DNA of 64,000 bases, from NCBI GenBank assembly GCA_025499625.1, contig JAFMVD010000010.1, forward strand, positions 62,001-126,000. The letters run 5' to 3'. Position 1 is the first letter of the stretch; every line of letters starts with the position of its first letter. Shown here piece after piece: positions 1-64,000 of this stretch. A program made the translations under genes and the position numbers. The stretch is from Carboxylicivirga fragile. GTDB taxonomy: Bacteria > Bacteroidota > Bacteroidia > Bacteroidales > Marinilabiliaceae. The notes below the pieces were generated by a model. The model saw nothing but the letters and a program-made list of their open reading frames with translations. It was not told the DNA's origin and ran no database searches.

Positions 1-915
1 TCACTGATGTACTTGTATACAGCCAGAATGAGTACAGAGATCGAGCATTTATCAGCAAAAGATGAAGTTGAAAAGCGCAATATCGAGCTGGAATTAATGC
101 ATCGTGCGCTTAAAGAGAAGAATAAAAAGCTGGATGAATCACTAGGTGAACTCAATCGAATTCAATTGAAATCGCAGGAGTATGATCAGTTAAAGTCCAC
201 CTTCTTGGCTAATTTGAGTCATGAGCTTCGAACTCCTATGAATGTTATTCTTGGATTCTTAGAGTTGCTTCGATCAGAAGAATTAAGTTCCGAAGAGCGC
301 GAAGAATATATTAATATCATTAATGTTAATGGACTTCAGTTGCTTAAGGTGATGGATAACTTGATTGATATATCCAAATTACAGACACGCCTACTACAAG
401 AAGGCCCAAGTAGGTTTAGTTTGAAAGATTTAATGACTCAGCTGTTGATTCATTATAGAAATGAGGCAAATACGCTTCAGAAAAATGTGAGAATTGAGTT
501 TACTGAGGAATCGCTTGAGAAAGTAAAAGAGGTATATACTGATCAGGATGCTTTATTAAAGGTGTTAAATCACTTATTGGATAACGCTTTGAAATTTACC
601 AGTACTGGTGATATTAGTTTCGGATGTTCGTATGAAGCCGATTACTTACATTTCTATGTTAAGGATACGGGTATTGGTGTACCTGAAGGTAAAGAGAGTG
701 TTATATTTGATATGTTCAGACAGGTTTCTACAAGCTATAATCCTGAGTTTGGTGGAAATGGCCTTGGTTTGGCTATCTCCAAAAAATACATTGATACACT
801 TGGTGGTCAAATTTGGTTAGATAAAAACTATACGAAAGGTGCCTGTTTCCGATTTACCATTCCCTACGAGGTAGTTCGGGTAAAATCGGAGGTGTCCAAT
901 GCTGCATTAGATTAA
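1..915 (+). CDS. Sensor histidine kinase, C-terminal part (5' end outside window)
   Basis: Reading frame is open to the window edge, so the true start and any sensor domain are missing. The visible part begins with a coiled-coil helix (about 55 residues), then a HisKA dimerisation domain with the H-box LSHELRTPMN (phospho-accepting His near residue 72 counted from the Met at base 7), and a HATPase_c domain with N box (LDNALKF), G1 (DTGIGVP) and G2 (GNGLGLAISK). It should autophosphorylate on His and pass phosphate to a response regulator; no receiver domain follows, so the partner is elsewhere. The stop overlaps by 4 nt the stop of the convergent alanine dehydrogenase gene. The kinase call is firm; signal and partner are unknown. 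Confidence 0.9.
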   Translation, partial: SLMYLYTARMSTEIEHLSAKDEVEKRNIELELMHRALKEKNKKLDESLGELNRIQLKSQEYDQLKSTFLANLSHELRTPMNVILGFLELLRSEELSSEEREEYINIINVNGLQLLKVMDNLIDISKLQTRLLQEGPSRFSLKDLMTQLLIHYRNEANTLQKNVRIEFTEESLEKVKEVYTDQDALLKVLNHLLDNALKFTSTGDISFGCSYEADYLHFYVKDTGIGVPEGKESVIFDMFRQVSTSYNPEFGGNGLGLAISKKYIDTLGGQIWLDKNYTKGACFRFTIPYEVVRVKSEVSNAALD

Positions 916-2123
916 AACGCAGCCATTAATAAGCCAATGTCTTTCGACGGTATGTTAAATCGATTCCCAATTAAATCGTTGGTTAATATTCCTTTGTAGA
1001 TATAAATACCATGGCTTACTCCAACTTCCTCTTTAATAAGGTTTTGAATGCCACCTACTTCACCTAAGCGTAAAAGGATGGGTGTAAAAATATTACTCAA
1101 TGCAATGGAAGCTGTTTTTGAAACACGAGAAGCAATGTTTGGTACGCAATAGTGAATGACACCATGCTTATTAAAAGTTGGTCTGTCATAGTTTGTACAC
1201 TTACTGGTTTCAATGCAACCGCCTTGATCCATACTTAAATCAATAATGATAGATCCCTTTTTCATTTGTGAAACTTGCTCTTCGCTTACCATAAAAGTAT
1301 GTCCACGCTGGAGATAACGAAGGCTGCCAATAACTGCATCTGCACTTTGCAAGGCTTTGGTAAGTGACTGAGGGTGTAAGACTGAAGTGAATATGCGCTG
1401 TCCCAAATTTCGTTCTAACTCTCGTAGCTTGTGGTACGAATTGTCAAATACCTTAACGGTAGCTCCTAAGCCAAGAGCGGCCCGGGCGGCAAACTCTCCA
1501 GCAGTACCTGCGCCTAATATTACTAATTCCGATGGAGATATTCCAGTGACTCCGCCTAACAGTACTCCTTTCCCATTAAAGGCTTTACTTAAATATTCAC
1601 TTGCTATCATTACAGATGCAGCTCCCTCTATTTCACTCATGCTACGTACTACAGGGAAGCAATCAAAGGCATCTTTTAGTATTTCAAAACCAATGGCATT
1701 AACGCGTTTGTCCATTAAATGTTGAATGGTTTCACGCGATTGATTATACATGTGTAACAAGGAGATCACAACCTGGTTGGGTTGTAAAAAGTCAATTTCC
1801 TCACTCGTTAGAGCTGATACCTTTAGAATAATATCAGCTTTGAAAACTTCTGTTTTTTTAGATATGATTGCACCACATTCTGAAAAGTCATGGTCAAAAA
1901 AATGGCTACGATCACCAGCCCCCGATTCCAAATATATGGTATGCCCATTTTCGGTTAGCAATTCTACGCCTTGAGGTGTAAGCGGAACGCGGTTTTCGAA
2001 AGTAGAAGAGTCTTTAGGTATTCCAATTGTTACCTTTTTCTTTCTTCTTCCTGTCTCCAACATTTCTTCCCTTGGTAAAAGGTGAGTCTGACTCATTGGA
2101 AAATAAGGTGATTTTTCGCCCAT
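912..2123 (-). CDS. ald: Alanine dehydrogenase
   Basis: Interconverts L-alanine with pyruvate and ammonia using NAD(H), in the cytoplasm. The 403-residue protein has the AlaDH/PNT N-terminal domain with the substrate motif ENRVPLTP (Arg45), Lys101 in ILKVS and His124 in LLHMY, then a Rossmann nucleotide-binding core GAGTAG (204-209) followed by an acidic residue (Asp227) consistent with NAD preference. DLSMDQGG around 295-302 supplies the conserved Asp. An N-terminal extension of about 30 residues before the conserved domain is common in Bacteroidota homologues, as far as I recall, so the first Met was kept although a later start is possible. It lies 80 nt downstream of tsaE on the same strand. 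The related proton-translocating transhydrogenase alpha subunit is the alternative, but single-gene context favours Ald. Confidence 0.88.
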   Translation of the reverse strand: MGEKSPYFPMSQTHLLPREEMLETGRRKKKVTIGIPKDSSTFENRVPLTPQGVELLTENGHTIYLESGAGDRSHFFDHDFSECGAIISKKTEVFKADIILKVSALTSEEIDFLQPNQVVISLLHMYNQSRETIQHLMDKRVNAIGFEILKDAFDCFPVVRSMSEIEGAASVMIASEYLSKAFNGKGVLLGGVTGISPSELVILGAGTAGEFAARAALGLGATVKVFDNSYHKLRELERNLGQRIFTSVLHPQSLTKALQSADAVIGSLRYLQRGHTFMVSEEQVSQMKKGSIIIDLSMDQGGCIETSKCTNYDRPTFNKHGVIHYCVPNIASRVSKTASIALSNIFTPILLRLGEVGGIQNLIKEEVGVSHGIYIYKGILTNDLIGNRFNIPSKDIGLLMAAF

Positions 2124-2203
2124 CTGGATATCTAATTCGTATAAAACCTTTCCTAGTTATGCGTTTCAATATAGTGAAAAAAAACTTGAAATATTACAAC
2201 GGT

Positions 2204-2626
2204 TTATTGTTTAGTAACAGTTAGTTTGCGTCTGCCATCACTTTCTTCAGTTAAGTGCAAATCAAGTCTTCCGTTTGGTAGTAAAGAGCTTATCTTTTCG
2301 GGCCATTCAATCATGCAGAAGTGACCTGAATATAAATAATCTTCGTAACCCATATCGTAGGCTTCACTTTCTTCCTTTAAACGATAGAAATCAAAGTGAT
2401 AAACAATATCTTCTTCTGGAGTATGGTACTCATTAACAATCGCAAAACTTGGACTGTTAACCGTGTCTTCTACTTGTAAATTTTTGCACAATGATTTGAT
2501 GAAGGTGGTTTTGCCAACTCCCATCTCACCATAAAAAGCAATCACTTTTTCATTTTTATAATGCGCTAGGAATTCTTTAGCTACCTCATCAATGGTTTCA
2601 AGTGAATCGATGTAAAATGTATTCAT
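2204..2626 (-). CDS. tsaE: tRNA threonylcarbamoyladenosine biosynthesis ATPase TsaE
   Basis: TsaE is the P-loop ATPase that works with TsaB and TsaD to place the t6A modification on A37 of tRNAs decoding ANN codons. The 140-residue protein has a Walker A GEMGVGKT at 33-40, the conserved TVNSPSF segment (55-61), HFDFYRL (77-83) and IEWPEK (106-111), which together are diagnostic of the family. Length is typical. It is the gene before ald and follows porX with a 52-nt spacer on the same strand, so it probably shares a transcript with porX. Confidence 0.93.
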   Translation of the reverse strand: MNTFYIDSLETIDEVAKEFLAHYKNEKVIAFYGEMGVGKTTFIKSLCKNLQVEDTVNSPSFAIVNEYHTPEEDIVYHFDFYRLKEESEAYDMGYEDYLYSGHFCMIEWPEKISSLLPNGRLDLHLTEESDGRRKLTVTKQ

Positions 2627-2678
2627 GTTTAATAATTATATGCTGCAAAAATAACAGAAGCCAGCGAAATTTCATCTA

Positions 2679-4232
2679 TTAATTACGACCTTTTAATGTC
2701 ACGCAAGGAATAATCATCTCCTCAAGTGAAACGCCACCATGTTGAAAGGTGTCGCGATAATAGCTGACGTAATAGTTATAATTATTTGGATATGCGAAAA
2801 AATCGTTGTTGCAAGCAAAGATGTAAGAGCTAGAAACGTTTGGCCTTGGCAAGAATGCTTTTTTAGGATCCTTTATCTCAAATACCTCTTTTGCTTTGTA
2901 ATTTAAGTTTTTACCCTGCTTGTAACGTAGGTTGGTATTCACATTGCGATCACCAATTACCTTCACTGCATTTTGAACCCGAGTAGTACCATGATCGGTG
3001 GTTAATACAATTGTAACGTCTTCCGATTTTAAGCGTTGCAATAATTCGTGAAGAGGCGAATGGTTATACCACGATTGTGTGAGAGAACGATAAGCTGCTT
3101 CATCACGCGCCAGTTCTTTTATCATCTTCACTTCGGTGCGGGCATGCGATAACATATCTACAAAATTAAAGACAACCGCATTTAAATCATTATTCATCAG
3201 CTCGTGTAAGTTGTCGAGTAAGTTTTTACCACCAGCGCTGTCCGATATCTTGTGATAGCTATAATTTACTTTCTTGCGAAAGCGATCGAATAAGGTGCCA
3301 AGCAATTCTGATTCATACATGTTTTTACCTTCTTCCTGATCGTCGTCGACCCAAAATTGAGGGAACATTTCTTTTATCTGAGAGGGTAGTAGGCCTGAGA
3401 ATATTGAGTTTCGGGCGTATTGTGTTGCCGTTGGTAATATGCTGAAGTAGGGATTGTCATCTTCAATCAGGTAATCTGCCGAAATGACTTTTTTCAATAC
3501 TTCCCATTGGTCGTATCGAAAATTGTCGATCACGATAAAGAATACTTTCTTTTTTTGCTCAAGCAAAGGTAAAACGGATTGCTTTACCAGTTGATGCGAT
3601 AAGAGAGGTGCATCTTCACCAGCAAGCCAATCTAAATAGTTATTCTTTATAAATCGCGTAAAGCTTTGGTTGGCCTCAGCTTTCTGCATGCGCAATACTT
3701 CATCCATTGCGCCATCGCCTTGTTCCAGTTCCAATTCCCAATATACCAAACGCTTGTAAACTTCTACCCAATCTTTGTGAGTAAATGAGTCGTTTATTTT
3801 AAGGGCGATTTGCCCGAATTGCGATTGATAACCAGAGGTGGTTGTTTTGGTAACCAATTCCTTTGTATCCAGATTCTTTTTAATGGAAAGCAAAATTTGT
3901 CTTGGGTTGACAGGCTTGATGAGGTAATCGGCAATTTTATTACCAATGGCCTGATCCATGATGTCTTCTTCTTCGCTCTTGGTGATCATGATGACCGGTA
4001 TCTCGGACCGCATCTCTTTCAAATGATTCAGTGTTTCAAGCCCAGATAGTCCCGGCATGTTTTCATCCAAAAATATTAAATCGTAAAACGATGTTTCAAC
4101 CATCGATAGAGCATCTTGTCCATTCGTAGCTGTTTCAACATTATATCCTTTCTCCTTCAGAAACAGAATGTGCGCACGCAAATGTTCTATCTCATCATCT
4201 ACCCATAAAATCTTAATGTTGCTATCGCTCAT
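2679..4232 (-). CDS. porX: PorX: response regulator with PglZ effector domain (type IX secretion)
   Basis: An N-terminal receiver domain (about 1-125; acidic DDE at 12-14, phospho-accepting Asp56 in IFLDENMPG, Lys in LIKPVNP) is joined by a helical linker to a C-terminal PglZ domain of the alkaline-phosphatase superfamily. PglZ motifs visible are VIDNFRYDQW, LPTATQYARN (candidate Thr nucleophile), LTTDHGTTR and QHGGVSLEEMIIP near the end. In Porphyromonas and Flavobacterium, PorX controls the type IX secretion system together with the kinase PorY. The 517-residue length matches. The next gene upstream, 25 nt away on the same strand, encodes a PorW/SprE-like lipoprotein, which supports the T9SS role. 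No PorY candidate with clear linkage is in the window. Confidence 0.93.
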   Translation of the reverse strand: MSDSNIKILWVDDEIEHLRAHILFLKEKGYNVETATNGQDALSMVETSFYDLIFLDENMPGLSGLETLNHLKEMRSEIPVIMITKSEEEDIMDQAIGNKIADYLIKPVNPRQILLSIKKNLDTKELVTKTTTSGYQSQFGQIALKINDSFTHKDWVEVYKRLVYWELELEQGDGAMDEVLRMQKAEANQSFTRFIKNNYLDWLAGEDAPLLSHQLVKQSVLPLLEQKKKVFFIVIDNFRYDQWEVLKKVISADYLIEDDNPYFSILPTATQYARNSIFSGLLPSQIKEMFPQFWVDDDQEEGKNMYESELLGTLFDRFRKKVNYSYHKISDSAGGKNLLDNLHELMNNDLNAVVFNFVDMLSHARTEVKMIKELARDEAAYRSLTQSWYNHSPLHELLQRLKSEDVTIVLTTDHGTTRVQNAVKVIGDRNVNTNLRYKQGKNLNYKAKEVFEIKDPKKAFLPRPNVSSSYIFACNNDFFAYPNNYNYYVSYYRDTFQHGGVSLEEMIIPCVTLKGRN

Positions 4233-4257
4233 GTATAAGATACTTGAAGATTAATAA

Positions 4258-7200
4258 TTACTTGTAATTGCTTTTGTAAAAGTTGTCGTATTCTTTAACA
4301 AGAGATTTAGTCATTAGGTTTTGTAAGTTATCAGATGAGACAGGCCATAGGTAATGTTCTTTACGAATTATGTCTCTCGTTAAGAAACTATTGTTTTTAA
4401 CATCGGAGATATAGGCCGTTGCTTCGTTAGCGTTTTTAAAACCATCTACCTGAATCGCCCGGTAATCCTCACCAATATCAACCATAGTAACACTTAGTTT
4501 GTCACCATAATCGTTTCGTGTAAAATTGGTAAATATAGTTTGAAAACGCTTGTAGTCCATGCGTGTTTTTTTAACTACAATTAAAGCGTGATGTGCTTGC
4601 TCTGCATTATATGTATATAAAGGCGCTTCTTCAACCTTTTCAACAACAGGTTCGATAGCTTCCTCCCTTTGAACACTGTTTTCCTGAACATTTTGGTCTA
4701 CTTCTGCCTTTTCAGGTCTTGTTTCTTCAATGACTTCGGCCTCAACAGGATCAGGTACATTAGCAACTGGTTCTATCGTTTCAGGAACGGCCTCGCTCTG
4801 TTCTAATTCCGCAGTGCTTGTAGCTTGTTCCTTTGTTGGTTCTGCAAATACCTCATCTGGTTTTTGGGTCTCCTCAGGTTTAACGCTAACCTTTTCCAGC
4901 TCTGATTTTTCAACAGGTGCCAAATAATAGGTCGCAAAGAAGAGTGTGTATTCTTTGATTAAACCCGACAGATAGAATTTGTTCTGATTCGAAGTTGATA
5001 TCGCAAGAATATTGTCCTTAAAGAAATCAAATTTGAAAAACTCAGGGCGCTCGCGCAATGAATAGAAGTAATCCATTGCTTCCGACTTGTTCTTGAATCC
5101 AGAAATGACAATCGCTGTTTCTCCATTGATAAGTACTTTTTCACTAATGCCAAAATCGTGTAATAGATAACGCGAGAAGTTGTAGTCAGCCACATTATAT
5201 ATGGCTCTGTTAAGGTTCGTTTTATCAATAGATAATACCACTATGTCGTAGGCTTCATTCTCAACATAAACAAAGCCTTCACTCGAAATGTCTCCTTCGC
5301 TTTCGTCGGAGGTATCATCTTTAGTTAATGATTTCTGACTGGTGCTTGGAACACTTGAATAGGTAGTGCCTTGAACCGGTTGCATACCATCCGCTAGTAG
5401 CTTAAGTAATTGGCTTGCAAGAGCGGCTTCTTCACTGTTCTCATCTCTTCCTACAATGGTTTCCAAATCTGCTTTGAATGCTTCGTTATTGCCTGTTTTA
5501 CCTTCAGACAAGGCACGAATTAATAAATACTTGTCGGTAAGAGGGTTTTCTTTATCAGTAAGAACTATTTCGTTGGCCTCATTTATTACCTCATTGTATT
5601 TTCCAAATAAGAAATTCTCATATGTATTCTCATAGGCTAATTCCTGTTGTTTCTTCATTTCAATCATCTTATTGAAGAAATCAGGATCGTTAAGTGAAGC
5701 TACAAATCGACTGTCAGGGAATTCTTGTTCTAATCGGTTTCGGGCAGAGGTCATTCCTCCCGTATCGTTATTAAGGCGATAGGCATTGTATAAGGCTACC
5801 AAAACTTGCTCACGCGATTTGGCTTGTGGATAGCGGGATAATAAATCTTCGAAGGACTCAATGGATTTAGGATAATTTTCTAATCCATCCATAAATATAA
5901 GTCCCATTTCCATTAACGAATTTTCGGTCAGCTCATCTGATGCCACTCGTTGTTCTTCCGTTTGCGGAATATCAGCTAATAGTTGCGCTCGTGTTGGAAT
6001 TGCAGTTGCATTATTTGCTGGTACATCCACTTTGTTTGCTGGTTCATCGGCAGATTTAGTGTCTTGCTCCGGACTGTTTAAATCAGGCAAAGCTGATGGA
6101 TCCCCAAAATCATCTTCCTCTTCTTGAACCTTGCTTTTATCACTTCGCCTCCAATTATCTTCAAGTTTACGCTTACCCCATCGTTTCTGGAACTCCATTT
6201 TTCCCATTCCCATGGAGGCTTGATTGTAGAAATACCATTTGCCACCACTCTGATTCATGGCAGAATTACTTCCTGAATTTTGATAGAAAAAAGGATCGTT
6301 GAAATTATCTTCTTCTTCGCGCTCTTTGGCCAAACGCTGTTCTTCTTCCTTGGTTTCGATTATGCCATCGAGATAGGCCAATAAAACAGGTTCGCTCATA
6401 TCTGCCAATCGCTGCAAACTGTCTTCGCGTTGTACAATCAAAATGTGATCAACAAGACCGCTCAATCCGTTATGGCGCTCCTCAAGTTGGTCGTACAACT
6501 CGTAATCCTGATCAATTACTGTTAGGGCGCTATCGTAATAAAAGTAGGCATTAGGGAAGTCCATTCTGTCATAATAAATCTCACCAGCCTCTCTGTATGA
6601 AATACCTTTTTGGTTTTCATTGTCAACACTGCTTGCTACAGATTTTTTATAATAATGTAGTGCTTCGTCAGTATTTCCTTCACCTTCAAAAACTTGTCCG
6701 AAAGCCCAATAAATACGATCTAAATAGTCCTTGTTCTTCTTGTCTTTTCTCAGCTTGTGCAGTTGCTTTTTTACTTCTTCAATGTTGGCATCTTCATAAA
6801 TAATTGATGCGCGATTGACTTTTGCATTAAAAGTCATTTCATAATCGGTACTAACTTTGGCAACATAAGCAAAGGCTTCAGTGGCTTGCGACTTTTGATT
6901 GTTGGCAGCATAGAGTTGGCCAAGAATGTAGTTGAAGCGAACACGTCTGTGTTTTTTTGCTGTTGTCAGGCTGTTCTTAATGTAGGGAATCGCATCAGCG
7001 TATTTTTCTTGTTTAAGAAGAAGATTGGCATAAACGGCCATGAATTCACCGTATAGTTCTTCGGGCGCATTGCCGCCTAAATCGTAACTCTCCAAAGCCG
7101 AGAGTGCCCCAATGTAATCGTTGTATTCGGTATAGGTTCGAGCTAACCAAATAAGCGCCTCGTACTGTGCAGGTGTATTATTAAACTCTCGGGCAACATA

Positions 7201-7659
7201 TTGAAACGTTCGGATGGCAGGTAAAAATTCATGCTTGTAAAGCTGAGCTTTACCAATCATCAGATAGGCATTGTCAACCCAGTCATTGTATTCTTTGCGA
7301 TTATAAAATTCGGCAGACCGACTGTTTTTTGATCCTGATCGTTTTTTAGGTTTGGCCGTAATGGAATGTTTCTTGATTAATTTTGTTCCTTTCTCGATAG
7401 CCCTATCCATATCGCCAGTTGCAATCGAAATGGCATCAGCATCCGACGATTCAAAAAGTGGTAGAATGTCAGAATAGTCGTTCTGACAATTATCTTGAAT
7501 GGCTTTAACTCCGTTTTTAAGACTTTCACGGCCGTTGTAGTAGACATTATAGTAGGCGGTCAGATTATGATAGTTGCGACTTAGCCAAGTGTTTTTTTTT
7601 GTGCTACACCCAACCAAAAGAACCAAACTAAGTATTATAGTAATTTTTCGAAAAATCAT
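4258..7659 (-). CDS. porW: PorW/SprE-like TPR lipoprotein of type IX secretion
   Basis: 1133 residues with a lipoprotein signal peptide: hydrophobic stretch and lipobox LVGC with Cys18. The N-terminal half is a run of tetratricopeptide-like helices (about 60-420 and 590-720). The middle (about 430-580) is charged and low in complexity, and a Glu/Pro/Val-rich linker (about 935-1010) precedes a C-terminal region with two related segments (about 800-900 and 1020-1120). Architecture and the neighbouring porX match PorW of P. gingivalis and SprE of F. johnsoniae, outer-membrane lipoproteins needed for T9SS and gliding. Identification is by architecture and context, not alignment. A candidate -7 motif lies about 135 nt upstream of the start. 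Confidence 0.82.
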   Translation of the reverse strand: MIFRKITIILSLVLLVGCSTKKNTWLSRNYHNLTAYYNVYYNGRESLKNGVKAIQDNCQNDYSDILPLFESSDADAISIATGDMDRAIEKGTKLIKKHSITAKPKKRSGSKNSRSAEFYNRKEYNDWVDNAYLMIGKAQLYKHEFLPAIRTFQYVAREFNNTPAQYEALIWLARTYTEYNDYIGALSALESYDLGGNAPEELYGEFMAVYANLLLKQEKYADAIPYIKNSLTTAKKHRRVRFNYILGQLYAANNQKSQATEAFAYVAKVSTDYEMTFNAKVNRASIIYEDANIEEVKKQLHKLRKDKKNKDYLDRIYWAFGQVFEGEGNTDEALHYYKKSVASSVDNENQKGISYREAGEIYYDRMDFPNAYFYYDSALTVIDQDYELYDQLEERHNGLSGLVDHILIVQREDSLQRLADMSEPVLLAYLDGIIETKEEEQRLAKEREEEDNFNDPFFYQNSGSNSAMNQSGGKWYFYNQASMGMGKMEFQKRWGKRKLEDNWRRSDKSKVQEEEDDFGDPSALPDLNSPEQDTKSADEPANKVDVPANNATAIPTRAQLLADIPQTEEQRVASDELTENSLMEMGLIFMDGLENYPKSIESFEDLLSRYPQAKSREQVLVALYNAYRLNNDTGGMTSARNRLEQEFPDSRFVASLNDPDFFNKMIEMKKQQELAYENTYENFLFGKYNEVINEANEIVLTDKENPLTDKYLLIRALSEGKTGNNEAFKADLETIVGRDENSEEAALASQLLKLLADGMQPVQGTTYSSVPSTSQKSLTKDDTSDESEGDISSEGFVYVENEAYDIVVLSIDKTNLNRAIYNVADYNFSRYLLHDFGISEKVLINGETAIVISGFKNKSEAMDYFYSLRERPEFFKFDFFKDNILAISTSNQNKFYLSGLIKEYTLFFATYYLAPVEKSELEKVSVKPEETQKPDEVFAEPTKEQATSTAELEQSEAVPETIEPVANVPDPVEAEVIEETRPEKAEVDQNVQENSVQREEAIEPVVEKVEEAPLYTYNAEQAHHALIVVKKTRMDYKRFQTIFTNFTRNDYGDKLSVTMVDIGEDYRAIQVDGFKNANEATAYISDVKNNSFLTRDIIRKEHYLWPVSSDNLQNLMTKSLVKEYDNFYKSNYK

Positions 7660-7794
7660 GGAATATCAACGTAATTCTTAATCAAGATATAAAACTCATT
7701 TCGGCTAAAAATATTTCATAAATCATTAAAAATAGCCTTATAGAGTTAAAACAATTTTTAAATTTACCAATTATCAAGTCAAAACCAATTATCG

Positions 7795-7802
7795 CAAAGG
7801 TA
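7795..7802 (-). promoter_or_regulatory. Candidate -7 promoter element for porW
   Basis: Reverse strand reads TACCTTTG, a full match to the Bacteroidota -7 consensus TAnnTTTG, in the divergent spacer between porW and the sigma-54 regulator. No clear TTTG-type -33 element is seen at the expected distance, so this is tentative. It would give a leader of about 130 nt. Confidence 0.35.
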
Positions 7803-7834
7803 ATGCTTATTGGAAATGTTTAAAGTGTAGAGGT

Positions 7835-9178
7835 ATGAAGATTAACGTTATTGAGGATGATAAGGTGTTTAATAGGTTGATTGAACATACGTTAAAGCTG
7901 AATCCTGATTATGAGGTGGTATCCTATTTTAATGGTAAAGATTTTATTAAAAATTTAGGCGACGACCCTGATGTTGTTACACTTGATTTAGGATTGCCTG
8001 ATTTAACCGGAAACGAAATTCTTAAAAAGATCAAACGCTTTAATCCTGAAATTGATGTGATTGTCATATCAGGACAGGATGACATCTCAACAGCCGTTCA
8101 GTTATTGAAAGAAGGTGCATACGATTACATCACCAAAGATGGTAACATTAAGGAAAGGTTACTTCATAGCATTCAGAACATTAAAAAGCAAAAGAATCTT
8201 AAGAATGAGATTACCCAGTTAAAGACAGAGATTGGGCATAAGTACCAATATAAAAATGCGATTATTGGAGATAGTCCGGCCATAAAAGAGGTGTTTGCCT
8301 TGATCGATAAAGCCATTAAAGTGCCAAATATAAATGTTTCGGTATATGGCGAAACAGGTACAGGTAAGGAGTTAATAGCCAAAACGGTTCATTATAATTC
8401 GCCTAGAAAAAGTAAACCTTTTATTGCGGTGAACATGGGAGCCATTCCGCGCGAATTGATCGAAAGCGAATTGTTTGGTCACGAAAAGGGAGCATTTACC
8501 GGAGCCATTACAACCAAGAAGGGTAAGTTTGAAGAAGCCGATGGAGGTACCGTGTTTCTGGACGAGATTGGCGAAATGGATTTCAACCTTCAGGTTAAGT
8601 TGCTCCGTGTATTACAGGAGCGTGAGATAACCCGCGTTGGTGGAAGTGGCGTGATAAAAATTAATACGCGTATTATTACCGCTACCAATCGTGATTTGGC
8701 CGATGAGGTACGTCAAGGTAATTTTAGAGAAGACCTCTATTATCGTTTGCTCGGTTTGCCTATTCAGTTGCCGCCTTTGAAAGATAGACGTAACGATACA
8801 ATATTATTAACCCAGCATTTTATTAAGGCCTTTTGTAAAGAAAATGGCTTAAAAAAGCTGGAGTTAACACCAAAGGCCAAGAAGAAAATATTGAATTACC
8901 GTTTCCCGGGTAATGTGCGCGAGTTAAAAGCTGTTGTTGAATTAGGCGCAGTGTTGACCAATGGTGAGATTATTGATGAGGAACACATTGTGTTTAATTC
9001 AACCCAAGGCGATACTGAGATATTCTCAGAAGAACTAACACTAAAGGAGTATACCGAGAAAATAATCCGTCACTACCTGAAAAAATACAACAACAATGTA
9101 TTGAAGGTGGCTGATAAATTGGATATGGGTAAATCAACCATTTACAATCTGATTAAAAAGGATAAAGAAAATGAATAG
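7835..9178 (+). CDS. NtrC-family sigma-54-dependent response regulator
   Basis: 447 residues in three domains. The receiver is at 1-120 with Asp51 as phospho-acceptor (VTLDLGLPD). The AAA+ sigma-54 activator domain spans about 140-370, with Walker A GETGTGKE 172-179, the sigma-54 contact loop GAFTGA 219-224, Walker B VFLDEIGE 240-247 and the FPGNVREL arginine-finger region. A short Fis-type helix-turn-helix ends the protein ([18 protein letters not shown]). It should activate sigma-54 promoters when phosphorylated. It diverges from porW across a 175-nt spacer; no kinase is adjacent on its strand. Target genes are unknown. Confidence 0.92.
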
Positions 9179-9212
9179 TTAGCCTATTCGATATTCTACT
9201 TATTAGCTAATT

Positions 9213-9647
9213 ATGGCAAAGCCAATTATTGTCAAACAAACATTTAATATTTCACGAGATCGTCTTTGGGAGATCATCACCGAGCCTACTTTAATGCGTC
9301 AATGGTTCTTTGCTGAAATACCCGATTTTAAAGCTGAAGTGGGTTTTAGTACACGTTTTAATGTGGATGCTGGTGAGCGGCAATTTATGCATTTGTGGGA
9401 AATAATAGAAGTAGAGAAGATGTGTAGCATTACTTACGATTGGCGTTACGAAGGCTATACAGGACAAGGTATTGTTAAGTTTGAATTAGAAGATTCGAAT
9501 AACGGGACTTTATTAATAGTTACAAGTACCGGCATGGAAAGCTTCCCGCAAGAGATGCCAGAATTCTCTCGGGTGAGTTGCGAAGGCGGCTGGAAGTATT
9601 TTATAAATGAGAAATTGGTGGGGTATGTTGGTATAGAAACTATATAA
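9213..9647 (+). CDS. SRPBCC / AHSA1-like domain protein
   Basis: 144 residues matching the START/Bet v1-like SRPBCC fold of the AHSA1 type. It opens with FNISRDRLWEIITEP and MRQWFF, a typical first helix and strand of these proteins, and has the pattern WEIIEVEKMCSITYDW in the middle. Members bind hydrophobic ligands or act as Hsp90-type co-chaperones; no specific function can be assigned. It starts 34 nt after the sigma-54 regulator and ends 4 nt before the abiH-like gene, so co-transcription with the latter is likely. Confidence 0.75.
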   Translation: MAKPIIVKQTFNISRDRLWEIITEPTLMRQWFFAEIPDFKAEVGFSTRFNVDAGERQFMHLWEIIEVEKMCSITYDWRYEGYTGQGIVKFELEDSNNGTLLIVTSTGMESFPQEMPEFSRVSCEGGWKYFINEKLVGYVGIETI

Positions 9648-9651
9648 TGAT

Positions 9652-10668
9652 ATGAGGAATCTAATAATTATTGGAAATGGTTTTGATTTAGCGCATGACC
9701 TTAAAACTGCTTACTATCATTTTTTAAGTGATATAAAAGAATCTAGTGATAAATATGAGGCTTCGAGTATAAGGAGTAATACTAATATGTTGCTTGAAGC
9801 TTTTAATTACAGTGAGGCCGGAATTTGGAGTGACATTGAAAGTGTATATTTTGATATTTTGAAGAATATCAAAGATAAAGCATATTTGCAAAATAAGTAT
9901 CGGTACGCAAACCGCTATAATACCTCGAAAGAATTAAATGAACATTTTGAAGATATTAAGCAATGTTTACATCACTATTTGCAGGGTGAAGAAAAAAGGT
10001 TTGTTAGAAATGAAAATTATACAAATTTCTTCGGGAGCTTCTCAGGCAAGAATACGGTCATTGTTAACTTTAACTACACAAACACAGTCAAAGAATATTT
10101 GAGTGAGACAAATTCAGATATTGAGTTAATACAGATACATGGTGAGCTAAATAATATAGATAATCCAATAATCTTTGGATATGCTGCAGATGATAAAGAA
10201 TCTAAAGACTTATTAAATGAAAATGACAATAACTTCGTTCGAAACATCAAGAAGTTTAACTATTTATTCACAAAGAATGAAGAGATATTAAAAAAGCACC
10301 TAAATTCAGAAGAGTTTAATGTTTTTGTTTTGGGGCATTCGTGTGGTATTTCTGATAATTTAATATTAAGTCAAATATTGAATTCAAAAGCAATTCATAA
10401 AATCTATCCTTTTTATTACAAAGATCGCGATGGATATTTTAACACAATGGTTAATATTGATAGAATAATTGATGATTATTCAAAGGAGGTAAATGAACTT
10501 AAAGTTTTCTCCAAATTAGTCTCGTTCCCAAATAGTCATGAGATGCCTCAATTAGATTATGATGAAAAATTAGGTGTTTACTTAGAGTCAATACTAAACT
10601 CACGATTACCAAAAGAACATAAGAGAGCTGGTGAAAAATTAATATTAGATGCTGCTTCTAGGAGGTGA
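9652..10668 (+). CDS. abiH: AbiH-family phage abortive infection protein
   Basis: 338 residues with the AbiH signature set: N-terminal IIIGNGFDLAH followed by a Thr-Tyr-x2-F segment, a central VNFNYTNTVKEYL, IQIHGELN, IIFGYA, and VLGHSCGISDNLIL near 226-240. AbiH proteins were found in lactococci as standalone phage-defence genes; their biochemical activity is not established. The gene is visibly richer in A+T and in Asn/Lys/Ile codons than its neighbours, hinting at horizontal acquisition. It begins only 4 nt after the SRPBCC gene and is followed at once by the 41-bp dyad array. Confidence 0.85.
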   Translation: MRNLIIIGNGFDLAHDLKTAYYHFLSDIKESSDKYEASSIRSNTNMLLEAFNYSEAGIWSDIESVYFDILKNIKDKAYLQNKYRYANRYNTSKELNEHFEDIKQCLHHYLQGEEKRFVRNENYTNFFGSFSGKNTVIVNFNYTNTVKEYLSETNSDIELIQIHGELNNIDNPIIFGYAADDKESKDLLNENDNNFVRNIKKFNYLFTKNEEILKKHLNSEEFNVFVLGHSCGISDNLILSQILNSKAIHKIYPFYYKDRDGYFNTMVNIDRIIDDYSKEVNELKVFSKLVSFPNSHEMPQLDYDEKLGVYLESILNSRLPKEHKRAGEKLILDAASRR

Positions 10669-10756
10669 TTTATGACGCGAGTTTAGCCCGAGCCGAACAA
10701 TTAAAGATAGGACAATTTGAAAACAAGTGGCATTTTTACTTTTCCCATTTGTGTCG

Positions 10757-11010
10757 ATACACGGTGTACCTGCTTCTCTCCGAAAATATTAAAGTACACG
10801 ATGTACTTGCTCCTTTCCATCCGGAATTGCAAACGACACGGTGTACTTGCTTGTTTCCATTCGGAAATGTAAAAGTACACAGTGTACAATGGTGTTTTTA
10901 TCCAGAAAAGTGAAAGTACAGGGTGTACTTGCTTGTTTTACTCCTGAAATACGAAAGTACACGGTGTACAATGTTGTTTCAGTGCTGAAAAGTAAAAGTA
11001 CACGGTGTAT
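10757..11010 (+). repeat. 41-bp-period dyad array 1 (seven units)
   Basis: The 480-nt gap between abiH and the patatin gene holds no credible gene. It contains seven copies of an odd-length palindrome, consensus GTACACGGTGTAC, starting at 10757, 10794, 10834, 10875, 10916, 10957 and 10998. Spacings are 37, 40, 41, 41, 41 and 41 nt. Spacers are themselves alike (TTGCTTGTTTCC...GGAAATGTAAAA) and hold a weaker dyad, TTTCC-N4-GGAAA. In the best unit (10854-10867) this is centred exactly half-way between cores. 41 is not a multiple of three and frames are not conserved, so it is not coding. Function unknown. Confidence 0.88.
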
Positions 11011-11148
11011 CGATTAATTTCCATTCGAAATTGAAAAAATAACAAGGTATTTGATGCTTGATTTGTGCTAGAGCAAAATAAAACTTGCTGTATTATCAGA
11101 ATACTCTTAGTTTTATAATCCTATTTATCGTTAATAGATTATTGGATT

Positions 11149-12783
11149 ATGGAACCACAAAAACTTAAAATTGGTCTGGCCTTTTCGGGAGGTGGCTTTC
11201 GCGCAGCATCGTTTAGCTTGGGTGTGCTAAGCTATCTGAATCATATAAAAATCAAGGATCAACCACTATTAGATAGTGTGATTGCACTTTCAACTATTTC
11301 GGGAGGAACCATTGCTGGTGCGCGCTATTCTGTAGGCATTAAGCGGGGCGAAAGTTTTGAAACGATTTATGAGGATTTGTATGGTTTCATGAGTCGGCTC
11401 GATTTGATTGAACATAGTCTCGATAACCTGATTAAAAGTAACGACTGGGATAAAAAACGCAGCAATGGTTTGATCGAAGCATTTGCCGATTTGTACAATA
11501 GTGAATTATTTGCCGAAGAGAAATTCTCGCGAATTTTAGAAAGCACACCCGATATTCATCTCAAACATATCTCATTTAATGCAACCGAGTTTGACAATGC
11601 CTTGCAATTTCGTTTTCAGGTAAGCGAAACAATGAAACAGACTTCTGAGGAGAAGCCCGATAAAGGCATTATTGGAAATTATTATTACCGAATACCAGAG
11701 CAGGTGGCAAAGGATATTCGCATGGCAGATATATTGGCGGCTTCCTCCTGTTTTCCGGGTGGGTTTGAACCAATTGTTTTTCCTGATGATTTTGATTTGG
11801 AAGCAAGTGATGCTTCGCGTATTTTCTTTGAAGAGAAAAAAGATCCCATTGGATTAATGGATGGCGGCATTGTAGATAATCAAGGGATTGAACCTTTATT
11901 GTTGGCCGAGGATCGAATGAAAAAGAACGAGGGCAAAAAGCCAGATGATGCCAATGTAATGGACTTATTAATTATGTCGGATGTGACGAGTCCCTATATG
12001 GAAGATTATTCGCCTTGGAAAACCAAGAAGAGTTGGTGGCGCAGAATGACGCCTCGAGCTATATTAATCGTTAATTCTCTGGCTTTGCTTGGCTCCATAG
12101 CAGGCTTATTTTTTAGCTTAAAAAATGAACTGACTGGATGGAGTGCAGCAGCATCTGCGGTGGTAATTTTTAATTTAATCGTGTTTTTATTGTCTCACTT
12201 TTTGCTCAAGTTGCCCAAGAAGTTTGATGTGCCTCAAGCTTTTCTTAAACCTATCAGGAAATTGTTGAAACTTCGTCTGGTAGTGTTTGAGAACATGATA
12301 ATGAATCGCGCCAGCTCACTCTTACAAATGAACATGGACGTGTTTTTGAAGCACATTCGCCGTTTGAATTACAACCGCATTTATCAGGATAAAACGTGGA
12401 AGAACCGCCGTATAATGAATGCGATATATGAATTGCGTCATGGCGAAGAGAAGCTGCTATCCAAAATTAAAAATAACACCATTCCAAAGGAATTAATTCC
12501 GTCAGAAGCAATGCAGAACGTTGCTGATACGGCATCAAGCATGGGAACCACCTTGTGGTTTACCAAGGATGAGTTAGAGAAACAAGACATGCTCAATTCT
12601 ATTATTGCATGTGGGCAATTTAGCATGTGTTGGAATCTACTTTGTTACATCGACGAAATCACCAAGAGTAATGAGAATTTGAGTACTAATCACGTTTTGT
12701 TGGTTGATGTCAAAGAGCAATTGATGGCGCAATGGTTGCAATTTAAGGAGAATCCATTTTGGATGCTTGAAGCGAGTTCTTAA
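11149..12783 (+). CDS. Patatin-like phospholipase with internal membrane segments
   Basis: 544 residues. The patatin catalytic elements are the oxyanion loop SGGGFRA (13-19), a nucleophile-elbow-like STISGGT with Ser51, and the DGG motif with Asp238 forming the Ser-Asp dyad. These enzymes hydrolyse acyl esters of phospholipids. Unlike simple patatins it carries two hydrophobic segments (about 304-323 and 330-348) after the catalytic domain and a further 190-residue helical C-terminal region, so it is probably anchored in the inner membrane. The elbow is less canonical than GxSxG. It sits beyond the array downstream of abiH; patatins also serve as effectors in anti-phage systems, but no cyclase or sensor partner is present here. 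Confidence 0.85.
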   Translation: MEPQKLKIGLAFSGGGFRAASFSLGVLSYLNHIKIKDQPLLDSVIALSTISGGTIAGARYSVGIKRGESFETIYEDLYGFMSRLDLIEHSLDNLIKSNDWDKKRSNGLIEAFADLYNSELFAEEKFSRILESTPDIHLKHISFNATEFDNALQFRFQVSETMKQTSEEKPDKGIIGNYYYRIPEQVAKDIRMADILAASSCFPGGFEPIVFPDDFDLEASDASRIFFEEKKDPIGLMDGGIVDNQGIEPLLLAEDRMKKNEGKKPDDANVMDLLIMSDVTSPYMEDYSPWKTKKSWWRRMTPRAILIVNSLALLGSIAGLFFSLKNELTGWSAAASAVVIFNLIVFLLSHFLLKLPKKFDVPQAFLKPIRKLLKLRLVVFENMIMNRASSLLQMNMDVFLKHIRRLNYNRIYQDKTWKNRRIMNAIYELRHGEEKLLSKIKNNTIPKELIPSEAMQNVADTASSMGTTLWFTKDELEKQDMLNSIIACGQFSMCWNLLCYIDEITKSNENLSTNHVLLVDVKEQLMAQWLQFKENPFWMLEASS

Positions 12784-12945
12784 TAAAGATTTTTCTTCAT
12801 TACGTTTAACTAAGTTCTGATATGTATTGAACTTCTAGTTCTTTGTGTTTAAAATCACGATTTTCAGTTCTGTAAAAAGGATAAGTTTTAGTAATTTCGC
12901 AGGCTGAAAGAAAAGCGAAGTATTTACGACCATTCAATAAATATC

Positions 12946-15729
12946 ATGGAATACAATTTTAAGGAACTAGAACAAAAATGGCAAAAGTATTGGGACGATA
13001 ATAAAACGTACAAAGTTGAGGTTGATAACAGTCGACCAAAATTTTATGTGCTCGATATGTTTCCTTACCCATCGGGAGCTGGATTACACGTTGGTCACCC
13101 GCTCGGATACATTGCCTCTGATATTTACAGTCGATACAAGCGATTGAATGGTTTCAACGTGTTGCATCCAATGGGCTACGATGCTTATGGTTTGCCTGCT
13201 GAGCAATATGCCATTCAAACGGGACAGCACCCGGCCATCACCACCGAAAATAACTTAACGCGCTACCGCGAGCAACTAGATAAAATTGGTTTTTGTTACG
13301 ATTGGGATCGTGAAGTAAAAACATGTGACCCTGATTATTACAAGTGGACACAGTGGGCTTTTATCCAAATGTTCAACCATTACTATTGCAATCAGGCCAA
13401 GCAAGCGCGTCCGATTTCTGAGTTGGCCGAAGCATTTGCATCTGTTGGAACCAATGGTTTGAATGTGGCTTGCAGCGAAGAATTAGAATTTACTGCTGAG
13501 CAGTGGAAAGCTAAAACAGACAAAGAACAACAAGAGATATTATTAAATTACCGTTTGGCTTATTTGGCCGATACAATGGTAAACTGGTGTCCTGCTTTAG
13601 GCACTGTATTGGCCAACGATGAGGTGAAAGAAGGTCTTTCGGTTCGCGGGGGTCATCCGGTTGAGCAAAAGGTGATGCGCCAATGGTCATTGCGTGTTTC
13701 GGCTTATGCCGAACGTTTGTTAACAGGCTTGGATAAGGTTGACTGGAGTGATTCGTTAAAAGAAATTCAGCGAAATTGGATCGGTCGTTCCGAAGGTGCT
13801 GAAATGACTTTCAAGGTGAAGGATTCGGATGTTAACATGGAAATCTTTACCACACGTGCCGATACGGTTTATGGTGTAACTTTTATGGTGTTGGCGCCAG
13901 AGAGTGAGCTGGTTGATCAATTAACTAAGCCAGAACAGCGTGCTGCTGTTGATGCCTACATTGTTGAGACTAATAAACGTACCGAGCGTGAGCGATTGGC
14001 AGAGGTTAAAAAAGTAACTGGAGTATTCTCAGGATCGTATGCCATTAATCCATTAACAAACGAAGAAATTCCGGTTTGGATTAGCGATTACGTATTAGCT
14101 GGTTATGGAACAGGTGCTATCATGGCCGTTCCTGCGCACGATTCGCGCGATTTTGCCTTTGCACGTCAGTTCGATTTACCAATCCGTCAGGTGGTAATAC
14201 CTGTTGGAGCCGAAGAAACAGATACAGCTACATGGGAAGATTCAATCGACTCCAAAGAAGGTACAATGGTTAATTCCGATATCTTAAACGGATTAGACGT
14301 AAAAGAAGGAATTGCCAAAACAAAGGAATACATCAAAGAAAAGAACATAGGTAAGGTTAAAACCAATTTCCGCCTGCGCGATGCAATTTTTAGTCGTCAG
14401 CGTTATTGGGGTGAGCCATTCCCAGTTTATTACAAGGATAACATACCTTACATGTTAGACGAGGAAAAATTACCATTGACTTTGCCTGAGATTGATAAAT
14501 ATTTACCAACCGAACAAGGAGAGCCACCATTGGGGCGTGCTAAGGATTGGCAAACGGAAGACGGCTATCCTTTAGAATTAAATACCATGCCTGGTTTCGC
14601 AGGTTCATCAGCGTATTATCTACGTTACATGGATCCAAAGAATGATAAGGCATTGGTTGGTAAAGAAGCTAACGAGTACTGGCAAGATGTTGATCTTTAC
14701 ATCGGTGGAACCGAGCATGCAACGGGTCACTTAATTTATTCGCGATTCTGGAATAAGTTCTTGTTCGATATGGGTAAGGTGATTAAAGATGAGCCTTACA
14801 AGAAGTTGATCAACCAGGGAATGATCCAAGGGCGTTCAAATTTTGTTTATCGAGTTAAAGGCACAAACAAGTTTGTGTCGCATGGTTTGCGTAAGGATTA
14901 TGATGTGACAGACATTCACGTGGATGTGAACATTGTACGAAACGATGAGTTGGATATGGAGGCTTTCAAAAAGTGGAGTCCAGATTATGCCGATGCTGAG
15001 TTCGTACTTGAGAATGGAAAGTATGTGTGTGGATGGGCTGTTGAGAAGATGTCAAAGTCGATGTACAACGTGGTTAATCCAGATGATATCATTGCTGATT
15101 ACGGTGCTGATACACTTCGTTTGTACGAAATGTTCCTTGGTCCTTTGGAGCAAAGTAAGCCTTGGGATACAAATGGTATCGACGGGGTTCATAAGTTCTT
15201 GAAAAAGACATGGCGCTTATTCTACGATGGTGAAACTCTGAAAGTAAGTGACGAAAAAGCAACGCCCGATGAGTTAAAAGTACTACACCGTACCATCAAA
15301 AAGATCAGCGATGATGTGGAGCGTTTCTCGTTTAATACTTGTGTAAGTGCCTTCATGATTTGTGTAAACGAACTGAACGACTTAAAATGTAATAAACGCG
15401 AGATTTTAGAGCAGTTATTGGCTTTATTGGCACCATTTGCACCACATATAAGTGAAGAGTTATGGCATGCATTAGGTCATGATTCAACAGTTTGCGATAC
15501 AGCTTGGCCTGAATTTAATCCTGCTCTAGTGGTTGAGTCATCTGTAACTTATCCGGTTTCATTCAATGGTAAAATGCGCTTTAAGCTTGATTTACCTGCT
15601 GACATGAATCCAAAGGACATTGAAGCAACTGTTTTGGCACACGATTCGTCAGCTAAATGGTTAGATGGGAAAACGGTTCGTAAAGTAATCGTTGTTCCTA
15701 AAAAGATTATCAATATAGTAGTGGGCTAA
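12946..15729 (+). CDS. leuS: Leucyl-tRNA synthetase
   Basis: Charges tRNA-Leu with leucine. The 927-residue class I synthetase shows the HIGH-equivalent in [16 protein letters not shown] (about 43-58), the editing (CP1) domain with [13 protein letters not shown] and [10 protein letters not shown], the KMSKS loop [10 protein letters not shown] (about 702-711) and an anticodon-binding domain before the C-terminal end. Length is normal for the phylum. It stands alone with a 162-nt upstream spacer that contains TAATTTCG at 12893-12900, a near -7 match; no T-box leader is seen. A strong intrinsic terminator follows the gene. Confidence 0.97.
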
Positions 15730-15736
15730 AAACAAT

Positions 15737-15752
15737 GCTGATAGCTATCAGC
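15737..15752. repeat. 16-bp perfect palindrome centred on ATAGCTAT
   Basis: GCTGATAGCTATCAGC lies 8 nt after the leuS stop and runs into related words (GGCTATTAGC). It belongs to a set of palindromes sharing the ATAGCTAT centre at 15970, 46378 and 53372. Confidence 0.7.
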
Positions 15753-15806
15753 TTTTGGCTATTAGCTTTTTAAAATAAGGAGGATTGATTTTCTCAAAAA
15801 ATCTCA

Positions 15807-15842
15807 AAGCCCGCAAGGATTTTTTCTTGTGGGCTTTTTTTA
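15807..15842 (+). terminator. Intrinsic terminator of leuS
   Basis: An 11-bp stem, AAGCCCGCAAG paired with CTTGTGGGCTT (one G-U), is closed by a T-rich loop and followed by a run of Ts. Confidence 0.88.
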
Positions 15843-15847
15843 AATAG

Positions 15848-15892
15848 CTCATCGGATGAATATAACTTATCACCTTATATTCATCCGATGAG
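15848..15892. repeat. Perfect 18-bp inverted repeat with 9-nt loop
   Basis: CTCATCGGATGAATATAA (15848-15865) is an exact reverse complement of 15875-15892 across the loop CTTATCACC. There is no T tract. It starts 6 nt beyond the leuS terminator. The rest of this 283-nt gap holds another dyad, GAGAAAAGTTTTCTC (15923-15937), and no gene. Confidence 0.85.
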
Positions 15893-15969
15893 TAAATAAT
15901 ATGAACATATGAAACGAGCCATGAGAAAAGTTTTCTCACACAGGAGAATGACTATGGTGGCGAGTTCCA

Positions 15970-15987
15970 TCCCGATAGCTATCGGGA
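15970..15987. repeat. 18-bp perfect palindrome TCCCGATAGCTATCGGGA
   Basis: A perfect palindrome 26 nt before the yitT start; an identical copy occurs at 46378-46395 after groEL. Intergenic in both cases. Confidence 0.8.
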
Positions 15988-16012
15988 GACAATTGAAAGA
16001 AAATATAATCAT

Positions 16013-16882
16013 ATGAAAAATAAAACTACTGTATTAAAAGAGATACGAAGTTACGTGATGCTTACCATTGGCTTAGGTGTTGGAACTTTGGGTTGGACCG
16101 GTTTCTTGATTCCGGCTAAAATTGTGGGTGGAGGTTTAACAGGTATTGCTACCATTATATACTTTCTTACGGGCTGGGATGTTGGTTTAACAACCTTGGT
16201 GATTAATGCTGGTTTGATTCTTCTAGCCATCCGCATTTTGGGGGCTTCCTTTGGTATTAAAACCATTTATTGTGTCCTGGTGTTTTCGGGCTTTTTATCC
16301 TTTCTAAGTCCAATGTTTACTGAGCCAATTGTTTCGGAGCTCATGATGAATGCTATCATAGGTGGTATTCTTGGAGGTCTTGGGGCAGGTATTGTGTTTG
16401 TGAATGGAGGTAGTACCGGCGGGGTTGATATCATTGCCATGATCATTAATAAATATAAGAACATCAGTCTGGGGCGCCTTTTGCTCGGCATGGATGCCAT
16501 TATTATTTCTTCTTCTTATTTCTTACTTCAATCATCCTCAATCGAGACGGTTGTTTACGGATTTATGACCATGGCAATTTTGGCGTATACGGTGGACATG
16601 GTTATATCGGGTAATAAGCAGACCGTGCAGTTTTTTATTATCTCATCCAAACCCGATGAAATACGTAAGTCGGTTATTTTTGATGCTAATCGCGGCTTAA
16701 CTGTACTAAATGGTGTTGGCGGGTATTCAGGTGAGGAACGCAAAGTATTGATGGTGATAGCACGTAAGAGCGAAACCCAAATGATTTTTAAGGTGGTTAA
16801 GCAGATTGATGACGAAGCTTTTATTACGGTTGGTACCGTTATGGGAGTGTATGGTCAAGGTTTTGATAAGATCAAGATATAA
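16013..16882 (+). CDS. YitT family membrane protein (DUF161/DUF2179)
   Basis: 289 residues with about six hydrophobic segments in the first 200 residues, including Gly-rich stretches GLGVGTLGWTGFLIPAKIVGGG and FVNGGSTGGVDIIAMI that typify YitT proteins. A soluble C-terminal DUF2179 domain follows (about 205-285; DANRGLTVLNGVGGYSGEE). These integral membrane proteins are widespread and their transported substrate, if any, is not established. The gene is preceded by a repeat-rich spacer and appears monocistronic. Confidence 0.88.
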   Translation: MKNKTTVLKEIRSYVMLTIGLGVGTLGWTGFLIPAKIVGGGLTGIATIIYFLTGWDVGLTTLVINAGLILLAIRILGASFGIKTIYCVLVFSGFLSFLSPMFTEPIVSELMMNAIIGGILGGLGAGIVFVNGGSTGGVDIIAMIINKYKNISLGRLLLGMDAIIISSSYFLLQSSSIETVVYGFMTMAILAYTVDMVISGNKQTVQFFIISSKPDEIRKSVIFDANRGLTVLNGVGGYSGEERKVLMVIARKSETQMIFKVVKQIDDEAFITVGTVMGVYGQGFDKIKI

Positions 16883-17010
16883 ATGAAATATTGGTTTGGG
16901 ACAAAATATATTTTTCGGATTAAAGTTATAAAGTATATCTTAGTGCATCCATCGGATTTTAGCGGCAGAGACGAGTGTTTTTGCCTTTAGTCCGATAAAA
17001 ATATTACACC

Positions 17011-17018
17011 TAATTTTG
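17011..17018 (+). promoter_or_regulatory. Candidate -7 element abutting the M23 peptidase start
   Basis: TAATTTTG matches TAnnTTTG perfectly and ends 2 nt before the ATG at 17021. If used, transcription would begin at or next to the start codon, giving a leaderless message. No experimental support. Confidence 0.4.
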
Positions 17019-17020
17019 TC

Positions 17021-18289
17021 ATGAAGAAGCGTTCTGTCTATTTAATTGTATTGGCTGTTTTAGTATTAATCCCAGCTATCTATTTTGGTATCCATCGATA
17101 TAAGCACCCCCGTTCGATTGTAACGGACGAAACGATTGATTCATTAGCCATTATTGAATTACCCGAGCCAGAATTGCTATATGGATTGCCATTGGACACC
17201 TTCGAGATTGTTGCGAATAAGGTGAAACGAAACCAGTTTTTAGCCGATATTTTCCTAAAAGCCGGAGTGGATTATCCTACCATCCATAAAATTGTAGAAG
17301 CCTCAAAGCCTGTTTTTGATGTTCGTAAAATAAAAGTCGGTAACAACTATTCAGTATTTTACTCTAAAGATAGTTTACGAAGTTTACAGCACTTCGTTTA
17401 TGAGATTGATAATACCGATTACATGGTGGTTTCGCTAGCTGACTCTATTGATGTGTATCGCGACATAAAAGAAACTGTGGTTGTTCCAAAGGTGGCTTCG
17501 GGTGTTATTAACTCTTCATTATGGAATGCCATGTCGGATAATGGGGTAAATCCTTTATTGGCCATTGAATTGTCGGAGATATTTGCGTGGACAGTTGATT
17601 TCTTTGGAATTGAAAAAGGGGATAATTTCAAGGTATTGTACGATGAGCAATTTGTTGATAGTGTAAGTATTGGAGTAGGTGAGATTCGTGCTGCACTGTT
17701 TCATCATCGAGGCAAAGATTACTATGCCTTTAATTTTGAGGAAGACAGTGTTTGGAACTTTTTTGATGAAGATGGGCAGAGTTTGCGAAAAGCTTTTTTG
17801 AAAGCTCCTTTGAAATTCTCGCGTATTAGTAGTCGCTTTTCGCATAGTCGTTTACATCCCGTTCTGAAAATACGACGTCCGCATCATGGCATCGATTATG
17901 CCGCACCTTCAGGTACGCCAGTTTACGCTTTGGGCGATGGACGTATCTCGGTAAAAGGTTATCAGAAACGAGGTGGAGGAAACTACCTAAAAATAAAGCA
18001 TAACAGCGTTTATACAACCGTATATATGCATCTAAAAGGTTTTGCCAAAGGAATGGCTAAGGGTGTTCATGTGCAACAAGGTCAGTTAATAGGATATGTT
18101 GGTTCTACCGGTTTATCTACTGGACCGCACCTGGATTTTCGAGTGTTTAAAAATGGTAAGCCTGTCGATCCTTTAAAAATTGATGCTCCACCAGTAAATC
18201 CCGTTAAGGAAGAGAATAGAGATACGTTTAATGTATTTATTCAGCCTTTAAAGCTCCAACTTGATAGCATTCCGTTAAATCAGTTTTAA
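17021..18289 (+). CDS. Membrane-anchored M23 family peptidoglycan endopeptidase
   Basis: 422 residues: one N-terminal membrane segment (about 5-24), a periplasmic OapA/LysM-like region (about 55-250), and a C-terminal M23 domain (about 265-385). Zinc and catalytic residues visible are HHGID (His289 and Asp292), His337 in YMHLKG and His370 in GPHLDFR. The classical HxH motif is HxD here, with Asp372 in place of the third ligand His; I believe this variant occurs in related Bacteroidota enzymes. It should cleave peptide cross-links in peptidoglycan. It ends by overlapping 4 nt with the convergent CDF transporter gene. Confidence 0.9.
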   Translation: MKKRSVYLIVLAVLVLIPAIYFGIHRYKHPRSIVTDETIDSLAIIELPEPELLYGLPLDTFEIVANKVKRNQFLADIFLKAGVDYPTIHKIVEASKPVFDVRKIKVGNNYSVFYSKDSLRSLQHFVYEIDNTDYMVVSLADSIDVYRDIKETVVVPKVASGVINSSLWNAMSDNGVNPLLAIELSEIFAWTVDFFGIEKGDNFKVLYDEQFVDSVSIGVGEIRAALFHHRGKDYYAFNFEEDSVWNFFDEDGQSLRKAFLKAPLKFSRISSRFSHSRLHPVLKIRRPHHGIDYAAPSGTPVYALGDGRISVKGYQKRGGGNYLKIKHNSVYTTVYMHLKGFAKGMAKGVHVQQGQLIGYVGSTGLSTGPHLDFRVFKNGKPVDPLKIDAPPVNPVKEENRDTFNVFIQPLKLQLDSIPLNQF

Positions 18290-19185
18290 GCTCTTTCGGT
18301 CAGAATAATCTCAACATCAACATTTGAATAGAATGTTGAGATGGCTTTCGTTATTCTACCTTTTAGCTTATCGCTATAAGTCAGTTGTAGGTTTTTTTGA
18401 CTTGGAGTCAAATATACTGTAACCCACCTTCTACGCCCGGTTTTTAATATGTACGCTTTGTAGCGTTCAATTTTATCGTGTTCCAATTCATTATCGATTA
18501 GTTTTTCAATATCAAGTTGTGTGGCCTCATCTTGACCACTGAGTAAAAGTTCCTTTGTTCCAGTATTCATTGCTCTAATCGGAACCGATATTGTAAGTAA
18601 TCCTACTGCTATTACTACTACTTGATCCATGTATTTAATGTAGGGGCTTAAAAAGCCATCTTTCAATAGGAATGCCGCAACAAAAGAGGCAGCAATACTG
18701 GCTGTAATCAAAGTATTAATCATCCAGTTTTCCGTTTCAATTAAAACGATAGGCGAGTCCGTTTTTTTAACCTGAACTTTAAGATATAGATAGGTTATTA
18801 TATTGCCAACTAGTGCAACTAGCAAATAAATGATAATAGCGCCAAGTTTTAGTTCGTTGCCGCCATTCAAGAGCAGAATGATATTACTAACAACAACAAA
18901 GGATGTTAAGCCAAATACTATAAAGCCTTTTATAAGTATATATAACGGTTCGAGCGCTACGTAACCAGCGGGTCGTTTAAATGAAATTGGTGCATTAACC
19001 AGATTAGATATTTTAAGTCCAAAGAATACAGTTACTGCCGATATCAGATTAAACGCAGCATCCAATAAGACAGCTTGTGATGATGAGAATAAAGAAAACC
19101 CAAATCCTAAAATAGAAAAGGATAAAGCACTAAGCATGGAGACCGTAATTGCTTTTTTTTCGATGCTTGTATCTGATATGCTCAT
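18286..19185 (-). CDS. Cation diffusion facilitator transporter
   Basis: 299 residues with six predicted membrane helices and a cytoplasmic C-terminal domain, as in CDF metal exporters. The second helix carries LLDAAFNLISAV, corresponding to the HxxxD/DxxxD metal site region; the other metal-site half is not obvious in helix 5, so substrate (Zn, Co, Fe or Mn) cannot be given. The last 85 residues have the beta-alpha-beta-beta feel of the CDF dimerisation domain. Convergent with, and overlapping by 4 nt, the M23 peptidase gene. Confidence 0.82.
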   Translation of the reverse strand: MSISDTSIEKKAITVSMLSALSFSILGFGFSLFSSSQAVLLDAAFNLISAVTVFFGLKISNLVNAPISFKRPAGYVALEPLYILIKGFIVFGLTSFVVVSNIILLLNGGNELKLGAIIIYLLVALVGNIITYLYLKVQVKKTDSPIVLIETENWMINTLITASIAASFVAAFLLKDGFLSPYIKYMDQVVVIAVGLLTISVPIRAMNTGTKELLLSGQDEATQLDIEKLIDNELEHDKIERYKAYILKTGRRRWVTVYLTPSQKNLQLTYSDKLKGRITKAISTFYSNVDVEIILTERA

Positions 19186-19236
19186 AAAGATGTTTTTAAG
19201 TAAGATATTTAAAGTGAAGATACTTTAAAAAAAAAT

Positions 19237-19277
19237 AATTCCGTCAGAGATTAAATGTATTAATCAATGACGGAATT
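19237..19277 (-). terminator. Intrinsic terminator of the DUF4136 gene
   Basis: Interrupted stem: AATTCCGTCA pairs with TGACGGAATT, with an inner GATTAA/TTAATC stem. On the reverse strand it is followed by a nine-T run, correctly placed after the DUF4136 stop at 19301. Confidence 0.85.
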
Positions 19278-19300
19278 AGTGTGCTTGTTATATAGAGTAA

Positions 19301-19864
19301 TTATCTCTTACCTGGTTTGATAGGGTATTTGTACATGATGTTTCGTGCCACGTAAGGTATCTTAGAGGCACGTTTTTTTGGATTTTCTTCAACGGTGTCG
19401 GAACCTACACCTTGCCAAATAAGTTGTTTCGATTGGCCATCAAAAACATCAACCACTAAGGTGCCAACATTGTAATCATATTCTTCAATAGTGGTGTAGG
19501 ATGTGCCCATACCCATTCCCCAACCCCAGCCATAACCGTAGCCATAGCCACCGCCAATGTGGGTTGTATAGGCATTCTTGCCTGTTTTTGCATCTACAAC
19601 AAGAAATAGCGAAACCACAATCTCCCCATTGTCTTCAACATATTTATAGCCTCTTTTTGTAAACTGCTCTAAAAATGCTTTCTCCCAACGGTCTCTTTCA
19701 AATTTGTTGACTATTTCATCGCTGTCTTCGTGCCACCCTAAGAAACTAAATGTTTGATGGGTGTTGAAATCAACTGAGTGGTCATAGTCTGTGGTGATAC
19801 TCATGCTATCGCAACCCATTAGTATTAAAGCTGCAATAAATGCTGTTGGAATTATTTTCTTCAT
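19301..19864 (-). CDS. DUF4136 lipoprotein
   Basis: 187 residues starting at MKKIIPTAF, with a lipobox LMGC (Cys17) after a hydrophobic stretch. An upstream in-frame Met 12 codons earlier is possible but would break the signal peptide. The mature protein follows the DUF4136 pattern: TTDYDHSVDFNTHQTFSF near the N terminus and LVVDVFDGQSKQLIWQG near the end. A Gly/Tyr/Trp/Met-rich segment (about 112-128) sits between them. Anchored in the envelope; function unknown. Single gene with its own terminator. Confidence 0.85.
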   Translation of the reverse strand: MKKIIPTAFIAALILMGCDSMSITTDYDHSVDFNTHQTFSFLGWHEDSDEIVNKFERDRWEKAFLEQFTKRGYKYVEDNGEIVVSLFLVVDAKTGKNAYTTHIGGGYGYGYGWGWGMGMGTSYTTIEEYDYNVGTLVVDVFDGQSKQLIWQGVGSDTVEENPKKRASKIPYVARNIMYKYPIKPGKR

Positions 19865-19975
19865 AATGTGTGTTTTTTTATTTGTTAGGTTAATTTGCAA
19901 ATATTAGTCCATTTTTTTAGAGTAGAAAATTCACGCTTGATCTTCTATGTTTAAAAATAAACTAAAAGAGTGATT

Positions 19976-20539
19976 TTAATTTAGGATTTCATTTATAGTT
20001 GCAGGAAAATGGGAGTATTCCAACTGATGCACCTTCTCAGCAACATCATCAGCGCAATCTTCTCTTGTTATACTGCATTTCACCTGTTTTATCACCTGGC
20101 CCTCGTCGTATTTGTCGTTAACGTAATGGATTGTTATTCCCGATTCCACTTCATTGTTTGCAACAACAGCCTTGTGCACATGCGATCCGTACATGCCCTT
20201 GCCTCCGTATTTTGGTAATAGGGCGGGATGTATATTAATTATCTGTTTTGGAAATGCTTCAACATACGCCTTTGGGATTAACCAAAGGAATCCGGCAAGT
20301 ACAATAAGGTCTGGTTTTAGAGTCTTTAATTCGTCTAAAACGGCAAGATTCTCCACAAACTCTTTTCGACTGAAAATTGAGCAGGGTAGTCCAAGTTTTC
20401 CGCAACGTTCAATAACATAGGCTTTTGGATTGTTTGTATAAACCTTGATTATTTCGACCGTTTCATTTTTTTTGAAATAATTAACAATGTTTTCGACATT
20501 AGAGCCTGAACCCGAAGCGAAAAGAACTATCTTTTTCAT
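19976..20539 (-). CDS. purN: Phosphoribosylglycinamide formyltransferase
   Basis: Transfers a formyl group from 10-formyl-THF to GAR in purine synthesis. The 187-residue protein has the phosphate loop ASGSGSNVE (8-16), the catalytic triad region INIHPALLPKY (Asn102, His104) and HYVNDKYDEG with Asp144. Length is typical. It diverges from acpP across 176 nt; a perfect -7 motif lies 43-50 nt upstream on its strand. Confidence 0.95.
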   Translation of the reverse strand: MKKIVLFASGSGSNVENIVNYFKKNETVEIIKVYTNNPKAYVIERCGKLGLPCSIFSRKEFVENLAVLDELKTLKPDLIVLAGFLWLIPKAYVEAFPKQIINIHPALLPKYGGKGMYGSHVHKAVVANNEVESGITIHYVNDKYDEGQVIKQVKCSITREDCADDVAEKVHQLEYSHFPATINEILN

Positions 20540-20581
20540 TATCTGTTATTTAAAGCTAGTGTTTTGATCTGATATTTTACA

Positions 20582-20589
20582 CAAAAATA
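20582..20589 (-). promoter_or_regulatory. Candidate -7 element for purN
   Basis: Reverse strand reads TATTTTTG, matching TAnnTTTG, 43 nt upstream of the purN start. The -33 element is unclear. Confidence 0.4.
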
Positions 20590-20629
20590 GGAAAAAACAT
20601 AGGTGAATTTGCATTTTTTTTACACGAAG

Positions 20630-20661
20630 TTTGAATTATTATCCACAAATGTATTTCTTTG
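20630..20661 (+). promoter_or_regulatory. Candidate promoter of acpP-fabF-rnc
   Basis: TTTG at 20630-20633 is followed after 20 nt by TTTCTTTG (20654-20661), one mismatch from TAnnTTTG. Spacing agrees with the Bacteroidota -33/-7 arrangement. The start codon is 54 nt further on. Confidence 0.5.
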
Positions 20662-20715
20662 CAAAGTTGTTTAAGAACATTTTATTAGTATTAATTTAAA
20701 AAAAAACTTAGAGCT

Positions 20716-20952
20716 ATGTCAGACATTGCATCAAGAGTAAAAGCAATCATCGTAGACAAGTTGGGAGTTGACGAAACTGAAGTTGCACCAGAAGCTAGCT
20801 TCACCAATGATTTGGGAGCTGACTCACTTGACACTGTAGAATTGATCATGGAATTTGAAAAGGAATTCAACATTGCTATTCCTGATGATCAAGCAGAGAA
20901 TATCGGAACTGTAGGTGATGCTATCTCTTACATCGAAGAAAACGCTAAGTAA
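20716..20952 (+). CDS. acpP: Acyl carrier protein
   Basis: Carries growing acyl chains on 4'-phosphopantetheine during fatty acid synthesis. The 78-residue acidic protein has the invariant [10 protein letters not shown] motif with the modified Ser37 and a normal helical-bundle pattern. fabF follows after 28 nt, the usual arrangement. Confidence 0.97.
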
Positions 20953-20980
20953 GAACGAGTAGGATAACTTAAGAGTAGTT

Positions 20981-22228
20981 ATGGAGTTAAAAAGAGTAGT
21001 TGTTACGGGGCTTGGTGCCATTACACCACTAGGTAAGACAGTTGAAGAAACATGGACTAACCTAGTTAATGGAGTAAGTGGTTCTGCACCTATTGCTCGA
21101 TTTGACACCTCAAAGTTCAAAACTAAATTTGCGTGCGAGGTTAAAGACTATGATCCTAAAGAGTATTTTGATCGCAAAGAAGTCCGAAAATTAGACATCT
21201 ATGCTCAATTTGCTTTAATTGCTGCCGATCAGGCTGTTGCTGATGCAGAGCTTGACTCAGAAGGCATTGACCAAAATGAGGTTGGTGTTATTTGGGGTAC
21301 AGGAATTGGAGGTATCAAAACGTTTTTAGATGAAGCGGTGGATTATGCAAAAGGGGACGGAACTCCGCGTTTAAGCCCTTTTTTCATTCCGAAAATGATT
21401 GCTGATATTGCCCCTGGTCATATTTCTATGAAATATGGTTACAGAGGTCCTAATTTCGGTACCGTTTCGGCCTGTGCTTCATCAACCAACGCAATTGGCG
21501 AGGCGTATAATTTAATACGTCTTGGTAAAGCAAATGCATTTGTTACTGGAGGTTCTGAAGCTGCAATTAATGAAGCCGGTGTGGGTGGATTTAACTCTAT
21601 GCAAGCTTTGTCAACACGTAACGACGATCCACAAACTGCATCCCGTCCATTTGATAAAGGGCGTGACGGTTTTGTGATGGGCGAAGGTGGTGTTTCATTA
21701 ATTCTTGAAGAATATGAGCACGCTGTTGCACGTGGGGCGAAAATCTACTGTGAAGTAGTTGGAGCTGGCATGACTGCAGACGCACATCATCTTACTGCAC
21801 CACATCCTGAAGGATTGGGAGCAAAACGAGTTATGGTAAATGCGCTGAAGGACAATGGCATTGATCCATCCGAAGTAGACTATATTAATGTTCATGGTAC
21901 CTCAACACCTCTAGGAGATATTGCGGAAACCAAAGCTATTAAAGAAGTTTTCGGTGATCATGCTTATAAATTGAACATCAGCTCAACAAAATCCATGACT
22001 GGACACCTGCTTGGTGCTGCCGGGGCAATTGAGTCCATGGCATGTATCTTAGCCATTAACAATGATATTGTACCGCCTACTATTAATCACTTTGAAGACG
22101 ATCCTGATATTGACAATAAGCTCAATTTCACTTTTCATAAAGCGCAGGAACGTAAGGTAAAAGTGGCTTTGTCCAATACATTTGGATTTGGTGGTCACAA
22201 TGCATCTGTGGTATTTAAAGCATTGTAA
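20981..22228 (+). CDS. fabF: 3-oxoacyl-[acyl-carrier-protein] synthase II
   Basis: Condenses malonyl-ACP with acyl-ACP in chain elongation. 415 residues with the thiolase fold; the active-site Cys is in VSACASS, and the two catalytic His are in NVHGTSTPLGD and SMTGHLLGAAG. The C-terminal NTFGFGGHNAS motif is intact. It sits between acpP and rnc. Confidence 0.97.
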   Translation: MELKRVVVTGLGAITPLGKTVEETWTNLVNGVSGSAPIARFDTSKFKTKFACEVKDYDPKEYFDRKEVRKLDIYAQFALIAADQAVADAELDSEGIDQNEVGVIWGTGIGGIKTFLDEAVDYAKGDGTPRLSPFFIPKMIADIAPGHISMKYGYRGPNFGTVSACASSTNAIGEAYNLIRLGKANAFVTGGSEAAINEAGVGGFNSMQALSTRNDDPQTASRPFDKGRDGFVMGEGGVSLILEEYEHAVARGAKIYCEVVGAGMTADAHHLTAPHPEGLGAKRVMVNALKDNGIDPSEVDYINVHGTSTPLGDIAETKAIKEVFGDHAYKLNISSTKSMTGHLLGAAGAIESMACILAINNDIVPPTINHFEDDPDIDNKLNFTFHKAQERKVKVALSNTFGFGGHNASVVFKAL

Positions 22229-22238
22229 AAAAGTAGTT

Positions 22239-22970
22239 TTGAGTAAAACACTTTTGCACATTATAAAACTTCTTCCTTTTAAAGGGAAGAAGTTTTATGG
22301 TTTTATATGGAGCCTAACAGGAATTAGGCCAAAGCGTATGGATGTTTATCGGCTTGCTTTTGCCCATAAATCAGCCATGCAAAAGTCAAAGAGAAAAGAA
22401 CTTTTAAATAATGAGCGCCTCGAGTTTTTAGGTGATGCGGTTTTAGGTGCAGTAGTTGCCGAAGAACTGTACAATAAATTTCCTCATAAGAATGAAGGAT
22501 TTCTTACCAAAACACGATCTCGAATAGTAAATCGTTCTTTATTAAATAATATTGCCTTGCAAATGCACCTCGATAAGTGGGTGAAAACACAGGCGCAAAT
22601 TGATGTGGCACACACAAGCATATTAGGAGATGCACTCGAAGCCCTTATTGGTGCCCTTTATGTTGACCGTGGTTATGGTGCATGTCGTCGGTTTATTACG
22701 CGACGTTTAATTCCAAAGTACATCAATCTGCAAAGAGTTGCTCGAAAAGATACCAATTACAAATCCTTGCTAATTGAATGGGGGCAGAAGAATAAGGCCG
22801 ATGTTCAATTCATTACCGAAGAACAACATGATGCGGATGGCCTGGCTACACGATTTCATGCTAAGATTTTAGTCAATGAAAACTATTCTGGTCAAGGCGA
22901 GGGGCTTTCCAAGAAAGAAGCACAACAGCATGCGGCCCATCAGGCATTATTAAAAATAGATACTCCGTAA
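22239..22970 (+). CDS. rnc: Ribonuclease III
   Basis: Cleaves double-stranded RNA in rRNA and mRNA maturation. The catalytic signature NERLEFLGDAVLG and downstream acidic GDALEALIGA mark the RNase III domain, followed by a double-stranded RNA-binding domain (about the last 70 residues, ending KKEAQQHAAHQALLKI). In-frame ATGs occur only inside fabF (22182, 22200). A TTG at 22239, 10 nt after the fabF stop, gives a 243-residue protein of typical length and was preferred. If the upstream ATG is used, the two genes overlap. Confidence 0.9.
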   Translation: MSKTLLHIIKLLPFKGKKFYGFIWSLTGIRPKRMDVYRLAFAHKSAMQKSKRKELLNNERLEFLGDAVLGAVVAEELYNKFPHKNEGFLTKTRSRIVNRSLLNNIALQMHLDKWVKTQAQIDVAHTSILGDALEALIGALYVDRGYGACRRFITRRLIPKYINLQRVARKDTNYKSLLIEWGQKNKADVQFITEEQHDADGLATRFHAKILVNENYSGQGEGLSKKEAQQHAAHQALLKIDTP

Positions 22971-23272
22971 TTATTCAGTATTCCTTCACGTATCTACCTA
23001 ATTTATCACACTATTACGGGGATTTTAATTTCAATTAGGAGTTGTTTAAGCGAGAGATTCTGGCGCAGATTAGTTTGACATAGCTCTTGATTCAAGGAAA
23101 ATTATTACATTCACATGAACTTCATGAATGGAAAAGGGTTTTACGTATTAGGCGGTGAATTATTTTAGCTTGAAGCGGCGGTATTGGCCTATAAATGAAT
23201 AAAGTGAAATAAAACGCTGTTAATTAATGTTAAACGGCTCAATTAATTAAGTTAGCCTGCTATTTTTGTTTT
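22971..23272 (+). promoter_or_regulatory. Spacer with candidate rprXY promoter
   Basis: No gene is seen in these 302 nt. The end holds a perfect -7 match, TATTTTTG at 23261-23268, only 4 nt before the kinase ATG, implying a very short or absent leader. Two copies of the palindrome TTAATTAA (23220-23227 and 23243-23250) lie just upstream and could be regulator sites. Confidence 0.4.
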
Positions 23273-24829
23273 ATGAGTAAAAAGTTTATTCTTGCATTAA
23301 CTATTGTAATGGCCATTGCCCTGATTGGATTAACCTACATCCAAACGCTGTGGATTATGAGTGCGACAAAACTTAAGGAGGAGCACTTTGATCAATTGGT
23401 CAGTCTTGGTATGGATGAGGTAATAAATCGCCTCGAACAGGATGAATTGAGTCTTTTAACTCGAAACTCTTTAACCAGTGCTGGTACGAGCAAACTGCCT
23501 CCAAATCTTCGTCCGGATAATAAGTATTTTAATCGTAATCAGAATGAGGATCTTTTTGCAGCTGAAGAGGGTTTAAATATTTCTTTAAATCTAAATTTAT
23601 CAACGCGTCAATATAGTTATTCAACGTATCAGCATGATTCATTGGCTATTTTCAGAGGTCGAGGATCCTTAAGTTCTTATGGAAGAACAGATCCTCTATC
23701 AGGCGCAATGCGAGCTATTCAAAATGAAATCCGTGAGCGGATGGATGCCAATAGGAATGAAATGATTAAAACATATCTTCAGGATATTCCCATTGAAAAG
23801 CGAATTGATAATTTACGATTGCAGCAATACTTTTTTCAGATATTTGAAGATAAGGGTATTCCTTTTTTATATGAGTTTGCCATCGTAAATTCGAAGAGTG
23901 AAACGGTTTTTCAGACCGAAAACTTTGATGCGGAGGGAGCTAATAAACTATATCAGAAGCGTCTTTTTCCTAAAGATATACATGCGAAAGCCAATTACGT
24001 TTATGTGCATTTTACTCAAAAACCGAATCCTTTGCTTGAATCCTTGGGGTTGGTAATTCCGTCAGCAGCTTTTACCTTGATAATGATATTTTTATCAATC
24101 ATTACCATCATAATTATTGTCCGTCAAAAACGATTGGATCAGATAAAGAATGATTTTATCAACAACATGACGCATGAGTTTAAGACACCCATATCAACTA
24201 TCTCTTTAGCATCTCAAATGCTTAAGGATGGAAGCGTTACAAAAACGCCAAAAACCCTTCAGCACATATCTAGTGTAATACAGGATGAGAGTAAGCGTCT
24301 GAGTTTTCAAGTAGAGAAAGTTTTGCAGATGGCCATTTTTGAAAAAGGTAAATCTGGCTTGAAATTGAAGAAAGTGCATGCCAATGATGTGATACATCAT
24401 GTGACAAATAATTTCAGAATTAAGGTTGAAAATAAACAAGGAAAGATAATTGAGCGCTTAGAAGCAAAAAATAGTATTATATTCGTTGATGAGGTGCATT
24501 TTACGAATGTTATTTATAACTTGCTTGACAATGCTGTTAAATACCGAATGGGGGCACCGGTACTATATGTTAAAACATGGAATAAAAACAATGGTATAGT
24601 TATATCTGTTAAGGATAATGGCATGGGTATATCAAAGGATAACCTAAAAAGAATTTTTGAGAAGTTTTATCGTGTTCCAACTGGAAATGTTCATGATGTT
24701 AAAGGTTTTGGTCTTGGCTTAGCTTATGTGAAGAAGATAATCGAAGATCATGATGGACAAATATCAGTAGAGAGTGAACTTGAAGTTGGCACAAAATTTG
24801 AAATATTCCTACCTCTAAAAAATAATTAA
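23273..24829 (+). CDS. rprX: Sensor histidine kinase, RprX-like
   Basis: 518 residues with membrane segments at about 5-28 and 262-283 flanking a periplasmic sensor of about 230 residues. Then comes a HisKA domain with H-box NNMTHEFKTPIS (His301) and HATPase motifs LLDNAVKYR, DNGMGIS and GFGLGLAYVKK. Architecture and linkage to an OmpR-type regulator 3 nt downstream match RprX of Bacteroides. Ligand unknown. The gene name is by similarity of architecture. Confidence 0.88.
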   Translation: MSKKFILALTIVMAIALIGLTYIQTLWIMSATKLKEEHFDQLVSLGMDEVINRLEQDELSLLTRNSLTSAGTSKLPPNLRPDNKYFNRNQNEDLFAAEEGLNISLNLNLSTRQYSYSTYQHDSLAIFRGRGSLSSYGRTDPLSGAMRAIQNEIRERMDANRNEMIKTYLQDIPIEKRIDNLRLQQYFFQIFEDKGIPFLYEFAIVNSKSETVFQTENFDAEGANKLYQKRLFPKDIHAKANYVYVHFTQKPNPLLESLGLVIPSAAFTLIMIFLSIITIIIIVRQKRLDQIKNDFINNMTHEFKTPISTISLASQMLKDGSVTKTPKTLQHISSVIQDESKRLSFQVEKVLQMAIFEKGKSGLKLKKVHANDVIHHVTNNFRIKVENKQGKIIERLEAKNSIIFVDEVHFTNVIYNLLDNAVKYRMGAPVLYVKTWNKNNGIVISVKDNGMGISKDNLKRIFEKFYRVPTGNVHDVKGFGLGLAYVKKIIEDHDGQISVESELEVGTKFEIFLPLKNN

Positions 24830-24832
24830 CGA

Positions 24833-25516
24833 ATGGAAAAAGAATATAGAATACTCCTATGCGAAGATGATGAGAACCTAGGAATGCTTTTACGTGAATA
24901 CTTGGAAGCAAAAGGTTTAAAAACTGATTTATTGCCTGATGGCGAAGAAGGCTATAAAGCATTTATGGCTAATAAATACGATATCTGTATTTTAGATGTC
25001 ATGATGCCAAAAAAAGATGGCTTTTCTTTGGCCAAGGATATTCGTATGGTTAATGCTGATGTGCCTATTGTTTTCTTAACGGCAAAATCGTTAAAAGAAG
25101 ATATTTTCCAGGGGTTTAAAATTGGAGCTGACGATTACTTGACCAAGCCGTTTAGTATGGAAGAATTATTGTTCCGTATCGAAGCTATTTTGCGAAGAAC
25201 AAAAGGTGGAAATGCTGCTCAAGAATTCTATCAGTTAGGAAAGTATAAGTTTGATACACAAAAGCAACAATTATTATACGATGATGCGGTTATCAAACTA
25301 ACAACTAAGGAATCGGAGTTATTAAAATTGCTTTGTACGAATGCCAATAAGGTACTTGAGCGTAATTTTGCGCTTAAGACCATTTGGGTAGATGATAATT
25401 ATTTCAATGCACGTAGTATGGATGTTTATATTACGAAGCTTAGAAAGCACCTTAAAGATGAACCAAGTGTGGAGATTATTAATGTGCATGGAAAAGGATA
25501 TAAGTTGGTAATGTAA
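24833..25516 (+). CDS. rprY: OmpR-family response regulator, RprY-like
   Basis: 227 residues: receiver domain (acidic EDD 11-13, phospho-accepting Asp55 in ILDVMMPKKDG, Lys in LTKPF) and a C-terminal winged-helix DNA-binding domain (about 130-225) with RSMDVYITKLRKHL. Starts 3 nt after the kinase gene, so the two are translated from one message. A terminator follows. RprY in Bacteroides-related species is tied to stress and sodium responses; the regulon here is unknown. Confidence 0.92.
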   Translation: MEKEYRILLCEDDENLGMLLREYLEAKGLKTDLLPDGEEGYKAFMANKYDICILDVMMPKKDGFSLAKDIRMVNADVPIVFLTAKSLKEDIFQGFKIGADDYLTKPFSMEELLFRIEAILRRTKGGNAAQEFYQLGKYKFDTQKQQLLYDDAVIKLTTKESELLKLLCTNANKVLERNFALKTIWVDDNYFNARSMDVYITKLRKHLKDEPSVEIINVHGKGYKLVM

Positions 25517-25542
25517 GTATTACTAAGCAAAATTATTTTTTG

Positions 25543-25570
25543 AACCGCTGCATTATTGTAGCGGTTTTTT
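25543..25570 (+). terminator. Intrinsic terminator of rprXY
   Basis: A 10-bp stem, AACCGCTGCA pairing with TGTAGCGGTT (one G-U), with a 4-nt loop and a T run. Confidence 0.88.
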
Positions 25571-25628
25571 GTTTAAATAAAGCTATTTCGTTAACATTGC
25601 TTGTGCAGTAAGAATAATAAAGATTTGA

Positions 25629-26609
25629 ATGGATAATTTCAGGACAGAGATTGAGCCTACACCTAGTGATTCAAAATTAAGTTACGATGCTCATATGTTT
25701 TTCATGGGTAGTTGTTTTGCAACGAATATTGGAGCGTATTTTCAGCAGACTCAATTTAATGCCTTAGTTAATCCATTTGGAGTATTATATAATCCATTTT
25801 CTATAGCTAATGCTCTAGATCGAATGATGGATGAGGATGGACAGTATAAGAAGAGTGATTTGTCGTTTAACAATGGTCTTTGGCAAAGTTTTGATCACCA
25901 TGGTCAGTTTAATGAGGTAGATGCTGATGCATGCTTAAATGGTATTAATGAGAGTCTTTTGATAGGGCATGACTTTTTGAAAAAAGCAAATATTCTGTTT
26001 ATTACCTTTGGTACGGCTTGGGTGTATCAATTGGCCGAGAGTGAAAAAATAGTTTCCAATTGTCATAAATTCCCGGCTTCGCATTTTAACCGTTTTTTAT
26101 CTAAGGTAGATGATATTGTTGGGCTGTATGAAAGACTTGTGTTAAGATTAAAAGAATTTAACCCATCAATTAAGATTGTATTAACAATTAGTCCTGTTAG
26201 GCATTGGAAGGATGGGGCACATGGTAATCAATTAAGCAAGTCGATATTGCACCTGGCAGCTGATAGTTTAGTCAATCGATTCGATAATATCACCTATTTT
26301 CCTGCCTACGAACTATTGTTAGATGATTTACGAGATTATCGTTTTTATGCCGATGATTTATTGCATCCGTCGAAATTAGCCATTGAGTATATCAAGAATA
26401 AATATATTGAGGCATGGCTTGATGATGATGCAAAACAATTTATAAAGAGAATTAGCAAACTGAATAAAGCGCTAGCTCATCGGCCATTTAATAAATCTAC
26501 CGAGGCTTATTCGCAATTTATTAAAAAAACAGCCACTCAATTAAAGTCATTACAAAAAGAATATTCGAATATTTCTTTGAATAAAATGACTGATTATCTC
26601 CCTGAATAA
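25629..26609 (+). CDS. GSCFA domain protein
   Basis: 326 residues. The N terminus contains the family-naming motif GSCFATNIGAYF, followed by NPFGVLYNP and ITFGTAWVY, and later LTISPVRHWKDG and DDLLHPSKLA. These resemble the block structure of SGNH/GDSL hydrolases (Ser in GSC, Asp-x-x-His near the end: DLLHPS), so an acyl-esterase-like activity is plausible but unproven. The protein lacks a signal peptide. It stands 58 nt after the rprXY terminator and 200 nt before the glycogen operon. Confidence 0.85.
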   Translation: MDNFRTEIEPTPSDSKLSYDAHMFFMGSCFATNIGAYFQQTQFNALVNPFGVLYNPFSIANALDRMMDEDGQYKKSDLSFNNGLWQSFDHHGQFNEVDADACLNGINESLLIGHDFLKKANILFITFGTAWVYQLAESEKIVSNCHKFPASHFNRFLSKVDDIVGLYERLVLRLKEFNPSIKIVLTISPVRHWKDGAHGNQLSKSILHLAADSLVNRFDNITYFPAYELLLDDLRDYRFYADDLLHPSKLAIEYIKNKYIEAWLDDDAKQFIKRISKLNKALAHRPFNKSTEAYSQFIKKTATQLKSLQKEYSNISLNKMTDYLPE

Positions 26610-26810
26610 ATTACGATTCGAAGGTAATGATGTAAAATAAATGTTAATTTCCTGCAAAGTTGATTTGTTTTACAATGATTATTCATAAATTGCGAATGCA
26701 AGTACCAATTAGCAGAATATACTTTAATTGGTAACCTTTAAATTCTTTTCGATTTCAAGTTGAACTTTCCCAAAAAGGGAGTTAACTTTTTGTACCTAAT
26801 ATTTTAGTTT

Positions 26811-28739
26811 ATGAGTATTGAACATTTGGATAAAACCCGATTGATCAATCTGGAGTATTCGCTTTTTAAAGAGGTGCTTAGAACCAATAGAGCTGGAGCC
26901 TACTCGAGTAGCTCTATAATTGGCTGTAATACTAGGAAGTATCACGGCTTGCTGGTTGCTCCTATTGAAGAATTGGATAATGAAAGACACGTTTTATTGT
27001 CTTCACTTGATGTATCTGTGGTACAACATAACAAGTCGTTTAACCTTGGAATTCATAAGTATGGGGGTAGCCATTATGAGCCTAAAGGGCATAAGTATAT
27101 GCGCGATTATGAGTTGTATCCTATTCCAAAAGCAACTTATCGCGTTGGTGGAGTTGTGTTGAAGCAAGAGCTTGTATTGGTTGAGCAAACATCGCAAGTG
27201 TTACTTCGCTATACTTTATTGGAGGCTAAGTCAGAGACTAAATTGCGATTAAAACCATTTCTGGCATTTCGACATATTCATGATTTAACGCGTCAGAATC
27301 TAAATGCTAATACACGTTATGCTTCGGTTGATAATGGTATTAGTTTGTGTCTTTACAAGGGTTTTCCTAGTTTATTTATGCAAGTGAGTAGTGATAACGA
27401 ATTTGTTGCTAATCCGGATTGGTACAGAGATATTGAATATTTAAAGGAAGAACATAGGGGCTATAATTTTGTTGAAGATTTGTATGTGCCTGGGTATTTT
27501 GAATTTGATATAAGTAAAGGTGAAAGCATCGTATTTGCTGCTGGAACTGAAATGTCAGCTGTTAAAGGTTTGAAGGCTAAATTTACGAGAGAAGCTAAGA
27601 AAAGAGTGCCTCGTAATGGTTTGCTAAATAATTTACTTAATGCTGCCCAGCAATTTATTATTTGTAATGGTAAAGAGTGCAAGTTGATGGCGGGTTACCA
27701 TTGGTATGGGCCGCGTTTGCGCGATACACTAGTAGCTTTACCAGGTCTTACAGTGTTTCAGGAGGATAAATCAAATTTCGCTGCCATTCTCGATAGTGCA
27801 GTAAAGGATATTAAAAAAGAGTATCTCGAAAATGATTTGTTTGCTGCGAAAGATATTGATGTGCCATTGTGGTTGTTTTGGACACTCCAAAAGTGCATAG
27901 ACTATTGCGGAGTGGCTGATTTATGGGAACAATTTGGGCCAGTATTAAAAGACATTTTAAATCTATATAGAAACTTACAAACTGAGCAATGTCATTTAAC
28001 TAGCAAAGGACTCATTTACGCTAAAGTTGAAAATGTGCCTTTAACCTGGATGAATGCTATTGTAGATAATCAACCGATAACGCCGCGTTACGGCATGCCA
28101 GTTGAGGTAAATGCCTTATGGTACAATGCTTTGATGTTTTCTTTAGATCTTGCCAAAGCCAACGGGGATTCAAACTTTGTTGATGAATGGCAAGCTCTAG
28201 CCGAGAGTGTTGGTAAAGCCTTTATTCAAACTTATTGGATGGAAGATGTAGCGTATCTAAAGGATAGTGTTGATGGAGATAGCTGGGAGATGGAGATTCG
28301 TCCGAACCAGATTATTGCAACTGCCTTACCTTATTCTCCATTGAATTTGGATCAAAAGAAAGCGATAGTTGATGTGGTTAAAAAAGAATTGTTGACGCCA
28401 AAAGGTATCCGAAGCTTATCGCCACAAGATCCAAAATATAAAGGTGTTATGGAGGGCGATGTTAGGCAAAGAGACCTTTCGTTGCATCAGGGAACTGTTT
28501 TCCCATGGTTAGTTTCATTCTTCATTGATACTTACTTATTTGTTCATAAGCGTGGAGGCTTGACTTTTGTACAACGCTTATTGGAAGAGTATGAAAGGGA
28601 ATTAGGAGAACATTGCTTAGGGACGATATCAGAAGCTTATAATGGGAATCCGCCACATACCGCTAAGGGTTCGGTGTCAATGGCTTGGAATGTTGCGGGG
28701 ATTTTGAGAGTGCTAAAAGAATTAGAAACTTACGAATAA
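26811..28739 (+). CDS. Glycogen debranching enzyme (amylo-alpha-1,6-glucosidase type)
   Basis: 642 residues. The N-terminal domain (about 20-260, NRAGAYSSSSIIGCNTRKYHG) matches the bacterial GDE N-domain. The C-terminal (alpha/alpha)6 domain of GH133 includes YHWYGPRLRDTLVALPGL, IRPNQIIATALPYSP, LSLHQGTVFPWL and ISEAYNGNPPHTAKGS, where the Glu is the likely catalytic acid. It should remove alpha-1,6-linked glucose at branch stubs. First gene of a five-gene glycogen operon; the next gene starts 10 nt later. Upstream lies TAACTTTTTG at 26783-26792, a possible variant -7 element. Confidence 0.9.
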   Translation: MSIEHLDKTRLINLEYSLFKEVLRTNRAGAYSSSSIIGCNTRKYHGLLVAPIEELDNERHVLLSSLDVSVVQHNKSFNLGIHKYGGSHYEPKGHKYMRDYELYPIPKATYRVGGVVLKQELVLVEQTSQVLLRYTLLEAKSETKLRLKPFLAFRHIHDLTRQNLNANTRYASVDNGISLCLYKGFPSLFMQVSSDNEFVANPDWYRDIEYLKEEHRGYNFVEDLYVPGYFEFDISKGESIVFAAGTEMSAVKGLKAKFTREAKKRVPRNGLLNNLLNAAQQFIICNGKECKLMAGYHWYGPRLRDTLVALPGLTVFQEDKSNFAAILDSAVKDIKKEYLENDLFAAKDIDVPLWLFWTLQKCIDYCGVADLWEQFGPVLKDILNLYRNLQTEQCHLTSKGLIYAKVENVPLTWMNAIVDNQPITPRYGMPVEVNALWYNALMFSLDLAKANGDSNFVDEWQALAESVGKAFIQTYWMEDVAYLKDSVDGDSWEMEIRPNQIIATALPYSPLNLDQKKAIVDVVKKELLTPKGIRSLSPQDPKYKGVMEGDVRQRDLSLHQGTVFPWLVSFFIDTYLFVHKRGGLTFVQRLLEEYERELGEHCLGTISEAYNGNPPHTAKGSVSMAWNVAGILRVLKELETYE

Positions 28740-28749
28740 AATTACTTCT

Positions 28750-30036
28750 ATGAGGGTACTCATGTTTGGATGGGAATTTCCTCCTCATATCTCAGGAGGA
28801 TTAGGTACGGCCTGTTACGGTCTTACCAAAGGTATATCACATATATCAGATTTGGATGTGATTTTTGTTGTTCCAAAAGCGTTTGGTGATGAAGATCAAT
28901 CATCCATGAAATTGGTGGGTGCAAACGATATATCTATAAAGCATCGACAGATTGAAGTAAAACAATATTCGAAAACACTGGAGTACATTGAAGTGAATTC
29001 AAAATTAGTTCCCTATGTTGATCCTGAAGAGTTTTGGACACTCAATAGTTCCGAAGTTAGTAGCTCGCGAAAGTTTGTAAAAACAGATGAGCATGGAAGA
29101 GTTGCCTTTACAGGAAAGTACGGTGCCGATTTGCTACAGGAAATAGCCAATTATGCCGTAGTAGCTAATGTAATTGCTCAGGATAATACGTTTGACTTGA
29201 TACATGCGCACGACTGGCTTACCTATCCAGCCGGTATTGCTGCTAAAGAAGCCAGCGGTAAGCCATTGGTAGTTCATGTGCATGCCACTGATTTTGATCG
29301 AAGTGGGGGAAGTGTTAATCCAACTGTTTTCGACATTGAGAAAAGAGGTATGGAAGCGGCTGATAAGGTAATTACAGTAAGCAATCTTACCCGGAAAACG
29401 GTAATTGAGAAATATGGCATTTCTCCGGAAAAAGTTGTTACGGTTTATAATGCCGTTGAGCCTACTGTTAAGAAGAAAGAACAGCCTTTCAAGAAAAATG
29501 TGGATGAGAAGATTGTAACGTTTTTGGGTCGAATCACCATGCAGAAAGGTCCGGAGTATTTTATTGAGGTAGCTAACGAGGTGTTAAAACGGGTAGATAA
29601 TGTGCGATTTGTAATGGCTGGTTCGGGCGATATGATGGAAAAGATGATTCGTCGTGCAGCCAGTTTAAAGATCATGGATAAATTCCATTTCACTGGTTTT
29701 TTAAAGGGCGATGATGTGTTTTCGATGTTGCGCATGAGTGATTTATATGTGATGCCATCGGTTTCTGAACCATTTGGAATATCTCCGTTGGAAGCCATGC
29801 AGAGTTCTGTTCCTGTTCTTATATCGAACCAATCGGGAGTTGCCGAAATATTAACCTATGCCATTAAAACCAACTTTTGGGATATTGATGCCATGGCCGA
29901 TGCCATACACGGAATTATTAGTTATCCTTCCTTGTCAGAAATGTTTGTTAAGCATGGGCGAGAGGAAGTGGACAATTTAAAATGGGAGAAGTCGGCTCGC
30001 GACGTTAAAAAAGTATATGAAAGTGTGTTAAATTGA
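28750..30036 (+). CDS. GT4-family glycosyltransferase, glycogen-synthase-like
   Basis: 428 residues with the GT-B fold. The N-terminal glycine loop is FPPHISGGLGTACYG, the middle has HAHDWLTYPAG, and the C-terminal nucleotide-sugar site has FLGRITMQKGPEYFI and SEPFGISPLEAMQSSVPV with the family Glu residues. This resembles archaeal and bacterial glycogen/starch synthases that use ADP- or UDP-glucose. Its place between the debranching enzyme and a GH57 enzyme supports alpha-glucan elongation; donor and product are inferred. Confidence 0.85.
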   Translation: MRVLMFGWEFPPHISGGLGTACYGLTKGISHISDLDVIFVVPKAFGDEDQSSMKLVGANDISIKHRQIEVKQYSKTLEYIEVNSKLVPYVDPEEFWTLNSSEVSSSRKFVKTDEHGRVAFTGKYGADLLQEIANYAVVANVIAQDNTFDLIHAHDWLTYPAGIAAKEASGKPLVVHVHATDFDRSGGSVNPTVFDIEKRGMEAADKVITVSNLTRKTVIEKYGISPEKVVTVYNAVEPTVKKKEQPFKKNVDEKIVTFLGRITMQKGPEYFIEVANEVLKRVDNVRFVMAGSGDMMEKMIRRAASLKIMDKFHFTGFLKGDDVFSMLRMSDLYVMPSVSEPFGISPLEAMQSSVPVLISNQSGVAEILTYAIKTNFWDIDAMADAIHGIISYPSLSEMFVKHGREEVDNLKWEKSARDVKKVYESVLN

Positions 30037-30051
30037 TTGAAACCATAGATT

Positions 30052-31347
30052 ATGAGAAATGTTTGTCTCTATTTTCAAGTACATCAGCCTTTTCGTTTTC
30101 GACGTTATCGTTTTTTCGATATAGGTCAGGATCACTATTATTACGACGATTATACCAATGAATCCGTACTTGAAAAGGTAAAAACTAAATGTTATTTGCC
30201 AACCAACGAGTTATTGCTAAAACTTATTAAAAAGCACAAAGGGCAATTTAAAGTTTGTTTCTCCATTTCAGGTGTGGCCATTGATCAATTTCGACTGTAT
30301 GCGCCCGAGGTACTCGATAGCTTTAAGGCTTTGGTCGATACCGGTCATGTTGAATTGTTAGCTGAAACTTATTCTCACTCTTTGGTAGCATTAAAAGATA
30401 AAGATGAGTTTAAGAAACAGGTTAAGCTTCATGTTGATACATTGGAAGAAACCTTTAATTATACACCAAAGGTATTTCGAAATACAGAGTTGATATATTC
30501 TGATGCCATCGGTCAGATGGTTAATGAAATGGGCTTTAGTGGTATGATTACTGAAGGTGCCAAGCACATACTTGGATGGAAGAGTCCAAACTTTATGTAT
30601 TGCAATGCCATCAATCCTAAATTGAAGGTGCTGTTGAAGAACTTCATATTAAGTGATGATATAGCTTTTCGATTTGGCAATAAAGGTTGGTGCGAATGGC
30701 CACTCACCACTAAGAAATATGTGGATTGGTTGCTGAGAGTCGACGAGAAAGAAGAAGTTGTAAATCTCTTTATGGATTACGAAACCTTTGGTGAACATCA
30801 GTGGAAAGAAACTGGCATCTTTGAGTTTCTTGAGGGCTTACCTAAGGAGATACTTAAATCAAAGGAGCTTGAATTTGCAACGCCGTCTGAGTTAGTGAAT
30901 GAGCTGCAGCCAGTATCAGCAATTCATGTACCCAACCCAATTAGTTGGGCGGATGAGGAGCGTGATTTAACAGCCTGGTTAGGGAACGAGATGCAACAAG
31001 AGGCATTTGATAAGCTCTATTCTCTTTTACCTAAAGTAAATCAGTGTTCGGATAAGAAACTACTTACTGATTGGCGCTACCTTCAAACGAGTGATCATTT
31101 TTATTACATGAGTACAAAATTCTTCTCAGATGGAGAGGTACATGCTTATTTTAATCCTTATGAAACACCTTACGAGGCCTTCATTAATTACATGAATGTG
31201 TTAAGCGATTTTTCGTTGAGACTAAATGCTGAGGTGCCAGAGTCAGGATCAGAGCAAGACATTGCTAACCTGACTAAAATAATTAAGAAAAAAGACGAAA
31301 AGATTCAGAAGCTTGAAAAGCGCCTTAAGAAAACAGTCAAAAAGTAA
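30052..31347 (+). CDS. GH57 alpha-amylase-type glucanase
   Basis: 431 residues of the GH57 family: the N-terminal CLYFQVHQPFRF motif with His11, nucleophile region VFRNTELIYSD with Glu146, and acid/base region LFMDYETFGEHQ with Asp242. The last 30 residues are a charged coiled coil. GH57 enzymes here act as alpha-amylase, 4-alpha-glucanotransferase or branching enzymes; which one cannot be decided by eye. There is no signal peptide, so the substrate is intracellular. Starts 15 nt after the GT4 gene. Confidence 0.88.
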   Translation: MRNVCLYFQVHQPFRFRRYRFFDIGQDHYYYDDYTNESVLEKVKTKCYLPTNELLLKLIKKHKGQFKVCFSISGVAIDQFRLYAPEVLDSFKALVDTGHVELLAETYSHSLVALKDKDEFKKQVKLHVDTLEETFNYTPKVFRNTELIYSDAIGQMVNEMGFSGMITEGAKHILGWKSPNFMYCNAINPKLKVLLKNFILSDDIAFRFGNKGWCEWPLTTKKYVDWLLRVDEKEEVVNLFMDYETFGEHQWKETGIFEFLEGLPKEILKSKELEFATPSELVNELQPVSAIHVPNPISWADEERDLTAWLGNEMQQEAFDKLYSLLPKVNQCSDKKLLTDWRYLQTSDHFYYMSTKFFSDGEVHAYFNPYETPYEAFINYMNVLSDFSLRLNAEVPESGSEQDIANLTKIIKKKDEKIQKLEKRLKKTVKK

Positions 31348-31400
31348 TTTGAAAACAACGCACACATAATCAACCTTATTATTCCTTTAAAATTATTGCG

Positions 31401-31715
31401 ATGAGTATCAAGAAACAATTTTTGAAGAGTCGTCCTGAGTGCAAAGTGACTTTTAAGTTAGACAGTACTGAGGCCGTAAAAAATGCGGAGTCAATTAGTA
31501 TCGTTGGAGATTTTAATAATTGGGATGCCAATGATATTGCGATGGATAAATTAAAGAATGGAACTTTTACAAAGGTTTGTTATTTAGAACAAGGCAAAAG
31601 CATTCAGTTTAGGTATTTGATTGATAATGAAATTTGGGTGACCGAAGAGGAAGCTGATGGCTACGCCGATACTGGTATGGGCGACCAGCAAAAAAATGCT
31701 GTAATTGATTTATAG
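31401..31715 (+). CDS. Stand-alone CBM48/AMPK-beta-type glycogen-binding protein
   Basis: 104 residues making up a single early-set domain: SISIVGDFNNWDAN (about 34-47) and IQFRYLIDNEIWVTEEEADGY carry the hallmark FNNW and Trp residues that hold malto-oligosaccharides. No catalytic domain is attached. It lies between the GH57 gene and the synthase-phosphorylase fusion, so it may tether enzymes to glycogen; that is inference. Confidence 0.85.
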   Translation: MSIKKQFLKSRPECKVTFKLDSTEAVKNAESISIVGDFNNWDANDIAMDKLKNGTFTKVCYLEQGKSIQFRYLIDNEIWVTEEEADGYADTGMGDQQKNAVIDL

Positions 31716-31751
31716 TTTTTGGCAATAGTGTCTTATTTCTGATTGATAAAA

Positions 31752-34700
31752 ATGGTAGGTATGATAAGTAGCTTTTTAAAGCCTGACTATGTATTTGAGA
31801 CGAGTTGGGAAGTGTGTAACAAGATGGGTGGAATACATACGGTATTGGCCACTAAAGCACAAACATTGGTGCAGGAGTTTCAGGATAAGGTCATTTTTAT
31901 CGGCCCTGATGTGTGGAGAGGAAGTACTACAAATCCTGAATTTATACAAGATATTAAACTGTTTGCCGATTGGCGAGAAGAGTTAGCGCAGGAAGGAATT
32001 TCGGTTCGAATTGGCCGATGGAAAATTGTGGGCGAACCGGTGGTTGTGCTAGTCGATTTCACACCTTTTGTGCAAATGAAGGATGATATCCTGGCTAAAT
32101 ATTGGGAGTGGTTTAAAGTAGATAGTTTAAGCGGTCAGTGGGATTATATCGAGTCAGTTCTTTTTGGATACGCTTCAGGAAAGGTGGTTGAGAGTTTTTA
32201 TCGTTTTAAATTAGGTTTGAATGATAAAGTAGTGGCTCACTACAACGAGTGGATGACTGGTTCAGGTGCTCTATACTTAAATAAGGCTTTACCACAGGTA
32301 GGTACTATTTTTACTACGCACGCTACGGTAATTGGTCGTTCACTGGCTGGTAACGGATATGCTTTCTACGATAGCTTAAGCGATTTTGATGGTGATGCCA
32401 AAGCACAAGATTTACATGTAGAGGCCAAACACTCTATGGAGAAGCAGACGGCACTTAATGTAGATTGTTTTACCACTGTTTCGGAAATTACAGCACGAGA
32501 GTGCCAGCAGTTTCATGGACGCCAAATAGACGTTGTTACTCCCAATGGTTTTGAAGAAGATTTTGTGCCGAAGGGAAAACTCTTTGATGAAAGACGAAAA
32601 ATTGCTCGTGATAAATTAAAAGCCGTTGCGCAAGCTTTGTTAGGTTATGAATTAAAGCCCGACACAGTATTTGTGGCCAATAGTGGGCGATATGAATATA
32701 AGAACAAGGGCATCGATGTATTTATGGATGCTCTAAAAGAGTTAAATGAACCAAATGTTATTGACCGCGATGTTGTGGCCTTTGTACTTATTCCTGCCAA
32801 TACCTATGGGCCTCGTAAGGATTTGATCGATAAACTGGAGAATCCGGATAATAATGATGTACTGGAGAATCCATTTTTGACGCACGGCCTAAATGACATT
32901 GGTTACGATCCTATCATCAATAAAATTCAGGATATTCATTTAAATAATGAGCAGGCCGATAGGGTTAAACTCATCTTCGTACCTGCCTATCTTAATAACG
33001 ATGATGGCATCTTTGATATACCGTATTACGATGTGCTGATAGGGATGGATTTAACCGTATTTCCTTCTTATTATGAACCTTGGGGGTATACGCCTGTTGA
33101 GAGTTTGGCTTTTCAAATACCAACCATCACGACAAGTTTGGCAGGTTTTGGTTTGTGGGCTAAGCAGTTTTCGAAAGGGATTAATGATGGTGTAGAAGTG
33201 CTACACCGTAACGATGATAACCACATGGAAGTAGCTCACGGTGTTAGTGAGGTAATTCAAAAGTTTATTCATCTTTCCGATGATGATATAAAGATTGTTA
33301 GAGCAAAGTCACAACAGCTGGCTCAAACAGTACAATGGAATACTTTGATTAAGCATTATTTTAGTGCTTATGATATGGCTTTGAAAGCAGTAAGTAACAG
33401 AAAAGATAATTTAAGTCCAGTGTTAAAAGAAGCAAGGGTTAGAATAAAGCCACAGCCATCTGTGCAACCGATATGGAAAAAAATAATCGTTAAGTCAAAA
33501 TTACCAGAGCGTTTAGCTGTGTTACATGAGCTGAGCCACAACCTTTGGTGGTCGTGGAATTATCAAGCGGCAGATCTTTATGAGGAGATTGACGAGGAAT
33601 TGTGGATTGAAGTTAAGAAAAACCCTATGCTCTTGCTAGATAAAGTGTCGTATGAACGCTTGCATGAGTTGGCCGAGGATGAATCATACATCAAGAAAGT
33701 TGATAAAGTCTATGCCATGTTTCAGGCTTATATGAAACGTCCTTTTACTGATGGACCATCAATTTCCTATTTCAGTATGGAGTATGGAATTAACGATATT
33801 CTTAAAATCTACTCAGGTGGCTTAGGTGTTTTAGCTGGTGATTATTTGAAAGAAGCGAGCGATTGTGCTGTTAATATGGTAGCCGTTGGTTTATTGTACC
33901 GATATGGTTATTTCAAACAAAGTCTCTCGCTAAAAGGAGAGCAAATGGCATTGTACGATGCACAGGAGTTTTCGAACTTACCGCTCGAAGAAGTGCGAAA
34001 TGAAGATGGTACTTCGGTTGAGGTGGAAATTAATATGCCAGGTAGAACTGTTTATGCCAAGGTTTGGAAAGCAATGGTGGGGCGTATTCCTCTTTACCTC
34101 TTAGATACTGATGTGCAAAACAACAATCAGGCAGATAAAGATATAACCCATAGTCTTTATGGTGGCGATTGGGAAAATCGTTTGAAGCAGGAAATATTAC
34201 TCGGTATGGGTGGTATTCGAATGCTCAATCACCTAAAAATTAGGAATGAGATATACCATTGTAATGAAGGTCATGCGGCTCTGATTAATATTCAGCGCAT
34301 GCTCGATTTGATGGGATGTAAATTCACCTATCAGGAAGCAATGGAATTGGTACGTGGCTCGTCTCTATTTACCACGCATACACCAGTGCCAGCAGGACAC
34401 GATAAGTTTGATGAAGATTTATTACGTATTTACCTGCGTCATGTACCTGAAAAGCTTATGATATCGTGGGATGACTTTATGGATCTTGGTCGTGAAAATC
34501 CTGGTGATAAGCACGAGAAATTTAGTATGAGTAACCTCGCTGCCAAGACTTCGCAAGAAATGAATGGCGTGAGTTGGTTGCATGGTGAAGTGTCAAAAGA
34601 TATGTTCCAGAATATGTGGAAGGGCTTTTATCCGAAAGAGTTGCACATCGGTTACGTAACCAATGGAGTTCATTACGGTACATGGACAGCTAAGGATATG

Positions 34701-35996
34701 CGCAAGTTTTATGAGTCGCAGTTCGATGATGATTTCATGAGTGATTTGGCTAATAAATCGTATTGGGAGCATATTCAGAGTATTTCGGATAGTAAGATTT
34801 GGAACATTCGCCTGGGTTTAAAAACCAAGTTGATGGATTATATAAAGGATCGAACCAATGAAAATATGGCAACGATCCATGCCGATCCGGCTACGGTTTA
34901 TGAGGTGCTCGAGCGATTAGATGATAAGGCACTAACCATTGGTTTTGCAAGGCGTTTCGCAACTTATAAAAGGGCTCATCTTTTATTTACCGATACAGAA
35001 CGTTTGGCTAAGATTGTGAATAATCCTGATCGTCCGGTTCAATTTATTTTTGCTGGCAAGGCACACCCTGCCGATGGAGGCGGACAAGCCTTGATTAAAC
35101 ACATTGTTGAAATATCGCGTCGACCTGAGTTTATAGGAAAAATCGTATTTCTTGAGAATTACGATATGGATTTGGCAAAGCGTCTGGTAAGTGGTGTTGA
35201 TGTGTGGATGAATACACCAACACGACCATTGGAGGCGTCTGGTACATCTGGTCAAAAGGCTGAAATGAATGGAGTACTTAACTTTAGTGTGCTGGATGGC
35301 TGGTGGTACGAAGGTTATCGTGAGCAAGCTGGTTGGGCATTAACGGATAAGCGAACCTATAAAAATCAGGACTATCAGGATGAATTAGATGCAGCTATAA
35401 TTTATAGCATTCTCGAAAATGATTTGATACCTGATTATTACAATCAGGATGAAGATGGTCTTTCAAAGACATGGTTACAGTACATCAAAAATTCGATAGC
35501 ACGTATTGCACCGGATTATACTACCAAGCGAATGATGGATGATTACCGTTCGAAGTTTTATAATCCATTACAAAAACGTTTTAAATCCTTGGTTGCTGAT
35601 GACTATAAGTTAGCGCGTGATTTGGCTGCCTGGAAACGTCGCGTATTAGTTGGCTGGGATGCCGTGGAAGTGCTTGATATGGAAGTGCCTGATATTGGCA
35701 AACAAGAACTGGGTATCGGCGATGCCTACCATATTCGTGTAGTGGTTGATTTGAAGCAGCTGGCCGATATTGATCTTGGACTTGAAATGGTAGTGGCCGA
35801 TGCTGGCGAGGACGAAGCCTCAACCATGGTGCATACCGAGCCATTCGAAAAAGTTAAGGTTGAAGGTACCAAGGTGCATTTTGAACTCAATCACGTATTG
35901 AACTTGCCGGGCGTATTTAAGTTTGGTGTACGCATGTTCCCACATCATGAAAAATTGCCACATAAGCAGGACTTTGGCGTGATGCGTTGGTTGTAA
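31752..35996 (+). CDS. glgP: Glycogen synthase (GT3) fused to alpha-glucan phosphorylase (GT35)
   Basis: About 1414 residues in two enzymes. Residues about 10-545 are a eukaryote-like GT3 glycogen synthase: ETSWEVCNKMGGIHTV, HYNEWMTGSGAL, FTTHATVIGRSLAG and FPSYYEPWGYTPVESL. After a linker comes a DUF3417-type segment (HELSHNLWWSWN), then an alpha-glucan phosphorylase with YFSMEYGIND, LFTTHTPVPAGHDKF and the PLP site EASGTSGQKAEMNG, whose Lys is about residue 1169 from this start. Synthesis and phosphorolysis of the same polymer are thus in one chain. Similar long proteins occur in Bacteroides. An ATG at 31752 was chosen; 31761 is an alternative, and an upstream TTG (31743) is less likely. 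Confidence 0.92.
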   Translation: MVGMISSFLKPDYVFETSWEVCNKMGGIHTVLATKAQTLVQEFQDKVIFIGPDVWRGSTTNPEFIQDIKLFADWREELAQEGISVRIGRWKIVGEPVVVLVDFTPFVQMKDDILAKYWEWFKVDSLSGQWDYIESVLFGYASGKVVESFYRFKLGLNDKVVAHYNEWMTGSGALYLNKALPQVGTIFTTHATVIGRSLAGNGYAFYDSLSDFDGDAKAQDLHVEAKHSMEKQTALNVDCFTTVSEITARECQQFHGRQIDVVTPNGFEEDFVPKGKLFDERRKIARDKLKAVAQALLGYELKPDTVFVANSGRYEYKNKGIDVFMDALKELNEPNVIDRDVVAFVLIPANTYGPRKDLIDKLENPDNNDVLENPFLTHGLNDIGYDPIINKIQDIHLNNEQADRVKLIFVPAYLNNDDGIFDIPYYDVLIGMDLTVFPSYYEPWGYTPVESLAFQIPTITTSLAGFGLWAKQFSKGINDGVEVLHRNDDNHMEVAHGVSEVIQKFIHLSDDDIKIVRAKSQQLAQTVQWNTLIKHYFSAYDMALKAVSNRKDNLSPVLKEARVRIKPQPSVQPIWKKIIVKSKLPERLAVLHELSHNLWWSWNYQAADLYEEIDEELWIEVKKNPMLLLDKVSYERLHELAEDESYIKKVDKVYAMFQAYMKRPFTDGPSISYFSMEYGINDILKIYSGGLGVLAGDYLKEASDCAVNMVAVGLLYRYGYFKQSLSLKGEQMALYDAQEFSNLPLEEVRNEDGTSVEVEINMPGRTVYAKVWKAMVGRIPLYLLDTDVQNNNQADKDITHSLYGGDWENRLKQEILLGMGGIRMLNHLKIRNEIYHCNEGHAALINIQRMLDLMGCKFTYQEAMELVRGSSLFTTHTPVPAGHDKFDEDLLRIYLRHVPEKLMISWDDFMDLGRENPGDKHEKFSMSNLAAKTSQEMNGVSWLHGEVSKDMFQNMWKGFYPKELHIGYVTNGVHYGTWTAKDMRKFYESQFDDDFMSDLANKSYWEHIQSISDSKIWNIRLGLKTKLMDYIKDRTNENMATIHADPATVYEVLERLDDKALTIGFARRFATYKRAHLLFTDTERLAKIVNNPDRPVQFIFAGKAHPADGGGQALIKHIVEISRRPEFIGKIVFLENYDMDLAKRLVSGVDVWMNTPTRPLEASGTSGQKAEMNGVLNFSVLDGWWYEGYREQAGWALTDKRTYKNQDYQDELDAAIIYSILENDLIPDYYNQDEDGLSKTWLQYIKNSIARIAPDYTTKRMMDDYRSKFYNPLQKRFKSLVADDYKLARDLAAWKRRVLVGWDAVEVLDMEVPDIGKQELGIGDAYHIRVVVDLKQLADIDLGLEMVVADAGEDEASTMVHTEPFEKVKVEGTKVHFELNHVLNLPGVFKFGVRMFPHHEKLPHKQDFGVMRWL

Positions 35997-36018
35997 GTTA
36001 TTGTAGAAATTAAAAAAA

Positions 36019-36052
36019 CAACAAAGCTTGCTTAATTAAGCAGGCTTTGTTG
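36019..36052. terminator. Hairpin after the glycogen operon
   Basis: CAACAAAGC pairs with GCTTTGTTG and the stem continues through TTGCTTA/TAAGCAG to a 4-nt loop. There is no T run downstream on the forward strand, but an A run precedes it, so intrinsic termination fits the reverse strand better. It is the first feature of a 693-nt gene-free gap. Confidence 0.55.
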
Positions 36053-36161
36053 ATGAATAGGATGTTATTGGGTGTTTTGCTGTTGTTTGGATTCATGTCA
36101 GAGGTGTTGGTGTCAGGTTCTAGGGGCATTGCTTTGTAACTGCCTCACATTAAATATCTAG

Positions 36162-36417
36162 CGCTCGAGTAATTCATGTCACGCGCTTGTGGAACCTTCT
36201 TGCACTGGTGTATGGGACTTTCCCGGCTTTGTGAAAGCTTCTAGCACTTGTGTAATGCCAATCCCAAACTTGTGAAACCTTCTTGCAGTGATGTATTATA
36301 CTTTCCCATGTTTGTGAAAGCTTCCTACACTGGAGCAATACCCTTCATACGTTTGTGAAAGGTTCATGCACCCGAGTAATGACGATCACCTGTTTGCGAT
36401 GCATTCTTACACTCGTG
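36162..36417 (+). repeat. 41-bp-period dyad array 2 (seven units)
   Basis: Seven degenerate cores of the type CACTNGTG (within TTGCACTNGTGTAATG) start at 36162, 36203, 36245, 36286, 36328, 36369 and 36410; spacings are 41, 42, 41, 42, 41 and 41 nt. A second dyad, CTTTC-N10-GAAAG, sits between cores. At 36218-36237 its centre (36227.5) is exactly midway between the neighbouring core centres. Each unit also shows TTTGTGAAAGCTTC. It lies between the glycogen operon and the RAYT module. Not coding; function unknown. Confidence 0.82.
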
Positions 36418-36486
36418 TTTTAGCGTTCTTCCATTAGCGAAAGTGCAAAAAGTAAAATTGCCGCTTTGATTATATATTAAAGAGGG

Positions 36487-36503
36487 CGCACAGCTCCTGT
36501 GCG
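36487..36503. repeat. REP-like hairpin, 3-nt loop
   Basis: CGCACAG-CTC-CTGTGCG, a 7-bp stem with a 3-nt loop. It lies downstream (reverse sense) of the degenerate RAYT start at 36607, in the place the 37177 element occupies behind the intact RAYT. Confidence 0.6.
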
Positions 36504-36532
36504 ATTTTTCCGCATTGTACTTTGCCTTACAA

Positions 36533-36607
36533 CTAATTCAATATTCTAAACCCCTTCAAGCTTAAGTATTGAAAATTGGCGAAGTCAAATTTGTAGTTGC
36601 GGCTCAT
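36533..36607 (-). pseudogene. Remnant of a second RAYT transposase gene
   Basis: A reverse-strand frame begins MSRNYKF, identical in its first seven residues to the intact RAYT at 37211-37765, then diverges and stops after 24 codons. Its upstream flank repeats the REP element and spacing found before the intact gene (gctagtg...gcgatt...atcgcgttct, then about 17 nt, then ATG). This is best read as a RAYT copy that lost its body, or a non-autonomous derivative keeping only the 5' end. Confidence 0.6.
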
Positions 36608-36628
36608 TAAATTTCATTGATTATAGAA

Positions 36629-36650
36629 CGCGATGCAATCGCGCACTAGC
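36629..36650. repeat. REP element A
   Basis: Hairpin CGCGAT-GCA-ATCGCG followed by CACTAGC. Matches element C at 37783-37807 and precedes the RAYT remnant (reverse sense). Confidence 0.7.
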
Positions 36651-36689
36651 TTAGGTGTATCTTTTTTAAAAGCGCGATATAAGGGCTTA

Positions 36690-37148
36690 CTAGTGTTGAG
36701 TTAGGACTTCTTTCAGTCTTTTGTTTTCAGCTTTTAGGAATAGGTTTCCTAAAATAGTGATGCCTAAGAATATTGAAAATAATATAAGATTAAACTTATG
36801 AGATGTTTTTAATTCCCATCCTTCAATATAACTTACCATTGGCAATTGTTGATTGTACATTATGTTTAGACTTTCTTTATGTAGTCCAACTTTATCAGCA
36901 AATGATTGTTTGTCAACAATAAGCTCGTTAGTGTACAGCTTATCATTGATTTCATATTGGTAACTTATAATATAATTTTTAGAGTCGTTGTTTTTATTAG
37001 TATAGGAAACTGTAGATGTCGATATTTTGTTGAAAGTGAATGTTTCAATAAAAACATTTTGAGTAATAATTTGATACGATGTTTGTATCCAAAAATATCC
37101 AAATAGAATATATCCAAGGATAATAATTGTTGTAAAAATATATCTCAT
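36690..37148 (-). CDS. Hypothetical two-TM membrane protein
   Basis: 152 residues, not recognised as a named family. Membrane segments are predicted at about 4-24 and 118-138, enclosing a region rich in Ser, Thr, Asn and Tyr that looks like a beta-rich extracytoplasmic domain (YTNKNNDSKNYIISYQYEIN). The layout recalls DUF3592-type proteins, without firm support. The gene is AT-rich and lies between REP elements A and B, so it may have travelled with, or been interrupted into, the RAYT module. Confidence 0.6.
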   Translation of the reverse strand: MRYIFTTIIILGYILFGYFWIQTSYQIITQNVFIETFTFNKISTSTVSYTNKNNDSKNYIISYQYEINDKLYTNELIVDKQSFADKVGLHKESLNIMYNQQLPMVSYIEGWELKTSHKFNLILFSIFLGITILGNLFLKAENKRLKEVLTQH

Positions 37149-37176
37149 TCTCTTTTATGTAATTCTTTGCTCCCCT

Positions 37177-37206
37177 AGCTCCCGCGCGAATCTTTCGCGT
37201 GGTTTA
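37177..37206. repeat. REP element B
   Basis: Contains the hairpin CGCGAA-TCT-TTCGCG with flanks AGCTCCCG and TGGTTTA; a 29-nt match to element D at 37848. It sits 5 nt beyond the RAYT stop codon. Confidence 0.8.
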
Positions 37207-37210
37207 AATG

Positions 37211-37765
37211 CTATCTTAAAACTACAATATTTTTCAAAACTCCTTGCTCCCCACTATAATCTCTTGCACTACTATACACATAGTCTTCTGGATAGAAAAC
37301 TAGACCTTCTGCAACAGGGTTATTATGGATGTAATTTATTTTCTCATCAATTACTTTATTGCTCCAAAGCTCGATAGGTTTGTTGTCATGTCGCCAAAAC
37401 TGATATCTACTAACATTCGATGTTTTGTTTCCAGCTTTTTCGAATTGCTCAAGCAACCAGTCTTTTCTACTTTCTTTAGGATTTTCTTTTATGGCTTTCA
37501 CAATTACCTTGCTAGTGAACCGTTTAAAATCACCCAGTAATAATTCAGGTTTTTGATCTTTTATACTTCTGAAAACCAAATGAACATGGTTCGTCATTAT
37601 GCACCACGCAAAAATCTCCATGCCTTTTTCCTTCTGGCAATAGTGCAGGCTGTCAATTAATATGTTCTTGTATTCATTTCTTGTAAATACATCGAGCCAT
37701 TCAACAACGGCAAAGCTAACAAAGTACACTCCTTCTGGATTATAGAATTTGTAGTTACGGCTCAT
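37211..37765 (-). CDS. REP-associated tyrosine transposase (RAYT)
   Basis: 184 residues of the Y1/HUH transposase superfamily (transposase 17/IS200-like). It has the metal-binding HUH-type motif TNHVHLVF and, later, KINYIHNNPV with the candidate catalytic Tyr, plus the C-terminal DYVYSSARDYSG signature of RAYTs. These enzymes nick single-stranded DNA at REP hairpins and are usually domesticated single-copy genes. Here the gene is bracketed by matching elements B (3' side), C and D (5' side), which supports functional linkage. Full length and apparently intact. Confidence 0.9.
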   Translation of the reverse strand: MSRNYKFYNPEGVYFVSFAVVEWLDVFTRNEYKNILIDSLHYCQKEKGMEIFAWCIMTNHVHLVFRSIKDQKPELLLGDFKRFTSKVIVKAIKENPKESRKDWLLEQFEKAGNKTSNVSRYQFWRHDNKPIELWSNKVIDEKINYIHNNPVAEGLVFYPEDYVYSSARDYSGEQGVLKNIVVLR

Positions 37766-37782
37766 TGTTTATTGTTTTTTAA

Positions 37783-37807
37783 GAACGCGATACAATCGCC
37801 CACTAGC
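37783..37807. repeat. REP element C
   Basis: Hairpin GCGAT-ACA-ATCGC followed by CCACTAGC, 18 nt upstream of the RAYT start codon; pairs with element A. Confidence 0.75.
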
Positions 37808-37847
37808 ATTTTCTTTAAAAAAAAATGTTTGTTTCACTTTTGCTCGT

Positions 37848-37877
37848 AGCTCCCGCGCGAATCTTTCGCGTGGTTTA
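37848..37877. repeat. REP element D
   Basis: Repeats element B (AGCTCCCGCGCGAATC... hairpin CGCGAA-TCT-TTCGCG, ending TGGTTTA). With element C it forms a two-hairpin unit between RAYT and the end of glgB. Confidence 0.8.
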
Positions 37878-37889
37878 TCAGTTATCTTT

Positions 37890-39896
37890 TTAATACACCC
37901 TCTTTATCTCCTGCTTTTTCAAAACCAAACAGGTTCGCGATGGCAGATACAGCAATATCTGATGTTGCTTGTTGTGTTGGTAGAGTTCAGATTTGTAGGT
38001 GTGGTATTTCGGAACCCGATTAAATCCCCCAAACTCGCCATCATCGCTTGATAATATTAACTGATGTTTGCCAGGAGCCACAGGTATACCGTAGCCTGTA
38101 AACGAACTCTCCGGGTTGAAGTTGTAAACAAACAAATAATCACCACGACTATAAGCCAATACCTGATCAGGATCATTGTCGAAACGATGAATTAATTCAT
38201 GCTTTATGAGTTTTTCTTTTGCAAATAAACTGATGATGGCTTCATCGAAATTGTTGAGTTGTTGAAAGCGCAGTTCTTCATTTTCAATCAACGACCATTG
38301 ACGACGCGCATATTTGTACGAGCTATTGTTGCCTGCTCTTGGGAAATCGATCCATTCGGGATGACCAAATTCGTTGCCCATAAAATTGAGGTAACCACCC
38401 GAGGCGGTTGATAGAGCTATTAAACGAATCATTTTATGTAATGAAATCGCTCTGTCGATGATGAGGTTTGGCTGATCAATAGCCATGTTGTCGTAAATCT
38501 CCTTATCCGCCAGGCGGAAGAAAATGGTTTTGTCACCCACCAAGGCCTGATCGTGCGATTCGGCATAGTTGATGGTTTCTTCTTCGATGCGGTGCTGGCT
38601 CAGTTCGTGGTATATCTGCCCAACCGACCAATCTTCGTCCTTCTTTTCTTTGATGAGTTTGATCCAGAAATCGGGAATACCCATTGATAGGCGGTAGTCA
38701 AAACCAATGCCGCCATCACTAATGTTTGCTGCTAAACCTGGGTAGGCACTCATTTCTTCAGCAATAGATAGGGCATATGGTTTTACCTCATGAATCAATT
38801 GATTGGCCAAGGTAAGATAGATGATGGCATGTGGATTACTCACTCCTCCAAAATAGTCGGCATATCCCGTAAAGTCTTTCTCCAAACCATGATCGTGGTA
38901 CAACATACTTGTAACACCATCGAAACGGAAACCATCGAAGTGAAACTCTTCCAACCAATATCGGCAATTAGACAGAAGGAATTGCAGTACTTCATTTTTT
39001 TGGTAGGAAAAACATTTCGAATCCCATGCCGGATGATCTTCATCTTCGAAATACAGTGTGCGATTGCCATCGAATAAACCCAAGCCTTCCAATTCGTTTT
39101 TAACCGAATGTGAATGCACTATGTCCATTATTACAGCTATGCCTAGTTCGTGTGCTGCATCTATCAAGTGTTTCAATTCTTCAGGTGTTCCAAAGCGGGA
39201 GCTGACAGCGTAATAATTAGAAACATGGTAACCAAAACTACCATAATAAGGGTGCTCTTGAATGGCCATAAACTGAATGGTATTATAACCAAGTGCTTTT
39301 ATTTTTGGAAGTATGTTAGTTCTGAATTCGTTGAAGCTGGCTACTTTCTCATCTTCAGAGGCCATACCAATGTGCGCCTCATATATTAGCGGAGTAAAGG
39401 TGTCACGTTGAATGGTGAAATCATCATCAGTCCATTGAAAATCAGCATCAGGTGACCAAACTTGTGCATTGTATATTTTCGTTTCCGGATCTTGAATGAT
39501 TCGTGTGGCGTGTGAAGGAATACGGTGACCTTCACCGCCATCCCATTGAATTAATAACTTGTATAGGTCACCATGTTTCAGTACCGAACCTTTTATTTCT
39601 AACTCCCAAATCCCACCATCCTTCTGTATAAACTGATAGTTCTGATTAGCCTTCCAGTTAGATAATTCTCCAATTAAATAGATATGGGTTGCATTAGGTG
39701 CCCATTCGCGAAGCACCCAATTGTCACTTTTTCGATGTAAGCCAAGGTAAGAGTGTTGCGAGGCAAACTCGTAAAGGCTGCCGCGTAACTCGTTAATTTC
39801 GTCAAGTTTATTTTCGAAGCGAGTTTGTTGTTCCCTTAACTCTCTTTCATACGGCTTTAAATAATTATCAATTTTAATTAGATTCGGCGTGGTCAT
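37890..39896 (-). CDS. glgB: 1,4-alpha-glucan branching enzyme
   Basis: 668 residues: an N-terminal CBM48 domain (about 40-140, LREWAPNATHIYLIGELSNW), a GH13 barrel and a C-terminal beta domain. Active-site motifs are VIMDIVHSHSV, FRFDGVTSM (nucleophile Asp326), SIAEEMSAYPG (acid/base Glu) and YAESHDQAL. It moves glucan segments to make alpha-1,6 branches. It faces the forward glycogen operon across the RAYT module and starts 6 nt after kdsB, with which it is probably co-transcribed. Its length and lack of a long N1 extension fit the eukaryote-like GlgB group. Confidence 0.95.
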   Translation of the reverse strand: MTTPNLIKIDNYLKPYERELREQQTRFENKLDEINELRGSLYEFASQHSYLGLHRKSDNWVLREWAPNATHIYLIGELSNWKANQNYQFIQKDGGIWELEIKGSVLKHGDLYKLLIQWDGGEGHRIPSHATRIIQDPETKIYNAQVWSPDADFQWTDDDFTIQRDTFTPLIYEAHIGMASEDEKVASFNEFRTNILPKIKALGYNTIQFMAIQEHPYYGSFGYHVSNYYAVSSRFGTPEELKHLIDAAHELGIAVIMDIVHSHSVKNELEGLGLFDGNRTLYFEDEDHPAWDSKCFSYQKNEVLQFLLSNCRYWLEEFHFDGFRFDGVTSMLYHDHGLEKDFTGYADYFGGVSNPHAIIYLTLANQLIHEVKPYALSIAEEMSAYPGLAANISDGGIGFDYRLSMGIPDFWIKLIKEKKDEDWSVGQIYHELSQHRIEEETINYAESHDQALVGDKTIFFRLADKEIYDNMAIDQPNLIIDRAISLHKMIRLIALSTASGGYLNFMGNEFGHPEWIDFPRAGNNSSYKYARRQWSLIENEELRFQQLNNFDEAIISLFAKEKLIKHELIHRFDNDPDQVLAYSRGDYLFVYNFNPESSFTGYGIPVAPGKHQLILSSDDGEFGGFNRVPKYHTYKSELYQHNKQHQILLYLPSRTCLVLKKQEIKRVY

Positions 39897-39902
39897 AGGC
39901 TT

Positions 39903-40661
39903 TTAGATTAATCCGGATTGTAATAGTTTTTCAAGATCCTCAGGTGTGTCTATCGATATGGCTTCCTGATTACTTTCTTCCACTCGAATTTGGTAGCCAT
40001 TCTCCAGCCAACGTAGTTGCTCCAGAGATTCTACTTGTTCGAGTTGACCATACGGAAGTTGAGTTATTTCATTTAGTACGTCGGCTCTATAGCCATACAA
40101 CCCAATGTGATTGTAGTATTGATGCTTGTTTATCCATTCATCCTTATCAACACCACGAAAAAATGGGATTGGAGAGCGACTAAAATACAAGGCTTTTTTA
40201 TCGGCACTCACCACTACTTTTGGTTTGTTTTCGTTAAATAAGTCATCACTTTTGCCAATGGGTTTTACCAAGGTAGCCAGTTGTGTTTCTTTATCGTTAA
40301 AACATGCAGCCACAAGAGCAATTTGTTCAGGACTGATAAATGGTTCGTCGCCCTGAATGTTAAGCACCGCATGAAAGCTGAGTTGCTCAATAGCTTCTAC
40401 TTTTTTCAAAGCTTCGGCGCAACGATCAGTTCCGCTTTGATGATCGACTGATGTCATCACTACCTTACCGCCAAAATTGATAACTGCTTTTTCGATTCGC
40501 TCATCGTCGGTAGCAACATACACATGTTCAAGTTCTTTTTTGGTTTGCTCATATACACGTTGAATCATGCTTAAGCCTCCAATGTCAGCCAAAGGTTTGC
40601 CAGGGAAACGAGTTGAACCATAACGGGCCGGAATAAGTCCTAATATTTTTTGTGTCGACAT
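39903..40661 (-). CDS. kdsB: 3-deoxy-manno-octulosonate cytidylyltransferase
   Basis: Activates KDO as CMP-KDO for lipopolysaccharide core synthesis. 252 residues with LIPARYGSTRFPGKPL at the N terminus, LNIQGDEPFI, YFSRSPIPFFRG and GLYGYRADVL, all standard KdsB blocks, and the terminal IDTPEDLEKL. Followed after 6 nt by glgB on the same strand, a pairing with no obvious metabolic link. Confidence 0.96.
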   Translation of the reverse strand: MSTQKILGLIPARYGSTRFPGKPLADIGGLSMIQRVYEQTKKELEHVYVATDDERIEKAVINFGGKVVMTSVDHQSGTDRCAEALKKVEAIEQLSFHAVLNIQGDEPFISPEQIALVAACFNDKETQLATLVKPIGKSDDLFNENKPKVVVSADKKALYFSRSPIPFFRGVDKDEWINKHQYYNHIGLYGYRADVLNEITQLPYGQLEQVESLEQLRWLENGYQIRVEESNQEAISIDTPEDLEKLLQSGLI

Positions 40662-40766
40662 ACGTTTTTAAATAATCTATATGAGGTAAATTTAAGTATA
40701 ATTTTGTCTGAGCGAGTCTCTCAAAAAAAATGTTTTCTTTATTCCTGTAAAAAAGCTTGAGAATTG

Positions 40767-40774
40767 TAACTTTG
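40767..40774 (+). promoter_or_regulatory. Candidate -7 element for the sigma-54 activator operon
   Basis: TAACTTTG matches TAnnTTTG perfectly, 62 nt before the start codon. The -33 region is weak. Confidence 0.45.
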
Positions 40775-40835
40775 TCAGGTTATACTGCAATTATTGCAGA
40801 CTATTTTGTAGATCATGTTAAAAAGCAAATAAGTA

Positions 40836-42086
40836 ATGGATATTCAACAAATCAAACAAAGGTTTGGCATCATAGGGAACTCATTTGGCTTAAACAGAGC
40901 CATTGATGTTGCTGTGCAGGTTGCTCCAACTGATTTAGCTGTTTTAATAAGCGGAGAATCCGGTACGGGTAAGGAAGTGTTTCCACAGATTATTCATCAG
41001 ATGAGTGCGCGTAAGCATGGTTCGTATGTTGCTGTTAACTGCGGTGCCATACCCGAAGGAACCATCGATTCGGAATTATTTGGTCATGAAAAAGGCGCAT
41101 TTACCGGAGCATTGACAGACCGGAAGGGTTATTTTCAAGAGGCAGATGGCGGGACTATTTTTTTGGATGAAATAGGCGAGTTGCCCTTGTCGACACAAGT
41201 ACGCTTGCTGAGAGTGTTGGAAACAGGTGAATTTATGAAGGTAGGTTCATCTAAAGTACTAAAGACTGATGTGCGTGTAGTTGCTGCAACTAATGTAGAT
41301 ATGGATACCGCGATAAAAGAGGGCAAATTCAGAGAGGATTTATTCTATCGCCTAAATAGTGTGCCAATTAAGATGCCGCCTCTACGCGAACGTGCCGAAG
41401 ATATCTATCTATTGTTCCGGAAGTTTTCAAGTGATTTTGCTAACCGTTATCGGATGCCGGCTATTCGCTTAAATGCTGAGGCAAAGGATTTGTTGATGGG
41501 TTATCGTTGGCCAGGTAATATACGTCAGTTAAAGAATATAACTGAGCAAATTTCGGTGATTGAGCAGAAGCGCGATATTGACGGAGAAGCGATAACACAA
41601 TACTTACCATATCATTCAGGCGATAATTTACCAGCCATAATTAACTCGAGTGGAGATAGTAAAGCAAAATCTGCTGATTTTAATACGGAACGAGAGATTC
41701 TGTATAAGGTGCTTTTTGATATGAAGAAGGACATGGGCGATTTGAAGAAGTTGGTGCATGGATTAATGCAAGAGGGTAATGTTACAGCTCAACCCGAGCA
41801 TGCCAATATTATTCAGAAGCTTTATCAGAGTGAAGATGGTGATTTTGTTCCTGAAAAGAATGTGCAATCAATAGGTTATCCGTCAGCTGCTCCAGCCGAA
41901 AGTAATGTGATTGAAGATACCGAGGAGTTTGTTGAAGAGTCATTATCTCTGGCGGATAAGGAAATAGAATTAATAAAAAAGGCACTTGATAAATACAATG
42001 GCAAGCGCAAGCAAGCGGCTAAGGATTTAGGTATTTCGGAGCGTACTTTGTATCGTAAGATCAAAGAATATAAGATAGAAGGATAG
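40836..42086 (+). CDS. Sigma-54 activator without receiver domain
   Basis: 416 residues. The AAA+ domain starts almost at the N terminus: Walker A GESGTGKE 40-47, GAFTGA 87-92, Walker B IFLDEIGE about 108-115, and WPGNIRQL. The C terminus has a Fis-type helix-turn-helix (AAKDLGISERTLYRKIKEY). There is no receiver or other sensory domain, and a charged linker of about 130 residues separates AAA+ and HTH. It heads the lptE-secG run, an arrangement I believe is common in Bacteroidota. Targets unknown. Confidence 0.92.
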   Translation: MDIQQIKQRFGIIGNSFGLNRAIDVAVQVAPTDLAVLISGESGTGKEVFPQIIHQMSARKHGSYVAVNCGAIPEGTIDSELFGHEKGAFTGALTDRKGYFQEADGGTIFLDEIGELPLSTQVRLLRVLETGEFMKVGSSKVLKTDVRVVAATNVDMDTAIKEGKFREDLFYRLNSVPIKMPPLRERAEDIYLLFRKFSSDFANRYRMPAIRLNAEAKDLLMGYRWPGNIRQLKNITEQISVIEQKRDIDGEAITQYLPYHSGDNLPAIINSSGDSKAKSADFNTEREILYKVLFDMKKDMGDLKKLVHGLMQEGNVTAQPEHANIIQKLYQSEDGDFVPEKNVQSIGYPSAAPAESNVIEDTEEFVEESLSLADKEIELIKKALDKYNGKRKQAAKDLGISERTLYRKIKEYKIEG

Positions 42087-42133
42087 ATAAGATATATAGT
42101 TTGAGCTCATTAGCTCTTGAAAAATAAAATTAG

Positions 42134-42643
42134 ATGGCATATTTAAAAACAACTTTGATCGCACTTTTAGCTGTGGTACTCCTGAAATCCTGTTCAGTAA
42201 GTATGACAATGAGTGGAGCATCAATCCCCGAAAATATTCAATCATTCTCTGTTCAGTATTTCGATAATAGGGCGCCCTTAATTAATCCGACTCTAAGTCA
42301 GGAAATGACCGAGGGCTTAAAAGATCGTGTAACCAATGAATCCAGATTGAAATTGGATGCAAACACTGGAGATGTTGATTTCTCGGGACAGATTACGAAT
42401 TACAATGTACGACCAATGGCTATTCAGGCCGATGCCTTGTCGGCTGAAACACGTTTGACAATGACCGTTAAGGTGCGTTATAAAAACTACAAAGATCCTA
42501 AAGCTAATTGGGAATCGTCGTTTTCTGCGTTTCGTGATTTTGAATCGTCGCAAAACATCAATGCAGTTGAGGCAGACTTAACCAAGGAAATGATTGAAGA
42601 AATTACCGAAAACATCTTTAACAAGGCTTTCGCCGATTGGTAG
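42134..42643 (+). CDS. lptE: LPS transport lipoprotein LptE-like
   Basis: 169 residues with a signal peptide and lipobox LKSC (Cys20). The mature part follows the LptE-family pattern of Bacteroidota: IQSFSVQYFDNRAPLINP, GDVDFSGQITNY and AETRLTMTVKVRY. LptE plugs the LptD barrel that inserts lipopolysaccharide into the outer membrane. 47 nt after the sigma-54 activator and 8 nt before the next gene, so likely in one operon. Confidence 0.85.
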   Translation: MAYLKTTLIALLAVVLLKSCSVSMTMSGASIPENIQSFSVQYFDNRAPLINPTLSQEMTEGLKDRVTNESRLKLDANTGDVDFSGQITNYNVRPMAIQADALSAETRLTMTVKVRYKNYKDPKANWESSFSAFRDFESSQNINAVEADLTKEMIEEITENIFNKAFADW

Positions 42644-42651
42644 TTTAGTAT

Positions 42652-43605
42652 ATGAACAAAGCCCAGTTTTTTGACCTAGTGTCGCAGCCCAATAAGGTAG
42701 ATGAAACAACACTTTCGTCGCTTAGCGAAATCGTAGATGAATTTCCATGGTTTCAGTCGGCTCGTATGCTAAGGGTTAAGAATCTGCATGTACTCGATCA
42801 TGTTCGTTTTAACAGTGAGCTGAAGCAAACGGCGGCATACATAGTTGATCGGCAGCGCTTATATGATCTGGTTCATCAGCAAGAGCTGGAGCCTGAATTA
42901 GAGGATGCGGGCAGTAAAGAGCTTGATGTTGAGCCAAAAGATAAAAAGGAGTCTGTTGAAGCAACAAGAGAAGAAGTTGTTGTTTCTGATAAGCGCTCAT
43001 CTTCCGTAGGTTTAACTACAAATGTTAGGTCGGTAGCCGATTATTTCCAAACAGACGATGTGTTTGAAACTAATGATGGAGTTGGTGTCGATTTTTCTAA
43101 AATTTCGGCTGCAGATAAGCCAGAAGAAGATGAGACAGAAATGGTATTGCCAAGTGCGGATTTTTTAGGATACGATTCGTCGGATTTTACGAACTATCAA
43201 TTAAAAGAAGCGCTTGATCCGGAAGAGATTGAAGAGGAGAATCGCTCATTTTCTGGTTGGTTAAATGTATTGCGCCATGCGCCAATACCAAAAGATGAGG
43301 CAGAAGAAAAGCCAGTTCCCAAGAAATCGCAACAGTTGATTGATAATTTCTTAAATGTTGAAGCGCCTCGTATTGTTGCGAAACCGGTTGAAAAAACAAA
43401 GCCCGAAAGTAATGATAGGCACGAGAATAGCATTCAAGAAAACGATGATTTATTATCCGAAACATTGGCTAATATCTATATCAAGCAAAAACATTACGAC
43501 AAGGCGATTGGGATTTATGAAAAGTTACGTTTGAAATATCCCGAAAAAAATGTTTACTTTGCCGAGCGAATTAGCGACCTAGAAAAATTAATTAATAATC
43601 AATAA
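42652..43605 (+). CDS. Hypothetical protein with C-terminal TPR-like segment
   Basis: 317 residues. A conserved-looking N-terminal helical domain (1-90, with SLSEIVDEFPWFQSARMLRV) is followed by a long acidic, low-complexity middle (about 90-250). A C-terminal TPR-like pair of helices ends the protein (LANIYIKQKHYDKAIGIYEKLRLKYPEKN). No signal peptide. Position between lptE and secG is a conserved context as far as I recall, but no function is established. Confidence 0.75.
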   Translation: MNKAQFFDLVSQPNKVDETTLSSLSEIVDEFPWFQSARMLRVKNLHVLDHVRFNSELKQTAAYIVDRQRLYDLVHQQELEPELEDAGSKELDVEPKDKKESVEATREEVVVSDKRSSSVGLTTNVRSVADYFQTDDVFETNDGVGVDFSKISAADKPEEDETEMVLPSADFLGYDSSDFTNYQLKEALDPEEIEEENRSFSGWLNVLRHAPIPKDEAEEKPVPKKSQQLIDNFLNVEAPRIVAKPVEKTKPESNDRHENSIQENDDLLSETLANIYIKQKHYDKAIGIYEKLRLKYPEKNVYFAERISDLEKLINNQ

Positions 43606-43614
43606 ATCGAAGAT

Positions 43615-43962
43615 ATGTCATTTATTACTATACTAATCGTTTTAGTTAGTGTCTTTTTAATTCTTATCGTATTGGTACAGAATTCTAAAGGTGGAGGATT
43701 AGCCTCAAACTTTTCAGCTTCTAACCAAGTGATGGGAGTTCGTAAAACGACCGACTTTCTTGAGAAAGCAACTTGGACTTCAGCTGGTGCACTGCTAATA
43801 TTGTGTTTTGTTGCTGTTATGTTCGTTGATAAAGGAACCATTGGAGCTGCCGAAATTGATGAGAAGGTAAATGCTTTACCAACTCAGCAAGAAATGCCTG
43901 CTTTCCCAACACCTGCTCAAGGAGAACAAACGGAAGGTGATGCAACTGAAGACGGAGAATAG
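43615..43962 (+). CDS. secG: Preprotein translocase subunit SecG
   Basis: 115 residues with two membrane helices (about 2-20 and 55-73) separated by the SecG loop NSKGGGLASNFSASNQVMGVRK. The C-terminal tail is acidic and Gln-rich. Partner of SecYE in protein export. Starts 9 nt after the previous gene; a strong terminator follows. Confidence 0.93.
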   Translation: MSFITILIVLVSVFLILIVLVQNSKGGGLASNFSASNQVMGVRKTTDFLEKATWTSAGALLILCFVAVMFVDKGTIGAAEIDEKVNALPTQQEMPAFPTPAQGEQTEGDATEDGE

Positions 43963-43987
43963 TTTTTAGAAGTATAAGATATTAAAG

Positions 43988-44019
43988 AGTGTCAAACCTA
44001 AGGGTTTGACACTTTTTTT
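43988..44019 (+). terminator. Intrinsic terminator of the lptE-secG operon
   Basis: Perfect 11-bp stem AGTGTCAAACC/GGTTTGACACT, 4-nt loop, then seven Ts. Confidence 0.92.
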
Positions 44020-44037
44020 ATGTCTTTTTTTTAAGTT

Positions 44038-44094
44038 AAATTAAGGATCGCATCTTTATAGCCCACATTGCTATAAAGATGCGATCCTTAATTT
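44038..44094. repeat. Perfect 24-bp inverted repeat with 9-nt loop
   Basis: The arms (44038-44061 and 44071-44094) are exact reverse complements around the loop CCCACATTG. There is no T run. It starts 19 nt past the secG terminator. The remainder of this 358-nt gap holds short CGGAC repeats (44095-44120) and the GTCAG motifs upstream of groES. Confidence 0.88.
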
Positions 44095-44138
44095 CGGACC
44101 TCGGACTATAGGCTTCGGACTAATTAAGCAAATTCAAT

Positions 44139-44220
44139 CTGTCAGGTAGGAGCGTTAAACTCGCTCAATTTTGTCAGTGTTAATGGCATAAATTGTCAGC
44201 CGACTGCAAAAAAGTCAGTG
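44139..44220 (+). promoter_or_regulatory. Cluster of GTCAG motifs upstream of groES
   Basis: Four occurrences: CTGTCAG 44139-44145, TGTCAGTG 44172-44179, TGTCAGC 44194-44200 and GTCAGTG 44214-44220. No CIRCE element (TTAGCACTC-N9-GAGTGCTAA) is present, so these may be part of a different heat-shock control. Tentative. Confidence 0.35.
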
Positions 44221-44320
44221 ATTTTATTAAAAAAGCTTTATATCCTGCTTTGGCATACTTTGTGAGAAAAAGCCATCGTGAATTAATTACAAATTCGTTT
44301 AAACTTAAAAATTAATAGAT

Positions 44321-44599
44321 ATGTCAGATTTAAAAGGTAAGGTCCTAGCCGGAAAAATTTTGGTGAAGCCACAGGAAGCTGAAACAAAAACCTCAAGTGG
44401 AATCATTATTCCTGATTCAGCAAAAGAAAAACCATTGCAAGGCGAAGTAGTATTAGTTGGTGCTGCAAAGCAGGACGAAGCTATGGAAATCAAAGCTGGA
44501 GATACTGTATTGTTCGGAAAATATGGTGGTACTGAAATAAACATTGATGGTGCTGACTACTTGTTGATGTCTCAGTCTGATGTTTTGTATATCCTTTAA
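44321..44599 (+). CDS. groES: Co-chaperonin GroES
   Basis: 92 residues of the Cpn10 family: VLAGKILVKPQEAETKT, the mobile loop SSGIIIPDSAKEKP, and the terminal VLFGKYGGTEINIDGADYLLM. It caps the GroEL ring during folding. groEL follows after a 122-nt spacer made of short repeated words. Confidence 0.97.
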   Translation: MSDLKGKVLAGKILVKPQEAETKTSSGIIIPDSAKEKPLQGEVVLVGAAKQDEAMEIKAGDTVLFGKYGGTEINIDGADYLLMSQSDVLYIL

Positions 44600-44615
44600 T
44601 TAATATAATAAGTAG

Positions 44616-46365
<1,750 letters not shown>

Positions 46366-46377
46366 AAAAGTTGATAG

Positions 46378-46395
46378 TCCCGATAGCTATCGGGA
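46378..46395. repeat. 18-bp perfect palindrome TCCCGATAGCTATCGGGA
   Basis: Identical to the copy at 15970-15987; lies 12 nt after the groEL stop, before its terminator. Confidence 0.8.
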
Positions 46396-46460
46396 TAGTC
46401 AGAAGGCAGTAGATTATATATCTTACTTATACTATTGCCCAATGTAACTACTCATATATG

Positions 46461-46492
46461 AAAGAGGAATCGCTTGCGGTTCCTCTTTTTTT
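46461..46492 (+). terminator. Intrinsic terminator of groESL
   Basis: A 12-bp stem (AAAGAGGAATCG/CGGTTCCTCTTT, one T-G pair), tetraloop CTTG and a T run. Confidence 0.9.
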
Positions 46493-46500
46493 GGTATATC

Positions 46501-46547
46501 AAGGGAGCGGCTCTCTTTTATCGCTTGTAAATAAAGAGCCGCTCCTT
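46501..46547. repeat. Long hairpin directly after the groESL terminator
   Basis: AAGG(g)AGCGGCTCT pairs with AGAGCCGCTCCTT, with one bulge and further A-T pairing towards a loop of about 9 nt. No T run. First element of the gene-free 446 nt before lepA. Confidence 0.7.
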
Positions 46548-46575
46548 ATCCACATTCGTGGTTTGTTATGGAAGG

Positions 46576-46681
46576 AATCCTGAAAGGATTTAAAATGAAT
46601 CGAAGATCAGCGAAGCTAATAGCCCTGTACGCCGTGCAGGGGGAGTAATAATGAATTATTAAAACAACCACAACGTGGTTG
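46576..46681. repeat. Cassette of three short hairpins with 3-nt loops
   Basis: AATCCT-GAA-AGGATT (46576-46590), CCCTGTAC-GCC-GTGCAGGG (46623-46641) and CAACCAC-AAC-GTGGTTG (46665-46681) are separated by AT-rich linkers. The 3-nt loops resemble the REP hairpins around the RAYT gene. Possibly a REP-type mobile cassette. Confidence 0.55.
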
Positions 46682-46743
46682 AATTTTAAAAGCAATTTCC
46701 CTGTTCTCTGTGTTTTAATTTAAAGAAAATTCAAGGAAATGAG

Positions 46744-46751
46744 TATCTTTG
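46744..46751 (+). promoter_or_regulatory. Candidate -7 element for lepA
   Basis: TATCTTTG matches TAnnTTTG perfectly, 60 nt upstream of the lepA start. The -33 region is unclear. Confidence 0.5.
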
Positions 46752-46811
46752 CAGACTTGAAAAGTGAGGTTGAGTGAATTGGGGTGGAACGAATAGGTTA
46801 ACAGGTAGTAG

Positions 46812-48599
46812 ATGAAGAATATACGTAATTTTTGTATTATAGCCCACATTGATCATGGGAAGAGTACTCTGGCAGATCGTTTGTTGGAGTTTACAGAGAC
46901 GGTTATGGGCAAAGACGCGCAGGCACAGGTTCTGGATGATATGGATATTGAGCGCGAGCGCGGTATTACCATTAAGAGTCATGCCATACAGATGGATTAT
47001 GAGCTTAATGGCGAAAAATATGTGCTTAACTTGATTGATACACCTGGACACGTTGATTTCTCCTATGAGGTATCGCGTTCCATTGCTGCCTGTGAGGGTG
47101 CTTTATTAATTGTAGATGCTACTCAAGGTATACAGGCCCAAACCATTTCTAACCTTTATCAGGCCATTGAAAATGATTTAACCATCATTCCGATCTTAAA
47201 TAAGATGGATCTACCAAATGCCATGCCCGAGGAAGTGGAAGATCAAATAATTGATTTGATTGGCTGCGATCGGGAAGAGATTATCAGAGCCAGTGGAAAA
47301 ACTGGTGAAGGAGTAGATGATATTTTGGAAGGTATAGTGGGACGTGTTCCGGCTCCCGAAGGTGATGTCGACGGGCCTTTTCAAGGTTTGATCTTTGATT
47401 CTGTTTTTAACTCTTTCCGAGGTATTATTGCTTATTTTAAAGTGGTAAACGGCAGTGTAAAAAAAGGTGATCACGTTAAGTTCTTCAATACTGAGAAACA
47501 ATATTTTTCAGATGAGCTTGGTGTATTACGTTTGGATATGGAACCTCGTAAGGAATTAAAAACAGGTGATGTTGGTTACATAATATCAGGTATTAAAACC
47601 AGTAAAGAGGTGAAGGTTGGTGACACCATCACACACGTGAAAGACGGTTGTAAAGAGGCTATCGGTGGCTTTGAGGAAGTGAAACCAATGGTTTTTGCTG
47701 GTGTTTATCCAATAGATGCCGAGGATTACGAAGATTTACGGGCCGCTATGGAAAAGCTGCAGTTGAATGATGCTTCTTTGACTTATGAGCCGGAATCTTC
47801 TGCAGCACTTGGCTTTGGCTTCCGTTGTGGCTTCCTTGGCTTATTGCACATGGAGATTATTCAGGAGCGATTAGATCGTGAGTTTGATATGGCTGTGATT
47901 ACTACGGTTCCTAACGTGCCGTACATTGCGCATACAAAGAAAGGTGAGCAGATTAATGTACATACACCTTCAGAGCTTCCAGAACCTACCATACTTGATG
48001 TGGTGGAAGAACCATATATCAGAGCATCAGTTATAACTAAATCAGAATTTATCGGTCAAATAATGACACTTTGCCTTGGTAAAAGAGGTGTGCTTATGAA
48101 ACAGCACTATTTAACTTCTGATAGAGTTGATATGGAGTTTGAGATGCCTTTGGCCGAAATCGTATTCGATTTTTACGATAAGTTGAAGAGTATTTCAAAA
48201 GGATATGCTTCTTTTGATTATCACCCAATAGGATTTAGAGCAGCTAAATTAGTGCGTTTGGATATCTTATTGAATAGTGAGCCGGTAGATGCCTTGTCAT
48301 CTTTGATCCATTTCGATAATGCGCAGATTTTTGGCCGACGCATGTGTGAGAAGCTCAAAGAGCTAATCCCACGTCAGCAATTCGACATTGCTATTCAGGC
48401 CGCAATTGGAGCTAAAATTATTGCACGCGAAACGGTTAAGGCTGTGCGTAAGGATGTAACCGCTAAATGTTATGGTGGTGATATTTCGCGTAAGCGTAAA
48501 CTGCTCGAAAAGCAGAAAAAAGGTAAGAAACGTATGAAGCAGGTGGGTAACGTTGAAGTGCCACAAAAAGCCTTCTTAGCTGTACTGAAATTAGATTAA
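46812..48599 (+). CDS. lepA: Elongation factor 4 (LepA)
   Basis: 595 residues, a translational GTPase that back-translocates or remodels ribosomes. G motifs: [14 protein letters not shown] (G1), [14 protein letters not shown] (G3) and LNKMDLP (G4). The LepA-specific C-terminal domain ends [17 protein letters not shown]. Length and motifs are typical. Confidence 0.97.
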
Positions 48600-48618
48600 G
48601 AAATTTTTAGTTAGATAG

Positions 48619-48652
48619 AAAAAGCGCATCAAAACAAATTGATGCGCTTTTT
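48619..48652. terminator. Bidirectional terminator between lepA and aspA
   Basis: AAAAAGCGCATCAA/TTGATGCGCTTTTT, a 14-bp perfect stem with a 6-nt loop, T runs on both strands, placed between convergent genes. Confidence 0.93.
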
Positions 48653-48682
48653 ATTATCCCTCTTTATGGGACGGATGTGCTA

Positions 48683-50098
48683 CTACTCACATTTCTTCTT
48701 TGCCGGACCAATCATGTTTTCTGGCTTTAATATTTCTTTAAGTTCATCTTCTGATAAAATGCCCTCTTCGAGTACAATTTCATAAACGCCTTTGCCGGTT
48801 TTTAAAGCCTCCTTGGCAATGCGTGTACTGTTTTTGTAACCGATGTGAGGATTAAGTGCTGTTACGATACCAATGCTTTTTAGTACCATATTTTCGCAAA
48901 CATCTTCGTTAGCGGTGATGCCATCAATGCATTTGGTACGTAGTGTATCCATTCCGCGCATTAAAAACTGCATCGATTCTAATATGCTGTAGGCCAATAC
49001 TGGCTCCATTACATTCAACTGTAATTGTCCTGCTTCGGCTGCAAAAGTTACCGTAAGATCGTTGCCAATTACCTTGAAACAGATTTGATTCATCACTTCA
49101 GGAATAACCGGATTTACCTTACCTGGCATAATTGATGAACCTGGTTGCATAGGTGGTAGGTTAATCTCGTTTAATCCGGCACGTGGTCCTGAAGATAATA
49201 AACGAAGGTCGTTACAGATCTTCGAAATCTTAACTGACATACGCTTTAAGGCCGATGAATAGATGACATACGAACCAGTATCAGGTGTTGCCTCAATTAA
49301 ATCAGTCGCCAGCACAATTGGATAACCCGTTATTTCACATAGAAACTTAACACACGAATCAGAATAACCATCAACGGAGTTAATGCCTGTTCCAATAGCA
49401 GTAGCTCCCATGTTAACCTCGTTGAACAGGTTAGCATTCTGAGTTAGGCGAGCAATCTCTTCGCTTAATGTACATGCGTAAGCGCAAAATTCTTGCCCCA
49501 AGGTCATCGGTACGGCATCCTGCAATTGGGTACGACCCATTTTTATAACATCAGCAAATTCGTTACCTTTTTTCTTGAAGGAGCTAACCAATGCTTCCAG
49601 ATGTTCAATCAATATGTAATTCATTCGAATCAACGAAAGCTTGATGGCCGTTGGATAGGCATCATTAGTTGATTGCGAAAGGTTCACAATGTCGTTTGGT
49701 GAGCAATGTTCGTATTGTCCTTTTTCGTAACCCAGTATTTCCAAGGTGCGATTGGCAATTACCTCATTGGCATTCATATTGGTTGATGTGCCAGCGCCAC
49801 CCTGTATCATATCGATTGGAAATTCCGCATCGAATTTTCCATCCATCACTTCTTGACAAGCTTGAACAACCGCATCTTTCATTTGATCATTCACTAATCC
49901 CATTTCATGATTGGCTTTAATAGCGGCCATTTTGACGACTCCTAAAGCCCATATAAAATGACGGTACTGACTCAGCTGTGCCGTAGAAATGTTAAAATTC
50001 TCAACCGCGCGTTGCGTTTGTACACCGTAATAGGCGTTAATCGGAACTTGTAGTTCTCCTAGTAAATCACTTTCAATACGTGTTGCCATGCGTGACAA
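48683..50098 (-). CDS. aspA: Aspartate ammonia-lyase
   Basis: Converts L-aspartate to fumarate and ammonia. 471 residues of the fumarase/aspartase superfamily: TSTNMNANEVIANR, GRTQLQDAVPMTLGQEF, and the signature loop GSSIMPGKVNPV with the catalytic Ser. The wording NLSQSTNDAYPTAIK and VMEPVLAYSILES leans to aspartase over class II fumarase. Single gene, convergent with lepA; upstream is a 503-nt gap containing array 3. Confidence 0.92.
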   Translation of the reverse strand: MSRMATRIESDLLGELQVPINAYYGVQTQRAVENFNISTAQLSQYRHFIWALGVVKMAAIKANHEMGLVNDQMKDAVVQACQEVMDGKFDAEFPIDMIQGGAGTSTNMNANEVIANRTLEILGYEKGQYEHCSPNDIVNLSQSTNDAYPTAIKLSLIRMNYILIEHLEALVSSFKKKGNEFADVIKMGRTQLQDAVPMTLGQEFCAYACTLSEEIARLTQNANLFNEVNMGATAIGTGINSVDGYSDSCVKFLCEITGYPIVLATDLIEATPDTGSYVIYSSALKRMSVKISKICNDLRLLSSGPRAGLNEINLPPMQPGSSIMPGKVNPVIPEVMNQICFKVIGNDLTVTFAAEAGQLQLNVMEPVLAYSILESMQFLMRGMDTLRTKCIDGITANEDVCENMVLKSIGIVTALNPHIGYKNSTRIAKEALKTGKGVYEIVLEEGILSEDELKEILKPENMIGPAKKKCE

Positions 50099-50431
50099 AT
50101 TTTAAGTAATAAATTATAGCAAATGTGAGTGTTTTTGTAGGGGGGAAACATGATATATTAACGTTTTTAAAAAGTTGACATGCTTGTGTGAAAGCATTTC
50201 TTAAGCGAAAAGTGTATTTAGAGGTAAATCCCCAATTGGAAATCCCCAAGCTCTTTCAATTTGAAGAAAGTATTGCGCTTTGGCTTTAAGTTTAAAAGTA
50301 GTTATAAAGGTGCTTTTGTTGGTAATTTAGGATTGTTCTAAATAAGAGTAATGAGTCGAATGAACCACTGATTTTATCCTCATGTTTATCGAGATTATTG
50401 TAAGAATACTTCGGAAACCTGCGCCTGATGC

Positions 50432-50531
50432 CATTAATGAATATTAACGGCCTATTTTCTCCTCAGGGAGCTCATTAATGTATGTTAATGGGGTGTTTTC
50501 TTCTCGGGCAGCTCATTAATGTGTGTTAATG
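50432..50531 (+). repeat. 41-bp-period dyad array 3 (three units)
   Basis: Cores of the form CATTAA-N6-TTAATG start at 50432, 50473 and 50514, exactly 41 nt apart; cores two and three are perfect dyads. Spacers share GNTNTTTTCT..TC.GGG..GCT. The half-period dyad seen in arrays 1 and 2 is weak here (CTCC-N4-GGAG at 50459-50470, off-centre by about 3 nt). The remaining 400 nt of this gap hold nothing recognisable. Confidence 0.8.
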
Positions 50532-50601
50532 GCTGAGTTTTATTGAGAAGTGAAGTTATGCCAATAATATTAGGGCTATTTTTTCACATAAGCCATTTAT
50601 C

Positions 50602-51270
50602 TTAAGGTTGACGATTCGAGAGTTCATCAGCTTTTTCGAATTGACCTAGGTGTTTATATAGTTCTATTAATTGTTTAGCATACTTTGGGTGTTGATCTTT
50701 TTCGTAAAGTAATACTAATTCTTTTATTGCTTTGTCACAATGTAAACCTTTATGCATGCATGAAATGCATAAGACATTCACGAGTGCTTCTTTTGCTTCA
50801 ACTTTCTCGTTACTCATGAGTACCAATTGTTCAAACTGAGTAATGGCTTGATCGTATTCTTTATGCTTTAAATGGTTATTGCCCGAATAAAGTATGATCT
50901 GATAGGCTTTTTCAATTTCAAGGCTTTCACGAAGTTTTATTTTTTCTCGTCGTAACTCTTGTTTAGCGGCATAGTCATTTTTCTTTATGTTAAAATCAAG
51001 TGCGAACCCTATGAATAAAGCGATTGCAAAGATGCCAGCAGCATATCTAAAGAGTAAACGGTATCGCGTTAAAATTGTACTTTGTTTTTCTTCTTCTTCA
51101 GTAATATCTTCGTTAATGCGCCCACTTAATTTAATAGAATCTTTTGTGTATGCGTTAACATGTTCATGCTTATCGAGTGTATTGCCAATAGGTTTTCTGT
51201 CTTTCGAGAAAGGTCTTCTTGGCTTAATGGAATAGATCCACTTTTGCATGCCGAATCCCATATATCCCAT
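50602..51270 (-). CDS. TPR-containing membrane protein of unknown function
   Basis: 222 residues. A basic N terminus (MGFGMQKWIYSIKPRRPF) precedes one membrane helix (about 73-91). A cytosolic or periplasmic tail with two to three TPR-like repeats follows (about 120-215, GNNHLKHKEYDQAITQFEQL and QLIELYKHLGQFEKADEL). I recall similar openings in Bacteroidota hypothetical proteins. The start could be Met4 or Met8. No function is known. Confidence 0.75.
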   Translation of the reverse strand: MGYMGFGMQKWIYSIKPRRPFSKDRKPIGNTLDKHEHVNAYTKDSIKLSGRINEDITEEEEKQSTILTRYRLLFRYAAGIFAIALFIGFALDFNIKKNDYAAKQELRREKIKLRESLEIEKAYQIILYSGNNHLKHKEYDQAITQFEQLVLMSNEKVEAKEALVNVLCISCMHKGLHCDKAIKELVLLYEKDQHPKYAKQLIELYKHLGQFEKADELSNRQP

Positions 51271-51337
51271 AGTTAATATAGATTAGGTTTTAGATTGAAT
51301 TTAAGCTTATGAAGATAATAAAAAGAGTTGTGACGTG

Positions 51338-52270
51338 CTATTTCAAAAAATCCAAATTGCGCTTCAATCCTTTATACTTGGTGCGCTTTAAGGCTGATTT
51401 ACGAAATACTTCTTGAAACTGATCCAGTTCCATATTGTGCCAATCATCCTTACTCAATAATAGCAGGTCGGCATGGGGTGTAAATTCAGGTTCTTTGGTA
51501 GGGCGTGCCTTCCAGTTCCAAGGGCATACTTCCTGGCAAATGTCGCAACCAAAAGCCCAGTTCTCCATTTGGCCTTTAAACTCTTCTGGTATGTCATCGC
51601 GGTGTTCGATGGTGAGGTAGGAAATGCACTTGTTTGAATCTAGCTGGTAGGGGCCAATGAGTGCTTTGGTTGGACAGGCGTCAATGCAACGTTGGCAGCC
51701 GCCGCAGGCATCTTTAATTGGTGTATCTGGTTCTAATTCCAGGTTAATAATTAGCTCGCCGATCAGTACAAAGCTGCCTAGTTTTTTATGCAATAGGTTC
51801 GTGTTTTTACCTATCCAACCCAAGCCACTTTTAACTGCCCAGGCACGATCCAATAAAGGAGCCGAATCGGTAAAAAGTCGCCCATCCAAATCGGGGTATA
51901 TTTCTCTCTGGATATAATCAAAGAGATCTTGCAATTTGTCTTTAATCACAAAATGGTAATCCTTTCCATAGGCATAACGGGCCAACTTAGGTGCCTCGGG
52001 ATCTTTTTGAAGTTCCTTGGGTTTGTAGTTGAGCAAAACCGAAACAACGGTTTTAGCACCGTCCACCAAAAGAGCCGGATCAAGTCGTTTCTCAAAATGA
52101 TTAGCCATATAGGCCATGTCCGCATGATAACCCTTATCCAACCAGGTTTTTAGATGCTGTTCATCTTCTTCAAGCTTTTCCACCTTTGCAAAGCCAATGT
52201 CCGAAAACCCCAGCCGCAGTGCTTCATCTCGTATTAGTTGTTTAGTTGCGGCAATATTGGCTTGCATCAA
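51338..52270 (-). CDS. queG: Epoxyqueuosine reductase
   Basis: Catalyses the last step of queuosine synthesis in tRNA, using cobalamin and two [4Fe-4S] clusters. 310 residues; the ferredoxin-like cluster motifs CGGCQRCIDACP and CDICQEVCPWN are intact, and WAVKSGLGWIGKNTNLL is typical. Start at MMQANIAATK fits family length. Separated by 18 nt from the small membrane-protein gene upstream on the same strand. Confidence 0.95.
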   Translation of the reverse strand: MMQANIAATKQLIRDEALRLGFSDIGFAKVEKLEEDEQHLKTWLDKGYHADMAYMANHFEKRLDPALLVDGAKTVVSVLLNYKPKELQKDPEAPKLARYAYGKDYHFVIKDKLQDLFDYIQREIYPDLDGRLFTDSAPLLDRAWAVKSGLGWIGKNTNLLHKKLGSFVLIGELIINLELEPDTPIKDACGGCQRCIDACPTKALIGPYQLDSNKCISYLTIEHRDDIPEEFKGQMENWAFGCDICQEVCPWNWKARPTKEPEFTPHADLLLLSKDDWHNMELDQFQEVFRKSALKRTKYKGLKRNLDFLK

Positions 52271-52288
52271 ATTAGTTTTAGCTGATTA

Positions 52289-52738
52289 TTAGGCCAGTTC
52301 AATTTTCTTTTCTTTACAGATGCTAACGATGGCTTGTTTTAATTTTTGAATAGATTCGACATCCATTTTCTGATAGTCAAACTCCAAGGTGCCTGCATTA
52401 TTTTCCGAAAAACGTATGCTCGAAACGTTAATGTTTACCTGCTTGCAATTTTGCCATTGCAGGGTTGTTGGCTTTTTCAGGATCGAAGGTTTAAATTCAA
52501 TGGCTTCAGTGCTGATATTGATGTAAGCCTTGCCCCAGAAAGTAAAAGGGTTGAAACCAAAACCCATTAGTATGTAATATAAACTGGCTGCACTAAAAAG
52601 TATTAGATGCATTGGTTTAAAAAAGTTCTCTCCTTTATACAGTCCATAAATAACCATGCCTAATAAGATGAATCCCATTGTTACTCTTAGGTAGTTAACC
52701 TTGTATTTATGGCGAAGATCGATGTGTATTTGTTTCAT
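52289..52738 (-). CDS. Small membrane protein of unknown function
   Basis: 149 residues with two membrane helices (about 18-35 and 42-60) and a soluble C-terminal region (about 70-149) with alternating strands (ISTEAIEFKPSIL, LQWQNCKQVNINVSSIRF) that resembles a PH-like domain. Ends IVSICKEKKIELA. Not recognised further. Upstream of queG on the same strand, 18 nt apart. Confidence 0.7.
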   Translation of the reverse strand: MKQIHIDLRHKYKVNYLRVTMGFILLGMVIYGLYKGENFFKPMHLILFSAASLYYILMGFGFNPFTFWGKAYINISTEAIEFKPSILKKPTTLQWQNCKQVNINVSSIRFSENNAGTLEFDYQKMDVESIQKLKQAIVSICKEKKIELA

Positions 52739-52747
52739 TGTGTTTTA

Positions 52748-52777
52748 TTTAGATGAGAGATGTTTAGATAAGAGATT
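52748..52777. repeat. Tandem 15-nt repeat
   Basis: TTTAGATGAGAGATG followed by TTTAGATAAGAGATT, in the 183-nt spacer before the small membrane protein gene (reverse sense). Confidence 0.45.
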
Positions 52778-52921
52778 ATAGAAAGTGAATTCTAATATCT
52801 TCTTTTCTAATTATACTCTGATACCTTTTTGTGTAAAGCTAAAAAAAGCCCTCGAATCGAGAGCTTTTGTATTTGAGTTTTTTTATTTGTCTTACTGTCT
52901 CCTGGTTCAACAGTCTTTTAT

Positions 52922-53239
52922 CTATAATAAACCTAGTTCCAAAAGGGCTTCTTCCGAAAGCATATCCTTCGTCCATGGCGGATCAAAGGTAAGGTTCAAA
53001 TCAACATGTGTAATGCCATCAATTGCAGCTGTCTTTTCTTGCACCTCTGCAGGCAGTGATTCAGCAACAGGACAGTTAGGAGAAGTAAGTGTCATCACAA
53101 TTCGAGCCTTCCCGTCATCATCCACATCAATCTCATATATTAAACCTAAATCATATACATTAACAGGTATTTCAGGATCAAATACTGTTTTGATAGCATC
53201 AATGATTTGCGTTTCAAGTTGTAAAAATTCAGTTCCCAT
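52922..53239 (-). CDS. MIP18/SufT-like iron-sulfur assembly factor (DUF59)
   Basis: 105 residues: DAIKTVFDPEIPVNVYDLGL, TLTSPNCPVAESLP with the conserved Cys, and NLTFDPPWTKDMLSEEA. This is the DUF59/MIP18 family that helps mature Fe-S proteins; its position at the 3' end of the suf operon suggests the SufT role. 171 nt after sufE in the same orientation. Confidence 0.92.
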   Translation of the reverse strand: MGTEFLQLETQIIDAIKTVFDPEIPVNVYDLGLIYEIDVDDDGKARIVMTLTSPNCPVAESLPAEVQEKTAAIDGITHVDLNLTFDPPWTKDMLSEEALLELGLL

Positions 53240-53371
53240 TTTATTCTTCTTTTTTCAATTAAACAGCTAGTGTCGCTTAATGTTTATTGAACGTGTATAG
53301 TGCGCAGTTCTTAGTGCACAGTGCCTCGTTTTTATAGATTTTTTCAAATGGCAGGTTAGCTGTTAGCCGTC

Positions 53372-53389
53372 AGCTTATAGCTATAAGCT
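53372..53389. repeat. 18-bp palindrome AGCTTATAGCTATAAGCT
   Basis: Perfect palindrome with the shared ATAGCTAT centre, in the sufE-to-DUF59 spacer; that spacer also has AGTGCGCAGT/AGTGCACAGT word repeats (53299-53325). Confidence 0.7.
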
Positions 53390-53410
53390 TTTTACGCGCA
53401 ATAACATATC

Positions 53411-53836
53411 CTAGCTTTCCTGTTTGGCTTTAAATGCCAAGGCGTAAATGCGCATTTGTTTTATCATGGCTACCAAGCCATTCGAGCGAGTTGGCGATAA
53501 ATGTTCTTTTAATCCAATTTGCTCTACAAAGTACAATTCATTATCCAATATTTCGTCTGGCGTACGGTCGTTTAATACGCGTACCAATAATGCGACAATA
53601 CCTTTGACGATGATTGCATCGCTATCGGCCATGTATTGAATTTTGCCATCTTTTAATTCTGCATGAAGCCAAACCTGTGATTGACAACCTTCGATAAGGT
53701 TGTTGCTTAGGCGATATTCTTCTTCAAAACCTTCCAGATCGTTTCCAATTTCAATTAAGTAAGAGTATTTATCCATCCAATCGTCAAACGCTCCGAACTC
53801 TTCAATAATCTCCTCTTGTATTTCTTTGATGGTCAT
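53411..53836 (-). CDS. sufE: SufE sulfur acceptor protein
   Basis: Takes persulfide sulfur from SufS and hands it to the SufBCD scaffold. About 141 residues from MTIKEIQEEIIEEF; an upstream Met ten codons earlier (53866) is possible. The acceptor Cys is in LIEGCQSQVW (residue 51 from this start). Next gene after sufS in the operon. Confidence 0.93.
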   Translation of the reverse strand: MTIKEIQEEIIEEFGAFDDWMDKYSYLIEIGNDLEGFEEEYRLSNNLIEGCQSQVWLHAELKDGKIQYMADSDAIIVKGIVALLVRVLNDRTPDEILDNELYFVEQIGLKEHLSPTRSNGLVAMIKQMRIYALAFKAKQES

Positions 53837-53857
53837 TTGATGTCTTTTATAATTCAT

Positions 53858-53896
53858 ATCAATCACCTATGAATATTTAGTATTCATGTAATTGAT
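53858..53896. repeat. Hairpin between sufS and sufE
   Basis: Nested stems ATCAAT/ATTGAT and ATGAATA/TATTCAT with a 5-nt loop. No T run. Confidence 0.5.
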
Positions 53897-53940
53897 TGCT
53901 TCTTATTTCTTGGGCGTAAAATTAGTTAATTTTAAACGAA

Positions 53941-55161
53941 TCATGCAAATAGCAAACTGACGCGTTTTATACCTTCAACTAAACGATCAATTTCTTCTTT
54001 GGTATTATAAATGGCAAATGAGGCGCGCACGGTTCCAGGTATCTGATAATGCTCCATTAATGGTTGAGCGCAGTGATGTCCTGTACGAACAGCTAATCCC
54101 ATCTTATCCAATAAGGTACCCATGTCAAATGGGTGAATGTTGTTGACCATAAAGGAGATAACACTCGCCTTTTCTTTGGCAGTGCCATAAAACTTAATGT
54201 TAGGAACCTGCTTTAATTGTTCGGTAGCATACTCCAGTAGTTCGTGCTCATAAGCTGCAATGACATCCAATCCAATATTTTGAACATAGTCAATAGCTGC
54301 TCCCAGTCCAATGGCACCACTGTAGTCGGGTGTGCCTGCTTCAAATTTAAATGGAAGTTCGTTAAAGGTTGTACCACTAAATGATACGGTCTTAATCATT
54401 TCGCCACCACCATGGTACGGTTCCATCTTGTTAAGCCATTCTTCCTTGCCAAATAAGGCGCCAATACCTGTGGGGCCATATAATTTGTGACCACTGAAGA
54501 CGTAAAAATCACAATCCAAGGCTTGTACATCAACGGCCACATGTTGCACTGCTTGTGCACCATCAATCATTACCGGAACAGAAAGGGCATGTGCCTTATC
54601 GATTATGGTTTTAATGGGATTAATGGTTCCCAAAGCATTGGATATGTGAGCTACTGCTACAAGTTTAGTTTTTTCTGATAGAAGTTTGTCGTATTCTTCC
54701 AGAATTAACTCCCCATTCTCATTAATGGGAATTACTTTAATTACAATGCCTTTGCTTTTTTCGAGCAATTGCCAGGGTACTATGTTAGAGTGATGTTCCA
54801 ATTGCGAAACAATTATCTCATCGCCTTTCTTTAAAAAGGATTCTCCAAAGGAAGTAGCCAATAAATTAATGGCTTCGGTAGTGCCACGTGTAAAGATTAC
54901 CTCGTGCGAATTTCCGGCATTAATAAATTTCTGAACCTTAACTCGTGCATCCTCATAGGCTTGTGTGCAAACATTACTCAGGTGATGCACGCCACGGTGA
55001 ATATTACTATTGTAAGTTGTATAAACTTCAGAGATGGCATCAATAACCTGTGTTGGTTTTTGCGTGGTTGCAGCGTTATCGAAATATGCCAAAGGTTTTC
55101 CATGTACCGTTTGTTCCAGAATCGGAAAATCCTTCCTAATGCTCTCAATATCTATACTCAT
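53941..55161 (-). CDS. sufS: Cysteine desulfurase SufS
   Basis: PLP enzyme that removes sulfur from cysteine as a Cys-bound persulfide. 406 residues; PLP Lys226 in VFSGHKLYGPTGIG, EHHSNIVPW near 122-130, and active-site Cys364 in RTGHHCAQP. Group II (SufS) length and loop. Located between sufD and sufE. Confidence 0.96.
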   Translation of the reverse strand: MSIDIESIRKDFPILEQTVHGKPLAYFDNAATTQKPTQVIDAISEVYTTYNSNIHRGVHHLSNVCTQAYEDARVKVQKFINAGNSHEVIFTRGTTEAINLLATSFGESFLKKGDEIIVSQLEHHSNIVPWQLLEKSKGIVIKVIPINENGELILEEYDKLLSEKTKLVAVAHISNALGTINPIKTIIDKAHALSVPVMIDGAQAVQHVAVDVQALDCDFYVFSGHKLYGPTGIGALFGKEEWLNKMEPYHGGGEMIKTVSFSGTTFNELPFKFEAGTPDYSGAIGLGAAIDYVQNIGLDVIAAYEHELLEYATEQLKQVPNIKFYGTAKEKASVISFMVNNIHPFDMGTLLDKMGLAVRTGHHCAQPLMEHYQIPGTVRASFAIYNTKEEIDRLVEGIKRVSLLFA

Positions 55162-55218
55162 TATATTGTTCTTTGTCTGTAATTATTCGTCCATCCCAAG
55201 CCAACGAGGAAAAAGCTA

Positions 55219-55265
55219 TCATCCTTAATCCCTAATCAGTAATCCTTAATCCTTAATCCTTAATA
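55219..55265. repeat. ATCCTTAAT word repeat between sufD and sufS
   Basis: About five tandem or near-tandem copies of (A)TCCTTAAT with minor variants. Non-coding. Confidence 0.6.
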
Positions 55266-55273
55266 ATTAACCA

Positions 55274-56662
55274 TTAAAGACAGCTTACAGTATTGCCTGC
55301 TTGTCCACAAACAACACACGAATCGCACTTGTCGAATTCACCTCTGAAGCGTTTTTCAACCAAGCCACGAATTTGTTCCTTAAGCGGCTCAACGCGAATC
55401 TTTTCAATCACCTCGTATGCAAAAGCAAACATCAGTAATATGCGACTTTCAGTTTCGCTAATGCCACGAGCACGAAGGTAAAACATAGCTTCGTCATCTA
55501 ACTGACCAACAGTGGCACCATGGCTACACTTAACATCATCAGCATAAATTTCTAACTGCGGTTTACTATTTACTCTGGCACTTTCAGTCAACAGTAAGTT
55601 ATTGTTACTCTGGTAGGCATTGGTCTTTTGCGCGTCTTTCTGAACTAATACTTTACCTGTGAAAGCTCCAGTTGCTGAGTCATCTAGTACGCCTTTGTAT
55701 AATTCGAAACTTTCGCAATTTGGTTTGGCATGATCGATGAAAGTGAAATTATCGACGTGCTGGTTTTTATCACTCAGGTATAAACCGTAAACATGACTTT
55801 CACAATGTTCGTCATCCATAGTTACACGTACATTGTTACGCGTTATACCTGAATGTAAAGTCAAGCTATTGGTTAAGATGTTCGAATGTTTTTTCTGATG
55901 CACATACATGCCAGCTACCTGAGTTGTCAGGTTGTGTTGGTTTTGGATGTTATAAACATCAAAAACACTGTTTTCGGCAGCATATACCTCAGAGACACTA
56001 TTAATCACAAATTTATTTGGAGAAACGGTGTGGTCGCAAAGCATCACCTTTACCTGGCTATTCTCTTCAACCACAATTAGGTTTCGTTGAAATGCCAATC
56101 GATCAGTCTCGCCATTCATGATGTTAACGATCTGAATAGGTTTGTCAAGCACAACACCTTTTGGTACATAAATGAAAGCACCATCCTGAGCAAAGGCCGT
56201 ATTCATTGCCACCATCGCATCACTTTCCATAGGAGCAACTTCACCATAATGTTTCTCGAAAACCTCAGGGTGATCTTTCGCTGCCGTTCTGATGCTGCTA
56301 ACCACAACACCATCAGGAAAAGCTATTTTTTCATTTTGCTCAGAGTACCAGCCATTCACCAAAAACACATTGTATGTCTCCAATTGAGGAACCTCGCAAT
56401 GAAAATGATTGGTAACATTGGCATGTGCTGCTTCGCTCGAAAGTGATAGGTTAAGGCTACCTTTAAAATAGGGTTGTAGATTGGTGTATTTGTAATCTTC
56501 AACCTTGTTCGAAGGAATTCCTTTTTCCTCAAAAATTGCCATGGCTTTATCTCGTAGGGCATTCACCTTATTAGGTGCGCCACTTTCCAAAAGTGCCTTT
56601 TGGTCTTTGAAGAGCTTTGTATATTCTTCTTGCAGATTAACTACTCGGCAAGCTATATTCAT
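55274..56662 (-). CDS. sufD: SufD Fe-S scaffold component
   Basis: 462 residues of the SufB/SufD family: beta-helix core with NSLTLHSGITRNNVRV, HVDNFTFIDHAKPNCESFELYKG and KCSHGATVGQLDDEAMFYLRARG. SufD partners SufB and SufC in the scaffold complex. The C terminus carries an unusual Cys cluster, KCDSCVVCGQAGNTVSC (four Cys in the last 17 residues). Same orientation as sufC, 84 nt downstream of it. Confidence 0.94.
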   Translation of the reverse strand: MNIACRVVNLQEEYTKLFKDQKALLESGAPNKVNALRDKAMAIFEEKGIPSNKVEDYKYTNLQPYFKGSLNLSLSSEAAHANVTNHFHCEVPQLETYNVFLVNGWYSEQNEKIAFPDGVVVSSIRTAAKDHPEVFEKHYGEVAPMESDAMVAMNTAFAQDGAFIYVPKGVVLDKPIQIVNIMNGETDRLAFQRNLIVVEENSQVKVMLCDHTVSPNKFVINSVSEVYAAENSVFDVYNIQNQHNLTTQVAGMYVHQKKHSNILTNSLTLHSGITRNNVRVTMDDEHCESHVYGLYLSDKNQHVDNFTFIDHAKPNCESFELYKGVLDDSATGAFTGKVLVQKDAQKTNAYQSNNNLLLTESARVNSKPQLEIYADDVKCSHGATVGQLDDEAMFYLRARGISETESRILLMFAFAYEVIEKIRVEPLKEQIRGLVEKRFRGEFDKCDSCVVCGQAGNTVSCL

Positions 56663-56676
56663 ATCTTTTCTTTTAA

Positions 56677-56750
56677 AGTATCAAGACATAAGAAAAAAGT
56701 ATCAAGACTTAACTGTCTATATGTCTATAATCTATTGTCTAGAAGTCTAG
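56677..56750. repeat. Word repeats between sufC and sufD
   Basis: AGTATCAAGAC occurs at 56677 and 56698 (21 nt apart), followed by GTCTA words (56714-56750), reaching the last bases of sufC. Confidence 0.5.
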
Positions 56751-57499
56751 TCCTCAAATTCCTTCTTAATCCAGTCGTAACCCTTTTCTTCTAATTCTAA
56801 GGCCAACTCTTTACCAGCTGATTTTACAATACGACCCTTGTACAATACATGTACAAAGTCAGGTACGATATGATCCAATAGGCGTTGATAGTGTGTAATA
56901 ACAATGGTTGCATTGTCAGATGATTTTAACTTATTCACACCATTGGCAACTACGCGTAAGGCATCAATATCAAGTCCAGAATCCGTTTCGTCAAGAATAG
57001 CCAATTTAGGTTCTAACATGGCCATTTGAAAAATCTCGTTTTTCTTCTTTTCACCACCTGAGAAACCCTCATTCACCGAACGATTGGTTAGGTTTGAATC
57101 AATCTCAACCATTTTTTTCTTATCGCGCATTAGCTTTAAGAATTCGCTGGCCGAGCATGGTTCATCGCCTCTGTACTTACGATGCTCATTTACAGCAGTA
57201 CGCATGAAGTTAACCATGCTAACACCTGGTATTTCTACCGGATATTGAAAGCTTAAAAACAAACCCTCGCGAGCTCTGTCTTCCGGCGCTAAGTCTAATA
57301 AGTCTTTGCCATTGAATGTAGCACTGCCTTCGCAGACTTCAAATTTATCGTTGCCAGCCAAAACGGATGAAAGAGTGCTTTTACCCGAACCATTAGGTCC
57401 CATGATACAGTGTACTTCCCCCGGTTTAACCTCAAGGTTAATGCCTCTAAGAATTTCCTTATTATCGATCTTGGCGTGTAAATCTTTTATGACTAACAT
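56747..57499 (-). CDS. sufC: SufC ATPase
   Basis: ABC-type ATPase that drives the SufBCD scaffold. 250 residues: Walker A GPNGSGKST (about 35-43), LSGG-type signature variant GFSGGEKKKNEI, Walker B LAILDETDSGLD and the H-loop IVITHY. Length and motifs are standard. Confidence 0.96.
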   Translation of the reverse strand: MLVIKDLHAKIDNKEILRGINLEVKPGEVHCIMGPNGSGKSTLSSVLAGNDKFEVCEGSATFNGKDLLDLAPEDRAREGLFLSFQYPVEIPGVSMVNFMRTAVNEHRKYRGDEPCSASEFLKLMRDKKKMVEIDSNLTNRSVNEGFSGGEKKKNEIFQMAMLEPKLAILDETDSGLDIDALRVVANGVNKLKSSDNATIVITHYQRLLDHIVPDFVHVLYKGRIVKSAGKELALELEEKGYDWIKKEFED

Positions 57500-57545
57500 A
57501 TATTCTAACTGATATAATTTCTAATTAATAAAAATAATTGGTGGC

Positions 57546-58994
57546 TTATCCCACACTTCCTTCTAAGCTAATTTGAAGCAGCTTTTGAGCTTCAACAGCA
57601 AACTCCATTGGCAATTGATTGATGACTTCTTTAACGTAGCCATTCACAATCAAACCTACTGCATCTTCGGTACTCATGCCTCGTTGATTGCAATAGAATA
57701 TTTGATCTTCACCAATTTTTGAAGTAGTTGCTTCGTGCTCTACTTTTGCCGTATTATTGACAATTTCAAGATATGGGAAAGTATGAGCGCCACACTGATC
57801 GCCTAAAAGTAAAGAGTCGCACTGACTAAAGTTTCGAGCATTTTCAGCTTTCTTAGCCACTTTTACCAAACCACGATAACTGTTCTGACTCTTACCGGCC
57901 GAAACACCCTTCGAAACAATTAAGCTTCGTGTGTTTTTGCCCAAGTGAATCATTTTTGTACCCGTATCAGCTTGTTGATGATTATTGGTTACCGCCACTG
58001 AATAAAACTCACCAACCGAATGATCACCTTGTAATACACAGCTTGGATACTTCCAGGTAACAGCAGAACCTGTTTCTACTTGTGTCCACATTACTTTTGA
58101 ATAATCACCCTTACAGATAGCACGTTTGGTAACAAAATTAAAGATGCCACCCTTACCGTCTTTATCACCAGGGTACCAGTTTTGCACGGTTGAGTATTTT
58201 ACTTCGGCTCGTTCCATTGTTACAATCTCAACAATGGCAGCGTGAAGCTGATTCTCATCGCGCATTGGTGCTGTACAGCCCTCAAGGTAACTTACATAAC
58301 TATCGTCGTCGGCCACAATAAGCGTACGTTCAAATTGTCCTGTATTGATGGCGTTGATTCGGAAGTAAGTTGATAATTCCATCGGACAACGAACACCTTT
58401 TGGGATGTAAACAAATGAGCCATCGCTAAATACAGCTGCATTAAGTGCTGCGAAGTAATTATCGCCGTGCGGTACGACTGAACCAAGGTATTTCTTTACC
58501 AAGTCAGGGAATTCCTGAATAGCCTCACTAATGGAACAGAAAATAATGCCCTTTTCAGCCAAGGTTTCTTTATAGGTGGTTTTAACCGAAACACTATCGA
58601 TGACTGCATCCACAGCAACTCCAGCCAATACCTTTTGTTCGTCCAATGGAATACCCAGCTTCTCGAAAGTAGCTACCAGATCAGGGTCTACCTCATCCAT
58701 GCTTTCCAATTCTGGTTTCTTTTTAGGCGCAGCGTAAAAAATGATATCCTGAAAATCAATTTCAGGAATATTTAAATGTGCCCAATCCGGAGTCGTCATC
58801 GTTTGCCAATGGCGATATGCTTTTAAGCGAAATTCAAGCATCCATTCCGGCTCATTTTTTTTAGCCGAAATAATGCGTACCACATCTTCACTCAGACCTT
58901 TGGGAATAGTTTCCATGTCTATATCACTATGGAAACCGTATTTGTATTCACCTCCGGTTACTTCGTCTAATATCTTATTCTGATCTTCAGCCAT
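57546..58994 (-). CDS. sufB: SufB Fe-S scaffold component
   Basis: 482 residues. Motifs include [61 protein letters not shown] and [18 protein letters not shown]. Main scaffold on which the nascent cluster is built. First gene of the suf operon; a perfect -7 motif lies about 100 nt upstream. Confidence 0.97.
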
Positions 58995-59095
58995 ACAAGT
59001 TCTAACAATTGTTCGTCAGTCTAACAATGATTGTTCCTATTGGTTCATTGCTAAACAGGGTTTAAAAAATACTTAATTAAAGTATCTTGAGTTCG

Positions 59096-59103
59096 CAAAA
59101 ATA
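59096..59103 (-). promoter_or_regulatory. Candidate -7 element for the suf operon
   Basis: Reverse strand reads TATTTTTG, matching TAnnTTTG, about 100 nt before the sufB start. No -33 element at the right distance and no recognisable IscR/SufR box. Confidence 0.4.
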
Positions 59104-59221
59104 TTAAATTATTTAGATTAAATAAAAATATTGCCAACATGAATTAAATCACTTTTAATTGGTGATATCTAATATGTAATCTGCTTGTTTAAAGTTTGAT
59201 GCTTTAATCCAAACGGATTGT

Positions 59222-59662
59222 TTAGCCCAATGATATTCCAGATGCCCCTCCGGGCAGGATGAAACCTCCGGGGCGTTTGTCAAGTACTTTTTTGTACATG
59301 CCCTTAGCCATATTGCTTGCTCTGGTTTTTGCTTTTTCTGCCATCGGGCCTTCAAAGCCTTCATCAATGGTTGTTGTCCAGAGTTTTACCCATTTGTCGA
59401 AATGAGCAGTTGTTATGCTATTTTTAAATTTCTTATCAACTCCCTGGTGAGCTTGTGCAGGATTGCCATTGAAACCAGAAACTTCCAATAGGTTCAATTC
59501 CCAAAAAGAGATAAGTAGTTGAAAGTGCTCTTCCCAGGCTTCTTCTCCCTGAATACTTGCATTGAAAAATGGACCCAGAACATCATCCTTGCGCACCAAT
59601 GCGTAAAAGGTACGTACTACTTTTTCTATATTATCACGATTATCCAAATCAGGTTTGCTCAT
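59222..59662 (-). CDS. Group III truncated haemoglobin
   Basis: 146 residues. Haem-pocket helices EKVVRTFYALVRKDDVLGPFF and HFQLLISFWELNLL, and the proximal His candidate in TTAHFDKWVKLW, match group III (trHbP). After the globin fold the protein runs on into a Gly-rich tail (GGFILPGGASGIS), slightly longer than most. Probably handles O2, NO or related ligands; unverified. Upstream of sufB on the same strand, 227 nt away. Confidence 0.88.
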   Translation of the reverse strand: MSKPDLDNRDNIEKVVRTFYALVRKDDVLGPFFNASIQGEEAWEEHFQLLISFWELNLLEVSGFNGNPAQAHQGVDKKFKNSITTAHFDKWVKLWTTTIDEGFEGPMAEKAKTRASNMAKGMYKKVLDKRPGGFILPGGASGISLG

Positions 59663-59829
59663 CTTTGTTCATTTAATTGTCGTATGAGAGAAACAGTAAA
59701 TGAATGTAATTGTTTAGCTTTAAGATTTAAACTATATTGTGGTCTGTGTATCATGCGCTTTGCAATAGGAGTTAACTTTTTTTGCAAATTGTTGTTATAC
59801 TTTTAATCAAACCATAAACAATAATCTTT

Positions 59830-61290
59830 TTGAATCTGATTCAAGGCATATGGAGCTCAATATCCCTGCTAGGATTAAGCGAGGATGTAAGTAGAACGAA
59901 TAACCGTACGGTTATACTCGGAAATCAAATTAATTTTTTAATGCTTTTGGCGGTTGTCTTTGTGCTCGTTCTGTTGCAGGTAATGCGCATTGTAGAAGGA
60001 GCTAGTATTGGTATGGGGTCAATTCGCATGTTTTTAATTCTTATCGTAAATCTGGCTTTTATTACCTTATCTAAGTATCGTAAGTTTTTCTCTGCAAAGG
60101 TCATTTTGATTTATTTACCGCCATTGTTGTTTTTGGTATTTCCTACTTTAACGGGTTTCGTTGAAGAAGAAAGTTTCTTCTATTACCCTATTGTGGTTAT
60201 AGCCATGTCATTGATGCCCCAAATGTTATTGGACCTTCGAAGCGAGCGTAAATGTTACCTTTTTGCAATGGCGTTTTATACCACTTTAATTTTAGGTATT
60301 GATGTCTTGATTTATTCGTTTGCACCAAAGTCACTTCAGGTACTTGGCTTATATAAAGGTATGGTCGTATTTTATAAAAGTGCCTACTTCGTTACATTTC
60401 TATTTGTTAATATTTCCATTTATTACCTGCGCCATATTAATATGAGAATAGAAACTGACTTACATGCGGCCAATGATTTGTTGTTAGCAAAAGGTGAAGA
60501 TCTGCAAAAGAAGAATGAAGCATTGGATGCAAGTATGCATAAGCTGAAGCAAGCACAACACCAGATGATACAGTCTGAGAAGATGGCTTCGCTTGGTACG
60601 CTAATGGCAGGTATTGCGCATGAGGTGAATACGCCACTAAATTATATTTCGGCGGGTAGCATTGTAGTTCAAAATGCTTTGGATGATATTGCAGATAAAT
60701 CATTGTCTGCTAAAGAAGGCTTAAAAGGAGTGGCTCATGGGAAAGAAATGGTTGACCAAGGTGTTGATAAGGCTATAAATATAGTGGCCTCTTTACGCAC
60801 CTTCTCATATAGTGGTAAGGCTGATAAACAATGGCATAATTTCAATGAAGTAATTGAATCAACACTTAGGTTTTTGAAGCAAAAAATACCAGCCGAACTG
60901 GAACTTAGAAAAGATTATTCTTTAGAGAAGAAGGTGCCGATGTACGCGGATAAAATTCATCAAATAGTGCTTAATTTAATTGATAATGCACTTTACGAAA
61001 TTAATAAGTATGAAGGCGAAAAGCCAATTCTTCTAATTTCCACAACTGTATTTCAAAATGGGAATGGCCCCAGGGCACGTCTAACGATTTATAACACCGG
61101 TAAACCTATTGAGGAGTCGATAGGGAGTAAGATTTTCGACCCGTTTTATACTACCAAACCGCCTGGTTTAGGAACGGGACTCGGTTTGTCAACTTCCTAT
61201 AAGCTGGCTTCGGAGCACAATGGCTCGTTACGTTATAAAAATACTGATGATGGAGTTGAGTTTATTCTCGAGTTGCCGCTTCTTAACTAG
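59830..61290 (+). CDS. Membrane sensor histidine kinase (six TM helices)
   Basis: 486 residues from a TTG start; an in-frame stop at 59815-59817 excludes anything longer and the next Met falls inside the first membrane helix. Hydrophobic segments at about 35-52, 67-80, 90-108, 118-135, 145-165 and 178-200, a coiled coil (210-250), H-box GIAHEVNTPLNY (His264), then HATPase motifs LNLIDNALYE, FDPFYTTKPPG and GTGLGLSTSYKL. No receiver or partner regulator nearby. Converges on the next kinase with an 8-nt overlap. Confidence 0.87.
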   Translation: MNLIQGIWSSISLLGLSEDVSRTNNRTVILGNQINFLMLLAVVFVLVLLQVMRIVEGASIGMGSIRMFLILIVNLAFITLSKYRKFFSAKVILIYLPPLLFLVFPTLTGFVEEESFFYYPIVVIAMSLMPQMLLDLRSERKCYLFAMAFYTTLILGIDVLIYSFAPKSLQVLGLYKGMVVFYKSAYFVTFLFVNISIYYLRHINMRIETDLHAANDLLLAKGEDLQKKNEALDASMHKLKQAQHQMIQSEKMASLGTLMAGIAHEVNTPLNYISAGSIVVQNALDDIADKSLSAKEGLKGVAHGKEMVDQGVDKAINIVASLRTFSYSGKADKQWHNFNEVIESTLRFLKQKIPAELELRKDYSLEKKVPMYADKIHQIVLNLIDNALYEINKYEGEKPILLISTTVFQNGNGPRARLTIYNTGKPIEESIGSKIFDPFYTTKPPGLGTGLGLSTSYKLASEHNGSLRYKNTDDGVEFILELPLLN

Positions 61291-63229
61291 GAATTGTGAC
61301 GCGAAAGGTAACGCCATCTTGCGTATTGATAGCTTCGATTTCCCCACTGTGATCTTGCGTGTAGGTATATGCTGTTGATAGTCCTAAGCCGGTGCCTTTG
61401 CCTGGGTCTTTTGTGGTAAAGAAAGGTTCGAAAATGTGGCCAATAACTGTTTCCTCGATCTGAGCACCACTATTGTTTATTTCAATTTGTGCCCTGCTAG
61501 GCTTATTAATTTGTTTCGTGTTTATGCTTATGGTGCCAGTATTATGGCCAATTGCTTCTATGGCATTATTGATGATGTTGAAAATGATTTGATGCATTTT
61601 GTCCTCAAAGACAGGCGTGGGTGTATTAAGTTTATAGTCTTTTTCAATGTTAATGTTCTGGCCTATTTTTGATTTAATAAACAGGAGTGTTTTGTCAATC
61701 AGGTCATTAATGTTACTGTTTTTTAATTGACTTATGCCATTGTTAGAGAATGTCATAAGCGAATGAACGATTTCTGCTGAGTTTTCCACACCCTCTTTCA
61801 TCATTTTGATCGAAAGATTAATTTGTTCTTGCTTTTCAGCTTCGTTTACTGATTTGTCGTGATAATAGCTTTCAAATAAATGTAAACCAGTATTGACAAA
61901 GTTTAATGGCGTGTTTATTTCATGAGCAACGCCAGCGCTAAGTATTCCGATGGATGACATTTTTTCTGCCTGTATTAACTGTTCTTGTCTTGTTTTTAGG
62001 CTTTGTAGAGCGCTTTCGAGTTCGGTAGTTCGTTCCTCAACTTTTTCTTCTAGAATTGAAGTGAAGTTTTTCTGAAATAAGAAGTAACGATCAACAATGG
62101 CAATTGTAAAGAAAAGTACTTGGCCCATGTAACCAATTTTGATGGCTAATTGTGGGATGGCAATAGATGATGATATGTATCCCAGGTTAGTTAACACGTG
62201 CATGAAAACTGCACCTAATAAAACCAAGGTTGCCAGAGCAAAAAAACGAACATGTTTAAGCCCCATAAAGAATAAGGTGGATGTAATGATGGTGATCGCT
62301 ATCCAAATAATTGGTGCGAAAATATAGGTTAACTGGTTGCCAAGTTTAAAGTGAAAGATGAAGATGACAGCTATTACAAGAGTAATTAATTTTAAGATAT
62401 TAAATGTCTTTTTGGCCCACTTGGGAATTACTTGGGTGTAGAGAAATAGTGTGGCAAAATTTAAGTAAAAGAAGATGCTCCAAACGATAGTCGTATTCAT
62501 TTTCTTAAGAAGAAAATCGCTCTGTCCGAATATTTCTATTGCCGGGTATAGGTTGTCGTATCCTAATTGATAGGTGATTAAAAATAATAAAGACAGCAGA
62601 AAGTTGAGGTAAAGGTTTTTTCTCAACGATAAATAAACAAAGAGTCCAAATAGAAATAGGAAGAGGGCTACTCCATAAAAGAACCAACTTAAGTTACCTA
62701 TGTAGGTTTGCGTTGCAATATGATTGTCTAATGTTCTTATGTGCAAAGGTGCTCTTAGAGGCGTTTCAGATTGTATTCTGACATAGAAATCATAATCGAC
62801 ATTCTCAATAAGTTCAATTGAAGTATAGGATTGATGTTTTCCCAAAGAGATGGACTTTTCTCCGAGACAGCCAATCGAGATGTGTTGGTATTCGTCTTTA
62901 CCTTTTGGCGAGTAGTAAATATCTACATATTCAAGAAAGTGATTGCCTGTATCGAAAATGATTTCCTTAAAATGCGTAGTTTTTTTTATAAAAGAGAATT
63001 TAAGCCAGAAAGCCGAGCGAGAGAATTGAAAGTTAATCTGATCAGATTTTAACGGAGCATACTCCGAAGTAATAGCTTCATTAATGTTTATGCTTCCGGT
63101 TTTATCCTCGAATATTTTTACATAGTTGGCCAGATTGATAGCTTCTTCTTTCTGTTGTATAACAGCAGTTTTAGCATTGGCAAATGAAAATGCAAGAAGA
63201 ATTGCAACTATGGAAAATATAAACTTCAT
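61283..63229 (-). CDS. 7TMR-DISM sensor histidine kinase
   Basis: 648 residues: signal peptide (cleavage near ANA-K20), an extracytoplasmic 7TMR-DISMED2 ligand domain (about 25-165, YADYVKIFED/FWLKFSF type strands), seven membrane helices (about 180-385), coiled coil, H-box GVAHEINTPLNF (His436) and HATPase motifs FNIINNAIEAIG and GTGLGLSTAYTY. The H-box and ATPase wording is close to that of the opposing kinase, so the two may be related paralogues. DISM sensors often bind carbohydrates, but the ligand here is unknown. Confidence 0.88.
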   Translation of the reverse strand: MKFIFSIVAILLAFSFANAKTAVIQQKEEAINLANYVKIFEDKTGSININEAITSEYAPLKSDQINFQFSRSAFWLKFSFIKKTTHFKEIIFDTGNHFLEYVDIYYSPKGKDEYQHISIGCLGEKSISLGKHQSYTSIELIENVDYDFYVRIQSETPLRAPLHIRTLDNHIATQTYIGNLSWFFYGVALFLFLFGLFVYLSLRKNLYLNFLLSLLFLITYQLGYDNLYPAIEIFGQSDFLLKKMNTTIVWSIFFYLNFATLFLYTQVIPKWAKKTFNILKLITLVIAVIFIFHFKLGNQLTYIFAPIIWIAITIITSTLFFMGLKHVRFFALATLVLLGAVFMHVLTNLGYISSSIAIPQLAIKIGYMGQVLFFTIAIVDRYFLFQKNFTSILEEKVEERTTELESALQSLKTRQEQLIQAEKMSSIGILSAGVAHEINTPLNFVNTGLHLFESYYHDKSVNEAEKQEQINLSIKMMKEGVENSAEIVHSLMTFSNNGISQLKNSNINDLIDKTLLFIKSKIGQNINIEKDYKLNTPTPVFEDKMHQIIFNIINNAIEAIGHNTGTISINTKQINKPSRAQIEINNSGAQIEETVIGHIFEPFFTTKDPGKGTGLGLSTAYTYTQDHSGEIEAINTQDGVTFRVTIPS

Positions 63230-63349
63230 GCTTACTAATTCGGCTTAGATTGTCTGTTGTAGCTTTTATTAAAAAATCTTGACAAACGCAAAGTAAGGCA
63301 TTTTCCGTATTCTCTGGTTTGAAATTTGATTAACATACTAAAAAAGAAG

Positions 63350-63442
63350 ATGGAAAGACAAGAAAGAGATGCTTTAAGGAAGTCGCTTGTGGCTGGGTCT
63401 TGTACTATATTGTTCTTATTAGTACTTGTATTACTCGTATGA
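63350..63442 (+). CDS. Possible 30-residue membrane peptide
   Basis: Frame MERQERDALRKSLVAGSCTI... encodes a charged N-terminal helix followed by about 15 hydrophobic residues (ILFLLVLVLLV) and stops. AAAAAGAAG lies just before the ATG. It is in the kinase-to-oxidase gap, reading forward. Too short for statistical confidence; a real small membrane protein is plausible. Confidence 0.35.
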   Translation: MERQERDALRKSLVAGSCTILFLLVLVLLV

Positions 63443-63580
63443 TGTATGAGGGAAGGCAATGGGGTGTTTTTTGTATTTGTAATCTTGGTAGAACTGATTT
63501 AAGTAAAAATCATTTTAAGCTTACTAGTGATTGCGCGGATAAATTTATAATTTCGTTTCAGTAACATTTTATAAATCCCA

Positions 63581-64000
63581 ATGGAAAATACCTTGCAGGA
63601 ATATCCTTTTGAGTTATTAGATAAGCATATTAAGGGCGATGTGTTCTTTGATGATCCTACGCGAACTGTTTATTCAACAGATGCTTCTGCTTATAGGGAA
63701 AAACCCATTGGAGTAGTGCGTCCTCGTGATGCTAAGGATATTGAGAGTATTCTTCATTTTGCGTCGAAATATAAAGTGCCACTTATTCCCCGTGCAGCGG
63801 GTACTTCATTGGCAGGACAAGTTGTGGGCAATGGTTTGGTTGTTGACATAAGTCGTTACATGAACCGAATTCTTGAAGTTAATAAAGAAGAACGATGGGT
63901 GAGAGTTCAACCAGGTGTGGTCTTGGATGAATTAAATCAGTATCTTAAAGAATATAATTTATTTTTTGGCCCTGAAACATCAACATCAAGTAGATGTATG
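63581..64000 (+). CDS. FAD-linked oxidase, GlcD-like, 5' part
   Basis: The first 140 codons only; the gene runs off the window. Visible are VRPRDAKDIESILHFA, PLIPRAAGTSLAGQVVG (FAD pyrophosphate loop), VVDISRYMNRILEV and VRVQPGVVLDELNQYL, the FAD-binding type 4 domain of the GlcD/D-lactate dehydrogenase family. In Bacteroidota such proteins often continue into an Fe-S/GlpC-type domain; that cannot be checked here. Probable 2-hydroxyacid oxidation. Confidence 0.88.
   Translation, partial: MENTLQEYPFELLDKHIKGDVFFDDPTRTVYSTDASAYREKPIGVVRPRDAKDIESILHFASKYKVPLIPRAAGTSLAGQVVGNGLVVDISRYMNRILEVNKEERWVRVQPGVVLDELNQYLKEYNLFFGPETSTSSRCM

Follow-up and report, generated by a model that had tools for sequence, protein, structure and literature searches.

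Three non-coding tandem arrays lie in the 64,000-nt stretch of DNA analysed here (the window; all coordinates are positions within it), and they raise the question of what, if anything, arrays with unrelated cores can share. An earlier note had described one geometry for all of them, cores with dyad symmetry spaced 41 (occasionally 42) bp apart. Direct inspection of the window found the arrays at all three places; no strand is assigned to any of them. Array 1 (10757..11040) has seven units, with GTACACGGTGTAC, a 13-bp dyad, as the core and a second dyad, TTTC-N-GGAAA, at a half-unit offset from it. Its units start at 10757, 10794, 10834, 10875, 10916, 10957 and 10998, giving core-to-core steps of 37, 40, 41, 41, 41 and 41, and it is flanked by an AbiH-like and a patatin-like gene, each on the + strand. 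Array 2 (36162..36440) has about six units with the core CACTNGTG, separated by a GTGAAAGCTTC-like block, in steps of 42, 41, 42, 41 and 41. It lies in a convergent gap, between a glycogen synthase/phosphorylase fusion gene (+) and an open reading frame without a Pfam match (-). A REP-associated tyrosine transposase (RAYT) gene is found near array 2, with flanking repeats of its own that do not match the array. Array 3 (50432..50533) has 2.5 units with the core CATTAA-N6-TTAATG in steps of 41 and 41, between the fumarase gene and an open reading frame without a Pfam match, each on the - strand.

The spacing described earlier holds for arrays 2 and 3 and for most of array 1, but not for the steps of 37 and 40 in the latter. 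Identity at lag 41 is 0.58, 0.49 and 0.77 for arrays 1, 2 and 3, respectively; array 2 is more self-similar at lag 83 (0.54), and higher-order periods of 82 and 83 occur in arrays 1 and 2. A coding origin was rejected, as a period of 41 bp is not divisible by 3, and Rfam gave no match anywhere in the window. The three arrays have no sequence match in 39 relatives and none in common among themselves. Neither array 1 nor the reading frame beside array 2 had a match in plasmids, and phages gave none for array 2; a plasmid origin for array 1 and a phage origin for array 2 were rejected on these grounds.

The geometry recurs outside the window. In 1.38 Mb of the same genome, nine of the 12 non-coding tandem repeats of period 16–75 have a period of 21, 41 or 42 (L144 and L158, counted here, are near threshold); with the window left out the count is 6/9, with p about 1e-6. 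The same periods account for 7/13 in the same-genus genome G002, and 8/10 loci of other Bacteroidales have a period in 20–23 or 40–46. The sole control from outside the Bacteroidota, 350 kb of E. coli, contained no such repeat in the 16–75 range. Real non-coding DNA gave 43 matches in about 290 kb, against six weak ones (lags 31, 43, 50, 54, 102 and 138) in three dinucleotide shuffles (664 kb altogether) of the non-coding fragments that are 200 bp or longer. The detector prefers arrays without indels; in coding DNA the periods of its matches spread broadly and are, with few exceptions, divisible by 3, and it therefore has no bias towards 41. Five of nine array stretches put to an open-frame test have no frame above 60 codons over most of the array. 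Open frames run through L144 (101 codons), L142 (73), L105 (62) and L100 (136–169); the last was for this reason classed as coding and left out of the period counts, but kept in the dyad, 10-bp, indel, gap-orientation, profile cross-match and word-conservation tests. An exception to the common period is L214, a same-genus array upstream of fumarase with a 36–37 bp unit. The 123-bp repeat of L007 is a composite duplication rather than a series of six 20.5-bp units, and the unit at L147:6178 is 8 bp, not 40. Extrapolation from the six arrays in about 1.32 Mb beyond the window, or from the nine in 1.38 Mb with it included, would give about 25–37 arrays per genome.

Since the same geometry recurs at 21, 41 and 42 bp, the proposed period of 41 bp with dyads does not describe the arrays. 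Their rule is a unit of about 20.5–21 bp (22–23 in some relatives), often doubled to 41 or 42, with a mostly private word in each array. In profile cross-matching, 24 of 25 array profiles rank their own array first and the other arrays are indistinct from background, bar one group of three, one orthologous pair (L213/L217) and one borderline pair (L147/L215), which rules out a single sequence family for all arrays. The group, L100 and L191 (G002) and L084 (genome of the window), has a GTA..CTG word in common; L142 resembles it by eye, with a profile score not separated from background. By BLAST, L191 has matches in two of 14 same-genus genomes (G001 and G002) and none in the genome of the window. 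One motif, ATAACTATCGGTT, is present in arrays of the same fumarase-adjoining gap in two species of the genus, G003 and G005. None of 13 same-genus loci has a 41-bp array beside the glycogen gene, and none of the eight loci that hold the place of array 3 has one there; the arrays turn over fast. The suggestion that geometry is common while sequence mostly is not was therefore borne out, by the cross-matching, by the 39 relatives and by the enrichment beyond the window. The two outcomes that had been named as speaking against it, a broad spread of periods and arrays unique to the strain, divided: the period is enriched, while the sequences of the three arrays occur in no other genome among those searched. 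Recurrence by spacing despite differing words suggests that something reads or makes the arrays by spacing.

Dyad symmetry was tested against permuted columns at four arm lengths, with p values nominal for each test. Array 1 has a strong core dyad (p 0.000–0.004 over the four arms) and a midpoint dyad (p 0.000–0.03). The core dyad of array 2 is weak (p 0.12 at the shortest arm, 0.012–0.024 at longer ones) and its midpoint dyad, claimed earlier together with that of array 1, has no support (p 0.38–0.77); an earlier version of the test had given p 0.29 and 0.42 for the core and 0.03 and 0.06 for the midpoint. For array 3 the core dyad gave p 0.01–0.06 at arms up to 15 and 0.30 at 20, and the midpoint p 0.23–0.72 at arms up to 15; in the earlier version, with two units, the core was not significant (p 0.14, 0.23). 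The dyads described earlier are confirmed only in part. They are not a general feature: in about half of 22 arrays a dyad is absent or unconvincing, and it is clear in some, array 1 among them.

Conservation within units has the form of words. Twelve array stretches picked for clean phase were analysed, array 1 being represented by its units from the third onwards, after the spacings of 37 and 40; L100, in its open frame, and L191 are related members of this set. Per-column conservation has a mean lag-1 autocorrelation of 0.33 (permutation null mean -0.04, sd 0.06, 0/2000 equal or higher), and of 0.27 over 220 neighbouring column pairs with differing consensus letters (0/5000 permutations). 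Simulated neutral repeats, with unequal crossing-over and context-independent mutation, gave -0.02 to -0.05. Array 3, with two units, has no word signal. No unit is out of register in the 12 stretches, which are 2–17 units long, with adjacent units 52–63% identical in nine of them. Neither conservation nor base classes have a 10-bp signal, and helix-phased base composition and conserved half-sites one turn apart were rejected accordingly. Arrays have raw gap rates (138 gaps per 1454 mismatches, or 128 per 1438 when L239, with 10 gaps in 16 mismatches, is dropped) similar to those of dispersed repeats; a deficit appears only once the alignment gaps expected from simulation are subtracted, and is suggestive only. 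The interpretation in the earlier note, selection on geometry, is supported in part: the conserved short words and unbroken phase of the chosen arrays point to selection, but 41 bp and dyads are not general.

Convergent gene gaps are preferred to divergent ones: of the 27 arrays classified, 10 lie in the former, against 31/247 background gaps (p 0.0024), and two in the latter, against 63/247 (p 0.034). A search for a co-occurring DNA-binding or recombinase gene had been proposed as a check; the flanking genes examined have none in common, and no candidate binder or otherwise associated gene is among them. Beside the window arrays (neighbours AbiH, patatin, glycogen enzyme, fumarase and two Pfam-less reading frames) there is no plasmid-type replication initiator and no cognate ParA or ParB; the one ParB_N gene of the genome is on contig C66, the arrays on C11.

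We favour, at slightly below even odds (about 0.47), the reading that each array is a tandem series of helix-phased recognition sites for putative binders, comparable to iterons or to the F-plasmid centromere. Each array would repeat its own short word or words, runs of between a few and roughly twelve conserved bases, at intervals of 20.5–22 or 41–42 bp; successive words would then be separated by about two (or four) helical turns and face almost the same way on the DNA. Most words being private, no single sequence-specific protein can read all arrays; a DNA-binding protein, or several related ones, may occupy an array cooperatively, as initiators do on iterons and SopB on the F centromere. 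Rather than a promoter, the array might then be a local nucleoprotein platform for bridging, insulation, silencing or control of topology. We infer the binding, its cooperativity and its effects. Period enrichment, word clustering, kept register, ATAACTATCGGTT at the fumarase gap and the convergent-gap preference count for phased sites; against them count the 22- and 23-bp periods, which slowly drift around the helix, the mostly private words, the fast turnover, the raw gap rates, the lack of a 10-bp signal and the failure to find a binder or associated gene. A sequence-blind code, in which any short word suffices if repeated every two turns, seems improbable. The cell would sense periodic self-similarity itself, for instance by double helices pairing through matching words or by a filament able to assemble on every phased repeat; an intergenic array would then serve as an address of its own and not be a copy of one site.

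A serious rival to recognition sites, possible though somewhat doubtful, is that the arrays are non-functional minisatellites, started by a duplication mechanism favouring units of about two turns and expanded by unequal crossing-over. The ruler could be a protein holding DNA while it is copied or cut, and the spacing would then reflect origin, not function. Arrays mostly private and not kept at orthologous places agree with this, as do the higher-order repeats of 82, 83 and 105 bp seen among them, which indicate repeated in-register duplication; the convergent-gap preference is also compatible with harmless DNA. However, the clustering of conserved bases into words is lacking from the neutral crossing-over simulations under context-independent mutation, several arrays stay in phase despite the low identity of adjacent units, and one motif is kept at one locus in two species.

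Palindromic units are able to pair among themselves, and hairpins, cruciforms or a structured transcript were therefore considered; we hold this to be rather remote. Compared with shuffles, folding is much better for array 1 (z -5.8) and somewhat better for array 3 (z -2.6), but not for array 2 (z -0.5), good folding of tandem palindromes is trivial, and both the many arrays without a convincing dyad and the want of an Rfam match in the window argue against it. It is very doubtful that the arrays are minisatellites carried by dispersed mobile elements of MITE or REP type. Long direct element copies do flank L142 and L213, in G002 the three 11/22-bp arrays L098, L102 and L206 resemble copies of a single element, with flanks in common, one edge of L130 is a dispersed 46-bp element, and there is the RAYT gene near array 2. 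Yet 17 of 27 arrays lack a matching pair of flanks at E 0.05, long direct pairs flank only two of the 27 (the remaining pairs are at most 17 bp), and most 21- and 41-bp arrays are not mutual copies; flank pairs and cross-matching together mostly rule out a MITE or flanking-repeat origin. TIGR-Tas-type guide-RNA arrays have units of about 36–41 nt, each with a pair of alternating repeats and a pair of short spacers; the repeats differ between loci, as described in PMC12045711. Array 1 is similar in unit length and in its two conserved blocks per unit, but its between-core segments recur by eye from unit to unit and are thus not independent spacers, and two repeats plus two spacers cannot fit in the 21-bp arrays. 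No Nop-domain gene was found with PF01798 (0/1 genome, where a divergent Nop could escape; the model was positive in 4/14 control genomes, all archaea), and we consider this origin extremely unlikely.

If bound, the arrays would form a genome-wide set of phased sites in these bacteria, missed by sequence-similarity searches because most have their own word, and could have a part in organising the nucleoid or in keeping transcription units apart. If a two-turn ruler makes them, it would be an undescribed route to tandem repeats. On either reading the period itself is a handle for searching other genomes.

We found no printed description of such arrays, and known repeats resemble them in part. 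The REP and BIME sequences of enterobacteria are palindromic, lie at gene ends or between convergent genes, and form one family copied genome-wide. Here there is no single palindromic family dispersed in this way, and the RAYT-flanking repeats are unlike array 2. BrickBuilt of Porphyromonas gingivalis is, as described in PMC4596501, one dispersed element with a leader, a tail and a minisatellite of 23-nt units. It is likewise a Bacteroidota minisatellite, but here the majority of arrays are private and lack flanks of that kind, L098, L102 and L206 of G002 being possible exceptions. Direct TAACTGA repeats are reported from Beggiatoaceae, Cyanobacteria and some Bacteroidetes (PMC4679880), and the SPADE paper, where it treats intergenic heptamer repeats, states that clear clues to their function are lacking (PMC6344855). 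These too are intergenic tandem repeats across a broad range of bacteria; their unit is 7 nt and TAACTGA is one common word, whereas the units here are about 20.5–23 bp and the words differ. CRISPR arrays have a period of about 58–81 bp, according to the same paper (PMC6344855). A CRISPR array was rejected, as the units here are homologous at 41 bp and are not near-identical repeats with unrelated spacers.

The chromosomal parS consensus is the palindromic TGTTNCACGTGNAACA. Its best match has 4–7 mismatches in each of 22 array stretches, and words within one mismatch of it (three in L183, one in L206) lie outside the stretches. A ParB/parS centromere was rejected, since no array resembles chromosomal parS and no cognate ParA/ParB adjoins. 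At some replication origins iterons are spaced about two helical turns apart. Plasmid partition iterons are described as direct repeats that are cooperatively bound and helix-phased (PMC5016525). The arrays here are likewise direct repeats phased at about two turns, but their sequences vary from one to the next and no replication or partition gene is among the neighbours examined. The sopC site (parS F) of the F plasmid is described as twelve 43-bp tandem repeats with ten 16-bp inverted repeats, bound by ParB/SopB (PMC6238139). Here, in contrast, there are many arrays with mostly private words, and the neighbours examined hold no partition genes. The architecture is nevertheless close, with tandem units of 41–43 bp and a short dyad in each, and array 1 is much like sopC as described there (PMC6238139).

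The three arrays of the window (10757-11040, 36162-36440 and 50432-50533) all lie in gaps between genes, at the positions where an earlier note had placed them. The same note had put their core spacing at 41, occasionally 42, bp throughout; this holds for array 2 (42, 41, 42, 41, 41) and array 3 (41, 41), but array 1 also contains 37 and 40 (37, 40, 41, 41, 41, 41). Tandem Repeats Finder returned periods of 40/41/82, 42/83 and 41 for arrays 1, 2 and 3, respectively. Array 1 is adjoined by an AbiH-like abortive-infection gene (9652-10668; Pfam, PADLOC). Beside array 2 lies a gene for a REP-associated tyrosine transposase (37211-37765, minus strand; NCBIfam NF047646, 85.6 bits against a cut-off of 80), surrounded by a pair of repeats of about 63 bp (36588-36650 and 37746-37807, 82% identical) that do not match array 2. 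A heptamer array, ATCCTTA, with periods of 14 and 21 as well, occupies 55221-55277; such arrays are common in intergenic regions according to the SPADE paper (PMC6344855).

Tandem periods were surveyed in 1.38 Mb of the C. fragile genome (a 5.6-Mb draft in 140 contigs), 0.80 Mb of the same-genus genome G002, 0.96 Mb of other Bacteroidota (80 loci, all centred on one gene, two of them labelled Roseburia and Clostridium and presumably mislabelled bins) and 0.35 Mb of E. coli K-12. At some lag between 10 and 150, self-identity over 100 bases reached 53% or more in 21, 22, 14 and 2 non-coding stretches, respectively, the two of E. coli having lags of 100 and 144. Fundamental periods between 16 and 75 fell on 21, 41 or 42 in 9/12, 7/13, 3/10 and 0/0 cases; against a uniform-period null, which is crude, p is 4e-10, 1e-6 and 0.012 for the first three. 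The E. coli sample is a small control. Two of the nine C. fragile cases (arrays L144 and L158) are near threshold. As the window had prompted the idea, a count was made without it: 6/9 periods in C. fragile (p 1.2e-6), and 13/22 with G002 included (p 4e-12), bear out an enrichment of 21, 41 and 42. Periods of 20-23 plus 40-46 were found 9, 11 and 8 times in C. fragile, G002 and the 80 loci, the last preferring 22. Shuffled non-coding DNA (664 kb) gave six weak matches at scattered lags, one of them 43.

Spacing is common while sequence varies, as had been suggested: the period is enriched, and the arrays are mostly private. Of 25 array profiles run over the DNA analysed, 24 rank their own array first, well above background; the other is that of L084, a C. 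fragile array with units drifting in phase. Arrays 1, 2 and 3 had no match outside their own genome among the 40 genomes searched, so by sequence they are unique to this genome within that set, but the period is also enriched in G002. Two G002 arrays about 206 kb apart (L100:17637-18010 and L191:4090-4350) recover each other by profile, and L084 above background, the latter not recovered by BLAST with L191. They have in common a higher-order unit of 105 bp, made up of five 21-bp units (79% identity), indicating that array sequence can move between loci. L213 (genome G005) and L217 (G003) likewise recover each other. ATAACTATCGGTT occurs in each of them, in the gap on the downstream side of fumarase, and is missing from this place in G010, G009 and G011; the far-side gene is lepA-like, by annotation in the window and by eye in the relatives. 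Aligned directly, the two arrays are 53% identical, no better than units within one array. The L147/L215 relation is borderline. Three 11/22-bp arrays of G002 (L098:2872-3118, L102:8120-8443 and L206:5582-5852), left out of the 16-75 counts on account of their 11-bp unit, resemble one another in their flanks (70-74% across some 210 bp); they are apparently copies of one dispersed element and, since the flanks are shared, not independent.

Words and register were assessed in 12 stretches picked for clean phase, array 1 being represented by its five regular units only. No unit is out of register in these stretches of 2-17 units. Identity between neighbours is 52-63% in nine and 77-84% in three, as lag identities from nearly the same stretches. 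Per-column conservation is clustered in short blocks, with a mean lag-1 autocorrelation of 0.33 against -0.04 (sd 0.06; none of 2000 permutations as high), positive in 11 of the 12 and negative in array 3, which has two units. Adjacent columns of unlike consensus letter still correlate at 0.27 (220 pairs, 0/5000 permutations), and arrays unselected for phase give lag-1 z values of 6.9 (14 short-period) and 5.1 (nine long-period). Spacing gave a weaker signal than the words. Alignments of adjacent units in 23 arrays contain 128 gap openings per 1438 mismatches, against 79 per 1533 in substitution-only simulations, an excess of about 0.03 per mismatch; dispersed non-coding repeats of 70-90% identity have 0.04-0.14. 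L084 alone provides 18 of the 49 excess gaps, and L239 (10 gaps, 16 mismatches), included in an earlier comparison, was excluded. As the detector favours indel-free arrays, this deficit is only suggestive of a constraint on spacing.

Dyad cores, once put forward as a common rule, are present in some arrays, array 1 among them, but not throughout. Each of 22 arrays was folded on its own period and its reverse-complement self-match compared with that of the column-permuted array, which keeps the repeat and loses the symmetry (p values per single test). Array 1, L203 and L130 are clearly symmetric, L215, L003, L217 and L213 are so at longer arms only, and the signal is weaker for arrays 2 and 3, L004 and L092; L157 has a midpoint signal only, and in L147, L094, L144, L142, L193, L199, L108, L158, L239 and L100 dyads are absent or unconvincing. 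In array 1 and in L203 a second dyad lies half a unit from the first. Dyads are thus a trait of some members only, not a defining one. Compared with shuffles, folding as a single strand is far stronger for array 1 (10757-11040; z -5.8), somewhat stronger for array 3 (50425-50545; z -2.6) and no stronger for array 2 (z -0.5).

Thirty arrays were listed, some from genomes beyond the background set, and 27 could be classified by gap: 10 convergent, 15 tandem and 2 divergent, against 31, 153 and 63 among 247 background gaps no shorter than 250 bp. Convergent gaps are thus commoner (p 0.0024) and divergent ones rarer (p 0.034) among arrays, in a count where L213/L217 and L098/L102/L206 are not independent. 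The ten genes flanking L100, L191, L084, L142 and L193 are mutually unrelated (beta-galactosidase, GH115, PdxA, FAD synthetase, cyclomaltodextrinase, dihydroorotate dehydrogenase, formyltransferase, a Porph_ging protein and two ORFs without match). The anticipated co-occurring DNA-binding or recombinase gene did not emerge, no common regulator or recombinase being found among the flanking genes examined.

The window's glycogen synthase/phosphorylase fusion has its closest relatives, within the best 80 matches, in Marinilabiliaceae (Bacteroidota), with best-segment identities of 80% (strain A049), 77% (MAG16) and 66% (Breznakibacter). None of 13 same-genus loci has a 41-bp array beside this gene; found instead were a weak 16-bp match (L237) and a sub-threshold 128-bp match (L233), and in L239 a 21/42-bp array stands at a distance of about 1.3 kb. 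The place of array 3 beside fumarase is present in eight loci, five without match, two with weak matches only (lags 99 and 136) and one, of the same genus, with an array of 36-37 bp units upstream of fumarase (L214:3157-3703), outside the two-turn rule; a ninth locus, L213, does not extend far enough in that direction. The gene-flank survey also yielded 41-, 42/21- and 22-bp arrays elsewhere (L215, L239, L213 and L217). The 22-bp array of G005 (L213:1785-2084), downstream of fumarase, is flanked on both sides by an inverted-repeat element in direct orientation, GGATGTCATCTTT..AAAGATGACATCC, which in G010 (L216) is present as a single copy with no array; the contrast may reveal how arrays arrive or expand at hairpin elements of this kind. 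Two direct 48-bp copies of another element, 85% identical to each other, enclose a 21-bp array (L142:15283-15677); L134 and L168 contain that element too.

The arrays are judged likeliest, with a probability of about 0.47, to be helix-phased recognition sites, as their word-like conservation and fixed register resemble tandem operators. The strongest rival, possible but less probable, is that a mechanism with a two-turn ruler generates the arrays, which would then be minisatellites; simulated neutral arrays, under context-independent mutation and unequal crossing-over, gave lag-1 values of -0.02 to -0.05. Simple tolerance of helix-phased insertions fits poorly: periods near 31 and 52 should then equal 21 and 42, and among 43 matches 31 is absent and 52 occurs twice, near threshold. 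For phased recognition sites, it is unusual for most arrays to carry a word of their own, which would imply either many binders or binding set by the periodic layout more than by sequence.

No description of private-sequence arrays with a common two-turn period came to light in the open-access literature searched, which is weak evidence of novelty. The nearest topics there are intergenic heptamer repeats (PMC6344855), TAACTGA repeats (PMC4679880) and BrickBuilt (PMC4596501); TIGR-Tas (PMC12045711) and partition iterons (PMC5016525) also served for comparison. The precedent for such a layout is the F centromere with its 43-bp dyad repeats, as described in PMC6238139; it shows the layout to be workable and thereby also favours phased recognition sites.
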